DNA of 64,000 nucleotides, from the NCBI GenBank assembly GCA_026874595.1, contig CM049311.1, forward strand, positions 61,074,453-61,138,452, in the 5' to 3' direction. Under the pieces are notes generated by a model, which worked only from the letters and a program-made list of their open reading frames with translations, was not told the DNA's origin and made no database searches. The position numbers were made by a program, and so were the translations under genes. Below are positions 1-64,000 of the stretch, piece by piece. The DNA comes from Sipunculus nudus (Eukaryota; Annelida; Sipuncula; Golfingiida; Sipunculidae). Position 1 is the stretch's first letter; every line of letters begins with the position of its first letter.

Positions 1-3000
1 AATAAAGTTAGCATTTTCCACTGTAATCATGTAACATTATAGTCTGTTTCAGTAACCCGATAGACACACAGAGCTGAGGTTCCTGTCTCATTCACAACAT
101 CAGTAATTACATATGACAAGATGATAACAACATTATAATGAATGACTTGTTTTCATGTCACACCTCTGAGAAAATAGAAAGATGTAGACATGATGGGCAG
201 ACCAGTAGGGGAGGGGGAAGTGTCAAAATTGTGGGGTTAATAGGGAATTATACAGGCAGGACAACTGAAGTGCATTAACAGGGCCTGTAGTTCAGATAAA
301 AATTCTGAGAAAAAATCAGTGATCTAACTATGATGTCTGATAAAGTAGAATATATGCTGTCTTATTTTGCTGGGTATGTATACATATAATTATCTGTCTG
401 TACATAAAACTATAAATCTGAAGTTTTTAATCCACATTGTAGTAGTGATCATCAATTAAATATAAGGGAATGAGACAGATAATTTAAATGAGATAATTTC
501 TTTTTAATGCACAGGATAAACAGAAACTTAATGATTCAGAGAGTGCACCTTATTCAAATTGTTGTCATTTAAAAATCTCATGTATAATCAGTATAATCAA
601 CTCAATCAATATTTTCCTGTTTGTGCATCCTTTGTAAGGCACTGGAGGATCCAGTCACTGCTGTCTCTCACCTTTACCTAAAGTAAAGGTAACTAGCGGA
701 GTCCAACAGGTAAGTGATAGATGTTAACTGGCAGGACTCTCTCTTTCATCTACCTGAGATGCCCCTCCCAGACTCCTGTCTTAAGTAAGATGTTGTAATA
801 AGGTACAATGGCAGACAGAACGTGTGAGGGAAGGCAGTGTAAAATCAGCCAGAGCTACAAGATTTAAACAGTGCTCCCTTTCATCAAGGGTGAAAAGAAG
901 AAGAAGGACCCCTTGTCAACAGCTAAAGTTGCATCAGTAACAATAGCCCGTCTCACAGATACAATTGCGAGCATTCTGGAATGCGGCCATGTTCAAAGGA
1001 CCAAACTGTGAGGTGAAACACCCAAAAATAAGCCAAATTTTATATGACAAAAGAAACTAATTTCACCAGTTACAAATTGGACACTGGTCAAAGAGGGCCA
1101 GATAGACTGTATATCTGGGAATGTTTTTTCTCATGTTGTAATGCAGGATGAAGTGCCTTGTCTATAGATTTAATATATATTTATATAGGAGCTGAGGAAG
1201 TTTCAACTTAGGAACATCTGTCTACAGAATACAGTGGGGATAAATGATGCAAAGTAAAAGTGGCACACTGAAAGATATAAAGAACAATTTTTACCAATGC
1301 CAATTTTACCTGAGAACAGATAATTAACCTATTTTAGACATACATATTGGTTATTTGCTTGGTTTGTCTGAAATCATAAACTGTTTTCAATTAAATTTTG
1401 TGTAGGGCAACAGAAACACCCAAGAAACAATTAACTGAAGTTAAGAGGTATAATATGGATCACTTTCACGTTTTAATTTACAATTTATCTATTTTTTTTT
1501 TCAAATAAAAAAATTTCTTTATCCTAGACAAGGACCAGTGAATGGCACTGGTATAAGAGACTTTCCTGGGTCTAGTGAGCAGAGATCACCTGTGACCCAA
1601 CCATGGAGTTGGTGAACAGTAAGTCTGTGACAGTTTTCAGTGAAGCATAGAACAAATTTTGTTCCTGGCAGAGAAATATTGTAGTCTCTTACAACTTTCT
1701 TAGACAAACCTGTCTGGATCAAAGCTTCCTGACAAATGCATTCTGAACTTATTTTAGATTTAGGGTCATGTATCAGCCCACATGAGTCTGTGGAAATTCA
1801 CCTAGTTTGCACCACAACTGATTCTCATGTCAATCAAAAGCAGCCAACATAAAATTTGCTTGTAATAACATTCACAAGTGCCAGCTGTATCAAACTGAAA
1901 GTAAGACATACTAATGCAGGCCAAGGGATAAATGGCAACATTTTCCTCGATACACTTTCCCAGGAGCCATGTATAAAGTGAAAGTTGAGATACAGACCAG
2001 GAGTAAATAAGACTGCAGGTAGTTATAAATCGTTATGTTTCTTGTGCAGTCTATTTGATTTCCAACCATTTATTCACATATATACAAGGGGTTGCTGAGC
2101 ACATTTTCAGCCTTAGTACCATACTTGAGGACTGGCTCACATGGAACTATAAAGATTTCTAAAACGATGCATCTGATCTTGTATATATGGGATTTTTTTT
2201 CATTATAATTAATACACATGTAAGATGATAAAGAATTTTTTATCAGATAAAAATAATATATCTTGTTGGGACATAAGATCCCATTATCATTTCAAGCTTA
2301 TCTATAGAGTTCAAACATCAATTTTGAAAAAAAAAAAATCAATGAATTGATAAACAAATTTATCTATTAGTTATTTTTGGTTTATATATTATTATAATAC
2401 AATGTTAGCAGTAGAGAAAGTGTTTATTTATTTTCATAACACTATAAAATATAACATTTATATTACAGCAGTAAATCTATATGGTTACAAGTAAAAACGG
2501 TAAACATGGACAGGTCAGGACCCTAGACTTACAGTGATGTTAACTGACCCTCGGTTGGCCTCAGACCGTCCTCATACCCCAAAATTTGGGTCATCCAGTT
2601 CCTATAGGTTATATCCACTGGATTATAGTGAAGGGATCCTTCATTAAATAAATTGGCCCTATGACAGACAGGTACACCTTGTCCCTCGGGAGTGATATTA
2701 AATTGATGCTATATTTGTGAGGCTGCCCATGACCACGTCTTGGTCAGGTGTCTATTTTCTTAGTAATTACTGTACAGTTGAATGGGAAGACACATGCCTT
2801 CCCACCCTTGGCTGACTGTGTATACATTAAACCATATGGTACTTGCTCACCTGCTACCTGTTCATTTTCCATTGGGTTGTTCTGTATCATACAAGGTATA
2901 TATATCATACCACCTGTTATACAGGGGAAAGTATGCGCCTCCCTTATCACATACAAAAGCCCCAGGTTTGCTGCATGAAATAGGTACCTCCAAAACCACT

Positions 3001-5019
3001 TTCACTTTTCACAGATCAGAGGCTACATGTTACTGATTACTGGTTCAGATTTCTTTCACCTCTCCGGAAACTCAGAATATTTGTGATTCAAGAGTTCAAG
3101 ATACAAGTTTCAGTTTATTTTTACAGTGAAAATTCCAATAAATGTGCATTCATGATGAATACTATGAGAGTATGATTGCTGGTATCTAATTCAATCCAAA
3201 CTACTATTTCCTATTCCCATAATAAAATTTACATGTTACTATCTTTTTATTCTTTCAGCTGAAATGCAGTATTTACTACTAAAGGTAATGTTCAATATAA
3301 ACAATTCTGGAGTTTTCTTATCATTAAAAAATATATATATATGGCCCCATGCTGCTTAACAGAAGTTCTGACTTTAAATCAGGGATTCATAAACATCCTG
3401 GATTTTCTTGATAAATCCTGAAAACAATCTCAATATGGAACAGCTAGCTACAGCAGTAAAATGCTTCAATGAATACACCAAGTTATGTTGTACACATGCA
3501 CCACTAGTGTATGAATTGCCCCCAGAGGTCAGCACTGGCCAGGGCCCCTGATGGTCTGTACTCCTTCAGATTACAAACTAAGTGCAGATACGGCCATAAT
3601 TTCAGTAGGATATCACAGGCATAACATTTGAACAGGATATCACTGGAATCACATGTGATCATTTGAAGTTTGAAGTGGGATATTACTGATATAACCTGAA
3701 TTCTTATTACAAAAGGGAGAATTAGGAAATAACAAAGATTTTACTTTACCTAAAATACTGTGGTATGTAAACATCACTTTTGGCCACTGGTGTGATGTCA
3801 AATATGTCACTTATTCCAATATACAGTGGCATTTAATGGATACATATCACAAATGTACACCCAATATATACTGGTAAACAGTTGTACATGCCATTATATA
3901 AAATGTTCAAATTCAGAAAATGTTTAAGACTTTTGACATGGGAGGCTGAAATATTAAAATAATTGAACAGACCTGATTTTAACCCTCTTCAAACTGACTT
4001 CAATGAATAAAAAATTAAATTATTCATGGCTATATTATTTTAAATCATGACAAATTTCATTTATTTAAAAATATTTAAACATGTCAAGAACCGTATTGGA
4101 TTTTACAATAATAACTTTTATTATTAATACATACAATGTCAGATGAACTTATCATCCACAACTGAGATGCAGTCATTAATAATGCAGTCTATAATGATTG
4201 GACAACCGTGCCATGGCCTTAATTTTGAAAGATGCAAACGGATGCTATTATAAGTTCAACAATAGGCTGAGGCTTTCAATCATGCATGACAGATCATGAT
4301 GTACTTGGGACAAGAGCGTTATGGCTCAACTACCCTCCAGCACCGCCAATCCTTTGTTATCAACAAAACCTACATATACTTAAAACTGTTAACCATTTCA
4401 TGACCAGAGGTCATTTTTAACTTCTGGTCTTGTCCATCAATAGAATTATCTTTCAAAATTTGCTGCGGAGGCAGACCGTTGGTCACCTTTCTCATCACCT
4501 GACATTCCTACAGATGAACACAATGGCATCTATAACAGTGCTCTGTTTAAAGTTCTAACTGATGGAATGCAGCATGCAACAAACCCAGGGTGTAAACCTA
4601 GGTGTAAATGAACCGTCGCTGGGGCGCCCGAGGGGAGATCAGGACAACAAACTGGATGCATTGTGTTTCTGATCAACTCTAATGGGCATTAATGAGCCAC
4701 TTAATATTTGAATTCAACACGGAGGCCCAGGACAAACCTCTGTCAATCACACAGATATTGAGACCCCATACAAGACAATTAAACCCCTAAGACAATGGTA
4801 TTCAGGTCGGTGCGAACACGCCAAAGATCAAAGTCGTAACAGGGATCCCATGAGGAAACCGTGAGGTAACGGCTCTTGACTCTGTGTTAGCTAGCGGAGG
4901 AGCAAGCTTTCCAGTCTGGAGGGTGTTTTAACCCATGTGACTAATGAAAACATAACCAACTGGGCAGCTGGAAGAAGCTTCTGCATTCTCTTGGGATTCT
5001 TGGAGGTGGCAACAAATAA
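1..5019. other. No gene recognised; AT-rich sequence with a CpG-containing island near 4,590-4,960
   Basis: Only short chance frames. Poly-T/A runs and a short AT run near 3,332 are present. The stretch 4,590-4,960 is less AT-rich, has several CpGs (gtcgctggggcgcccgag, ggtcggtgcgaacacgcc) and no obvious repeat; it could be a conserved regulatory element or 3' untranslated sequence. AATAAA-type signals on the minus strand occur near 4,058 and 4,114. Confidence 0.5.
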
Positions 5020-5150
5020 TCACAAAGCCACCAATTTCTGAGCACCAGAGAGGACGTGTGTGTTAATAGTGGGCCACTTAAACGGGTGTGTGTGTTGCGG
5101 CTTCTCCTGCTCTTTGGCGGCTGCGTCTCCAGGGAAGACCTCTCCATCAC
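5020..5150 (-). CDS. Candidate 3'-terminal exon of the zinc finger gene (weak)
   Basis: If the gene continues past 29,359 it needs an exon entered in phase 1. Here acceptor tatccatcgcag is followed in that phase by DGEVFPGDAAAKEQEKPQHT and 22 more codons to a TGA at 5,020-5,022, an open 42-codon tail with coding-like composition. AATAAA-type signals on this strand lie near 4,114 and 4,058. Against it, the implied intron is about 24 kb, an overlapping alternative at 5,159-5,218 is also open in the same phase (GKEDATSAEENNKVTKRAGG), and phase matches at this level occur by chance. Kept as a hypothesis only. Confidence 0.22.
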
Positions 5151-5218
5151 CTGCGATGGATACTTGAAATCATCCTCCTGCTCTCTTTGTCACCTTGTTA
5201 TTCTCCTCTGCTGAAGTA

Positions 5219-8200
5219 GCATCTTCTTTACCTGAATCATCACTTTATTCCCCAGTCAAGCCCAGCATCATTCTGAGCCTTTTACACTCAACTAAAATGC
5301 TGCTCTACCATAATCAAGCTATCATAACAGTCACTGAAACCAATATTACCATAAGAAAATGGTTCAATAAAGTGATATAAATGTACATGGGTATTTGAAA
5401 TTGATCTTACCACAAAGATACATGACCATTATTACAAGTAAAAGGAACTCATAGTACTATAAATCGGCCAACAAATTGGAAACAATCCCCAGCTAAAGGG
5501 TGATATAAATTTTAATTAATTTGATGGCTCATGGCAATGAAAATCAGTCTAAAAATAAACTACTATAAGTAGTAATTCTTAGCAGGATGTTACAGAGTTG
5601 ACACAATATATATATATATACCCAAGTCCTTTTGGACATGTGAGTTTTCTGCTGACTGACAGCCTAAAATCGAATATTTCTAACTGTCAAAACATTAACT
5701 ACCCTGTTTCTGTAGCATGTGGTGTGGACTGGTGGTGGTTCTTATACCTCAAAGTTCATCCAGAAAGTCTAGAAGCATTATATTTATATAATCACTAATA
5801 TATTACTAGTCATGCAAATTAACTATTAAGTATCTAACTGAATTTTCAATTTAAACATTTTGTAACTTGTAAGAAACTTCAACGGAAGACTGATCAGTCA
5901 GCTAAATGCAGGAGATAAGCAGATGTACAAAATTATTACAAATAACTGCTACATTTAAGTTCTTTATGTACAGTATGGTTAATAGCAATTTTGGAACACC
6001 TGGCCAGAGCAAGAGGGGTGGGGAGTGTTAGCATGCAAAACTCTAACCGAGAAACTCATCAAGCACATAGTAACCCAAAATGATTTGTATAGGAATTAGT
6101 TATACAGTGAATATCAGTATTATAAATTCTTGTGTGTTGATTTGGATTGTCCTGATTTCTCCTTGCTTGTTAAATTGGTCTTGTTTGCAGCTCCCTATAG
6201 AAAGTAAAAGTGATGTCCTCTTCATCACTATCAATTGTAAACAACTTTTGACTGCATTCCTTAGGTATACATGTAAGAGACAGCCTGGTCTTGAAATTAC
6301 TGTAATAATAAGCATGATAAAAACCCTGCAATAAAATCACACGCAATTTTAAAATGTGCCTTAATCTAGCTAGATCTGAATCATAGGTTTTCAAAGTCTG
6401 ATGCTTCAATGAATCAGGGTTAGTCCTGCCCTTGTATACCTTGAATTATTACATTTTGACCTCTTGTAAACACCAGTATGAGCATTTACATGTAACACAG
6501 GAAACAAACCATGCTTTACCATGGTCCAAGAGCAAACACAGGAGAGGACTGACAGTGTGAGGTCGAGCACACATCTACTAATGAAGTGAACACAGATGGA
6601 CGGGTCATCTGACTGTCTGGGTGTTTGTGTTTCTGTTACACCTACAGATAAAGAAAACTTGTCAGTGTCCTGGCCATTGAAGGGCTGCCAGAACCAGAAA
6701 ATTGAAAATGAATGGCCACAAGGCTTTCTAGGACATGAGTATTTTTTTGGTCACTGACATGTTGTTTTGATCCTGCTGTGATTGGTCAGGATTAGCTGTG
6801 ACATCACTTCCCAGTGACAAATGTTAATCAAGTAAAAGTGGCGGCACAAAGTTTACGTAGCGAGGACCTTGTGAAGTTTAAAAATAACACTATGCATGAA
6901 CTGGTATAAAGACTCTGATAGAAAATGCTGATACTAGTTATAAATTGACCTCAAGTAGACAAAATGATGACATTAATTAAAACTCAATAACATGGAAAGA
7001 ATTCCACTAATTAAAGAAACCTTTATTGCTCTATTATCATCCTACAAGATGAATAATTTATACACAGAACAAAAGAAGCCGTGGAAAAGCCACAGTCTGT
7101 TCAGCCGGTTTCATCATCATAGTAAAATCTGTAATATAAAGTTTATGTAACATAAAAGTTAAGATTTTATTTACATTTCTTCAGAATTTAATCTTTTTTA
7201 TCTTGTTTTTATCTATTCACTTATCAACCATACACTAATTACCAGGTAACTTTAAATATCTTTTGGGCCGATCCTACAGTATAGGGTGTGCCTCTCAGCA
7301 CGTGATATTAAAATTATTAAGCAACTGCAAAGTTCCTAAGAAACTGGTAATCCATTCATCAAAAATGCACATGCAGTCTCACATCACATCAACTTTTCCT
7401 TTCGTAAAAATTATATCCTTAGAATATCCTGCTTATGTCATTAATGAATACCCCAAGTACTATACCAGTTTATTTTAAGAAGCAGAGCTGTGGCTTTATT
7501 TGTGGCACCAAACGTTTTTCATAATAATCCTGTGAAAATTAAGATGAACATTTTTCATTGACATATATGACTGATAAATATAATTAAATATTGATGATAA
7601 TTGGTAATTCCAGTCATGGTAAGTATAAACTACATATAAATACACACAGGTGTGTTATTATTGCTTTATTGCTTTGGAGGGGCTGTTGGTCACTGTCAAG
7701 GTGTTATAATCCATGGCTGTACACGTTCTCATGTGCTGACATGGGTGTAATACCAGGACAGGTGGTCAAATATGGTGTACAATAAGGTATAACAGAAATT
7801 TGTTACATTTACCTGAGTATTTACCAATTAAGGCAGGTGGCTGAGAGGAAAAGGTGTGTTTCTGAGGTTTGTGCATTCACAACACTGTGTATAAAGATAT
7901 ACCCTTATTGGTTTGTGCACAAGGGACATTGCGACCACTGAGCCACTTACTGAGTATCGTCACGGGTTTAACTACAGGTGTACTGGAATACACCAATAGG
8001 ATCCGCTGAAAGTTTGCGTGCGGCCAACAGGTGTATGTTAAAGGTCTGATAATTTGGAAACATTAACCTGACTGGGATAGGAGGGCCAGACACTGCATAC
8101 CTGTAGTTACTGAGTGATGATGACCAGTCACTCGCCAGCTAATAGGCATCTAGCTGGAGGCCCATGTATCAAAGGGTTCAGTGAAGGTCAATACGCAGAT

Positions 8201-11200
8201 CCACTTGTCAGCGGTCTCCGCATAAACACCAGTTGCTGGTGATGATGAAGGGGCCAGCCCCTGCAATTAACCCATCTTCCACAGTCGCTGAATCATAAAT
8301 TCTCTGTCTTGCATGCTAAAAGACCATTTTGATTTCCTGATAATGGTGTTCTTTTTATACCCTAGGGGGCTCCTTGAACTGTTATCCTTCCTTCAAATTC
8401 CCTGAGAAAAATCATAATTGATATTTGCCCAACAATTATCAATATGCCATTACCTGTTTTGAAATAATGTACTGACAAATTTGTGGCAGCACATTTATGA
8501 AAATCATATTTACATATAATAATAATATTAAAGGCTTCATTTTAATCTCAAACTTTTTTCAGAAGGTCAACATGGTCCATTTGTCACATTATACAATGCA
8601 GCATAAGAATTCAGGGCCTATCATTCAATAATTGTCTATTTTACTTAATATAACTGTATTATCATAAAATGTGTTGCAAATAGCTGGATATTGAAATCAC
8701 TGAGTGAAGTAAGACCACCATTTAGTTTTATTATTATGTAATAGGTAAGGTGATAGCCAGATCAATTATGGTAGCTAGTTGCGGTTAATGACAATAGGAC
8801 TTGCTATAAACCTGGTTATGACAAGATATAATCACACACTCTTAAACATGACAATTGACTGAGTGAAGTTTTTGATATGACTTTTCAAGTTTATGACGCA
8901 ATAATGGAAAGTTAAGCCATAATTAATGATTGAGACTGCAGGTTTGGAATAATCTACAATTGCTCTGTGTACTTGGATACCGCTGATGTAATAAAACATT
9001 CCAAATTGGTAAATTATCAGGTAAGGATGTTAGTGAAAGTGACAGTATAAAGCCATACTTAGCATACCTGGTTGTTAGTGACAGCTGATAACTGATCACA
9101 TTTTTAGAGTATAACTGGTAAAAGCACTAAAAGAACTGCAAAAAGCTATAAAAAAACTTCATGTAAGAGACAATCAACAATCATACTTTTTCAGGCCTGG
9201 AGTTGGCCATTATCTGCTGGTGCCATGGCACTATTACATAAAGTTACAATTAATATAAGGATGTAGATTGTAAGTAATTAAGAAGATTGTCAATGTCAGT
9301 TTTTACATATTGGGATGGATAACAATCCAGAAACGAAAAGCTAGTGTTAAGTCAAATAATTGATAATAATATTTATGATGATGTTACATCAGACTTTAAT
9401 GCTTAAAAGTCAAGTTTCAACTCTAATCATTACTAGTTCAGACATCAGGTCCAACATAAAATACTACAGCACAACCATATTTGATATAAAATAAAATCAG
9501 CTGTTTCATACAGTAATTTGTTAAAAAGTGATATAGCCAGAACACGTATAACAAAATAAACCAAATGTTTAACACATTAATGGTGGATATGCTGTTTCAA
9601 ACCAATGCTGTCATAATGTTCTGAAGTCCATTGTCTAACACATCAGCTGTTTTACTGACCATTTTATTAAAATTAATAGAGTCAGGAACAACCTATAACA
9701 CATTAAGCCAAATGCTATGTAGACTGTGCTTCCAGCTTGAGAGGAGCTCCCTCCTCCCCATTATATAAGCATGTGTGCTGAATCCCAGGTGATGGGGATG
9801 CAGAGGAAAGGGAGGAGCAGACCCCATAATGTAAAACCATACAGCCTTCAAATCCAGTGGTCAAATACAGTTTAAAGGACAGTCCTTAAACCCTTTAATG
9901 GACAATGAGAACTTCCATTCATCATCAGTGTTCTAATAGCACTTTACATAATGAAATTTCAAATCTGAATGGCTGCTTGAGAGGTCATTGGTAGTTAAAC
10001 TAATGGTTTTCAATGGAGCTTGAGTACTTGTCAGTTTTATTCCTCACATCTCCAATGATGATCAGAATAGGAGTACAGATGGCTAGTTAAACCAAGCATA
10101 CACTGTTACTCATACATATGATGTAACACTACATAATATGCCATGTATTTTACAGAAGTTATCTGCATCACAAACATACACACACATGCACACAGACATA
10201 TATATATATATATTATTTCTTACATAAAATGTGATGTGGTTATTACACTGTTTTTACTCTGATGTTGTGCCATTTAAATCATAACTGAACCTGTTTTGTT
10301 AGTGTGACAAAGGCAGTCTTCCCTCAATGAAAAACAAATGATATGACACTTAAATCATTAATAATGTCATATTATGATCAATCTGTATGTCAATGTCACA
10401 ATATGAAAACTGACCTTAATGACAACAATTAAGTTATACTGATAACATTTTTCCAGAGAAGTATCCACTACATGCTTAATTTACTGCACAAATTGACTGT
10501 TAAAATGCACCCAAGCATGTTGACCCATTTATTCTTACAGATAATGATGAAATATATACTTTTCCTGAATACACTTTTTATTGGTAAGACCTGCATGTAA
10601 TTATACAATGTCACTACAAGATTGTTAAACAGCATTTAACTTGAAAAGGCTGAAGATCCTGTGCCAACCAATAAGAACACTACTGCAAGAAAAAAACACC
10701 CTCCATATTATTAAGGTATCATTTTAGGGGTGTAGTAGTCAGATGATTGTTATAACCAGTCATTTGGTCTTTGCTTGCTAAAGTTATCAGGTTATCTTTC
10801 ACTTCTTGAAATGTCATGGTTATATAAGCAGAGTGTCATATTAAAACTAACAGGTCTATAACACAATATACTCTGATTGACCCGGGTGATTTATCAGATA
10901 CAAGTGTATATATATGTTTAAATATACCCTGGCACTAAATGCTGAATATACCACTCTGAAAATACCATATCGGGGAATTTTTTTAGAATATTTTTCTTTT
11001 TACATATAAATGAGACATATGCTACATTTAATCATCAAGCACTGCTGTGACAAGCTGTGTCTTGCCTTCAGTATACCTGAATCAGTATTTGGAAAAAATA
11101 CTAGTATTGTCTTTCAACTTAACAACTACTTGAACCCCCTATAAATACACTCCCCTGGGGTGACAACTCACAAAAGTAACAGTAGCAACTGTGTCTTTTG

Positions 11201-11937
11201 AAGTATAGGATGGAAACAAAGCTGGGTTGTCTATCAATGGTCAATCTGACAAGGTAAGGTGGACAGCTCTGATGGCCAGAGGGGGGACTAGAACATCAGC
11301 CACATCTATAGGAAGAAGGGGGTACCTTCACAAGGGTGGGGGGAGTTCTCAGGTGTCTATCACCCCCTCCCTGGGTGGGCCCTCATTTGGCTGCCCCCTC
11401 CAGGGTTAGGGAGCCCTGAGGTGTGCCTTTCTAATACCTGATGACTTGTAAATCACCCCATTAGCTGTGGTTTATGGTTGGCTGGTGGCAGGAAATGGCA
11501 GCATCGCTGTGACTGCCTCAAGGTGTGACCAGCAACAGGTTTACAGCCCATTTCTTATAGGGAATAACAAGCCTTGTTTGCATGTGTTTGGGTCATGCAC
11601 AGTGATCATTTGGGCAGGAACTCTTCATTATCTTACAAAGAAGGGGGAAAACTGTGTATTCTGATTATGATTGGACAAAAGTGTGCTGAAGAAACAGACC
11701 ATGATTTACATTGTATTCATATTTTTCTGCAACAGAGAGGTGCCAGTATTAGAGAGGTCCAAGTCTATGTTTCACATGACAATCTAAGTCTGTAGGAGAC
11801 AGGTGTCTAGAATAATGAGGTGTCTGTAAGGTAAGGTTTTCCTGTATGCATATGTGTATATATGTGATAAATCCACATGTATGTCTATAAAAGAAATATT
11901 TACAAATATACTAATATAACAACTAACAACAAGATAT
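5219..11937. other. No gene recognised; unique AT-rich sequence
   Basis: The region 7,900-8,290 stands out by higher GC, CpGs (gtttgcgtgcggccaa, cagcggtctccgcata) and lack of repeats. On the minus strand it is open for 37 codons after a ttaattgcag acceptor, but not in a way I can connect. A TATAAATA at 11,140 precedes a GC-rich patch (11,250-11,420). Otherwise nothing. Confidence 0.45.
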
Positions 11938-12800
11938 TAGTATCCCCAGAAATTAACCCCCCCCCCCTTTAGAATAGGTCCCCCATCTTCAGCAACAATT
12001 AATATCAGACCACTCTCTTAGAAAAGGTCACTCTCAAAGAAAAGGTCATGACCCCATTTTCAATATACATCATCCCCTAACCCATGACTATGTATATGCA
12101 TAATATGGGGCACGAAAACAAGTAAAAGAATAACAGGTGGCGCTACCAGTTTCCAGTACATGACAACACTATCCAAGATCTCCGGTCAAGCTGATTTTGG
12201 ACCAATCCATGCATCCCTTATTGAGATAATTATGATTTTGTGTTATTTTCATCATATATGGTAATATTCAAGGTCAAGGCCACTCTCATAGGAAAGGTTG
12301 TGACCCCAATTTATATATACATCATCCCATAACCCATGTCTATGTATATGCATAATATGAAAAAAATATGTCCATTAGTTTTTGACTTAAAATGCTCACA
12401 GTACTGTTAAGTGGCGATGATGGGGGTATTAAATGGCACAAAAACAAGTAAAAGAATAACAGGTGGCGCCACCTGTTTCCGGTACATGACAATATTATCC
12501 AAGATCTTCGATCAAGTTGATTTTTGGACCAATCCATGCAAGATTTCTTGAGATATTTAAGAATTTGTGTGATTTACCCCAAAATTGGACCTAGTCAAGG
12601 TCAAGGACACTCTCCTAGTAAAGGTTATGACCTCATTTCAATAGGCGTCCTCCTCTCACCAATATCTATACATATAACAAGTATGGTAAAGATCTGTGAA
12701 ATATTTTTTGAGTTATCGTGCCAACAAAATTTATATGCGGAGGCGGGGGGACTGGCATGAAAACAAAGTAAATCCCGACTTTGTCTGGGGATACAATAAT
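11938..12800 (+). mobile_element. HINE-like element, GTATCCC family, copy 2
   Basis: GTATCCCC (11,940-11,947) and a run of C (11,958-11,967) open it, and tcccgactttgtctggggat near 12,774-12,792 closes it, as in the 59,311 copy. Two internal units each hold 'ataacaggtggcgc(c/t)acc' (12,132 and 12,459), the second with the full 16-base palindrome CAGGTGGCGCCACCTG. Its presence far left shows the family is interspersed and not local. Confidence 0.77.
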
Positions 12801-15800
12801 CAATAATTAAAACACCAGAAAAGTCCAAACAGTGAGCTTAATTGTAAACAAATGGGCCACAATCTCATATCAGAAACTGAGAGAGAACTAAATTTTGGGT
12901 TTACATATGCATAGCTGTGGTTTTTAGTTATATTTCTGTTTTTTTTCTGACAGTTGGTCCTGTGACATTTTCTACTGTCACATCAAATCCTGGTATTTGC
13001 ATTTGGTGACATTTTATCCTGACATCAGCCTCATCCCATAAACTGTCTGGCCAGTACCTCATTTACCTTGAATATATTCACTCTGTCTGGTCCACTGAAA
13101 TGCAAATCTGTGGACTTATCTTCATGTGACTCAGAGAGCTTGTACATCATGTACACTAGAGCTGTCATCACCCTGTCAGTCAGGATAAAATACAACCACT
13201 GACACTTTATAAAGTCTCACATTTTGACTTAATGTTAAATTTCATGAGCAATATAGTCATCTCCATTATAACTTCCGTGTACATATATTATGGGTCACAA
13301 GTCTGTACCCATATAGTGGAATTAAACCTGAACTATAGACTCTGGATGGTACCTGATGTTCAGACTCCTGACTCTATGTTCAGCCTGAGACATTGCAATA
13401 AATATTATATGAAAATATTAAAAATTTACTTGCAGTAAAGTCATTAAAAAATATATACTGTTATACCTGAGAAGGATGGTAATAGAGCATAATACTTTAG
13501 GATACACTGGTGAATTAACATGAATTGTGTTTGTTTTTTTTTTAAATTTATTTTTTTGTTAATTTTTCACTTCAAACCCTTATCACAAATAGCCACATAT
13601 TTCAAGATAAGGGTCAGGAAGATGAGCACTTTGTATGCGTGTGAGAGGACAGGTCATGTATCTCATACTTACAATGTATATTACTATAAATATTTTAGAA
13701 TAATAAGCAGATTGGTCTAAACTAATACTGACATACTCCAAGCTGTCAACCCTCACTAAAGGGAGCCACTAATGTTGTATTATGACAGACAGTGACACTG
13801 GTCCTGTCCTTAGATACAAAAGCACAGACTGACCAACTGCAACAGTTTACTGTGTCAATGTAAACTAATCAGGGCTTGAAACTGCCACCCATAAGGACAC
13901 CCAACTGCTCCAACAGATAGAGACCAGGCTGACCAAGTCAAGCATCTTAAATTCTAATTGGCTGAAAGAGTTGATTCTTCCGTCTAATTGGCTGAGAGCA
14001 CAGGATTACATCAGAGTATTCAGTGGGGATGAACATGATCTAATACTAAGAGTGGACCACTGACCAGCTCTCTCCTCACATAACCACTTCTGTTTCTGGG
14101 GGGTTTATCTGCCATTTACTCCCTCCCCCTGAGAGGGTATATTTCACTCATGACCTTGTGAACCTGTATGACAGGACCTGGTCTAATTCATCTGTCTGTC
14201 ACCTAAGTAAAATTGCTGTGACTCTTGATCAGACAGACTGATAACAAAAATAAGTTGTACAATTCAGTCTGATACATCCTCACAAAGAAGTTGATTGATC
14301 CATTGTGCAAGGATCTTCATCTGATTGGTTGATGAAACAATACATCTATCTAAGACAAGCAGCAGTTCACACTCAACCAAACCTTTTTACAGAAGTACCT
14401 ACAAGACATAATGATTATTATGTAATCTAATTTCACACACCTAACCTAGACATGTGCCACACATGTACATAGCTGATTCAGTTTTTTTTAATGGTTGAAA
14501 AATACTACACAAAATCCATGTTTTTATAGACTGTCAACTGCTCTACTTTGGTAATTTTATATAATATCTGATCTTTTATATATAATGCTTCACTCATACA
14601 TACAGGTGAATTGCAGACAAACACAGGTTACACAGATAATCATTTGTGTGAAAAGACACTCAAACACACATGCTTTGCTAATAGGGTTATCCATACACAC
14701 CTACATACCTATACATATATTCACAATACACACCCACACATAACTAAGCAAACCAGGGACTGGTACAGGTATCCTTAACACTAATACATGTACTAGTTGG
14801 AACCCAGATCTCGATGGAACCCAATTCTACAACTGCAACACAGTAGGAGTATGCACAAGAAAGACTTTACATGCTTCATCTAATTAACCATACTGGTCAG
14901 TTTTAACATGTATATATCCATGTGGGCATATAATGATCTATATGAATATACACTCAGTCTTGACATTTCATCTGTCTCCCATCATATATAACACCATGCA
15001 GAATTAATCAATTTAAAAACAATTTTTATGGGTAATATATAGACACAGGGACTGGGTATTGTTTTCATATACTTTTGTTCAGAAGGAGCCCTTGTCATGC
15101 AAACAGCAAGGTCAACAACACAAGGATGAATGTTTTTCTTGTGTGGGGCTAGGACAGCTTTAAGTCTAAAAAACTGGGCATCTCTATAATTGTAATGGTC
15201 AACATCTTGTATTTATTACTAAACTATGTTCAGCTATCAATAATTAGCCGAATAATTCTAATAAACCCATACTACAGCAAACACAAAATATGACACTATT
15301 ATATCTTACCACAATTAAAATATAATGAACTGTAGTCATTATTTTTTATGGACGCCCTTAAGAAGAAACAATATTTGTTTCATATCATTGAATTCTCTGT
15401 ATGTTCCATTATTATACATAGGTATCACAGGATGTTTAAGGATGTGGGGGCAAAATAAAATAAAAACCAAATTTATTGTGAAAAGGCACATATGACATCT
15501 GCCTATGGGAATCCATCACACATATGTAATTATCATCATTGACAAACTCTTGATTTAGTCAGTAACATAATTATCCCTCCAGGGATGACTTCTAATCCAT
15601 GAATATTCCAGTAAAATACATCCTAGGGGTAAACTGTGCCTGACTAGCTGGATCTTGAATTCAAAATTCAAGTCAGGTAGCATCTGTTATTAGAACTGAC
15701 AAAAGGGGTATGACTGGTAATAAGCTGTGGTTCTGAATCACGCAGGTGAAATTAGCATACCTACATGCCATCACAGCCTGTGTATGTACACCCCTAAGGG

Positions 15801-16599
15801 AGACAAGAGGTTTTTAATTGGTAGGTCTTACACTGCTTCAGCTAGCCGCCAGACCGAACAATTTTAAAAACACTGTATAGAGAACCAAAGTCAAAGTCGG
15901 TCTCCATCACAACATGCAACACAAGACAGGTTTCCGTTGAGAATGATGCGTTAATACCACTTAAAAATGTTCCCTCTGGGCATGCCCCACTTCAGTGACA
16001 TATTTTGTATATCTACTTATAATTCTCACGCCAAGGGCGAGCATAGATTTGAAGATGGAAACAATGCCTAATGATAGCTTTTGACACTAATGATAAATAG
16101 CAGTAACGATCATATTGCCTTTGGAAGTCCTTATTACAGTGTACTGTGCCTCGGAGGTCTCCTCTCATGCCGGCACATCAACAAGTCAATATCTGCACAT
16201 AAATATATCAATACTTATATCAAGTGTGTCTAAATACCATCTGCTGTCAGCCATTCATATAACTCATAATAAAGCCAGCCACAAAGGAAACGGCCCTAGG
16301 GAAGGTTACATTACAGTACTATACCTGTGTAGATTAGATACACAGGTTACCTGTAGAGGGTCACATAAAGGTGGAGGTTACCTGTTACATCAATGTAAAG
16401 TGGTCTCTGACATGTTTGTACTGTCCCAGGGCACAGCCCAGCCCGATAACCCCAAAGTATCTGTCTGGAACATGGAGTCATAACAAGTCTAATCCCTACT
16501 CTCCATATTATCTCTTTCAACTTTCATCTCTGGACATGAGAAATATTGTATGTTCTGCCACACAATATATCAAGGCAAGGTGAAGAAAGAAGGACAAAA
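12801..16599. other. No gene recognised; contains duplicated CCAAT-type boxes and a CpG-containing patch
   Basis: Two copies of tctaattggctgaaag/gagag lie at 13,953 and 13,982 (inverted CCAAT cores). At 15,830-16,330 the sequence is CpG-containing and non-repetitive. The 122-codon frame at 16,115-16,483 has no recognisable domain and no splice or composition support. Confidence 0.45.
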
Positions 16600-16870
16600 T
16601 GTCAAAATCAAACCTTGGGAAATATGTCACAGGGCCTAATAAAAAGGACAAGATGTATATCAACAAAAAATCACAGGACATATAAAACATGCACAAAATG
16701 TATATCAACTAACTGTCAAAGGACATAATAAACATGCACAAAATGTATCTTGACAAACTTTAAAAGGACAAAATAAACATGGACAAAATGTATCCTAACA
16801 AACTGGCTAAGGACAAAATAAACAAGCACAAAATGTATCTGGACAAACCCACAGGACAAAATGGAGACAA
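16600..16870 (+). repeat. 45-base tandem repeat, about five units
   Basis: The phrase g(g/c)acaaaatgtat recurs at 16,646, 16,691, 16,736, 16,781 and 16,826, exactly 45 bases apart, linked by 'aaaggacaaaataaacat' variants. Because 45 is a multiple of three, the tract stays open in several frames on both strands, which explains the small frames there; I see no evidence of coding. Confidence 0.85.
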
Positions 16871-17794
16871 AATGGAGAAAGATCAAAGGCCAAGTAAGTC
16901 TGAAATAATGTCTTTAAATACACCTCATCAACATGATAAATATAGTTTTTCTCCATATTTATTTGTAATTTGTTCATTATTTTGTTCATCACTGACCCTC
17001 ATTTCTTCACTGAGGCCCAGGATGACACAAGTTGGTCAATGCTGTGAAGCTGTTTGACTTATAAATTCCTCTGATGTAACATGACAGTATGTCAGTGATA
17101 TCAGTGACAGTAATGCGGGATCTAGGACAGCTTCAGTCTATAATAACCACCACCTCAGTGAGATGCACAGTGGAGCAAGAGGAGGACAAAAATGAGGTGA
17201 CAGCAGCTTCGAATCTCCAGAGAACTGTCCACCTGCTGGCCATGTACCTGACCATGACACAGGTATAACCTTACATAAGAGAAGCCTGAAGTGTCACACT
17301 GACTTTAAATCCCTAATCCTGGTCTTGTGCTACAGACATTACTACACAAATGACTGCTTATTTAAATCAGTCAGGTTTCCTGCCCATTGTTGCAGACCTC
17401 TTGGAACAATTTAATGCTACAGTGGTTCCGGAGAACTTTTACATTCTTTCACTGGCAGACAATGGTTAACAGTATCTGCTGCAGAAACAACGCCCCACCT
17501 GAGTCCACCATATGGCCAGTTTTACCAGATAAATGTATGCTCCACTGAAATAAAGTGTTTGACAGAATATTGTTTATATTCTAGGGACTGATCACCTGAC
17601 CCCCAATCACAGCATTTGCCTGTGTCATTATAAACAAATAAACACCTGTGAAATAATGCTCAAACATTAATGATGGCAAGCTTATCAGACCAGTAGCAGC
17701 TAAATTAATTAATAAAAGCTTCTATCTTATCTGTCTTATCAGGCTCTGTATACAGTTTATCCAGGTGAAAACCTTCCCTGCCAAATAAGATATA

Positions 17795-17859
<65 letters not shown>
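17795..17859. repeat. (AT)n microsatellite
   Basis: About 32 uninterrupted AT units. A shorter TA-rich run is at 20,467-20,504 and another at 10,198-10,212. Confidence 0.97.
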
Positions 17860-17861
<2 letters not shown>

Positions 17862-18573
17862 TTCTAGATGGACACACATCTTAATGAACAAAGGACCATT
17901 TTTCTTTTATGAAATACCTCTCTTTATTAAATGTCATCTGTTAAGAAAATTAACACTAGGACATGATAGTGGCTATGACATTATAATTCCACCTGATTAA
18001 GACTGAACCAGCTAGGCTACTAGCTCATAAAGTACTTAATATCAGTTACTGAACAGATCTGTTTGTATGTGTGTTTATACATACATGTGAATGTATGTGT
18101 CGACCAATACAATATCATATATGCTCATTTGATGGTTCAGCAGTGGTTCCAATATTGGAGTGCTGTTTAAATAGATATAAATTCAAGCAGAAGAAAAAAA
18201 CAATAAAATAATCCCATAATAATAATGTTGAGTGCTATTAAGTGAATTCTGTCTTTTCTATAGATGAATTTTGAATTCATAATTTCAATGAACCTTGATG
18301 TAAAACAACAGTGGTAACTCCTTTTCATGGGCACTGGTGTGACATGGATATTCACCTACAGGTGAGATGTGTCCGCATTAGAGGGGTTACATTTGTCTGA
18401 ATCTACTTATGACAGGACCGACTCCAGTATTCTTTGAAATAATGGTGCCCTTGCCAGGGAGGTGCCGACAAAGTAAGTTCCCCTGTAAGGGAAAGGATGT
18501 CAACTTTAGCATTAACTGCACATTAAACCTGTGATACATTTGTGCATGTGGTTATGTGTCTATGTGACACTGG

Positions 18574-18608
18574 TTCAGGGGTTTGGGGGGGGGGGGAAGG
18601 GGGGGGGA
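18574..18608. repeat. G-rich homopolymer tract
   Basis: Two runs of G separated by aa. Such a tract can form G-quadruplexes and is prone to sequencing error; the exact length should not be trusted. Confidence 0.85.
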
Positions 18609-20466
18609 TGAGGAGGTTGATTTTGTCCTATGTATCTACAACAAGACACAGGATGACTGCCATGTAGCAAGTACAATGACAACATGAAGTAAACTAGCCA
18701 CTAGACTGTGGGGGGCAGCAAGTTCATGACTGGACCAGGATTATTGAGTCAATCAAACATTCTTTAACCAGTTTGTGCTGTTGGTGCACCTGGCCACATG
18801 ATCTATGAACCCCGGGGGACATCACAATGTACAAGTGGATGAATGCTGACAGTAATATGTCCTGGTCAGGGCTTTTAAAGGTCATTCAAAAGATGGCTAG
18901 GACATATGGTCAGCCACCTCTGACCACCATGTGACAATAACTCAAGTCCAAGTGAACTGCTTGAGGTGGCTCCCAACACCTGGATACCTTTACATACCTT
19001 AACGAGAACTTGACAATAACAGTGTTTGAATTTTTTTCTGTTAGGGCAAGATGAAAACAAGTCAGTGATGGTTAACAATATGGTGGCTTTATATATCTGA
19101 ATAACCTATATTTTTCTATAATCTGAATAGGCTTTAAAACTGCAATAACCAACTTCAGAATTTGAGCAATATGTAAATACATGCATTGTAAAGTGGAGTA
19201 CCAGAAGGTAATGTTGTTTGTACAGACATGTCAGAAGCAGATGTATGGATAAATAAATGCGCATTAGTTTACATAGGAAACTGATACACAGTGGCCAAAA
19301 ATCACATGGTCTTGTGTACATTATGTAAACTCTTCAGATAAAATGACACTGTCAACATGTGTGAACAGATAAATCTGGCATCCTTATTTAATTATAATTT
19401 TTAAACTAAATTTTGAATGGTAATCTATGATTAATAGGTCATTTTCATGAATAACTGCATGAATTCATTGTAGTCTTTGTAAAGGTAGCAATTTTCTTTG
19501 TATAATATAAAGATCATTAAAATGACTTGTGCATATTTCTTTGCTGCTTCATTGAACTGATCATTCTTATAACACACAATACACAGAAAGGAGAGTATGG
19601 AATACAACAAGCATATACTCAATACTACAACATACACATCCAATTCCACATAAAATCATCAACTTTTTGTACACTTAGTGGTACATTATCATAATTGATG
19701 CATAATTCTGTGCTGGGACTGCTATTACGGTTTACAGAGTAGTGCTGGTGCTCTCCTGGTAAAGACTGATCAAAGGCTGGGCTGAATCTCATTACATGAC
19801 TAATAGATCCATGAATGGAATGCTAAACAGGAAGGCTGGAGGGTGAGGGTGGTTGTGATTCCCTGCTTGTAGGTTTTTTCATTAGCCTGAGTAACCGCAA
19901 GTCTTTGATCAGAGCTCCCTGTGAAACAGAACAAATCATTCACTAACCATCCTGGCCCGTCCTACTGACATATTTACATATGGGATAGTGTCATAACAAT
20001 GACAGCAGCCTGGAGTTTTAGCACTTTTATGACACAGTCCCATGTGCTGAATTAATACCAAATTCATCTCAACAACAATAAACCACCCTTATGGTATATA
20101 CAGGGATGGTTTTTCATTTGACCTACAGGTATACACATCCAGGTGCAAACACATGAGTTGCAGCTGATTTACCTGCACACATGGGTATACCAGACTAACA
20201 AACACCTGATAATAACTTAATTGACTGCGTACCTTTACACTAAAAGCCAGCCACACATCTTCATCTTCATCTGATATATTAACTATCAATCCATCCCATC
20301 AAATATGCACCAGATGTATACTAATAAGAGTGACATTATTTATTCTACAATAGAAAATATCTGTCTGAAAATAAAGTGATAAAATGACAAATTATCTGAA
20401 AGTCATTAATTTCACAATTACTCTTTATTAATAACATCAGTATTCATTTTTTACATGCTTTGAAAT

Positions 20467-20504
20467 ATATGTATATATATATGTATATATATATATATAT
20501 ATAT
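20467..20504. repeat. (TA)n microsatellite, interrupted
   Basis: Alternating TA broken by single G bases (tgtatatatatatg), about 38 bases. Confidence 0.9.
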
Positions 20505-21409
20505 CAGAGAATCATAAGAGTAGTTGAAAATTTATTTCAAACTATAAGCATGCGACGTAATGATCCAGACTAAACTGATTTAATGTTCCCCTGACTGGGA
20601 TTAAAGGTCAGCTTTAATATGTTCACTGAAGGTGCCAGTAATCCACAATTAAACCACTGACATTTATTGGAGACTACCAAAATAATTAACTGTATGATTA
20701 ATATTTCTAAATTTATTATTACCCTTGAAATAATGTCCTGAGAGATGAAAAGTTCTGTGGTGGAATGCGTCTAACTAACCCCAGTGGTGTTAAATCATTC
20801 ATCTTTAGCCTACTGAGGATTTTCCACCTGACTGGTTTATAAAGATGCCTTCCCAGTTCTAGCGTTATCCCATTCATTATATCAATAACGGCAGGAAGCC
20901 CGGGATAAAGAGCAACAATTCAAACCAGTTAGCATTATTTAACCAGCTCCTCTTTTCCCTTTCTGTATTGAACCCACTACCATATTTGGTGCAGATCTAT
21001 TGGAATTGACCATATATGGGCGTGTGCACCAGGGGACCTTTGTGAACTCCAGAGACCATATGGAGTCTCAGATTTACAACCATGGGGACACAAAAGCCAA
21101 ACGAAGCTCCAATCTTGACAAGCCTGGCCCTTGGGGCAGGAAGAGGGAGGGGAACCAGGTCCTGATACCCATGTAAGATTGCCCCACCCCTCACTGGACT
21201 ACAAGCTGACCCCACAGGGGGCTCTCAAATCTGTTCCTGAGAAGACTGTCATCAGGCAGTCTTATATAATCAGGTCACCAGGGGAAGTCTGCTGGAGATC
21301 CATCATTAGTGAAAGTGGTCATAAAAAGTCTGTTACTTTTGACCTCTTAAATGGATGGAGAGAGAGACATACAAAAATTCTACACAAACTGAATCCAAGA
21401 CAAATACAG

Positions 21410-21670
21410 TTTAAACTGATCTCTCTCACACCCTAGACATACACACTGACAGAATCTCATATACACTTAACCTGGGATACACAGGATTTATTTTTATCTT
21501 TTTTCACACCCTGGACATTTATATGTACCGGTACACTGAATTGGGGATACATATGAATAATGTAATCTTTCTAACATCCTGGACATATACACTGACAGAA
21601 TCCAACATATACTGAATACAGGATATGAAGGATTTCATTTGATCTCTCTCACACCCTGGACATACAAGAT
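21410..21670 (+). repeat. Diverged tandem repeat of about 75-80 bases
   Basis: Units recognisable by '(ctctct)cacaccctggacata' occur at about 21,424, 21,507, 21,574 and 21,648, most followed by cactgacagaatc and 'gaatacaggatatgaaggattt' variants. Spacing is irregular, so the array is old. Confidence 0.65.
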
Positions 21671-24600
21671 GAATCATTACAAAAAACTTCTCAATTTATC
21701 CCTCAAACATTCTGTGGACATTTGTCTGTTGAAATAAAAAACATACCTGCTGGCTCATTTGTGGAATGTTTGTCCAAGAGGATTTTGTTCCTTGACATAA
21801 TGTCTGAAGTCATTTTATCTTTTGGTGACTGTCCTGTGTAATCTGACCAAGGACAGGATGTCTTCTGTCATTTTGTCTTTGCTCATTTTGTCAGATGGCT
21901 AATTAATACTAATAACCAGTATATCAGGAACAACAATAAACTTACTGCACGTCGCATGTTCTTTTTCCTTGTTTAATGACAAATTTTAAAGCATCAAAAG
22001 AAATGAAATACTGCAAAAGAGGAAAAACACAAAATTCATAAAAAAAATCAAGGTTACAAATTTAAATGCCATACAAAATGTTGTGAATATTTATGAAGTT
22101 GCAAAGCCCTCCAGGTATTATATCAAAGCCACAGACAACATATTTAAAAGCCCCATTTACAACATGAGCTTATGTAAGAAGTGAATTTAATGTCTGAAAC
22201 CTGGTGGCTAGGGGTATCATATAGCATTCACATGGGGGGTACTGACCCTCCCTGGCAATATAACATATTGAGGGTATGCAGGAGGGTGAGAATGACCAGT
22301 AGTTGTTATATAACACAGATAAACATCTACATCTGTCTCAACTATTACAGAGGACACCCCAGACATTACATTTATCTATGGATGCAGGGGTGTAACCTAT
22401 CAGTTAAAGAGCTGATCTCAGGACTAATTCAAGGTCATTTTTGGACCAGATCCATGACATAGTGAAATGTCAAACTCATTACTTGACATATTTTGACAGA
22501 ATTTCTGTAATGATGTCATTAAAAAATTATTTTTCTTCAGGGTCGAAAATTCAGAAATATTATTTCAAAATCGGGAATCCAGTAACGTCACACTATTTTA
22601 ACAAGTACAGTATCCAAAATACCACGCATGTCACTGAAAATGGTTTTAATCCGGACAATACATGGCTAAGAAACTCCAGTCCAAAAGCCTGATTATAAAA
22701 AATACTATTTACCCTATAAATACCCTAACTCAGAATATTTTTTTCAAGACCAATGTTTCTTTATACAGTGCACTTCTTGGTGTAGAATGGAGTATAGTTT
22801 ATATGTCATTTGCCTGCAACCATACAAGATCTGCTGGCGTCTTGGAGAGCTTTAGTTATATATTTATACACCAGGGGGCAGCACCTCTCAGCAAGGTTGG
22901 GTTGAATAACCAGGCACCAGTGCAAGTCCCCTTTCACCCCCCCCCTTCCAGTACCATGTCTGTTGAAATGAATCAATTTCTGGATCTTAAAATTCAGTAA
23001 CAGATCCAATTATAAATTTTATCTACAATTGTTAGCAAATAAAATTAAAATTAATTGTTTAATTGTAATAAACCCTGGCTGCAACACAAACTTGTAAGGT
23101 TTATCCATTAACAGTAATATATCTTTGGTAAAATTATCTCAGAAAAATATCGATTTGCTTGAATATGTATAAGGTAGTTTTGTGAACACATCCAATTAAA
23201 ACACTAAATAAACTACACCATTTGTGAATTTTTAAAACTCTACATCAGCAATAAATCCATATAAATTTTCAGAAGTTTGCAAGCCATGCATTCCTCTTAG
23301 GGTGCCACCATCATCCATCATGATCATTAGTGATTTAATTAACAAGTAGAGTCAGTGAAATCAACAAGCTCACGGCAATAACCATTTGAGAACATTGTGC
23401 TTCTCAACAGCATCACAGAATTATTAGTCTCTAGATGTACAATAGAGGAAGAAACATCTTAATATTCCAAGTGTTAAGCATTTACAGTTTCAAAGGCATG
23501 ATTGCCAATAAGATAAGGAACCTTTACCATATGTACTAGACCAGAAGGATATGCAAAGAGTTGCTCACTTGTCTCAACTTTAAGTATACAGTGAGTACAA
23601 GAGTATTGAACATTCTGATAAGATAACTGACAGACACTGCTCGATCAAGGACCATTAAGGAGGCTATATGATATACATGTTGAAGGAGGAAGGATGCCCA
23701 AGGATCAGATGATCAGGTCTTCAGAGATGAGCCATGGAATGCAGCCATATATTAAACACTGATAATGCGATGGCTGAGCTGAGGTTGTGGTGTTCTTATG
23801 CTTACAGGCAGGAAAACTCTACTTGAAAATCCACTGATGGCACACTTTTCATAAAGTTCAAAGTTGAAAGATCATTCTGTTCATCTCAATCGCTTCTTTA
23901 CCTTACCGTAAATCAAGACTTACCAAGCATCTGACAAGTAACCATGAGACATTACAGGCATCTATTCTCACACCAAATAGTTCTTTTTCTGCATTATCTG
24001 TGATAATCAATCCCAGATTCTTTTCAATAAGAACATACAGTTAACCCTAAAATAATGGTCACTGGTATGATGCTGTTTTTTGCCTGCATTAGCAAGGTGT
24101 CTGTATTAGAGAGGTTGTGAACCTAAGAAAGAACTATTCATGTGACCATGATAGTGGAATCCAAGTATCTTTAACAGGAAGGTGCCTGTATGGAGAAGCT
24201 GAACTGTGTATAATCTGATAAATCATCTCTCTGATGTTAAACAAAATCAGCACACTTTTAAAAAGTTAACTCTCACAATACATGAAGTTAAATAAACAAT
24301 TTTAAACATAAATAATAATTTTTCCAAACTGATTTAAAAAAAGACAAAATTGCACAATGATTTGAAAATTAAAATATTTCTTGATTGAGTAGTTCATTAA
24401 GAATGAAACCAATCATAAATGAGCATGATAAAACAGGAATCTGGTTAGATGGCCAAGAAAAGGCATGAGATCAAATAATTACATTTAAAGTGCATGTAAA
24501 CCACTGCTGTATCAAAATTTGTGTATATACTAGTAATGCTCCAGGATTACTGCCTTCAGCAGAATTATATTACAGATATTCATATCTGGGCACATATGCA

Positions 24601-26608
24601 AAACCAGGTTCATCCTCACCTAGTGGTTACATATGTGTACAAGTGCAAAAGACGTGTTAAAATCATCATATTGTTAAATACCTCAATATGAACAAAAATA
24701 CTCATCAGATATTTATCAATCAAATCTATTAAGTATATTTTGTTACATGTAAAACTAAGAATATACATCAATAGCTGCAAAGGCACTGGGAAGCATTGTA
24801 TTAGCGTTATACTTAAACTTACTAGGTCAAATATATGTTCAAGATGTAAGGAAAATGAAAATTATGTTTGTTTACACAGCTTTGCCATAAACGCCATAAA
24901 GGGGTTAGAACTTAGACAACTGTGAAATTAGAACCACACTGCAGTAAAAATTATTCTCCAATTTAGTTTATATATTTGTCCTCTATACATGGCTACTTTG
25001 GTACTTAAGATATGTCGAGAGTAATCAATGAGTACAATAAGCATGTCAATAGTTTAGATTTTACAGAAGGCCACATCCTGTCTGGTATATAAATCAAGGC
25101 AAGAATAAACAACAATGTGTACCAGATCACAGGAGGAATGCATGCCATGTTTGATGAATGGTTTTAAACAAGAACCTAGTGTGGTTTCAAGTACTGGTTA
25201 TAAAACTATTTTTGGTTAAGGTGAGGGAGGGGGCGTTCCTGTCAGATGATATCCAGGTTGCATGGTTGAGAAAAACCAAGTCCATGAGAAAAGTAAACAC
25301 AGCTACCTGACAGTCTAAAGATTTCTCAGTCCAGGTAATTTTCTATAAACAATAAAGGGGTTGGCAATAATGATATGTTTCCTGGGTATACCCAGGAGTA
25401 AATTGCCCTTTTACCCCATCCCATCAATTGATCTCTCATTGCACTTGTTTGACACCTACCTGTTAATTTGTAACCATTCAAAAGTGTGGGAATTTCTAGG
25501 TATGGAGGGATCAGGTGGTTTTACACTATAGGTGACACACTGACACTTGACATCACCACTGTGAACTACACAGATTTTATTGAAAGCTCTCTGATATTAT
25601 TTTTTACATGTTTCATGAATTAAAAATTAAATAATTTAGATGTTTGATTTTCTATTAATATATGGGGTCTGTAATTGTCACAACCCCATAAATGGAGATA
25701 ATTATAATTAAATGTTGCTCTGTCCTTTGCTTAATAATTAGCCAATCCCCCCCCCCCTTGTCTCTCTCTACCCCGTCTTTCTACACACAAACACATGAAT
25801 GGACACTTGGTTTATTATCATGTCATTTTTGTTCATATATCACTTGCAGTTGCTGATGTGAGTTTTACTATTGGTTAGTGTAGAAAATTAAGTTACACAT
25901 TACACTGAACACACATACGTTTAAAGTGAATAAAGTTTTTGACTAAACAGTAAATCTAGACCTCTGAGAAGCTAGAGTTAAAGGAGTACTTTAGTAATAC
26001 TAATAGCTACAGAAATTCTGCTAAAACTGTGTATCTTTAAAATAAAAAGACAGTGCCAGTGACATACATCATGTCCATATCAGCTTTATTTATCTTGACG
26101 TGTTAGGGACAATGGCTGAAACGGGTACAAAATTTGGACTTAAGTACTCGATAAGTATTATCTAGACTTGGGTCTCTAGTGCATCTTTCAGCCCTATTAG
26201 GAACATGTTTTAATTGCAAATATAGCATTTGACATTTTATCTCCAAGTAACTATTAAAATGAGCTGCACTTGTGTGAATCAGATATGATTGCCTTTGCCT
26301 ACCACAAATCAAGTTTCAGTTAACACCTTTTGCTTTTACAAAATCGTTACAAAGATTGACCTGTTTTGGGTTTGGTTTATTAAAATGCCAACAGGGGGCA
26401 GCAGAGGATCAAAGCTTTCAGAAGTTCTAACCAGATGGTGCTTTGTGTTTTACAATCTCAATAGTTCCCCCTGTGTTCAACAGATGTCTCTAGCTGGATA
26501 AAGTGCAAAGTCCCACACATGCACTTCATTACATGCATTTCATTACAACTGGAATGGGTATTATATCTTTTGATATCAAAGCAACCTATCCAGCACATAC
26601 CTGAATAA

Positions 26609-28110
26609 ACTATAAAATGGGTAGTCAACAAGTGACTACAGGTTTCTGCCAAATCACAGAGGCATGGATAAATAAGGCAATGAATGCTCCTGACATGACA
26701 TGACTCCATTTGTTCTCTGCCAATTAAACTCCTCATATATGTGCAATTTTCACCAAAAACAGATCTACAGAAGGACACAAGATGAAATTGATTGTTGGTG
26801 GCCTAAGCAGTCTTGTGTGCATGATAAACCATTCCAAGATGTATGCAATTTTCAGGTGAATACATCAAACCACTCCTGAGAAAAAGGCAATATATTCTAC
26901 AAAAGCAAAAGGGTAGGTAGCGCCACCTGTCTGGTCTATGATGGATCAACCCTATGTGAAAACAATTGTAGGTGGTTCCACCAGGCTTGTGTACAAGTTG
27001 GGAGGTATCCAAAATCTGGGGACATGTGAAATTTCAGGCTGATACATTGAACTAGTCCTGTGATATATGCATAAAGGTATTCTACAAATATGTGATTGCA
27101 GGTGGTGCAACTAGTCTCATTAATAAGAAATCTACCCAAGACAGATGAACATGCAAACCTTCAAGCAAAGACACCAAACCACTACTGTGAAAGACTGCAT
27201 CAATGTATTCTACAAAAAAATTGGCAGGTTGTGTCACCTGTCTGGTCTACAAAAAAAAAATCTATCCAAGGTTGATAAACATGCAAAATTTCAGGCTGAT
27301 ACATCCAGCCACTCCTGATAAATGAGCAATTTTCATCCAAAGCAAACTCACAGATGGATGTCATGTGAAGACCATTGCAGAAGGCCCCACCAGTCTTTAC
27401 TATAAGAAGAAGGTATCTAAGTTTAATGGAAATGCACAATTTCGGGGCAATAGGGCAAACTACTCCCGAGAAAAGGGCATCAATATATTCTACGAACAAG
27501 GGGAAGTAGGTGGTACACCTGTCTGTCCTATGAGAAAAACTCTCCAAGATGGATGGACATGCTAAATTTCAGACCAATACATTGAATCACTCCTGAGATA
27601 TGAGTGATTTTTCACCCCAGTCAAACACATGGATGGATGCCACACAAATATGACTACAGATTGCACCACCAGTCTTAATTACAAGATGGAGATATCCAAG
27701 ATCTATGGACAAGCACAATTTCAGCCCAATACATTGAACCAATCACTCAGTCCAACAGATGGCAAATGCATTGATGGACACCATGTAAAAATGCTTGCAG
27801 CTGGCTCCACCGGTCTAGAGTACCAGATGGAGGAATCAAAGATCTGTAGACATACACAATTTCAGCCCAATACAATGAACCACTCATTGGATATGGGCTC
27901 TTATCACTAAGACACCCAGAATCATACAGCACAAATAGGGTTGCAAATGGCACCACCAGCCATATGTTAGGCACCAGTTCACATGTGACTCAATAATTAT
28001 GCTGGGTTTCGGAAAGATTGGTCAAAAGGCCTCAAGGAGTTCTTTGGAAATGAACGTGGTGGAGGCGGAGCCCCCGTAAAAACATGGTATCCTCAAATCT
28101 CGTATACAAT
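26609..28110 (+). mobile_element. Degenerate copy of the GTATCCGCC family
   Basis: The hairpin GTAGTCAacaagTGACTAC (26,621-26,639) matches the start of the 44,145 element. The 3' part (ccagttcacatgtgactcaa, ggtggaggcggagcc, then gtatcctc...gtatacaat at 28,087-28,110) matches the end of that element. In between are about ten worn sub-units with ggtagcgccacctgtctgg, ggtggttccaccag and similar. The open frames on both strands here are by-products of these repeats. Confidence 0.72.
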
Positions 28111-29344
28111 GGGCAGATTTAATGGGTAGCTCCATAATCAGGATAGTGTGCTGCCCTCTAGTTGGCAACAAGTAAACAAAGCTGTGTTTTATTTCAATGA
28201 TATTCAGACTAACATACCAACATGCCAAGTCTTGTTAATATGCCAGAAATACAATATAAATGGCCAACTTAGGGCCTGCTACAGCCTTTATGGGGTCTGG
28301 GAGCACACTTATGAGTTAAACCCTCCCCAGTTAAGTGTGCAATTTATGTTAACATTTGTGGTTAGCTTGTTATATACTTTGTAACATTTTACTGTGCACC
28401 TCCCAAACAAGGGGTTGGTTTTCATGGCAGATTCCTGAACCACCTTTGAAAGGGGGATTCTGACAGGCTGGCTGGACCAACTCCCATTTGCCAGGGATAG
28501 CTTAGTTTTTTTTTTTTTTTGCTTCTCTGTGATGTCACAATATATAATTTTAGACCTGTGCTGACCAAGATACTTTTTTTATGAATGATCTGAGACATGC
28601 CACACTGAGCATGATGCCAGAAGTCCATAACATGTCATTTGACCAGCGACACCTTGCTGTTCTATTCTAAATTAACTGTGTCAGCGCCCAGCCTTTGTGT
28701 TACTGTTTTTGTGAAAAGATGTACTTGTCAAACCTTCCTTAAACAAGGTCAAAACTAAAGGTCAACAGATGGTGGAAGATTTCCTGACACGAGTCATTTA
28801 TATTGCACCTATAACATAAAACCTGCAAAACTGTTTTAGGTGTCTGTTTGAAACACACACACACACACAGGTGTAAATGACACTAGTACAATACATATGT
28901 TACTGATATTGTTCCATAATATTATTTTATTAGCCTGAGGGTGGCAATATCCCCATGAGGTCCATAGGGCAAAGTGAAGATACTACTGCCAGGAAGCCAA
29001 TAGGAAGGAAATACCCAACAAGCAGGTTCATGATATTTTTGTTTGTTAAACAACAAACACACATTATCAACACAACCAACCATGTACAGTCACTCTATTT
29101 TAACAAAGTAATTAGATAAAACACTTTAATAGCATGCATGTATGGTAATTTCATACATTAAGGGTCCTACTTTGTTGTCAATTTCATTCCAGGGTGGTTT
29201 GTCACAGAGGACAGTGATGCCACACAGCATGTGATTCTTGCCGATTTCATTTTGGGGCATTGCGTCACTGATATGAGCCTCCCAATATTAAATAAGCGAG
29301 ATCTGTGTCTGGGTGATAACACATGTGGCCAGTTAATAAAATAA
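28111..29344. other. Downstream flank of the last firm exon; no further exon seen
   Basis: This should be either 3' untranslated sequence and flank or the start of a long intron. It has a T-run at 28,506-28,520, a (CA)n tract, and one TTTATT (AATAAA on the gene strand) near 28,186. The open minus frame at 29,167-29,439 overlaps the exon in another frame and is a shadow. Confidence 0.5.
28852..28869. repeat. (CA)n microsatellite
   Basis: Nine CA units. Confidence 0.9.
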
Positions 29345-29569
29345 TTAAGACCACCTACCGTGCAGGACCTCTTCCACCATGATGTTAACCCGCTCTCCCT
29401 CCACTTTGATATGGCCGGGGTCCACAGCGACGTGGGCATCCTCTACTGACAAGTGTGTATCAGCCAGGATCTGAGATGCTGGTATCGTGATTGTCGAGGC
29501 GCCCTCAACTGCGGTGATATTGCCAATACTGTGATCCATACTCAGGTCAGGGCACTTGTATTTGTGATC
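29345..29569 (-). CDS. Exon: completes finger 9 as C2HC; possible C-terminal end of the protein
   Basis: Entering in phase 0 after gttaacag, the peptide reads DHKYKCPDLSMDHSIGNITA and continues through acidic, Val/Ile/Thr-rich sequence to IMVEEVLH. DHKYKC closes finger 9 with exactly twelve residues before His and then H-x3-C, a C2HC variant. Two endings are possible. Read straight on, the frame gives HGRWS and a TAA at 29,345-29,347. Alternatively CACG|gtaggt at 29,359/29,358 is a good donor (the previous exon's donor also continues gtaggtggtc), leaving phase 1 for a downstream exon. I annotate to the stop but consider both alive. No AATAAA lies close downstream on this strand; the nearest I see is near 28,186. 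Confidence 0.8.
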   Translation of the reverse strand, partial: DHKYKCPDLSMDHSIGNITAVEGASTITIPASQILADTHLSVEDAHVAVDPGHIKVEGERVNIMVEEVLHGRWS

Positions 29570-30369
29570 CTGTTAACATGCATTGTACATATATATTACA
29601 TGTATCAAATACATATTACATACATATTCAATTTAGATTAGGAAATGAGTCAATGTGTCCACTAATCTGTCTTAATACAAATGTTTTCAACATAAAGGTA
29701 AGATTATTTGTGATTAACAAATCAATATGGGGTCAGCTAACTGAGAAATATTCATCTTAACACATATACTGATAATGTGAATCAGTTTCATATCAATTTC
29801 ATACAGGGCTGTTAAAAATACACTGCTGCACTGGTAAATCACAATACAAATTGAGATATTACATTGGTATCACCTGTATTGACACTCTGATGATACATGC
29901 TAAACTGATTGTCAGTGAAGTGATATCTTACATGGGCCTGAATGCAAAGATAGTCATCTGCCCAGTGTTAAACTGGGAAAGTGCAGCTTCAGTAATGCCC
30001 TGATATTCAAAAACTTTGAGAAGAACCCCCTTGAAATTTGAAATACATAAAAATACAAAGTGACAAAGTAACCAATACTAATTAGGACACAGCAAAATAC
30101 AGGTACCAAATATTAAATAAAGGTCACCCTAATAAGATATTCATTCTTTGCTATTTCTATATGTCTGTTAGCTTATGTATGATTTTTTTATATGATTCCT
30201 GGACCCATGATATTGCAGTAGGCAAATATTTTTGCTCAATTTTTTGCAACAGATCTTGGACTCTCAGGTGTTCAGATGTTTGTTGCAGCTCTGGTGCTAA
30301 AACATTGGTGCCCCCAATCCCTGGGTTTTGGGATACATATATAGACCTGAAGTAAGGAAGACCACCTAC

Positions 30370-30526
30370 CCTGAGCAGGCCATCGTTCTTGAAGACCATG
30401 CCACATTTATCACAGATAGCAGCTCGACTGTCTGCGTGCTTGCGTTCAATATGCTTCCTGATATCAGTGAACGTGTAGCCGTAGAAATCACAGATCCCAC
30501 ATTTGTAGTCTCTTTGACCTTTGTGC
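30370..30526 (-). CDS. Exon: end of finger 7, finger 8, start of finger 9
   Basis: The sequence RHKGQRDYKCGICDFYGYTF continues to the full finger 8, C-x2-C-x12-H-x4-H (CGIC ... HIERKH), and then CDKCGMVFKNDGLLR, the first half of finger 9. The acceptor is acatggcag; the donor is CTCAGG|gtaggt. It is 157 bases, phase 2 in and phase 0 out. The aromatic-rich DFYGYTF segment in finger 8 is distinctive and would be a good probe for orthologues. A repeat element starts about 57 bases beyond the acceptor side (30,583), close enough to matter for branch-point placement. Confidence 0.93.
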
Positions 30527-30582
30527 CTGCCATGTTAAATGTAAAATTTAATGTCTTAATATCAATATGTATAATGAGAAAA

Positions 30583-32380
30583 AACAAGGGACCTATGGGT
30601 CACTGTGCTCAGCTGACGTTAACCTTGAAGGTAAAAATCTAAAATAATATCAAATGGAGATAAAGTGTAAGAGGAAGAGGTAATAAAGGCCATGGTTGGT
30701 TTATATGATTGGTTTGTATTGATGAGCAAGAAATTGTTGCAAAAAATATTTTGTGACCTGACCATGTGTTTCCTAATGTTGAAACTAAAGCATGTGAGCA
30801 GTTTGTGAACAAATGATCTGTACTATTACCATGATCATTAGTTGGTTTTTCGATTAACTGTTGACATTTCAGTCATTTACACATTTGTTCAATGGAATCT
30901 ATTTTTTTGTATAATATATATTATTAAATATATATGTATTTTTTTATGAAATGTATACATTTGAAATATAGCTAATTAACAACATAAAACAGGGCAAACA
31001 AAGCCTGATCTCAAATTCTGCTGAGGCAGGAAAATAATGAACAAATGTTTGTATTAAATCCTCATTTTTTTATCACATCAATTATTTTCTAATTTAAGTT
31101 TATATTTCTATACATTTCCAATTTAACATATATATCTGAATATAAAAGTTGATCCATAATTCTCAATTGCATCATCATAAATCTCAATCTTGCCAGATAA
31201 CACCACATCATGCATACAAATGTTTATTTATTTTTTACCACAAAAATATATCTTTTAAATCTGCAAAACAATAAATATCTAAAAATAATACTTGATTTAG
31301 ATTTCACAATTTTTAATTATGTCTTTATTTATCCATAATGTGCTTCATATTTTATAATAATTTAAGCATACTGATGGGTTCAATAATATTTGTTAAAATC
31401 ATTTAAAAGAAAATTGATTTCTTTAAAAATGCTACATTACACAACATTGCATCTTCTGCATTACACCTTGAATTATTTGGGTTTGCAGGGGGGGGGGGGG
31501 GTTTGATTGGGGTGGTGATATGAGAATAACTGTACACCTGTCACAGCAGGGGATCTCCCCCAGTGACTGTAACAAATTAGAAACCCTGGCATAGCTGACT
31601 TCCAGTGACCTGGAATGGGACCCTGCATCTGTAATCAAAGCAAGTGACTACAGAAAAAAAATCAATAACTAGCTTAATTTTCAAGCTTTTATTTTCAAAT
31701 TTCAGATTTAGACAAACTAAATATTTATGTTTACATGCTGTGAAAATTAAATCAATGGTGCTTACAGGAAAAAAACGTGCCATGGTCAAAGTTGGGCAAA
31801 ATTTAAGGTGCTGATTTTTTTTTTATGCTAATAACTTAAAAAATTTACAAAATTCAGATCTAATTTTGGGTAAACAATTGAATCTTAATTAAACATAGTT
31901 ATATACTTGAGAAAATAGACTCTAGTTTCAAAATTTTTCATGTTAAGTGAGTTATTATTTTTCCTGATTTTTTACAAAGTCCATTATGTCTGGGCCCATA
32001 ACTTAAAGAATTTATACTTTACAGACTTAATTTCTGGCATGTACATAGGAACTATATAGAGGAATATTTATGGTAAATATGAAGAAAACCAGATGAGTGG
32101 TTTTGATATTAGGCAGTCCTGAAGTGTGAAAATAGGATTTTAATAAAAATTGAGGTTTTTCCTTAATTTCTCAAAGGAATGAAGTCGCAAAGACCCAGTT
32201 TTCGGCTTGGTAGGAGATCTTGGGGACATCTAACATTATGCTGAATTTTGGATTCCTAGGTTTTACGGTTTCAAAACGTGCTTCATCTACGGACGGACGG
32301 ACGGATGGACGGACAGACGGACGGACGACGGACAATGGACCACGACTATAGCTCAGATGACTTATAGTCAGCTGAGCTAA
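30583..32380 (+). mobile_element. HINE-like element, family 2, copy A
   Basis: It starts aacaagggacctatgggtca then ctcagctgac, and ends with a GACGGACGG tract (32,291-32,330) and the hairpin AGCTCAGATGACT-tat-AGTCAGCTGAGCT (32,350-32,378). The interior is not in short tandem units; it contains a G-tract at 31,489-31,502 and AT-rich sequence. Two more copies of the interior are at 47,273 and 49,080. It fills most of the intron between the exons for fingers 7 and 8. Confidence 0.82.
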
Positions 32381-32785
32381 AAAATGATGCAAATATCAAT
32401 ATATGTCACACCATTCCCAAAATGTCATTTGAGAAGAATATGCTTCATCTTTTCTCCTTTGACAAGTAATATTTTTTTTTTTTTTTTTACAAAATATCGT
32501 GTTAACCTTATATTTTGTATCATTCACTACAATAATTTTGGATCTTGTGGTTCATACTGCATATGTTGTCAAAAATATAGATACAGATGTCAGTCCAAAA
32601 TAATAAATTTCGTATCTTAATATTAAAGACATGCCATTATCTTAAATGACCAGACAGTGTCTAATATTTGCTGTAACCATAATCAGGCAAATATATGTAA
32701 AATGTTACACACAGCTATTTTAACTTTACCATATAAAGACCACTTATCATTCTTTATTATTTCATTAGAAATGACACAGACTCAC

Positions 32786-32905
32786 CTTTTGACATGGAGT
32801 TCTTTATTTTTTATATGTCTGAATGCCTTGCCACATACTTCACAAGTGTGTCTTGGTTCCTCGTGAATCAACAAGTGCTTGGTGATATCTGACCGCTCAC
32901 AGCCC
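32786..32905 (-). CDS. Exon: end of finger 6 and most of finger 7
   Basis: The exon opens after tgtcttacag and contributes RGCERSDITKHLLIH, completing finger 6 with the expected twelve residues between the second Cys and first His. Finger 7 follows (CEVCGKAFRHIKNKELH); its second histidine is the first full codon of the next exon. Length is 120 bases, phase 2 both ends; the donor AAAAG|gtgagt is a near-perfect consensus. Skipping would stay in frame but would fuse half fingers 6 and 7 into one unit. Confidence 0.93.
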
Positions 32906-33650
32906 CTGTAAGACAACAAACATACAGTTATTGTATCATGACTCATTTCTCACTATCAAGAATTACATAGTATAGATCTAGAATATATCATGACTACTAG
33001 TTTGCCCTATGTACAACTGACTCATGCAAGTCAACCTAAAATAGTTTTCAGGAATCACTGATAATTTTAAATACCAGCACAACTTGTTCACACTTGCAAA
33101 GCTATAACCTGTGCTTATATTTTCATATAAACATGTGAAAGAACCACCTAGGATGTGCACAACTGCTTTTGCTGCTATGAACATGGAACAGAAAATGACA
33201 CACTAAACCATGATAGACACTGCTGATTCAAATACTGGTTACTAGCTATGGAAAGTGATCAGAAAAATAAGAGCACAGTTCCATGAAATCTGCATGAAAG
33301 ATCATCATACAATAATGCAAAGATGTAGTTCAGCCAGATGGGGATAGGTGGTGCTGTTTACACTGCCTCATACCTCATACCAGTACTCTGGGCTTAACTT
33401 AAGGCATTTCATTTAATGTCATATGTAACTAAAACAACTCAAAGAATCACATCAAGTGTTAAACAAACAATGGCAGCTGGGTCTGACTTACCTTGAATAG
33501 AGAAAAAAATGGAGTTTTGCCACTTCACCCATAAGGTCAGTAGGAAAGATTTTTGTGTATTGACAACTCATGAGCAACACTATTTCACTGATTGGCATTA
33601 TAAGATATATAAGAAAACCATAAAATGTAAAAAAAGAAACTTGATTATAC

Positions 33651-33817
33651 CTGTATTCACAATGTGGACACTTGAAAGGTTTTTCTGGTTCGTGAATACG
33701 CAAATGGCGCTTCAAGTGAGCCTTCCTTGTGAACTTCTTCCCACAGGCAGTACATTCATAGAGCACCTCAGCTGGCATGTGCACCATCTTAACATGCATC
33801 TTTAAGATGTACTGATC
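33651..33817 (-). CDS. Exon: end of finger 4, finger 5, start of finger 6
   Basis: The peptide [20 protein letters not shown] completes finger 4 as C-x2-C-x12-H-x4-H. Finger 5 follows, [21 protein letters not shown], a textbook C2H2 unit. The linker HEPEKPFKC between fingers 5 and 6 is the closest to the classical TGEKPFKC linker in this protein, so fingers 5 and 6 probably bind DNA as a rigid pair. The exon ends within finger 6 after CPHCEY. It is 167 bases, phase 0 in and phase 2 out; the acceptor is ttccttgtag and the donor TACAG|gtataa. Confidence 0.94.
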
Positions 33818-34390
33818 CTACAAGGAATATTTCATTTCATTCACAAGGGTAGTACATTCACATAGTGTACCAAGGAGGGTCTAAGCAAGCATCTTCAAGA
33901 TAAACTCATCCTGTGAGATATATTTCTTTTCATTATCTTCCTGTGAATTGCTATCCTATATAATCTTCAAAATTATTTACTAATATAAGTAATACCCATT
34001 TTGGTGATTAGCAGATAACTGAAATGTATATGAAATTTATATGATAAACACTAGACAAATGCTATGCTTTCATGTAACTCTGGCCAAAATGTAAAAAAAA
34101 ATAAACAGTACATTATATTAATCAAACATTTAAATGTTGTAAAGGCATTATATGTTAATACTGTGTGTGTATATTCAAATCATCCATGTTGTGATTCTTA
34201 TACACTTAAGGTATTTTCCAAAAAATATATTTCCTTGTGAACTGGCAAGCTGCCTCGGGCAATCTTCATTCAATGCAAGTTTATAAATTTTACTCAAGAA
34301 GAACCAACATGATTTAATATTATTTAAAATCATGTGAAATGTGAGCATTGTTCAAGACCAGATTAATAATGACATAGGGACGTGACTGAC

Positions 34391-34519
34391 CTTGTATCGT
34401 TTACCGCAGATCTGACATTCACACCCCTCAGGGTTGTGCCTCATCATGTGCCTTTTGATCACGTAGCCATGCTCCGCCATGAACCCACATTCCTCGCAGA
34501 TACACTTAGGATGAGCATC
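34391..34519 (-). CDS. Exon: end of finger 2, finger 3, start of finger 4
   Basis: The 129-base exon (phase 0 both ends) supplies DAH for finger 2, then a full finger CEECGFMAEHGYVIKRH...RH (C-x2-C-x12-H-x3-H), then CQICGKRYK, the cysteine half of finger 4. The acceptor is tgagacag and the donor TACAAG|gtcagt. The linker between fingers 3 and 4 (NPEGCEC) is not of the TGEKP type, so these fingers may be more flexible than a classical Kruppel array. An open plus-strand frame over this exon is a shadow. Confidence 0.93.
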
Positions 34520-36327
34520 CTGTCTCAGGTAAAACAGGTATACATTACTGGTGATATCTGGACACAGTTTAATTCACACTAAATGTTGTATTGTAACTTG
34601 TGAATACATGTGTCATAGGGTAAACACCAGCTGACATCATGAAAACTTTACTTTATGAGAACTCATTTACCAAAAATCCATGGAAAAATGACTTAAAGAC
34701 AATTTGTGGTGTTCACAGATTCTGCAGCAAAAATATCATGAAAACATACTGTGGAAGTGATTAACTTAGCATGTCTGACTTTTTGCACTTTTTTTCACAT
34801 TAAAGCATGAGCGCAATTCGAATTTTTGTGCAAATCAGTATGTATAGGGAATTCATTTTGTATCAAATTAAACTATTTAAAAGGCAGATCTGCAGTGCAA
34901 CCTACCTCCCACCTAATAAGGTCCAGGTGACTGCATACATGCAACTAGCGACCAAGAACCATGACGGCAAGGTGTTATCAATACGTAACTAACCTGGACT
35001 AATTACATTTGTGAATGGTACTGCACCCACCCATGTTGTTTGCCATCTGTGTAAGTTGTAGAATGGACCTATCCACCACAGCCCAAATGCTCCACCCTTT
35101 TAACTTATTATTATAATGAGCCCCCAAAACGCTCCTACACTTATGGACTTCCGTGCCCATGGTAGCGAGAGCTGATCATAACATAATAATGACATCACAA
35201 AGGGCGATGGCGCATGACGTCATATTGACTGACGTCATCAACTCGTATCACCTGACCATTGTTTACTATATCTCAGCCATATATGAACTGTGTTGCAATA
35301 TATACTGGATTATTTGTCCCATACGAAGTATGTGCCAGGTAAGACATTATTATTCACGCAGTAGTCGGAGGAATGGCTCATGCAACCTATAGTCTAGAAA
35401 CTTTTTATACTGTCTCCTTCGTATAATAAAATATCCCGGAAAACATGCCGACATGGGTACTGATAGTATTTACAGACTACACGTGTTCTGTTTGACAGAG
35501 CTCTGTCAAATTATGCAAAATATTATTTTTGTCAGATGACTGACGCTTTACAATGTTTAAGGTCACCTGATTGGTTGCACCTTAGTCCCATGCTTATGTT
35601 TATTCATTGAATGAATATGCGATTAAGGTCGCATAGAGTTCATGGATAGGTCGATTGCTCAACAATAACTGGGAATACTGACAAGAAGAAGCCAGATAAG
35701 TGTGAACAAAAAACGGAGCTGGCTCAGCTCTGTCATACTTCAAAGCCATTGGGAGGGGGGTTCTAAAGGTCTTAAAAGGCTACTTGTTTCACTTTTGTTT
35801 CTACAAATCACTGTAAATAGGAAGGGGTTTCAGCTGAGATATCACTTGCTATAGTCATTTCAACAAAAGAGTGACCATTGAAATTTGGCAATTATTCTCT
35901 TAAACTCAAATATTTTCACACAGTTTAACAGTAAAGCTGTTGAGGGACCAAAGGCCTGATGTGAGATGTAAAACCTCATAACAAAAACCAACATTTATGT
36001 TTTGCAACCCTCTGGTTTTTCTTAATCTTGTTGCCAAGTGACATGGCGTCTGCCATAGGTTGCAGGCAACTGTATTTTTTTAGAATATTTATGACCAGTC
36101 ATTAGCCAATCAGGAGTTTTCAAGTGCAGATGTTCCAGTTGTGACTGGTGACCTTAACCTTCATGAATGGGGTTGAGGTGTTGTAAAAATTAGATTGTTT
36201 CTCAGATATCGATTTCATTGCATTGCTTTAATATTTTGCTAGGTATGATTATAATTTAAATATAGTAAATAAGGCCAACACCCCATTCCTTCATTGCAAC
36301 ATGCCATCTGAAATTAATCTGCCAGTA
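34520..36327. other. Intron part with CpG-containing, repeat-free sequence
   Basis: This is the low-coordinate end of the 8.6-kb intron inside finger 2. The piece 35,120-35,700 holds the paired CRE sites and several CpGs; 35,720-36,300 is ordinary AT-rich intron. No exon with acceptable sites and phase was found. Confidence 0.5.
35190..35237. promoter_or_regulatory. Paired CRE palindromes in a CpG-containing intronic patch
   Basis: Two exact TGACGTCA sites at 35,215-35,222 and 35,230-35,237 are spaced 15 bases apart start to start, with a related tgacatca at 35,190. TGACGTCA is the consensus site for CREB/ATF bZIP proteins. The surrounding 35,120-35,700 has many CpGs in otherwise CpG-poor sequence. 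It lies about 600 bases upstream (gene sense) of the exon at 34,391-34,519, so an internal promoter or enhancer is possible. Confidence 0.4.
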
Positions 36328-39300
36328 CCGTAAAATCTCCACTTAAAACCGCGGTTTAATCAAGAAATTCAAAATCTTGAAATCAGGCTGATTTCCTGAA
36401 AGCACTGTGCGGTTTATACTAGAAGGGTTTCCTGAATATCTTCCTGACAGACATCGTTTTTGGGCCGACGAGTGGGCGATAATATTGCAACTTTCGAAGG
36501 CCGTTCTTAGCAGCAGTCTCGCATGCATGGGATCCGTGTGTAAATGTATTATTTACGTTAATTTGTTATTTCTAAATTAGAAATTGCTGATTAGTTTTCG
36601 TGTGACTTATAACTTGTTATAAAATCTTGGTAATTGTCACCAAATAATACGTTTACAACAACCCTGCTGTAACACACAGCGGCCCACTTCGTTGGGCATG
36701 GTCAAGCAAAATTGAAATAAAAGCCGACTTTAAACCCATTTGCGGCATTATTTAGCAATGATTATTTGTTTCAAACGTTAAATAAACAAGTGACCCATGG
36801 GTCATGACGCTCACCTGACTGGGAAGAGATTTGCAAAAGGAAATTTTATCATCTGAATGGTAGTATATACCCATTCAACTGAAGCATCAAACAGATTAAA
36901 GAATAAGCCAAGATTGTATCTGAATTTTTATATCTCAAAATATGGGAAAAAATGCGTAAACTTTAAAAAAATACAGGTGGTTCCACCAGTCTGCAGAAAC
37001 TAATAAAAACACTTAATGGTCAACATCCATGCAAAGAATCATAGTGATTTCTGCATTAATTGTTCAGATACTTCAGCTTTTGAATCAAATTTTCCATTAT
37101 TCTGAGGGATACTTCGGAGTCCTATAGCGTGAAGGATATGAGTAACAGAGACCTAATTTCAGATTTCCAAAGACACTCTCACGGGCCTCCTTGCATGACA
37201 AGAATGAAGATTCTAGGTCCAGTTGTTACAATTTGTGCCATGTTAACAGATGACAGCATCCTTAAAGGTCTCAAAAATAGAAAAAAAAATTCAAAAAAAT
37301 TTAATAAAATATAGGTTGCACCATAAGTCTGAAGAAACTGATGAAACACTCCATAATCAATATGCATGTAAAGAATCATGGTGACCTCTGCATTAGTTGG
37401 TCAATTACTTCAGCTTTTGTATCAAATTGTCCATTATTCTGAGGGATACTTCGGAGTCCTATAGCTTGAAGGATATGGGAAACAGAGAACTAATTTAAGG
37501 TTTCCACAGACACTTTTCATGGGCCTCCTTGCATGACAAGAATGAAGATTCTAGGTCCAGTTGTTACAATTTGTACCCTGTTGACACATAACCACATCCT
37601 TAAAGGTCTTAAAAATAGAGAAAAAAATTGTAAAAATGTGTAACAAGCCCCATAGCTTGAAGAATATAGGTAACAGAGACCTAATTCCAGGTTTCTAGGG
37701 AGTCTGCAGAAACTGATGAAACATCTCATGATCTCTTTGTATGAAATTTTTGACTATTCTGGGGGGTACTTTGGGGCCCTACAGCATGAAGGATATGGGT
37801 AACAGAGACCTAATTTCAGGTTTCCATGGAGACTTTTCAGTGTGTCAAGAATGAAGATTCTAGGTCCAGTTGTTATGATTTGTGCCCTGTTAACAGATGT
37901 TCATATCTTTAAAGGTCTCAAAAATAGTGAAAAAAATTTGTAAAGAATCGAAAAATACAGGTGGCGCCACCAGTCTGCAGAAACCTATGAAACACTCCAT
38001 GATCAATATCCATGCAAAGAACCATGGTAATCAATGCATTAGTCGTTCAGATATTTCAGTTTTGGTATCAAATTTTCAATATTCAGCGGGGGTACTTCAG
38101 AGCCCCATAGCTTGAAGAATCTGGGTAACAGAGACCTAATTCCAGGTTTCAAAGGAGACTTTTCATGGGCCTCCCCCAATGTCAAAAATGAAGATTCTAG
38201 GTCCAGTTGTTATGATTTGTGCCCTGTTAACAGATGACTGCATCTTTTAGGGTCTCAAAAATAGAGAAAAAAATCGTAAAAAATCGAAAAAATACAGATG
38301 GCGTCCGCAGTCTGCAGAAACTGATGAAACATCTCATGTTTAATATGTATGCCAAAAATCATGACCATCAGTGATGTAGTTAATGAGATATTGAAGTTTT
38401 TGTATGAAATTTTTCACTATTCTGGGGGGTACTTTGGGGCCCCATAGCTCAAAGGATATGGGTAACAGAGACCTAATTTTTGGTTTCCATGGAGACTTTT
38501 CATAGGTCTCTCAGAATATCAAGAATAAAGCTTCTAGATCCAGTCTTAACGATTTGTGCCCTGTTAACAGATGTCCACATTTTTAAAGGTCTCAAAAATA
38601 GAGAAAAAAATTCGTAAAAAATCGAAAAATATAGGTTGCGCCACCAGTCTGCAGAAACTGATGAAACAACGCATGATTATTATGTATGCCAAAAATCATG
38701 ACCATCAGTGATGTAGTTAATGAGATATTGAAGTTTTTGTATGAAATTTTTCACTATTCTTGGGAGTACTTTGGGGCCCCATAGCTTGAAGGATATGGGT
38801 AATAGAGACCTAATTTCTATTTTCCATGGAGACTTTTCATAGGTCTCTCAGAATGTCAGGAATGAAGATTCTAGGTCCAGTCTTTACGATTTGTGCCCTG
38901 TTAACAGATGTCCACATTTTTAAAGGTCTCAAAAATAAAGAAAAAAATCGTAAAAAATCGAAAAAATACAGATGGCGTCCGCAGTCTGCAGAAACTGATG
39001 AAACATCTCATGATTAATATGTATGCCAAAAATCATGACCATCAGTCATGTAGTTAATGAGATATTGAAGTTTTTGTATGAAATTTTTCACTATTCTGGG
39101 GGGGTACTTTGGGGCCTCATAGCTCAAAGGATATGGGTAACAGAGACCTAATTTTTGGTTTCCATGGAGACTTTTCATAGGTCTCTCAGAATATCAAGAA
39201 TAGAGCTTCTAGATCCAGTCTTAACGATTTGTGCCCTGTTAACAGATGTCCACATTTTTAAAGGTCTCAAAAATAGAGAAAAAAATTCGTAAAAAATCGA

Positions 39301-41959
39301 AAAATATAGGTTGCGCCACCAGTCTGCAGAAACTGATGAAACAACGCATGATTAATATGTATGCCAAAAATCATGACCATCAGTGATGTAGTTAATGAGA
39401 TATTGAAGTTTTTGTATGAAATTTTTCACTATTCTTGGGAGTACTTTGGGGCCCCATAGCTTGAAGGATATGGGTAATAGAGACCTAATTTCTAGTTTCC
39501 ATGGAGACTTTTCATAGGTCTCTCAGAATGTCAGGAATGAAGATTCTAGGTCCGGTCTTTACGATTTGTGCCCTGTTAACAGATGTCCACATTTTTAAAG
39601 GTCTCAAAAATAGAGAAAAAAATTTGTAAAAAATCGAAAAATACAGGTGGCGCCACCAGTCTGCAGGAACTGATGAAACATCTCATGATTAATAGGTATG
39701 CCAAAAATCATGACCATCAGTGATGTAGTTAATGAGATATTGAAGTTTTTGTATGAAATTTTTCACTATCCTGGGGGGTACTTTGCGGCCTCATAGCTCG
39801 AAGGATATGGGTAACAGAGACCTAATTTTTGGTTTCCATGGAGACTTTTCATAGGTCTCTCAGAATATCAAGAATAAAGCTTCTAGATCCAGTCTTAACG
39901 ATTTGTGCCCTGTCAACAGATGTCCACATTTTTAAAGGTCTCAAAAATAGAGAAAAAAATTCGTAAAAAATCGAAAAATATAGGTTGCGCCACCAGTCTG
40001 CAGAAACTGATGAAACATCGCATGATTAATATGTATGCCAAAAATCATGACCAGCAGTGATGTAGTTAATGAGATATTGAAGTTTTTGTATGAAATTTTT
40101 CACTATTCTGGGGGGTACTTTGGGGCCTCATAGCTCGAAGGATATGGGTAACAGAGACCTAATTTTTGGTTTCCATGGGGACTTATCATAGGTCTCTCAG
40201 AATATCAAGAAAAAAGCTTCTAGATCCAGTCTTAACGATTTGTGCCCTGTTAACAGATGTCCACATTTTTAAAGACCTCAAAAACAGAGAAAACAATTAG
40301 AAAAGAATCGAAAAATACAGGTGGCGCCACCAGTCTGCAGGAACTGATGAAACATCTCATGATCAATATGTATGCCAAAAATCATGACCATCAGTGATGT
40401 AGTTAATGAGATATTGAAGTTTTTGTATGAAATTTTTCACTATTCTAGGGGGTACTTTGGGGCCCCATAGCTCAAAGGATTTGGGTAACAGAGACCTAAT
40501 TTCTGGTTTCCATGGAGACTTTTCATAGGTCTCTCACTGTGTCAAGAATGAAGATTCTAGGTCCAGTCTTTACGATTTGTGCCCTGTTAACAGTTGTTCA
40601 CATTTTTAAAGGTCTCAAAAATAGAGAAAAAAATTCGTAAAAAATCTAAAAATACAGGTGGCGCCACCAATCTGCAGGAACTGATGAAACATCTCATGAT
40701 AAATATGTATGCCAAAAATCATGACCATCAGTGATGTAGTTAATGAGATATTAAAGTTTTTGTATGAAAATTTTGACTATTCTGGGGGGTACTTTGGGGC
40801 CCAATAGCTCGAAGGATATGGGTAACAGAGACCTAATTTCTGGTTTCCAAGGAGATTTTTCATTGACCTCTCAGAATGTAAAGTTACAAGATTCTAAGTC
40901 CAGCGGTTACGATTTGTGCCAGGTTAACGGACAGACAGACAGACGGACGACGGACAAAGAGTGATCGCTATAGCTCAGCATGACTGAAAGTCAGCTGAGC
41001 TAATAAAAAGCTGACATCGTAAAGAGTCACACAATAGCAGACGATCGTTTTAAAAATAAAGTTTGAGTGCCGCCATGTGCTGAAATGTCCCGGTATTCTG
41101 CTAAGAATATTTTGAACGGCTGTACGCGGTGGGTGGTAAACAGAACAGCCACCTATTTCGTCCCAGCATGCCTTGCGCCAGCACTGCCTTGACAACATTG
41201 CTCCCTACACGGAAATATTCTTCAGGAAAAAAACTTGCTTACCCTGACAGGCCACTTTAATTTTTACCTTAAAATCACTCGTTTTCAAGCGTCATGTTTC
41301 CTATACGTGCGTATCTCGACAAGGTATCTTCAGTTACTTTGATATTTAGTTAAGTTGACCAGCGATGTTTTCAAACGCACCAGCAAATTGTGACATGGAG
41401 CGATGTCAACGTACGATGTGACGATGATAATACCGAAGTAACCAGTATGAAAATGATTTGAATCTTCCGAGTAATTCAAGAAAATGGAATTTTCATAAAA
41501 AATGAAGACTTCAAAATATTACTTTTAGAATTAAAATATACGATGACTTGAAATGGATCAGCAGAATATTTTTTCCAAAATATAATGACAAATCAGTAGC
41601 AAACAAGAATACGGCACGGAATATAAAATCTGTATAAACAGGCAGAGGTTCACCGGCCCTTACGTCTTCCGAAACTTCATGCTTGAGTGACCCTGCAAAA
41701 AAAGTGTTATGATGTGTTTAAATAAAATGCCAAAGGAATTTTAAAGTGGACAGGAATGGCCGAGTCGCAACCTACGCGGGTTCATTTGTAGAGGATAGCT
41801 TGATTGTATCTTTTGTCAAATCATTCCGTAGCGAAAGTTGGTGCGGTTTTAAAGGGGGGTTCTTAGTATTTGAGCCCCTCGCGGTGTCTCACATGGAATT
41901 TCGGCGAAGTCTGGGTGCGGTTTTAATCGGAAGTGCGGTTTTAAGTGGAGATTTTACGG
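36328..41959. mobile_element. TA-flanked TIR DNA transposon, split by a later insertion
   Basis: The 25 bases at 36,328-36,352 (starting CCGTAAAATCTCCACTTA) are the exact reverse complement of 41,935-41,959. Both outer edges are flanked by TA (36,326-36,327 and 41,960-41,961), the target duplication of Tc1/mariner/pogo-like elements. Inside lies a different repeat (36,782-41,002); without it the element would be about 1.4 kb. Inner edges carry extra copies of the 'gcggtttt' motif. I see no recognisable transposase in the arms, so it is probably non-autonomous. It sits in the intron between finger 2's two exons. Confidence 0.8.
36782..41002 (+). mobile_element. Pearl/HINE-like element with a 337-base tandem array
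   Basis: The 5' end has the 14-base palindrome TGACCCATGGGTCA (36,791-36,804) followed by ctcacctgact. The body is a tandem array; the anchor cagtctgcag or its equivalent falls at 37,971, 38,308, 38,645, 38,982, 39,320, 39,657, 39,994, 40,331 and 40,668, a spacing of 337 or 338. Earlier, more diverged units are at 36,987 and 37,325, and a truncated one near 37,700. The array ends in a GACGG-type tract (40,928-40,957) and a hairpin (40,972-41,001, arms AGCTCAG-TGACT / AGTCA-CTGAGCT). Many units carry GGTGGCGCCACC. The same ends bound the element at 53,766. Confidence 0.88.
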
Positions 41960-43168
41960 TATATGAAAATATTGCCAAATTTCAAAGGGCACCCTTTTGT
42001 GGAACAGACTATAAGAACTCTTATCTTATGTCAACATGACATCTCTAACATCCTGGTGAAGAAGCCTCAACTCAAGCAACCCCTCTCGGATGAATTATTA
42101 GACCCACTAGCTGTGTGTCAGGCAAGAACGCAACAGTCTTCCAAACGATGGTATTGAAATAATGCGTGATCTAAATCTAGCAGAAAATCTAGCTCCCAAT
42201 AAAAGCGCAAATATTAAAACACGCCTAACAAAACCACTTCCACAGTATATAAAGATCATTTTTAAGAGCATTATTTCAACTAAAACAATATGCTAAATAA
42301 AACATTATCCCTACAATTTTGTTGTTGACTATAAGATAACCAATTTTTATAATATAATTGACTGTTAAAAGCGGTTGCAACGACAAGATACACTGCAACC
42401 TATGATTCAAGACATACATATCCCGGACATTTTATTTTTGTAATATATGAAACAAACTGGTCATTTTTCAAGCAGTGTCTGTTGCACCACATCAACACTC
42501 TTGATAAAAGAATTTAAATACAGTCTGATAACCTGAGTAAGGAAACTGCTAAGAAGAAAATCTAACAGGATGTTTTACAAGAACTGATATGTCCAAGTAA
42601 CACTAATGATACATACAAAACTAAACTTGAAAAATGTTAGCGATTATCAAGGTGGTCTACTTAAAACCAGCTATTCTCCAACCTTTTCTACAGAATTTGT
42701 GAATTATGGCTTACTTTGCATATATATTAAGGAATTCCAGGTAATTCCTGTTAAGAAAAGTTCATATGAGGAATCTGTGACAGACATATGAGCTTGTTTA
42801 TCCACCAGCTCTTAGTAAACAGAGCAATGTGAAAAACAAACAAAAAATACATGTAACCTGAAGTGGTCGGTTGCATACTGCAGAAGCTGAAGGGTCACCA
42901 GTTGCAAAACGAAATTTGAACAGGTCTGGCTTGTCTGATTTGCCATCAGATGTCCTTGTTAAAAGTCTCAGGACTATTTAGGCAGGCTCCCAGCCCCATG
43001 TTATAAACACAGGGATATAAACAGTCTGGTGGAAGAAGAATTAGGGTTTTCTGGCCTATTTTATATTAAGGGTTCAAGGGATTATCTATAGTTGATAGAC
43101 TTATGATAGTGTAACAGTCCCCTTAAAAGACTTCAACATGAAAACAAACTACACTACATGTCACTAAC
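41960..43168. other. Intron part with an unassigned coding-like stretch
   Basis: The high-coordinate end of the same intron. At 42,858-42,960 the minus strand is open and coding-like, reading TSDGKSDKPDLFKFRFATGD and on to VCNRPLQ at a CTTCAG|gttaca donor in phase 0, but no acceptor gives the phase 0 entry needed between the flanking finger exons. The rest shows nothing. Confidence 0.4.
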
Positions 43169-43344
43169 CTTGAAGTGTGCCAGCAAGTCATCCTTGTCAA
43201 AGGACACAAACATACAGCATTTACACTTGTGGATGTCCTCGGTGTGGGTGGCGATGTGGTCCTGGTACTGCTGCTGGTAAAACCCCTGGAAGTCACACTT
43301 TGGACACTTGAGTTTGGTCAGTTCCTGCTCTGTTGCCTTCAGAC
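43169..43344 (-). CDS. Exon: zinc finger 1 and most of finger 2
   Basis: After acceptor cctgtgacag the peptide reads GLKATEQELTKLKCPKCDFQ and on to the first complete C2H2 finger, C-x2-C-x12-H-x3-H (CPKC ... HIATH). A seven-residue linker TEDIHKC leads to the second finger, whose cysteines (CKCC) and first histidine (LLAHFK) are on this exon; its second histidine comes from the next exon, giving C-x2-C-x12-H-x4-H. Length is 176 bases, phase 1 in and phase 0 out; the donor is TTCAAG|gttagt. The finger geometry across the junction confirms that no exon is missed between here and 34,519, although the intron is 8.6 kb. Confidence 0.92.
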
Positions 43345-43924
43345 CTGTCACAGGAACAATCAATGCACATAAATACTTAATCACTAAAGATCAATACACA
43401 GCAGTCTGAAACCGGCCTTTTTTATCTTCCTGTAAAATACAACTCTACATAAGCTTGAAAATAAGTAAGTGTACACTGCAATATTATTAGTATCTTGAAA
43501 AGACCATAAAACATAAATGAATAGGAATATGCAAACTTCAAGGCAAATATGTTGTACTTCTGCTGATTTATAAACATTTTACTTCTTACCTATGGTTGTA
43601 ACTTGCCGCTCTGTTACATTTTAATACCAGCTGTGGAAGGTAGCAATATTTTTAGGTCATTCTGTCATATTTATATATAATATTATAATTAATCCATCTG
43701 GATTTCAGGTTTTTTTTATGCATGGGTAAATAATCAAGAAAAAGAGCAAGGCTGTTAGGTTCTATTTTCACTGAGATTTCTTAGATTTCCCTTCCAGGAA
43801 ATAACATGGATAAAACCTGGTAACTGTGGTTTCAAAGTCAACCTGAACCACAAGGGTAAATCTAATCCCTGGATCATGGTCTCTTAGGGGTGAGAGAATG
43901 TGGCAAAGTTTCACCAACCCTTAC

Positions 43925-44041
43925 CTATTTTGATGGGTTCTTTCTTGGGGACCAGCAGAGGGACCAGGTTCTGTGGGAGCTGGATGATGGCTGTTGGAGG
44001 GAGGTCCTTGTTCTTTTTCTCATCATGACCCTCCAGGACTT
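43925..44041 (-). CDS. Exon: hydrophobic/proline linker before the finger block
   Basis: Acceptor tattttgcag and donor AAATAG|gtaagg bound a 117-base exon, phase 1 at both ends. In the phase set by the flanking exons it reads EVLEGHDEKKNKDLPPTAII followed by QLPQNLVPLLVPKKEPIKI. The last part, VPKKEPIKI, contains a KxEP match to a SUMOylation site (hydrophobic-Lys-x-Glu) at PIKI/KKEP, which is only a weak motif match. The longer open frame on the same strand is a different frame with no support from splicing. Confidence 0.78.
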   Translation of the reverse strand, partial: KSWRVMMRKRTRTSLQQPSSSSHRTWSLCWSPRKNPSK

Positions 44042-44144
44042 CTGCAAAATAATAATCACATTCACTAATAGTTTAGTTTCTGACATTCTGTTTTTGACTG
44101 AGTCATCAATCATCAAATAGTTAACTTAATAAATAAATCATATA

Positions 44145-45315
44145 ACTAGAATACGGGTAGTCGACAAGCGACTACATGTATCCGCCTAAATCAGAGTGGA
44201 ACGGGTGAAGTGAGGCATGGATTGAGTGGCAAGGGGAAATAGAGTGAAGTGTTGCATATTAGCATGGATGTCTGCAGCCAAATTGTGTATGTAGGTTGCG
44301 CCACCTACCACAAAATCCAGAAAGCCATCCAAGTTGTATACATATGCAAAATTTAAGGCAGATAAGTCAAACCACTACATGTACATGAGTGATTTTAGCC
44401 CGTGGCAGACAAACAGATGGACACTGTTCAAAAATGGTTGTAGGTGGCGCCACCAGTTTTGCGTATGATAAAGAGCTATGTGAGAACTATACACATGCAA
44501 AACTTTGGCCCAATCGGTCAAACGGTTCCCAAGATATAAGGTTGGATGTCTGCTGCATAAACTAGAATGCAGGTGGCGCCACCTGTCATAAAATCAAGAG
44601 AGCTGTCGGGGATGTATTAACCTGCAAAATTTTAGGCGGATATGTCACACCACTGTCGAGATATGAGTGATTTTATCCCTTGGCAGACAAACAGACGGGA
44701 GCTGTGCAAAAATGGCTGCAGGTGGCGCCACCAGTTTTGCGTATGATCAAAGCTATGTGAGATCTATACACATGCAAAATTTTGGCCCAATCGGTCAAAC
44801 GGTTCCCGAGATATGAGCTTGGATGTCTGCAGCGTAAACGTGAAAGGTGGCGCCACCTGTCATAAAATCAGAAAAGCTATCCAGGATGTATATGCATGCC
44901 GAATTTCAGGTGAATTAGTGAAATCACTGCAGAGATATGAGTGATTTTAACCCAAGGCAGACGAACAGATGGACACTGTCCAAACATGGTTGCAGGTGGC
45001 GCCACCATTTTTTGTGTATGTTATAAAGCTCTCCAAGGGCTACATTTGTGAAAAAAAATTTCCTGATCGGTCAAACGGTTCCCGAGATATGTGGGTTTAT
45101 GTGTGGAAACGACGCACAAACGGACGCAGAGCGCAGAGGAAAGGTCAGAGGTCAAAACGAAATCAGGGCCCAGCAGTTCACATGTGACCTGAACATAATC
45201 CCGGGTTTTGTAAAATTCCGCCCAGCGGTTACGGAGGAGTTCTCTGGACACCTTCACGGCGGCGGTGGGCTGAAAACATAGTATCCGCAAAACTCTGTTT
45301 TGGCGGATACAATAA
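44145..45315 (+). mobile_element. HINE-like element, GTATCCGCC family
   Basis: It starts actagaatacgg, with a small hairpin GTAGTCG-acaag-CGACTAC (44,157-44,175) and GTATCCGCC (44,178-44,186); the 3' end has GTATCCGC...GGCGGATAC (45,281-45,310). Between them are five exact GGTGGCGCCACC sites (44,443; 44,572; 44,721; 44,846; 44,995) in an alternating pair of sub-units, about 275 bases per pair. One sub-unit reads 'ccagttttgcgtatgat' after the palindrome, the other 'cctgtcataaaatca'. Confidence 0.83.
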
Positions 45316-45541
45316 TGTACATACTTTGTGCAGGTATGGTGAAAATGCAGAAAATTAATCCTCACACAACACTGTAAAAGTGAAAATCAAGAAAATTTAG
45401 CCTTGCCAATATAAAGCAAACCACAGTATTTTATATAAACTGTCTGTGTCTCACTATAGACATATTTTTCAACATTTAATGCACAGACCAGAACTGTCTG
45501 AGATCTCAATTATGACCTCAGACCAAAGAATAGTCATTTAC

Positions 45542-45715
45542 CATCTTCCTCAATGTTATCTTCTTCCTGCTGTTCTGTTGACTGGTCCCCATCTTCTAAA
45601 ACAGCAGCTCCACCTTCTGGCTCTTGACCTGTATCACTCTCCTCATGATTACTCGTAGATTGTAATGACAGTGAAGTGTCCTCACCAAGCATGTCTGAAG
45701 GCAGCATCAACATAC
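45542..45715 (-). CDS. Exon: acidic Met/Ser/Glu-rich linker
   Basis: The 174-base exon (phase 1 in, phase 1 out) has acceptor cttgtttcag and donor AAGATG|gtaaat. The peptide begins SMLMLPSDMLGEDTSLSLQS and ends EQQEEDNIEEDG, strongly acidic in its second half. The opening SMLMLPSDML is a hydrophobic-acidic patch of the kind found in short transactivation motifs; I infer this only from pattern. It has no Cys/His pairs. It lies between two ACGG-bearing repeat elements in the surrounding introns. Confidence 0.82.
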
Positions 45716-45949
45716 CTGAAACAAGTGTTGCCATGAATCAAACTTATAACTAATAAAATCTTCATCTGCTTTATTTCACAATGTACAATCAGATTTCAAC
45801 ATTCAAAATTACAGAATAATTATAATATCCAGAGCTATTTATTACCTATAATGAACTGATCGTTGTAAATTTTTTAGACTTCTTAACAATGCAATTTTTA
45901 GTCACATAAACTTTTTGAAATACAATTAAGATGGATATAATAATGTAAA

Positions 45950-46990
45950 ACTAGAATATCAGCAGAAGCTGACAAAAGCCCTCAGCCAAAAGAACAGTGT
46001 TTAGAGGTGGTAACAGTAAAAAGTACTAAATATCTGTTCTCACATGGATGTATATCTGTACATGTCTCAGTTATAAATTTAAAATGGAGAGGTACGTACC
46101 ATGACTCATAACAATCCATCAAATGGTTCCTGAAAATAAGCTTCTAAGTTTTATTATATTGTAAGCTCTGTGACCTTGAAAAGCAGGTCAAGGTCACCAA
46201 TCTTCGAACTTGACCGAGATTTTGTTGATATGCATCTTCACCAAAGAAATCAAATTCCTATTGTGAATCCTTTTAGAGATATCCTGCTCACAAGGCCAAA
46301 ATTGAAAAATCCAAGAAAAATTCATTAAAAATCAGAAATTGCAGGTGGCGCCCCCAAACTTGTGCAGCAGTTACAGACCATCAGTCCCTATGATCATAGT
46401 AAGTATTGTAAATATCCACACAATGTTTCCTGAGAAATAAGCTTCTAAATGTTTTTTCTATAATCAGCTCTGTGATCTTGAAAAGCAGGTCAAGGTCACC
46501 CATCTTCGAACTTGACCGAGATTTTGTCAATATACATCTTCACCAAAAAAATAAAATTCCTACGGTGAAACCTTTTCCAGATATCCCGCTCACAAGCCCA
46601 CAGTTGAAAAATCATATAAAAAAATTCATTAAAAATCAGAAATTGTAGGTGGCGCCACCAAACTTGTTTAGCAGGTACAGATTATCAGTCCCAATAATCA
46701 TAGTAAGTTTTGTGAAAATCCACCAAATGGTTCTTGAGTAATAGGCATCTAAGTGTTTTTCTATAATCAGCTCTAAAATGTAGAAAAATGGGTCAAGGTC
46801 ACCCATCTTCGAACTTGACCGAGATTTTGTCGATATACATCTTTACCGAGGAAATAAAATTCTGACGGTGAATCCTTTTCAAGATATCCCGCTCACAAGG
46901 TAAAAGTTAACGGACGGACGGACGGAACGACGGACGGACGGACAGCTTGGGTGACGACAATAGCCCATCAGCCTAAGGGCTGAGGGCTAA
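45950..46990 (+). mobile_element. HINE-like element, AGCCCTCAGCC family
   Basis: The 5' part holds AGCCCTCAGCC (45,977-45,987), which is repeated in inverted form as the 3' hairpin AGCCCATCAGCC-taag-GGCTGAGGGCT (46,962-46,988). Internal units of about 304 bases carry gcaggtggcgcc (46,341) and gtaggtggcgccacc (46,645). An ACGG tract (46,912-46,943) precedes the hairpin. It starts actagaa, as does the element at 44,145. Confidence 0.8.
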
Positions 46991-46998
46991 AAATCATT

Positions 46999-47266
46999 AA
47001 ACATGGGTCATGACACTCAGCTGACTTAAACAGTCTGTAATGTTTAAATGTAAGGGTGCTAAAAACATAAAAACAGACATTACTCGCAAAAAATAGGTCA
47101 TAGAGACCTTAGTTTTGGTATGAACGGAAAATTACAAAGGACCTACCAAGATTTTAAGTAAAGAGTTTCAAGGTCAAGAGGTTACGATTTGTGCCTTGTT
47201 AACAACTGGCGACGGACAAAGGGTGATCACTATAGCTCAGATGACCTAAGGACAGCTGAGCTAAAC
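46999..47266 (+). mobile_element. Short complete element of the same end type (about 268 bases)
   Basis: The 5' acatgggtcatgacactcag and 3' hairpin agctcagatgacctaaggac...gagct (47,234-47,262) are the ends used by the 36,782 and 30,583 elements, but the interior is only about 200 bases and has 'gatttgtgccttgttaacaa' as in the 337-base units. It lies exactly where the missing 5' end of the next family-2 copy should be. Confidence 0.7.
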
Positions 47267-47272
47267 AATAAT

Positions 47273-48962
47273 ATCAAATGGAGATAAAGTCTGAGAAGAA
47301 AAGGTAATATAGGCCATGGTTTATTGATTTGATTGGAGAAATTGTTGCAAATAATATTTTGTGTTCTGACCATATGTTTCCTAATGTTGAAACTGAAGCA
47401 TGTGAGTAGTTTGTTAATATAAGATCTCTGCTATTACCATGATCATTAAACAGCTTTTTGATGAGCTGTTGACAGTTCAGCAGTTTACATATTTGTCCCA
47501 TTAGATCCTTTTTTTTATTAAACCAAATATTATTTCTATTTAATAAAATACAGTTGCCATAACTTTCCCACTCCACAGGTGGAAGGACTTAATGGGGGGG
47601 GGGGGGGATAATGAGGGGAGTTAACACCTATGTACCTCTGTATATATTTTCTTTATTTAATAAATTTTATGTAGTTGCAATAAAACCATTGTTCCCAGTA
47701 CTCAAGTGGAAGGACTCAATGGCGGGGGGGGGGGGGGGGGGGGGGCAGAAATGTTAGGACTTAGAACACAATTCTTCTGTGGCAGGTAAATAATGAATGA
47801 ATGTTGTCATTAGATCCTAATGTTTTTTATTACATCAATTTTTTTTCAAGTTTATGAATTTTACTAAACATTAATAGAATAACAGATATATCTGAATATA
47901 TAAGTTGATTCACAATTCTAAATAGCAACAAAATTTATAGCAAATTTAGTCATGTAACTTCACATTATGCACACAGATGTGTTTATTTTTTTTAATAAAA
48001 TATTTTTTTAAATTTGCAAAACAATAAACATCTGAAAATAACTTGATTCAGGATTCACAACTCTGAATTGAATCTTTATTTATCCATGAGTTGGCTCATA
48101 TATTATTAAATCATGCCAACTGATGGGTTTTATTATATTTTGATTCACTTAAATTATTTAAAAGGAAATCAATTTCTTTAAAAATGCTACATTAGTCATT
48201 ACCACAACATGGCATCTTCTGGGTTACTCCTTGAATTACTACAAGAAAAGTTTTGTACATTGGAGGGTAAACAGCTTTACAATTAAAAAAATACAATTCA
48301 AACAATAACAGTTATTACAATACACTCTGTTGAGGGGGGGGGGGCAAGGGGGTTAGGTGGTGGTGTGGTGACATGAGAATAACCGTACACCAGTGACAGC
48401 AGGGGTGCTTGACAAGGCAGGGCTGTAGTGACCAGAAGTGGGCAGCTAGGAACTTGACAATGCAAATACAACAAAGCCTCTGAAAACAATTGATAACTAG
48501 CCCAAATTTTCAGCTTTTAAAATATTAAATCCTTATGTGTACCTGCTATGAAAATTAAATCTAATTTACTTCCTGATTTTTTACAAAGTGCTGAATGTTT
48601 GGGCCCATAACTTTAATTAATAATGATGACCTGACCTAATTTCTAACATGTACATAGGAACTATATAAAGGAATATTTAAGGATATGAAGAAAAAGAAAT
48701 GAGTGATTGTGATATTAGGCAGTCCTGAAGTGTGAAATAGGTTTTTTAATGGAAATTTTGGGTTTTCCTTAATTTCTCAAAGAAACAAGAGTCACAGTGA
48801 CCCAGTTTTTGGTTTGATAGGAGATCTTGAGGACATCTAACAGAATTTTGGATTCATAGGTCTAACAGTTTCAAAACGTGCAAGTCTTACGGATGGACAG
48901 AGAGATGGATAGACAGACAATGGACCATAACTATAACTCAGATGACTAAGAGTCATCAAGTT
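47273..48962 (+). mobile_element. HINE-like element, family 2, copy B (5' end missing)
   Basis: From caaatggagataaagt onward it parallels copy A (30,652 onward) through the G-tract region and the 'gtcctgaagtgtgaaa' block to a degraded hairpin (ctcagatgactaagagtcat). It has extra G-tracts at 47,595-47,608 and 47,722-47,746. The ACGG tract is reduced to ggatggacagagagatgg. Confidence 0.75.
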
Positions 48963-49079
48963 CACAAATATTTGCATGACCAATTAAAATTCATGTTCAC
49001 CAGCCTGAAGATGACTTTTTGGAGAGGGGGCTAAATCTGAAAATCAGTTAATCTTGAAAAGACCATTCTTTCATAATGA

Positions 49080-50957
49080 AACAAGGGACCCATGGGTCAC
49101 GGCACTTAGCTGAAGTTTGAAATTTTTGCAAATGCAAAATTTTCTATTGTAATTGAATATGAGCAGCTAAGAGGAAAGGGGCCCTCCTACTTGGTTATAG
49201 TAAAGTTCTAAATATACGATTGCAAACTAATACTCTGACAAGACTGTCATGAAGAAAACAGTAAAAGTTTTGAGATACTGTGATGCATATGAAAATTTAC
49301 AGATGGTCAGGCAAGTGGACAGAATGGACTAATACCTTTATTTCACTTTCAAGGGAATAATGCATTTAAGTTAATATATAAGCCTATTTTTTTTTAGCAT
49401 ATCCACTTTTTCCATTAAAATATTTTATCTGAATCATTTTTTTTTATTTACTAGTTTTATAAATTTTTTATAAAAAAACTGAAAATACAAGTTAAAATAT
49501 CAGAATTGTTGCAATCATTATATATCCAGGGTGTAGCTCATATTGGGTCATATTATGCATACACATATATTTTATTATTTTTAAATCACAAATGTTTAAA
49601 CAGAATTTACAAGAAAATAATGCCACAACATAGAATCTACAAGATTATTCCTTGAATCACTATTAAAAAGTTTTGCACATTGGAGTTTTCAGTACATGCT
49701 TAATTTTTTCACAGAAATAATATAAAAGATTCAGTAAATTTGATAAAATAAAACATCTTTTCAAACAAAGTACACACTGTTGGTTGAATGAGGGACAAAC
49801 AATATCATTGTGCTAACTACTATCTCAGCTTTAACTTATTACTGGAATTGATAGTCAATTTCACACATGGTAAAGTTTTTACTCTTCTGAAGTAAGGAAT
49901 TACTTATCTAATGAACATCAATGCACACTTTCATAGCAATACACCACTTAGTGGACACAATTAAATGTGCACTTTTATCATTGTAACCCTGGTGGTACTA
50001 TACAAAATTTAAAATGTAGCATAGCCTATTATATGAATGAATCAAATACAGAAATAATAACATATTAACAATGATCATCTTGTTTATGCAACATCTGTGG
50101 GGGGGGGGGGGGGGTTAATGCAGGGCAGAGGGGAAGCCTGTTGGTAGTGGCCAAGCTGAGCCAAGGCAAGCTACCTGGGGTGGGTTACATAATGCAAGTG
50201 AAGGCTGTACTACCAGGTGGGCTAGATGTAAACAACACTTGACATGGTGTATGAAAACTTGAATAAAAGCTACCCTTTTCAATCAATTCCTTTGAAATTT
50301 CAGGTTTTAAAAGATTAAATCCTTATGTATATATGCTGTGAAAATTAAATCAACAGTGCTTACAGGGAAAAAACATGCCACTGCCAAAGTTGGACTAAAT
50401 TTAAGGTATTGATTTTTTATTTATGCTATTAACTTGAAAAATTTGCAAAATTCAGATCTCAATTTGGGTAAACAACTGAATCTTGATTAAATAAAGTTAT
50501 ATTCCTTAAAAAAAAGTCTCTAGCTTTAGCAATTCTCATGTGAGGTAAGTAAATATATTTCCTGATTTTCAAAAGTTGCATGATATTTTGGCCCATAACT
50601 TCAAAATAAGACCCAACACTGACCTAATTTTTTGTATGTTCATAGAAAATGTATGGCACAATATGAATACTAAATATGATCAAAAACAGATCAGTGGTTT
50701 CGATATTAGGCAGCCTTGAAGTGTAACAATGGCTTTTTTTATGGAAAACAGAGGTTTCCTTAATATCTTGAAGGAATGAAGTCCAATTGACCCAATTTTT
50801 GGTATGATAGGAGATTTTGGGGATATCTAATGGTATGCAAAATTTTGGAATTGTAGGTCCAACGGTTTTAAATCATGCCCTGTTAACAGACGGCCGGACA
50901 TACGTCGGACAAAGGACCACGACTATAGCTCAGATGACTTATAGTCAGCTGAGCTAA
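49080..50957 (+). mobile_element. HINE-like element, family 2, copy C
   Basis: The 5' end acaagggacccatgggtcac contains the palindrome GACCCATGGGTC; the 3' end has a short cggccggacatacgtcggac remnant of the microsatellite and an intact hairpin (50,927-50,955). The interior aligns by eye with copies A and B, including 'ttaggcagccttgaagtgta'. A run of G lies at 50,098-50,114. It ends about 68 bases from the donor side of the exon at 51,025. Confidence 0.78.
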
Positions 50958-51024
50958 AAAGTGATGGCCCAAAGAATGATTTCTCCTTCCTCTCTCATTC
51001 AAACACTGGCTGCTTGAGACTTAC

Positions 51025-51262
51025 TCTGTACTGTCTCCTTGTTATCTGACTGTGCTGGTACAGTCTGACTTGTGACGGCGTCCCCTAACTGGACTTGCAT
51101 CTGTGTGCCATCTGGATTCTGAATGATGATTGGAGGATTATCAGCCACTGATGTCTGGACTTCATTTGAAGTGCTGGCCTGAGCTGTTGTCATGTTAACC
51201 TCTCCACCAGTTTCTGTCCTTGGGCGTATTGGTATCAAGCTTTTTTGTACATTTTGCAAACC
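51025..51262 (-). CDS. Exon: Q/T/S-rich linker of the zinc finger protein
   Basis: The acceptor aacttcacag and the donor CAGA|gtaagt frame a 238-base exon entering in phase 0 and leaving in phase 1, which fits its neighbours. The peptide starts GLQNVQKSLIPIRPRTETGG and includes PIIIQNPDGTQMQVQLGDAV, ending in a Thr/Gln/Ser-rich stretch. A 'QNPDGTQMQVQLGD' type motif resembles the Gln/hydrophobic patches of glutamine-rich activation regions; this is a composition argument only. No zinc-binding residues are present. On the low-coordinate side a repeat of the 30-kb family ends about 65 bases from the donor. Confidence 0.83.
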
Positions 51263-51669
51263 CTGTGAAGTTACAGAAAATGCCTTTTGTATGGTAAAAT
51301 ATCACATTAAAAGCTGACACATAAAATGTGCATCTCTTTAGGAATATTAAAAGAATAGAACAATAACAGTAAAAATCTCTATAGAATACACGTATTATAT
51401 TAGAATATCATTAACAAATTATGGAATTTTGTATGCACTACACCTGTGTCTTATATTGGGAGCATCACCGTAAATCTTACCGTATTCTCTTACAAATATC
51501 ATTCTGATTTCTATACAAAGCCTACAGACCTAATGCAAACCAGGGCAATGGGATATACATCTGGTATAATGCTTTTATGCTAGACCATTACTTTTCACGT
51601 ACATGAGTGACAGGCATATATGTACAATGCAAGTACAAAACATTTTGAACCTGAATATAGGCACCAATT

Positions 51670-52110
51670 ACACATATATCACTTCTGAAATGCTGGTTTG
51701 GATGTACATAACACAAAATGATTGTGGGTTGAGCCTACGAGCTATGTGCACAGATGCATGAACCCCAAAAACAATTGTAGGTGGCTCCACAAGTCTTGTA
51801 TACAAAAAAACTATCTGAGATGTACTGACATGCATGTTTTTAGGCTGATATGTCAATTCACTCCTGAGAAATAAGCAGGAGCATACACTGTGCAAAAAAT
51901 TATTATAGGTAGTGCCACTAGTGTTATACATTGAAACTATCCAGATATATATATATATATATGCCCAATCTCAGACTGATATATCAAATCCCTCCTGAGA
52001 AATAAGCAGGGACATACATTGTGCAAAATAATTGAAGGTGGCGCCACTAGTCTTGTGTAAGAAAAAGCCATCAAAGATGCCTGGACATGCCAAAATTTCA
52101 GGCAGATTCA
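51670..52110 (+). repeat. Fragment of the same sub-unit family
   Basis: Three worn sub-units: gtaggtggctccacaagtct (51,777), 'aggtagtgccactagtgtta' (51,907) and gaaggtggcgccactagtct (52,033), with the intervening 'aggctgatatgtcaa...ctcctgagaaataagcag' phrase also seen in the 26,609 element. I do not see clear ends, so this is a fragment. It includes a short (TA)n run near 51,946. Confidence 0.65.
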
Positions 52111-52730
52111 TCAATCTTCTCCTGAGTCACGTGCAAAGGGCTTCACAAGCTCAGCTGAGGCAGGCAGTGGCTACAAGTGAACCAGAAAGAATAACCAGCT
52201 GTCGCTATTGCACTGAGTGAACTCTTGGACTACACTTGGCTGTACTGATTGAACTCTTGACATTTTGCCTTATCTGATACAGTTGGAAGTCTGCCAAACC
52301 TTTAAATAGAAACAGATTGAAATTTGGCCTGTTGCCAAATCTGAAATAGTTGGCAGTATGCCAAGCTATTTACCGACACAGGCACAATCTTGGCCTGCAG
52401 GTTAATCTGTATATACATACTGAAATACTATGCCTACAATGCTTATTTTAAGATGACATATTCATTAGAATCTTTTTTAATTAAATGTTTTCCATATTAA
52501 CTGATGCTTATTGAAAGCTAAATCAGAATACAGATATATTTTATTCATGAATTTATCTTATACAAAAGTTGGGTATAGACATCAATTATTTATGTTGCCT
52601 GTACAGCAATGCTTATATACCCACAGGGCTTAGACTGTTAATACAGGAAATTGACTAGCTTTGTTAAACAAAGAATCTGACAGTCCAAACATGTGGTCCA
52701 AAGACAAAGGCAAAATATTACATGGTTTAA

Positions 52731-52996
52731 CCCTTTACTGTTTACATTTATTTTAGATTTCCGACAAATTCTGACACTATATATATTTACACTAACAGCC
52801 ATATCTTTTCAAGCTTTTTTTGTATCTTTATCAAATTTTCAACAGTTCCCACTAAGAGGGTTTGCTGAAGATTAATGAAAATCATTGAAACTTAGAAATA
52901 ATATGCAATATTTTTGTCCTGAAAGAATCTATACATATCATGGCATTCTAGTTGCCCATTTAGAGTGCTCTTTAGTGGCTTATAAACAGTAAAGGG
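52731..52996. mobile_element. piggyBac-like MITE with TTAA target duplication
   Basis: CCCTTTACTGTTTA at 52,731 is mirrored exactly by TAAACAGTAAAGGG ending at 52,996, and both sides are flanked by TTAA (52,727-52,730 and 52,997-53,000). A CCC-start inverted repeat plus TTAA duplication is the signature of the piggyBac superfamily. At 266 bases it has no room for a transposase, so it is non-autonomous. It abuts the repeat that begins at 52,997. Confidence 0.8.
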
Positions 52997-55766
52997 TTAA
53001 GTGAACAAGGCAACTTAATAGTCTTATTTTTTGCAAGATACAGAATTGAAACAACAATTTTGCAGAAAGGACTTATGTCTCTCCTCAGGCTGATATGGGC
53101 TTACTTGGCCAAAAGACCAACTTCAGCTTTCCATGACTCAAAAATCAAAATCTATTTTTAAACAAATGAGAGATCTCTACAGCAGGATAATGTTTGCAAA
53201 GAATTAAGCCATTGAGTTGACAGTTTCATCATAAAACATTTCTAATGTATTGGCTGAATAAAGGCTATAAAATTAAAAGTTATTTGTCCTTAAAAAAACA
53301 GTTTGATGTAGGTGGTACAACATAAACATCAATTGAGTCATTTGACCAACACTTGCACAAAACTTTGTGATTTTTCTTGCACCTGCCATTTCTGAGATTG
53401 TAATGTTAGTATGCTTACTTGGCCAAATGACTAATTCAAATTCCTGTATCTTGGTCCAAATTCATTGATCCCAAACCATTTGAACTTACTTCAGAGAGCT
53501 CATTTCTGGAATCATTTCTGTGATATATTGAACAATCTGGCTGAAAGATTTCGGAAAAGATTTTCAAAGATTTCCTAGCTTTCTCCCTGGAAAATGTAGG
53601 TCAATGCAGGTTGCGCCACAAAAAGCTCAATCCAACAACATTTCACATGACTGATTTTTTGCATTCAATTTGCTGATGCTAGCTCCTGAGAAATTATAGG
53701 TTAATGTACAAATTATCCAATTACAAAATAGGTCAATGCAGGTGGCGCTACCAATACCTCAATTTAAACAAGTGACCCATGGGTCATGACGCTCAGCTGA
53801 CTGGGAAGAGATTTGCCAAAGGAAATTTTATCATCTGAATGGTAGTATATACCCATTCATTTGAAGAATCAAACAGATTAACCAACAGGCCAAGATTGTG
53901 ACTGTATTTATATATCTCAAAAATAGAGAAAAATGCACAAACTTTAAAAAAAAAATACAGGTGGTTCCACCAGTCTGCAGAAACTAAAAAAAACACTTAA
54001 TGGTCAATATCCATGCAAAGAATCATGGTGAACTCTGCATTAGTTGTTCAGAAACTTCAGCTTTTGTATCAAATTGTCCATTATTCTGAGGGATGCTTCG
54101 GGGTCCTATAGCTTGAAGGTTATGGGTAACAGAGACCTAATTTCAAGTTTCCATGGAGACTTTTCATGGGTCTCCCAGTGTGTCAAGATTGAAGATTCTA
54201 GGTCCAGTTGTTATGATTGTGCCCTGTTAACAGATGTTCATATCTTTAAAGGTCTCAAAAAAAAAGAAAGAATTTGTAAAAAACCCAAACATATACAGGT
54301 GGTGCCACCAGTCTGCAGAAACTGATGAAACACTCCATGATCAATATTGATACAAACAATTATGGTGATTGCTGCATTAGTTGTTCAGATACTTCAGCTT
54401 TTGTATCAATTTTTCCATTATTCTGAGCTGTACTTTGGAGTGCCATAGCTCAAAGGATATGGGTAACAGAGACCTAATTTCAGGTTTCCACGTAGACTTA
54501 TCGTGGGTCTCCCTGTGTATCAAGTATGAAGATTTTAGGTCCAGTCGTTACAATTTGTACCCTGTTGACAGATAACTACATCCTTAAAGGTCTCAAAAAT
54601 AGAGAAAAAAATTTGAAAAAATACAGGTGGCATCACCAGTCTGCAGGAACTGATGGAACACCTCTTGATTAATATGTATGCCAAAAATCATGACCATCAG
54701 TTTTGTAGTTATTGAGATGTTGCAGTTTGTTTTTATCAAATTTTTCATTATTCTGGGGGGTAATTGGGAGCCCCACATCTCAAAGGATATGGGTAACAGA
54801 GACCTTATTTCAGGTTTCCATGGAGAATTTTCATAGGTCTCTCACTGTGTCAGTAATGAAGATTCTAGGTCCAGTCTTAACAATTTGTGCCCTGTTGACA
54901 GATGTTCACATTTTTAAAGGTCTCAAAAATAGCGAAAAACAATTCGTAAAAAATTGAAAAAATACAGGTGGCGCCACCAGTCTGCAGGAAGTGATGAAAC
55001 TTCTCATGATCAATATGTATGCAAAAAATAATGACCATCAGTGATGTAGTTAATGAGATATTGAAGTTTTTGTATGAAATTTTTTATTATTCTGGGGGGG
55101 TACTTTGGGGCCCCATAGCTTGAAGGATATGGGTAACAGAGACCTAATTTCTGGTTTCCATGGGGCTTTTCATAGGTCTCTCAGTGTGTCAAGAATTAAG
55201 ATTCTAGGTCCAGCAGTTACGATTTGTGCCAGGTTAACGGACAGACGGACGGACAGACGGACTGACAGACGGACAGATGGACAAAGAGTGATTGTTATAG
55301 CTCAGATGACTTACAGTCAGCTGAGCTAAAAATGACACATGTAACCGACATTTGCATAAAATTTGGTGACGGTAGCTTCAGCCAGATCTGACATTGTAAA
55401 TTTTTTAGTATATCTTTTTGGCCAAATGACTTAGTTCAGCTTCCGGAAACTCAGCCAAAATTAACCGAACTGGAACCATTGGAACAAACTTGAGAGAGAT
55501 TGTTTAAGAGATTATTTCTGTGAAATATTAAACAATTTGGCTGGTCAGTTAGGAGAAGAAAATTTTAAAATTTTTTTTAGCTTTTTCCCTATAAAATTCA
55601 AATGCAGATAGCAAAAAAAGTAGCAAACTCCCATGTTTGGCATAATGATTCTTCCATAAAATTTGGTGCTGCTAGCTTCACTGGTTTTTGAGACTGCATG
55701 GGTTAACGTACAGACGATGATGAGCGGATGCTGCGTACCATTGCATAAGCTCACAAGTTCACTAAA
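52997..55766 (+). mobile_element. Older repeat element interrupted by the 53,766-55,329 insertion
   Basis: Before the insertion there are diverged internal units with gcaggttgcgccac (53,610) and gcaggtggcgctacc (53,741), each followed by 'cacatgactgattttttgca'-like sequence. After the insertion the text resumes with atgacacatgtaaccgacat and 'aaatttggtgacggtagctt', the expected continuation of the interrupted unit. Outer limits are approximate; short inverted sequences (agtgaac at 53,000, gttcact near 55,756) may be its ends. Confidence 0.6.
53766..55329 (+). mobile_element. Second copy of the 337-base-unit element, four units
   Basis: It starts with the same aaacaagtgacccatgggtc 5' end as 36,782 and shares the first hundred bases almost base for base. 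Anchors at 53,971, 54,309, 54,647 and 54,978 mark four units. A GACGG/GACAG tract (55,238-55,278) and hairpin (55,299-55,327) close it. It interrupts another repeat: sequence left of 53,766 and right of 55,329 belongs to one different family. Length differs from the first copy only by unit number. Confidence 0.87.
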
Positions 55767-55980
55767 TAAAACATGATCAAACAAACTGATAAACAGTTAG
55801 TTGTTTTAGGCATTATACGATGCAACTCCTGCATGCTCTAAGTGAAAGGACAACATATTTACATGTAACTGAATAGCTCTGTAAAACAAACAGCAACTGT
55901 TGATAAATCAAGCAATAAAAGATAGAGGATGAATTGTCATTTGTTGAAATATTCACAAACTTTTATTGGGGAATACTTAC

Positions 55981-56099
55981 TGGTATTGGGGCCATCATTA
56001 CAGCCTGGCCATCCGGTGATGGAATGATGAAGGCAGGGATTGGCCCAGGAAGACTGTCCTTTGGAGGGTACCTCCTTGGTCGACCACGACCCCTTTTCA
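55981..56099 (-). CDS. Exon: third AT-hook and proline-rich segment
   Basis: Joined to the preceding exon in phase 1, the peptide reads PVKRGRGRPRRYPPKDSLPG and continues with IPAFIIPSPDGQAVMMAPIP. The hook KRGRGRPRR sits right at the exon start, the same layout as in the first hook exon. The rest is Pro-rich and hydrophobic. The acceptor is tgtgatatag and the donor ATACCA|gtaagt; the exon is 119 bases and leaves in phase 0. Just upstream in genomic order is a repeat-packed intron of 4.7 kb. The basic hook and proline-rich tail fit an unstructured DNA-contact region. Confidence 0.87.
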
Positions 56100-56458
56100 C
56101 TATATCACAGAAACACACATCTATGTAGATACAAAATTTTATTGCCATATCAGTAAACCATAAGAAACCTTGGGTCTATATACTGCAAATCTTTTCAGCA
56201 TGGTAAATTTATTAACTCAAGTAAAACTACACTGAATTTACTTTATACTTTTTAAAGTTAAGGATATAGCTTACAACAAGTTTATCGCTGGGAAGACAAA
56301 TTAGTATTTATTTTTGTATGTATTCAGAGAAAGATCATAATTAGACATATTCTGAAATATATTTAAAATGAATAAAGTCAATGTACAATTGTTTAAACAA
56401 TCAGTCTTTCAATCAAATCAACAGGAAATGTAAACAGTTGTGCTTGAAGATAACCTAC

Positions 56459-56653
56459 CTGGAATGACCCCCATGTTGACTAGCATGTTCTGGACTTGGC
56501 TTACTGAGATTCCTGATTTAGGAGGACGACCTCTGCCTCTTTTGAAAGGAAACCCAGATTTCTTATCTCCATCCTCATCCTCCACATCAACCTCTTCATC
56601 TTCATCATCACCTGCATCAGCACCATCCTCATCCACTGGCCCAGTCTCATAAT
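56459..56653 (-). CDS. Exon: acidic tract followed by second AT-hook
   Basis: The exon encodes DYETGPVDEDGADAGDDEDE followed by more Asp/Glu, then the hook KRGRGRPPKSG and a short helix-like tail SVSQVQNMLVNMGVIPG. An acidic block beside an AT-hook is common in chromatin proteins, but the function here is inference. It is 195 bases long, phase 1 at both ends. The donor CCAG|gtaggt is strong. The acceptor (aacttgaag) has a weak pyrimidine tract, so the exact 5' edge is the least certain part; an alternative AG nine bases further in would bring a stop codon into frame, which supports the chosen edge. The plus-strand frame rich in Ser/Thr here is the mirror of the acidic codons. Confidence 0.85.
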
Positions 56654-56873
56654 CTTCAAGTTACAGTGATCATGAATTTGAATGTTTAAGCTCATGTATG
56701 CCAAAGCATGTATTAACTCTTGTGAGGACTTTATTTGCTAAGCTATATGCATGTTCATGCTGCTTATTAATATAAATAATTGTCAATTAACTTTACCTGC
56801 AACTTATGAACAGCTTTCTTTTGCTGGATATTCGTTCTTATTTATGAATGTAATACATGTGTATGTCACTTAC

Positions 56874-56930
56874 CTTTCAGAAACCTGGCTTTTTTCCTTT
56901 GTCTGTGACTTTTTCTGCGACCATCTGGCC
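56874..56930 (-). CDS. Micro-exon: basic patch, possible nuclear localisation signal
   Basis: This is a 57-base exon of 19 codons, too short to appear as an open reading frame by itself. The minus strand shows acceptor atattttcag and donor CTGAAAG|gtaagt, both close to consensus. Translated in the phase dictated by the neighbouring exons it reads GPDGRRKSHRQRKKARFLK, strongly basic with two Arg/Lys clusters spaced like a bipartite nuclear localisation signal. Phase 1 at both ends means inclusion or skipping keeps the frame. The nuclear signal reading is inference from composition; the splice sites and frame are directly visible. It lies between the exons for AT-hooks 1 and 2. Confidence 0.72.
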
Positions 56931-57381
56931 CTGAAAATATTGGCAACAATTACCCCATATAAAAACTAGAAGAGTAGATTATTGCAAGACCACCTTCTTA
57001 AATAAGCTCTGACGGATCGCTGTTGACATGTCAAATTCAAAATGAATTGTTTTAGGTGTGCCCTTACACTCATTTTATGTACATTTTTTTTTTCAAGCAA
57101 TAATTAAAGTTGCATGAAGAAACCAGAATTGTAAGTTTCAAATCACATCTTCTTCCACAACTTAAGCTTTTCAAGATCAATGGGCAAATAAAAGTCATAA
57201 ATAAATCAAATAAGAAATGATGATGAAAGAAAATTAATTTTAATATCCATTTTTTTTAATGGTGCTCTACATTATGTATATCAAACAGGATGAAAAATCC
57301 CTTTGTCTTTTTACATTGTGTTTCATGGGCTCAACAAATATGTTATATGTACACATCAGGTTGCTGCAGGAAAGCACCCAC

Positions 57382-57555
57382 CAGCATCAGACAGCCCTAA
57401 CAGTCCTTGTGCAGCACTGTTTTCTTGCTCTGTAGGTCCATCTTTCAAGTCGTCTTCAGCACCAGACCTGGAAGTGTCTCCAGAAGGTTCAGTATCTCTG
57501 CTGTTCTCATCATCAAGCCTGGGTACTTTCCTTGGGCGGCCACGCCGACGTTTAC
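57382..57555 (-). CDS. Exon: first AT-hook and acidic/serine-rich tail
   Basis: The exon opens directly after a ctgtacag acceptor with the AT-hook GKRRRGRPRKVPRL, in which the core Gly-Arg-Pro is flanked by basic residues as in HMGA-type hooks. The remainder (DDENSRDTEPSGDTSRSGAE and following) is acidic and Ser-rich, a likely disordered spacer. Length is 174 bases; it enters and leaves in phase 1, so it could be skipped without a frameshift. The donor chosen is GATGCTG|gtgggt, which joins in frame to the next micro-exon. AT-hooks bind the minor groove of A/T tracts and often help larger DNA-binding proteins; that is family knowledge. The plus-strand reading frames over the same bases are shadows. 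Confidence 0.88.
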
Positions 57556-58700
57556 CTGTACAGAGATTTACTGCAGAAATTACAATCAAGACAGAATATA
57601 CAGCACCTCAACCCCCCAAAGATCTTGTATCCACAAAATTGTACATTGTATGATATATATACTATATGCATAGTTTTAAAATGGGCGTTTGTAGGGAAAA
57701 AAAATCTAACATACAGGTTCTGAATTTCAGCTAGGGGGCGAGGAATGATACCTAGGACAAACCTGAGAGTATTGTGTCTTTAAATGTTATAGTATAATCC
57801 CTGCAGTTATATTCCAGATGTCTGGTCTATTGATAAAACGTCTCTGACAATCATTCAGTTTTGTAATTTCAATTGGGTTGAGGTGGGGTGGAGAAGGGGT
57901 CACTGTCAATGGTTAACTTGGGGAGTACTTATCCATAATTCCAATTCCGTAGCCACAAGGCTATGTCCTACCCCTTACATGATATAATTATACCTTGTTG
58001 TACTCTTTATGACAATGACCCAACTATCTTACTGTAAGGTCAAAGGTCGATAATAAAGAGTTGGCTGATCTTTCTTTCAATTTCAGCGGGTCTGCACCTA
58101 TCTGTGAAGCACTTGGCCTTTCAGGAAATCTCCTTTATAATAATACTTTGACACAAAGGAAGTGGTGCTGGGAGAGTTTGGCATTAATCTCCAAACTGAT
58201 GAATTTTCATATAATGAAGTATAGTTCATTAATTATTTAGTTTCTTATATAATTATATTCCACAAATTATTTATCTTTATTTTTAATTGTCAATGGACCA
58301 GGACAGATCTTTCGTTCAGCTGTTCTTAACAAATCCACAAAGCTGTACTCTGGGAATCTCCTAATCTCAACAAACAACTAAAGTGGTGCTGGTGTAGTCT
58401 GACATTAAATAATCTTCAAATTGATAAAGGATCCTAGACAGAAGTTGTCAAATTACATGTAATACTACTTTATTTACATATGATAATGATTCATTGACAT
58501 TCACCCAAGATATTTGCATGCATATGATGCTGCTTCAGTTTCTTCTTTTATCACCCACTTATGTCTTGCTTCATGCTTCATGTTATTGTTTAAACATGCC
58601 CTTACCTGTAAGACACTAATTTTCAAAAGGTACTGTTTTACTATGAACACCCAGGAATTTAATTTTTTTTTAGTTTGAACTAAATAAGACTAGACTGTAC
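57556..58700. other. Intron between the N-terminal exon and the first AT-hook exon
   Basis: About 1.1 kb. It contains a diverged pair of about 220-base repeats recognisable by aagtggtgctgg(g/t) at 58,159 and 58,381 followed by 'tctgacattaa...ctccaaattgat' variants. No additional exon seen. Confidence 0.5.
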
Positions 58701-59280
58701 CTTGCTGGTCCACTTTGAAAGGATATGCCACCAGGTGATTAGTCTGTGGATCCACTCGTAGTACACATTTTTTCCCATCCACCACAACAATACTCTCTGA
58801 TGTCAACTTTAAAGGGCTTTCCAGGTCTAAGATCTTTTTTACCAGTTCTGCAGGCTCCTGGCTGGCAGTGACTGTGGAGCCAACAGCTGGCTTTTCTGCA
58901 GAACCCACAACTAGAGTGCTGTCAGTAACCATCCCTGTCTGACTGGTAGTGTTTGGTTCTTCTGTTTTGTTCATATCTACATTGTTAATGTCAGACACTG
59001 GATTAGTTGCACGCACATCTATCTGTGTATTTAAGTCAGTTGTTTTTGGTACAGCCCCTGTGTTGTCAACCTGGGTTGTCTGCACTACTTGAGCAGTATG
59101 TACAGCTTGTACTTCATGCTCAACTTGAGCAGAATGCTCCAAGCCAATCGCTTGCTCCACATGAGCTGTGGGCTCCACCTGTACAATATTTACAGTATTA
59201 CTGCCTACGGAAGCTGCAGCGTCATCGACTTGAACTGTAGTTCCCACCAGGGCAGTGTCATCTGTTGACTGCTCTATTAT
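58701..59280 (-). CDS. Exon: acidic, Q/V/T-rich N-terminal region of the AT-hook/zinc finger protein
   Basis: This 580-base internal exon is the longest open block in the gene. On the minus strand it follows an acceptor ending ctacag and ends at a CAAG|gtacag donor, entering in phase 0 and leaving in phase 1. The product begins IIEQSTDDTALVG and ends KVDQQG. It is rich in Gln, Val, Thr and acidic residues, with a run of short repeats of the type 'VEHEVQAVHTAQVVQTTQV', and has no cysteine-histidine motif. Such composition is common in activation or disordered regions of transcription factors; that role is inference. The stretch from about residue 165, with DLESPLKLTSESIVVVDGKK and a following VLRVDPQTNHLVAYPF, looks more ordered and may be a small conserved motif. 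An in-frame ATG lies upstream but would need read-through of the strong acceptor, so I treat this as an internal exon. Confidence 0.88.
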
Positions 59281-59310
59281 CTGTAGATAAAGTACAAAAT
59301 TATGATTAAA

Positions 59311-60452
59311 ACTAGACATTTCTTGGCCGCAGGTGCCAGAGTATCCCAAGACATAGTACGCCCCCCCCCCCCCCCCCCTTTAGGAATAGGCCCCCATTTT
59401 TAGCAGCATATACTGACACTTGGCAAGCAATTATTGTTTCTTCCATCTATCAATCCACAATCTTTTTAAAGATTTTGGTCCTGTGACCTTGACCTCATGA
59501 CCCCAAAATAAGTTGGAGTCTTGCTTTTTCAATGGGACATAAATAAGTCAAGTTTGAAATCAATAAAAGCAGGAATTATCATCCAGAAACTTATTTTTTG
59601 ACAGATAGCTCCTGTGGCCTTGACCTTTGACCTTGTGACCCCAAAATTGATATGGATCATCCACTATTGGCAAGTGAGCTATATATTCAAGATGGAAGAC
59701 CTGGGATGAAAGTTTGGCTTAAAATGCATCCACAGTATCTTTTAAGATGCAAGTCCAGTGACCTTGACCTTTGACCTCATGACCCTAAAACCTATAGGGT
59801 TCTTACTTTAGTAGTGGGCCATACATAAGTCACGTTTGAAATTCATATGGCTATCAACACTGGCGATATCATAAGAGGTGTGTGATTTTCACCAAATATG
59901 GACACATTAAAGGTCAAGGCCACTCTCATAGTAAAGGTCATGACCCAAATGTAAATTGACCTCATCCCATAACCCATCTCTCTACATGTGCATAATATGA
60001 AAGAAATCTGTTCATTAGTTTTTGACTTATAATGCTTACAGTACTGTCAAGTGGCAATTATGGGGGTATTAAAAGGCGTAAGTACAAGAAAAGGATGATA
60101 GGTGGCGCCACCAGTTTCCGGTATATCACAAGGCTATCCAAGATCTTTGGTCACCTTGATTTTTGGACCAGACCATGCAAGCTTACTTGAGATATTAAAG
60201 AATTTGTGTTATTTTCAGCAAAAAAATGGACCTATTCAAGGTCAAGGTCAGTCTCCTAGCATAGGTCATGACCCCATTTTAAATAGGCTTCGTCCCCTTA
60301 CCTATATCTATACAAATGTAAAGTTTGAAAAAGATCAGTGAAATATTTTTGGAGTTATCCTGCTCACAAGGTTTTTCTGCGGTGGCAGCGGCGGCCGCGA
60401 CGGGACAGTCGTGAAACCATAGTATCCCGACTTTGTCTGGGGATACAATTAT
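59311..60452 (+). mobile_element. HINE-like element, GTATCCC family, copy 1
   Basis: It begins actagacatttcttgg, then GTATCCC (59,341-59,347) and a run of C (59,362-59,378). The 3' end is AGTATCCC-gactttgtct-GGGGATACA (60,421-60,445). An exact GGTGGCGCCACC is at 60,101. The text contains several 'ccttgacctttgacctcatgac' type phrases. It starts only about 31 bases from the acceptor edge of exon 58,701-59,280. Confidence 0.78.
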
Positions 60453-61131
60453 GTAATGTAACATGATCTGACCACTCTATCCAAATGATGTTTGAAATTA
60501 ATACAAATTGTAATACACATACACCCCATAATGTATATATAATTTTAAACTGAGTACAATGTTCTTTCTAATGGTACATATACTGATTTCTCCTTTCATT
60601 TTTCTTTATATAGGAAACTGTTATTGATATGATATATTATTGAAATAAAATTTTTAAATTTACATTTTAAGGAAATAAGAAAGATAATGGAGGAAAATTT
60701 AAACCAGATACTTGTGAGATATGTCATTTACCTTTAAATGTCATTTTATAATCTGCCTAATATAACTGTTTTCCCTGTAACTAGGTGCTCAAAAAACATT
60801 TTGTTTAAATAATTTTAAAATTTGAAAATGAGTGAAGACATCATCAAGACATACCCCTTTCATAGAATAATAAACCAGCTTTTAAAGGATTCATACTTTA
60901 TGGGGTCTAGTGAATTTAGAAGAAATGCTACCTGCAGCAAGGAAGGTCATGTGAAAGGTCATTAACTGAGAACACCAATGCACAAATGGTTAATGTCACT
61001 TAAATTTTATGAAGCCTGTACTGAAGCTAGTAAGGCTGATTTTATTGCTCCTTGGAATGATGGGTTTTCTCTAGTATTCCCTTGCAAATGACTGAACAAC
61101 TACACATTAAGACTAGACCTGGGGTCAATTC

Positions 61132-61280
61132 AAATTTTTCAATTCCAATTCAATTCCAATTCAAGAACTTTTATGAAACTTCAATTCTAATTCAATTCAA
61201 TTCAATTTGCTGGATATAAATATCAATTCCAATTCAATTCAATTATTTTTATTTAATTCAAATTCAATTTGCAATTCAAA
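61132..61280 (+). repeat. AATTC-based minisatellite
   Basis: Degenerate copies of caattccaattcaattc follow one another over about 150 bases, with a middle spacer 'gctggatataaatat'. Compositionally simple; no coding potential seen. Confidence 0.85.
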
Positions 61281-62125
61281 AAGTTGCATTCATTTGAATA
61301 CATTTCATTGGTGTGATGCAAGTGTTATCACAGGAGATCTTTTAGGTTTGCACTAGTACACAACTTACAGCTTTGTTCAGAATTATTTGAATCCCTCCAA
61401 AGCTAAATGAATTTCATTAATTACAAGTTTTGCCATTTCATGTGGCATAGCAGCCAGATAGATTTTACTTGTTTTGTTGGGCAATTATTCATTCAGATCA
61501 GGTAAACTACCCTAATTCGGATAAAGGTTTTTTTCTGGATTTTAATACCTAGTGCAATTAATATATATGCAAATAATCTATTTTTGGTGATGGAAAACAT
61601 TACAGTTCTCATGATCTTGGGAAGGGTGGGGGATACAGACAAGGCCCCCATTGACAAAAGCCCCCAAAGTTCAAAAGCCCCCCTACCTTAATGATAAAGA
61701 GGACAAAATCCCCATCCCTGATTATATTTTTAAATAAATGTTTGACAACACCTAAAATTCTGTACGTCTTATTTATCTAATGAAATGTGTGTGTTAAATG
61801 TAAAAAGTAGCCTATTCACATATCAGGCATGTTAAATATGCTTGAAATAAAGCGTTTTCTCCTCATAATAGTATGGTATGTGCCAATTATTCATTCTTTC
61901 CAGTTCAGTTGGTTTAGTCCTGTACACACAAGTAGGAATAAGCTTCTGGTTTGTGATTTGTTGTCCTAGCACAAGATCAGACCTCTGGTCATGCCTTCTT
62001 GTTATGGTAAAAATACACACTTGGACATACACATTGTTAACTTACACACAGAACCATAACAATGTATAAAATTTGAATTTTAGATAATAAGTTTATGTGC
62101 AAAGTTTAAAAGTCCTACATCCCAT

Positions 62126-62142
62126 GGGGGGGGGGGGGGGCA
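62126..62142. repeat. Poly-G tract
   Basis: A run of about 16 G bases in unique-looking sequence. Length is likely unstable. Confidence 0.85.
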
Positions 62143-62743
62143 ATCAGTGTTATATACACTAACAATAGCACAGTCATCAAGTTGGGTGCTTGAATGAGCA
62201 ATTTTGTAACATATAATTTTACTGATTAAAGTCATCAAAGTAGTCTATGGGATGTACTTTGCTATCTCATGGCTGTTGCTTGTTCCAGCCCCTAAAGTGC
62301 TCTAGATAATCAGAACCACTGGTCACCATGTAGCTGGTCAAAGCACACCAGGCAAGCAGAGCAGCTCCAGGCATACTGGGTGCTATCACAATAGACATAC
62401 CAGAATCCTAGAAAGTCACTGGACCAGAAGAAGTCGGCTCAGTGTCATCTGATTACAACAGGAAATGGGAAGTAATAGAAGATAATACATATTTCTCTTA
62501 TTCAATTATCACTACTTTTACATCTCTGTTTTATATCTACTGTATTATACTACTATTACTTTGAAAATTAGAAGATTTCTATTACTATATCATTATTATC
62601 CCTTCTCTGGTATGCTAAATCTGTTTATACAAACAATTCAGGAACAGTGATTAAGAAGCATTTCAGCTGTTATCATGTTCCCAGTGTTGCCCATGAAAGG
62701 CATTTGTGTTTGATTTTAACCAAATACCAGGATTGGCACAATC

Positions 62744-62835
62744 TTCCCGGAGGGAAGGGAAGGGAAGGGAAGAAATACTTTCTTCCCGGAAGGGAAGAAA
62801 TACTTTCTTCCCACCATTTCTTCCCAGGGAAGAAA
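62744..62835. repeat. Alternating GGGAAGAAAT / inverted TTTCTTCCC repeats
   Basis: (GGGAA)n at 62,752-62,770 is followed by alternating ggaagaaatactttcttccc units; the motif GGGAAGAAAT...ATTTCTTCCC is palindromic, so one strand could fold into several hairpins. Confidence 0.8.
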
Positions 62836-63042
62836 TAGATTTACAACATACCTGTCATTCACATTGTTCAAGTGACATTTTGGCATATCATATTTGTGCA
62901 AATCAGAGAGACAACTTTTGTTATATAAAAAGCTTGCAAACAGACCCTTAGTAGGTGATTGTTATGTGATTTGAGTGATGGGGCTGGATGGTATAGTCTT
63001 TAGCCGAGTTGTTGTTGCTGGTGCTGAAGGCTTGGCTTCTGC

Positions 63043-63410
63043 TGAGTGATTAAGATGAGTACATACACTGCAGGGATGGAGTTTGGCTTGTAGAGTTGAG
63101 CTGGTGTTTGGCTGAATAATTAGGATGAACTCAACATGAGTACATACCCTGCAGGGGTGGAGTTTGGCTTGGACAGTTGAGCTGAGTAATTAGGATGAAC
63201 TCAACATCAACTCACACTCCAGTGGACTTGAGCTGGTGTTTGGGTGAATAATTAGGATGAACTCAACATGAGTACATACCCTGCAGGGGTGGAGTTTGGC
63301 TTGGACAGTTGAGCTGAGTAATTAGGATGAACTCAACATCAACTCACACTCCAGTGGTGCCTGCACTGTGGGGTTGGTTTTCCAGCTGAGTAATTAAGAT
63401 GGGCTCAAGC
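63043..63410 (+). repeat. Tandem repeat, 132-base unit, upstream of hAT frame
   Basis: Two nearly identical 132-base units begin at 63,098 and 63,230, each with 'ctgagtaattaggatgaact' variants and a 'gcaggggtggagtttggctt' block; shorter diverged pieces flank them at 63,043 and 63,362. The blocks themselves contain internal half-repeats (taattaggatgaactcaaca appears twice per unit). hAT elements commonly carry subterminal repeats bound by the BED finger, so this may be such a region, which is inference. Confidence 0.75.
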
Positions 63411-63587
63411 TGAGTTCATTTTGAGTAACTGCTCACTAATGAGTAGATTACTTAGTTACTGGTCTAGAGAAGGGCTGATATAACCTGACCATATAAAACA
63501 TTGACATAACTGATCTGCCTCAGTCTGGATGAGTGAGATAAAGTGTCAGTGTCACTGTTCTCAGTTTGTCAGTTTGATGATTTTATA

Positions 63588-64000
63588 ATGTACAAGGGTG
63601 GCAGGAATAGGAAGCCAGTATGGGCTCACTACACAGATGTCCAGACAGATGGAAAAATGATGGTTGAATGCAACTACTGCAAAAGTAAACAGCTGCCTAA
63701 AGCATGCAGAATGGAGAATCACTATAAGAAGTGTACCAGCAAGCCAAGTGTTACAGCACCTGTGGGAAATAAGCGCCCACTGATTTCCGAAGATGTCTGC
63801 GAACAACCACCTGCCAAGAAGATATCACAAGGCGGCCTTGATGCTCATGTGTTGCGCACATCAGAGAGTTCAAAGAACAAGATTGACCAGAACCTAGCCA
63901 GATTTTTCTTTGCCTGTAATGTTCCCTTCTCAGTTGTGGAACATCCATCCTTCCTGGCATTGTTAGAGACTCTACGACCAGGGTATGCACCGCCAACCAG
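63588..64000 (+). CDS. hAT-type transposase with N-terminal BED zinc finger, 5' part (runs off window)
   Basis: From the ATG at 63,588 the frame is open for 137 codons to the window edge. Residues 12-49 form a BED-type finger: Trp12, His14/Tyr15, Cys28-x2-Cys31, then His45-x3-Cys49, the usual DNA-binding finger of hAT transposases and of ZBED proteins derived from them. After a Lys/Pro-rich linker, SKNKIDQNLARFFFACNVPF and SVVEHPSFLALLETLRPGY match the start of the hAT core region (DUF659-like: 'ia.ff...ipf.vve.p.F..ll..l.P.Y'). It would act in the nucleus on element ends. The catalytic residues lie outside the window, so I cannot tell whether it is intact. Tandem repeats just upstream may be subterminal sequence of the same element. 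Confidence 0.85.
   Translation, partial: MYKGGRNRKPVWAHYTDVQTDGKMMVECNYCKSKQLPKACRMENHYKKCTSKPSVTAPVGNKRPLISEDVCEQPPAKKISQGGLDAHVLRTSESSKNKIDQNLARFFFACNVPFSVVEHPSFLALLETLRPGYAPPT

Follow-up and report, generated by a model that had tools for sequence, protein, structure and literature searches.

A 12-base palindrome shared by diverged HINE/pearl-type families points to a site maintained by element lineages

Much bivalve satellite DNA probably originates from the tandem central repeats of HINE/pearl elements. Excerpts from two sources give HINEs a layout of subterminal inverted repeats, tandem central repeats, a microsatellite and a 3' palindrome (PMC7492417, PMC4067079). The elements that carry the 12-base palindrome studied here, GGTGGCGCCACC, are of this HINE/pearl type, that is, non-autonomous, Helentron-related rolling-circle transposons of bivalves and other invertebrates. 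Cg_HINE of Crassostrea gigas resembles them in being a non-autonomous Helentron-type element with subterminal inverted repeats, tandem central repeats and a 3' palindrome, in having a microsatellite of mostly 4-base units, and in that its dissimilar monomer clusters (CL4 versus CL1/2/10/13) have two conserved segments in common (PMC7492417). However, Cg_HINE monomers are mostly 140-180 bp, whereas array periods here are 278-337 bp, its microsatellite lies before the array rather than after it, and its published text names no GGTGGCGCCACC (PMC7492417). Drosophila DINE-1 and the HINEs of mites likewise have subterminal repeats, optional tandem repeats and microsatellite, and a 3' palindrome (PMC4067079); an excerpt of the same source reports T-rich targets for them and, within that excerpt, describes no comparable shared internal palindrome.

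Judging by their descriptions, the palindromes of the DTC84 pearl (Donax trunculus) and of phBglII400 (Ruditapes philippinarum) are close precedents: in both, tandem repeats carry a conserved palindrome near repeat junctions (excerpt of PMC5139131). That of phBglII400 is also 12 bp, the resemblance being judged on length and position; its junctions lie in the palindrome, according to the same excerpt, whereas the flanks here are linked across it. The BIV160/Cg170 (HindIII) satellite family of bivalves is, by description only, also among the closest systems.

The window, meaning the whole 64-kb stretch of DNA analysed, contains 13 exact copies of this perfect 12-letter palindrome, each at the coordinate that an earlier note on this DNA had given. 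Sites with up to two mismatches numbered 30 against 0.47 expected, and 100 dinucleotide shuffles of the window yielded no exact copy. These copies are not independent, because a few elements contribute most of them as tandem units. A genome-wide count against a control, as the earlier note had proposed, gave 111,757 exact copies in the 1.43-Gb eukaryotic assembly with its 17 chromosome-sized contigs, and 14 for its reversed sequence, a control of identical composition. A full-text search of PubMed Central found no paper containing the 12-mer. The palindrome sits within the tandem central repeat of its carrier elements, in agreement with the internal unit named in the earlier note, and the elements of the window are as follows.

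11933..12801, plus strand: HINE family A copy 1, with subterminal inverted repeats GATATTAGTATCCCCAGA / TCTGGGGATACAATAATC and two 326-bp central repeats; exact palindrome at 12,462, another with one mismatch at 12,136
26610..28130 (ends approximate), plus strand: HINE family F, with worn palindromes in its central repeats at 26,916, 26,971 and 27,800
31678..32380 (start approximate), plus strand: HINE without the palindrome; it has (ACGG)n, and its 3' end, TATAGTCAGCTGAGCTAAAA, resembles that of family B
36786..41006, plus strand: HINE family B copy 1, with 5' end ACAAGTGACCCATGGGTCATGACG, 3' end AGTCAGCTGAGCTAATAA and an ACGG-type microsatellite; exact palindromes at 37,960, 39,646, 40,320 and 40,657
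44155..45318, plus strand: HINE family C, with 278-bp dimeric repeats bearing two palindromes each; exact at 44,443, 44,572, 44,721, 44,846 and 44,995
45957..46992, plus strand: HINE family D, with subterminal repeats AGCCCTCAGCC / GGCTGAGGGCT, 302-bp central repeats and (ACGG)n; exact palindrome at 46,648, another with one mismatch at 46,344
51720..52130, plus strand: central repeats of family G; palindromes at 51,780 and 52,037, both worn
53300..53768, plus strand: units of family E; palindromes at 53,609 and 53,741, both worn
53769..55334, plus strand: HINE family B copy 2, nested in a family E unit; palindromes at 54,967 (exact) and at 53,960, 54,298 and 54,626 (worn)
59860..60450 (start approximate), plus strand: HINE family A copy 2, with end TCTGGGGATACAATTATG and an exact palindrome at 60,101

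Four families (A, B, C and D), rather than the five counted earlier, thus account for the exact copies in the window, where families E, F and G have worn palindromes only. Of five worn copies reported before, those at 26,916 and 52,037 stand, while those put at 12,132, 51,777 and 53,744 lie at 12,136, 51,780 and 53,741; several further worn copies were absent from that list, among them GGTTGCGCCACC at 38,634, 39,309, 39,983 and 44,294.

The ends and arrays of these elements show the HINE layout. The subterminal inverted repeats of family A (11933-11950 and 12784-12801) are 83% complementary, and by reading such repeats stand at both ends in family B (GCTCAGCTGAC / GTCAGCTGAGC), family C (TATCCGCC / GGCGGATA) and family D (AGCCCTCAGCC / GGCTGAGGGCT), with a hairpin or short palindrome near the 3' end in B (AGCTCAGATGACTTACAGTCAGCTGAGCT) and C (TATCCGCAAAACTCTGTTTTGGCGGATA). 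TRF found arrays with periods of 278-337 bp, among them 11.5 copies of the 337-bp repeat in family B copy 1, and ACGG arrays adjoin B, D and the elements without the palindrome. Family F is an old relative of family C with a similar 5' end, GGGTAGTCAACAAGTGACTAC. Family B copy 2 splits a family E unit, which resumes after 55,334. HINEs insert into T-rich sites without a target-site duplication; the sequence around the insertion point at 53,769 is A/T-rich, but a few of the surrounding E bases deviate from the consensus. Relatives of the palindrome-less HINE lie at about 48,480-48,960 and at 50,276-50,960, and HINEs of this kind have a 3' end like that of family B; because they exist, the palindrome is not obligatory for mobility. 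A HINE would share its ends with an autonomous Helentron (Rep-helicase-endonuclease). The genome has 143 Helitron Rep-domain matches; within about 1.5 kb around 30 of these neither the palindrome nor a HINE end was found, and no candidate autonomous Helentron bearing either emerged near these 30.

We compared consensus sequences of six families. They have 13 invariant bases in common, AGGTGGCGCCACC, a number inflated because the consensuses drew on copies picked for an exact palindrome, while their flanks are 32-56% identical. In copies not picked in this way the commonest 12-mer was unchanged. Of 97 exact copies, 96 had A at base -1 and 93 had C or T at base -2. A second, weaker box, TGAGATAT, recurs in the six consensuses about 85 bp downstream of the palindrome, so that at least six families have a common central-repeat layout of AGGTGGCGCCACC, an A/T-rich middle and TGAGATAT.

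Individual copies behaved differently. When units were located through their flanks alone, the identity of palindrome and flanks was 0.848 versus 0.859 in the window and 0.893 versus 0.882 elsewhere, and the palindrome decayed fastest at its CpG. Among family B units with an intact 18-base anchor, the palindrome was intact in 34% and a neighbouring 12-mer in 24%. By the refuting test that the earlier note had set, then, the core is no more conserved than the rest of the unit within families, whereas between families it is. With palindrome and flanks decaying at about the same rate, inserted copies are not protected, so conservation appears to operate at the level of element lineages rather than through the host's use of individual sites. 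The earlier note had taken a short core kept amid diverging surroundings as a sign of a functional site; the 13 columns set against flanks of 32-56% identity point to such a site maintained by element lineages, but not to one used by the host.

We favour, with moderate confidence, the explanation that the palindrome is a protein-binding box of an ancestral HINE central repeat that would help the element amplify. The families most simply go back to a single ancestral monomer, in which the boxes alone would still be recognisable, kept by selection or homogenisation acting on a few spreading master copies. The box would most likely be a two-fold symmetric (dimer) site for a putative protein of rolling-circle copying or array growth, and through it the element may multiply. 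If the box benefits the element in this way, its genomic copies, over 110,000 in number, would be passive by-products and not host regulatory sites. It is also conceivable, if improbable, that the box is an iteron-like dimer-binding site through which arrays recruit a Helentron or a hijacked host replication protein, which would explain both the tandem central repeats and the survival of the boxes alone between families. The exact palindrome, present in at least six families and more than 110,000 copies, offers a defined sequence for protein pull-down and mutation.

Alternatively, the palindrome could be a site of breakage, template switching or junction formation where, in the course of copying or recombination, an array lengthens, stops or trades segments; it would then be kept since only units bearing it amplify. 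We regard this as unlikely, although the precedents are suggestive: in phBglII400 of R. philippinarum 13 of 16 junctions lie within the 12-bp palindrome, and in DTC84 of Donax a conserved palindrome lies near the repeat junction (excerpt of PMC5139131). Furthermore, identity between ordinary and terminal units of family C is 90-93% as far as the palindrome but 60-67% over the next 60 bp or so, and the end units of this array thus change sequence at the right edge of the palindrome. However, left and right flanks remain linked across families, which disfavours unit swapping between them; the recombination seam between families proposed in the earlier note is thereby not supported, and the family C end units stand as an exception that keeps the possibility within a family. 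By reading, the family B array neither starts nor stops at the palindrome. Many tandem and satellite arrays of the genome have no palindrome, which also excludes it as a general mark of tandem arrays.

A slightly less probable reading, and one we doubt, gives the box no function: the families would be old relatives of one central-repeat ancestor in which the box stayed by chance, with within-array homogenisation or GC-biased conversion contributing. The recognisable common layout, including the second box, and the decay of individual copies at the pace of their flanks are consistent with this. Yet 13 adjacent unchanged bases beside flanks of 32-56% identity are hard to obtain without constraint, and the box includes a CpG, the fastest-decaying position. 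A structured RNA or ribozyme was also rejected as a candidate, although CTGATGA is present in family B: Rfam gave no gathering-level match in 86.5 kb, and none up to E = 1 in 36,900-47,000.

The CTCF consensus has a 14-base defining core, CCASYAGRKGGCRS. The earlier note had raised a host site. That a host factor (CTCF-like, E2F-like or an E-box protein) binds the palindrome and makes its copies dispersed regulatory or insulator sites is very improbable. In its favour, the right part of the CTCF motif, YAGRKGGCRS, occurs in 92 of 97 units. Against it, the full core occurs in none of the 97 on either strand, for which reason a host CTCF site was rejected, and individual copies have no extra protection relative to their flanks.

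The window also contains a putative host gene.

29348..59379, minus strand: likely exons of one assumed gene, two of them with weak matches to C2H2 zinc fingers

By reading, this gene has AT-hook-like RGRGRP motifs, and those HINEs situated at 31-56 kb are in antisense orientation within it. At gene-anchored loci HINEs were antisense to the gene in six of six cases. Scored on HINEs alone, strand-coherent blocks usually extend over about 20 kb, and two exceed 1 Mb. Replication-fork polarity was rejected as the cause of the blocks: it had been predicted beforehand that all left chromosome ends would be plus, and of the left ends with clear HINE units besides C1, those of C3 and C10 were plus and that of C2 was minus. 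Further plus signs at left ends came from ACGG-like strings that are short, and a non-HINE repeat contains at least one of these. The strand skew of unmasked sequence was uninformative about the cause of the blocks, and the B-box 12-mer, intended as a non-HINE transposon control, occurred too seldom in the first 3 Mb of C1 to serve. With a usual coherence length of about 20 kb, genes fit better than replication, which may be the cause of the two blocks above 1 Mb. If strand coherence and antisense placement are upheld by gene annotation, the target choice of Helentrons becomes testable from sequence alone, the options being insertion bias or selection, and transcription or replication.

The 12-base palindrome GGTGGCGCCACC was present in the window in 13 exact copies, which, as the earlier note reported, start at 12,462, 37,960, 39,646, 40,320, 40,657, 44,443, 44,572, 44,721, 44,846, 44,995, 46,648, 54,967 and 60,101, and palindromes with up to two mismatches numbered 30 against 0.47 expected from shuffles. 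We then searched the whole 1.43-Gb eukaryotic assembly, whose first 17 contigs are chromosome-sized and in which the window covers 61.07-61.14 Mb of contig C6. Exact palindromes numbered 111,757 genome-wide, compared to 14 for the same pattern read backwards, and their abundance is thus not due to chance; these copies are units of repetitive elements, however, and hence not independent. Short non-coding elements carry these copies in tandem central repeats with periods of 278-337 bp, in agreement with the proposed confinement of the palindrome to an internal unit. In addition to subterminal inverted repeats, the carriers have a microsatellite of ACGG type and a 3' hairpin; this layout is described for HINEs, the non-autonomous Helentron elements that include bivalve pearl elements (PMC7492417, PMC4067079). 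By layout, the carriers are HINE-type elements. We distinguished families A, B, C (with an old relative, F), D, E and G; the exact window copies fall in A, B, C and D, rather than in the five families first supposed, and E, F and G hold only worn, mismatched copies in this stretch. Elements in the window that bear on this were:

53,769-55,334: family B element nested within a family E unit
31.7, 50.3 and 48.5 kb: three HINEs without the palindrome

A family B-like 3' end is common to two of these three palindrome-less HINEs (31.7 and 50.3 kb), and the third (48.5 kb) carries a worn version of that end. As such elements exist, the palindrome is a feature of one group of central repeats and is not needed for mobility.

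To compare families, we used 40 loci on contig C1, mostly from its start, together with the window; these gave 97 exact units, preselected for the exact palindrome, that form a small number of clusters by flank sequence. Across six family consensuses a run of 13 bases, AGGTGGCGCCACC, is invariant, whereas the remaining aligned unit is only 32-56% identical, which bears out the idea of a short core kept while its surroundings diverge. Where units were identified solely by homology of their flanks, the exact palindrome was again the commonest 12-mer, and the majority base was the same at each position. Furthermore, the base preceding the palindrome was A in 96 of the 97 units, and a second, weaker common stretch, TGAGATAT, lies ~85 bp downstream in the six consensuses. 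Conserved palindromes or paired conserved motifs have known precedents in DTC84 (a Donax trunculus pearl element) and in the bivalve satellites phBglII400 and BIV160/Cg170; new, within the literature searched, is one exact box common to at least six element families in more than 110,000 copies.

Within families the picture differed. In units found by flanks alone, palindrome and flank identities were 0.848 and 0.859 in the window and 0.893 and 0.882 in regions outside it; since the former compares copy with consensus and the latter copy with copy, these figures give no sign of extra palindrome protection. Two CpG positions accounted for 14 of the 29 palindrome mismatches outside the window. 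Among 8,216 family B units genome-wide with an intact 18-base anchor, the palindrome was intact in 33.9% and the adjoining 12-mer in 23.5%, a modest gap that may reflect subfamily variation in the control 12-mer. We concluded that conservation works on the lineages that spread, while the majority of inserted copies drift. The pattern AGTCTGCAGGAACTGATG occurred 4,607 times forward and 3,609 times in reverse genome-wide, a surplus of ~1,000 on one strand that a single long satellite array of family B might account for.

We favour a symmetric, putative protein-binding box that would help the element multiply: the ancestral central-repeat monomer would have carried this two-fold symmetric box, and it would have been retained since it aids multiplication. 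One main rival is that the palindrome is a junction or template-switch site. Ordinary and terminal units of family C share 90-93% identity as far as the palindrome, 60-67% over the next ~60 bp and 93% thereafter, a single case that is consistent with a junction, as are phBglII400 junctions, 13 of 16 of which are reported to fall within a 12-bp palindrome (PMC5139131). Left and right flank clusters were paired almost one to one, however, and families showed no exchange; the recombination seam suggested earlier is thus unsupported between families and possible within family C. The other main rival is common descent alone, without function. A host-factor site, also suggested earlier, fared worst: the partial CTCF motif YAGRKGGCRS occurs in 92 of 97 units and the full core, CCASYAGRKGGCRS, in 0 of 97, and, because copies also decay near-neutrally, general host use is unlikely, with use of a few copies possible.

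An Rfam search over 86.5 kb matched no family at the gathering threshold. The surroundings of 30 Helitron Rep domains, out to ~1.5 kb, held neither HINE ends nor the palindrome (exact or with one mismatch), where ~8 palindromes are expected at the genome average, these stretches being largely coding and many of them copies of one family. In oyster, too, no autonomous HINE partner is known (PMC7492417). The genome holds 143 Rep-domain matches (loci L003-L030 among them), of which several keep a reading frame open for more than 2,200 codons and some are 99.7% identical to one another, which suggests recent activity. Subtelomeric satellite arrays of 779, 731, 166 and 751 bp occupy much of the sampled pieces L076, L078, L083 and L086, 150 kb from chromosome ends; these four arrays held 0 palindromes.

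The palindrome is symmetric, and element direction was read from its flanks. The oriented 15-mer YAGGTGGCGCCACCA is balanced genome-wide (32,636 forward, 32,700 reverse). Among the matches listed, however, C1 0-1.09 Mb held 43 forward and 0 reverse elements by this marker and 47 forward and 0 reverse HINE 3' ends (TATAGTCAGCTGAGCTAAAA), and 100 TATAGTCAGCTGAGCTAAAA ends on C1 formed 10 runs versus 35.3 +/- 3.4 expected. Block boundaries from the two markers broadly agreed, and a third marker placed one reverse element at 451,735, so this block is not absolutely pure. Farther along C1, family B neighbours among the matches listed shared a strand in 17/18 cases at 3-20 kb and 9/16 at 20-50 kb; thus, the usual strand-coherent block is gene-sized. 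One-strand blocks span different HINE families in C1 0-3.5 Mb and the entire window.

In all six places with a readable gene strand near HINEs (the window and loci L071, L088, L092, L095 and L096), the HINEs were antisense to the gene (p = 0.03, two-sided, in a small sample):

29,348-59,379 of the window: probable gene on minus, HINEs on plus
Contig C2: fn3 exon on plus, HINEs on minus
Contigs C9, C13 and C4: kinase genes on plus, HINEs on minus
Contig C1: kinase gene on minus, HINEs on plus

On C1 and C2 the distance between HINEs and exon is 1-5 kb, and we assume that both lie in one gene. Antisense bias of intronic transposons is well known and arises partly from insertion, as for L1 (39 antisense versus 17 sense; PMC5717806); unusual here is how complete the bias looks. 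A less well supported determinant of HINE strand is replication polarity, of which IS200/IS605 and Tn7 are known examples (PMC5371812); it could act in two blocks of more than 1 Mb. The window also contains:

63,537-63,998, plus strand: candidate exon with a BED zinc finger (E = 0.0015, just under the Pfam cut-off)
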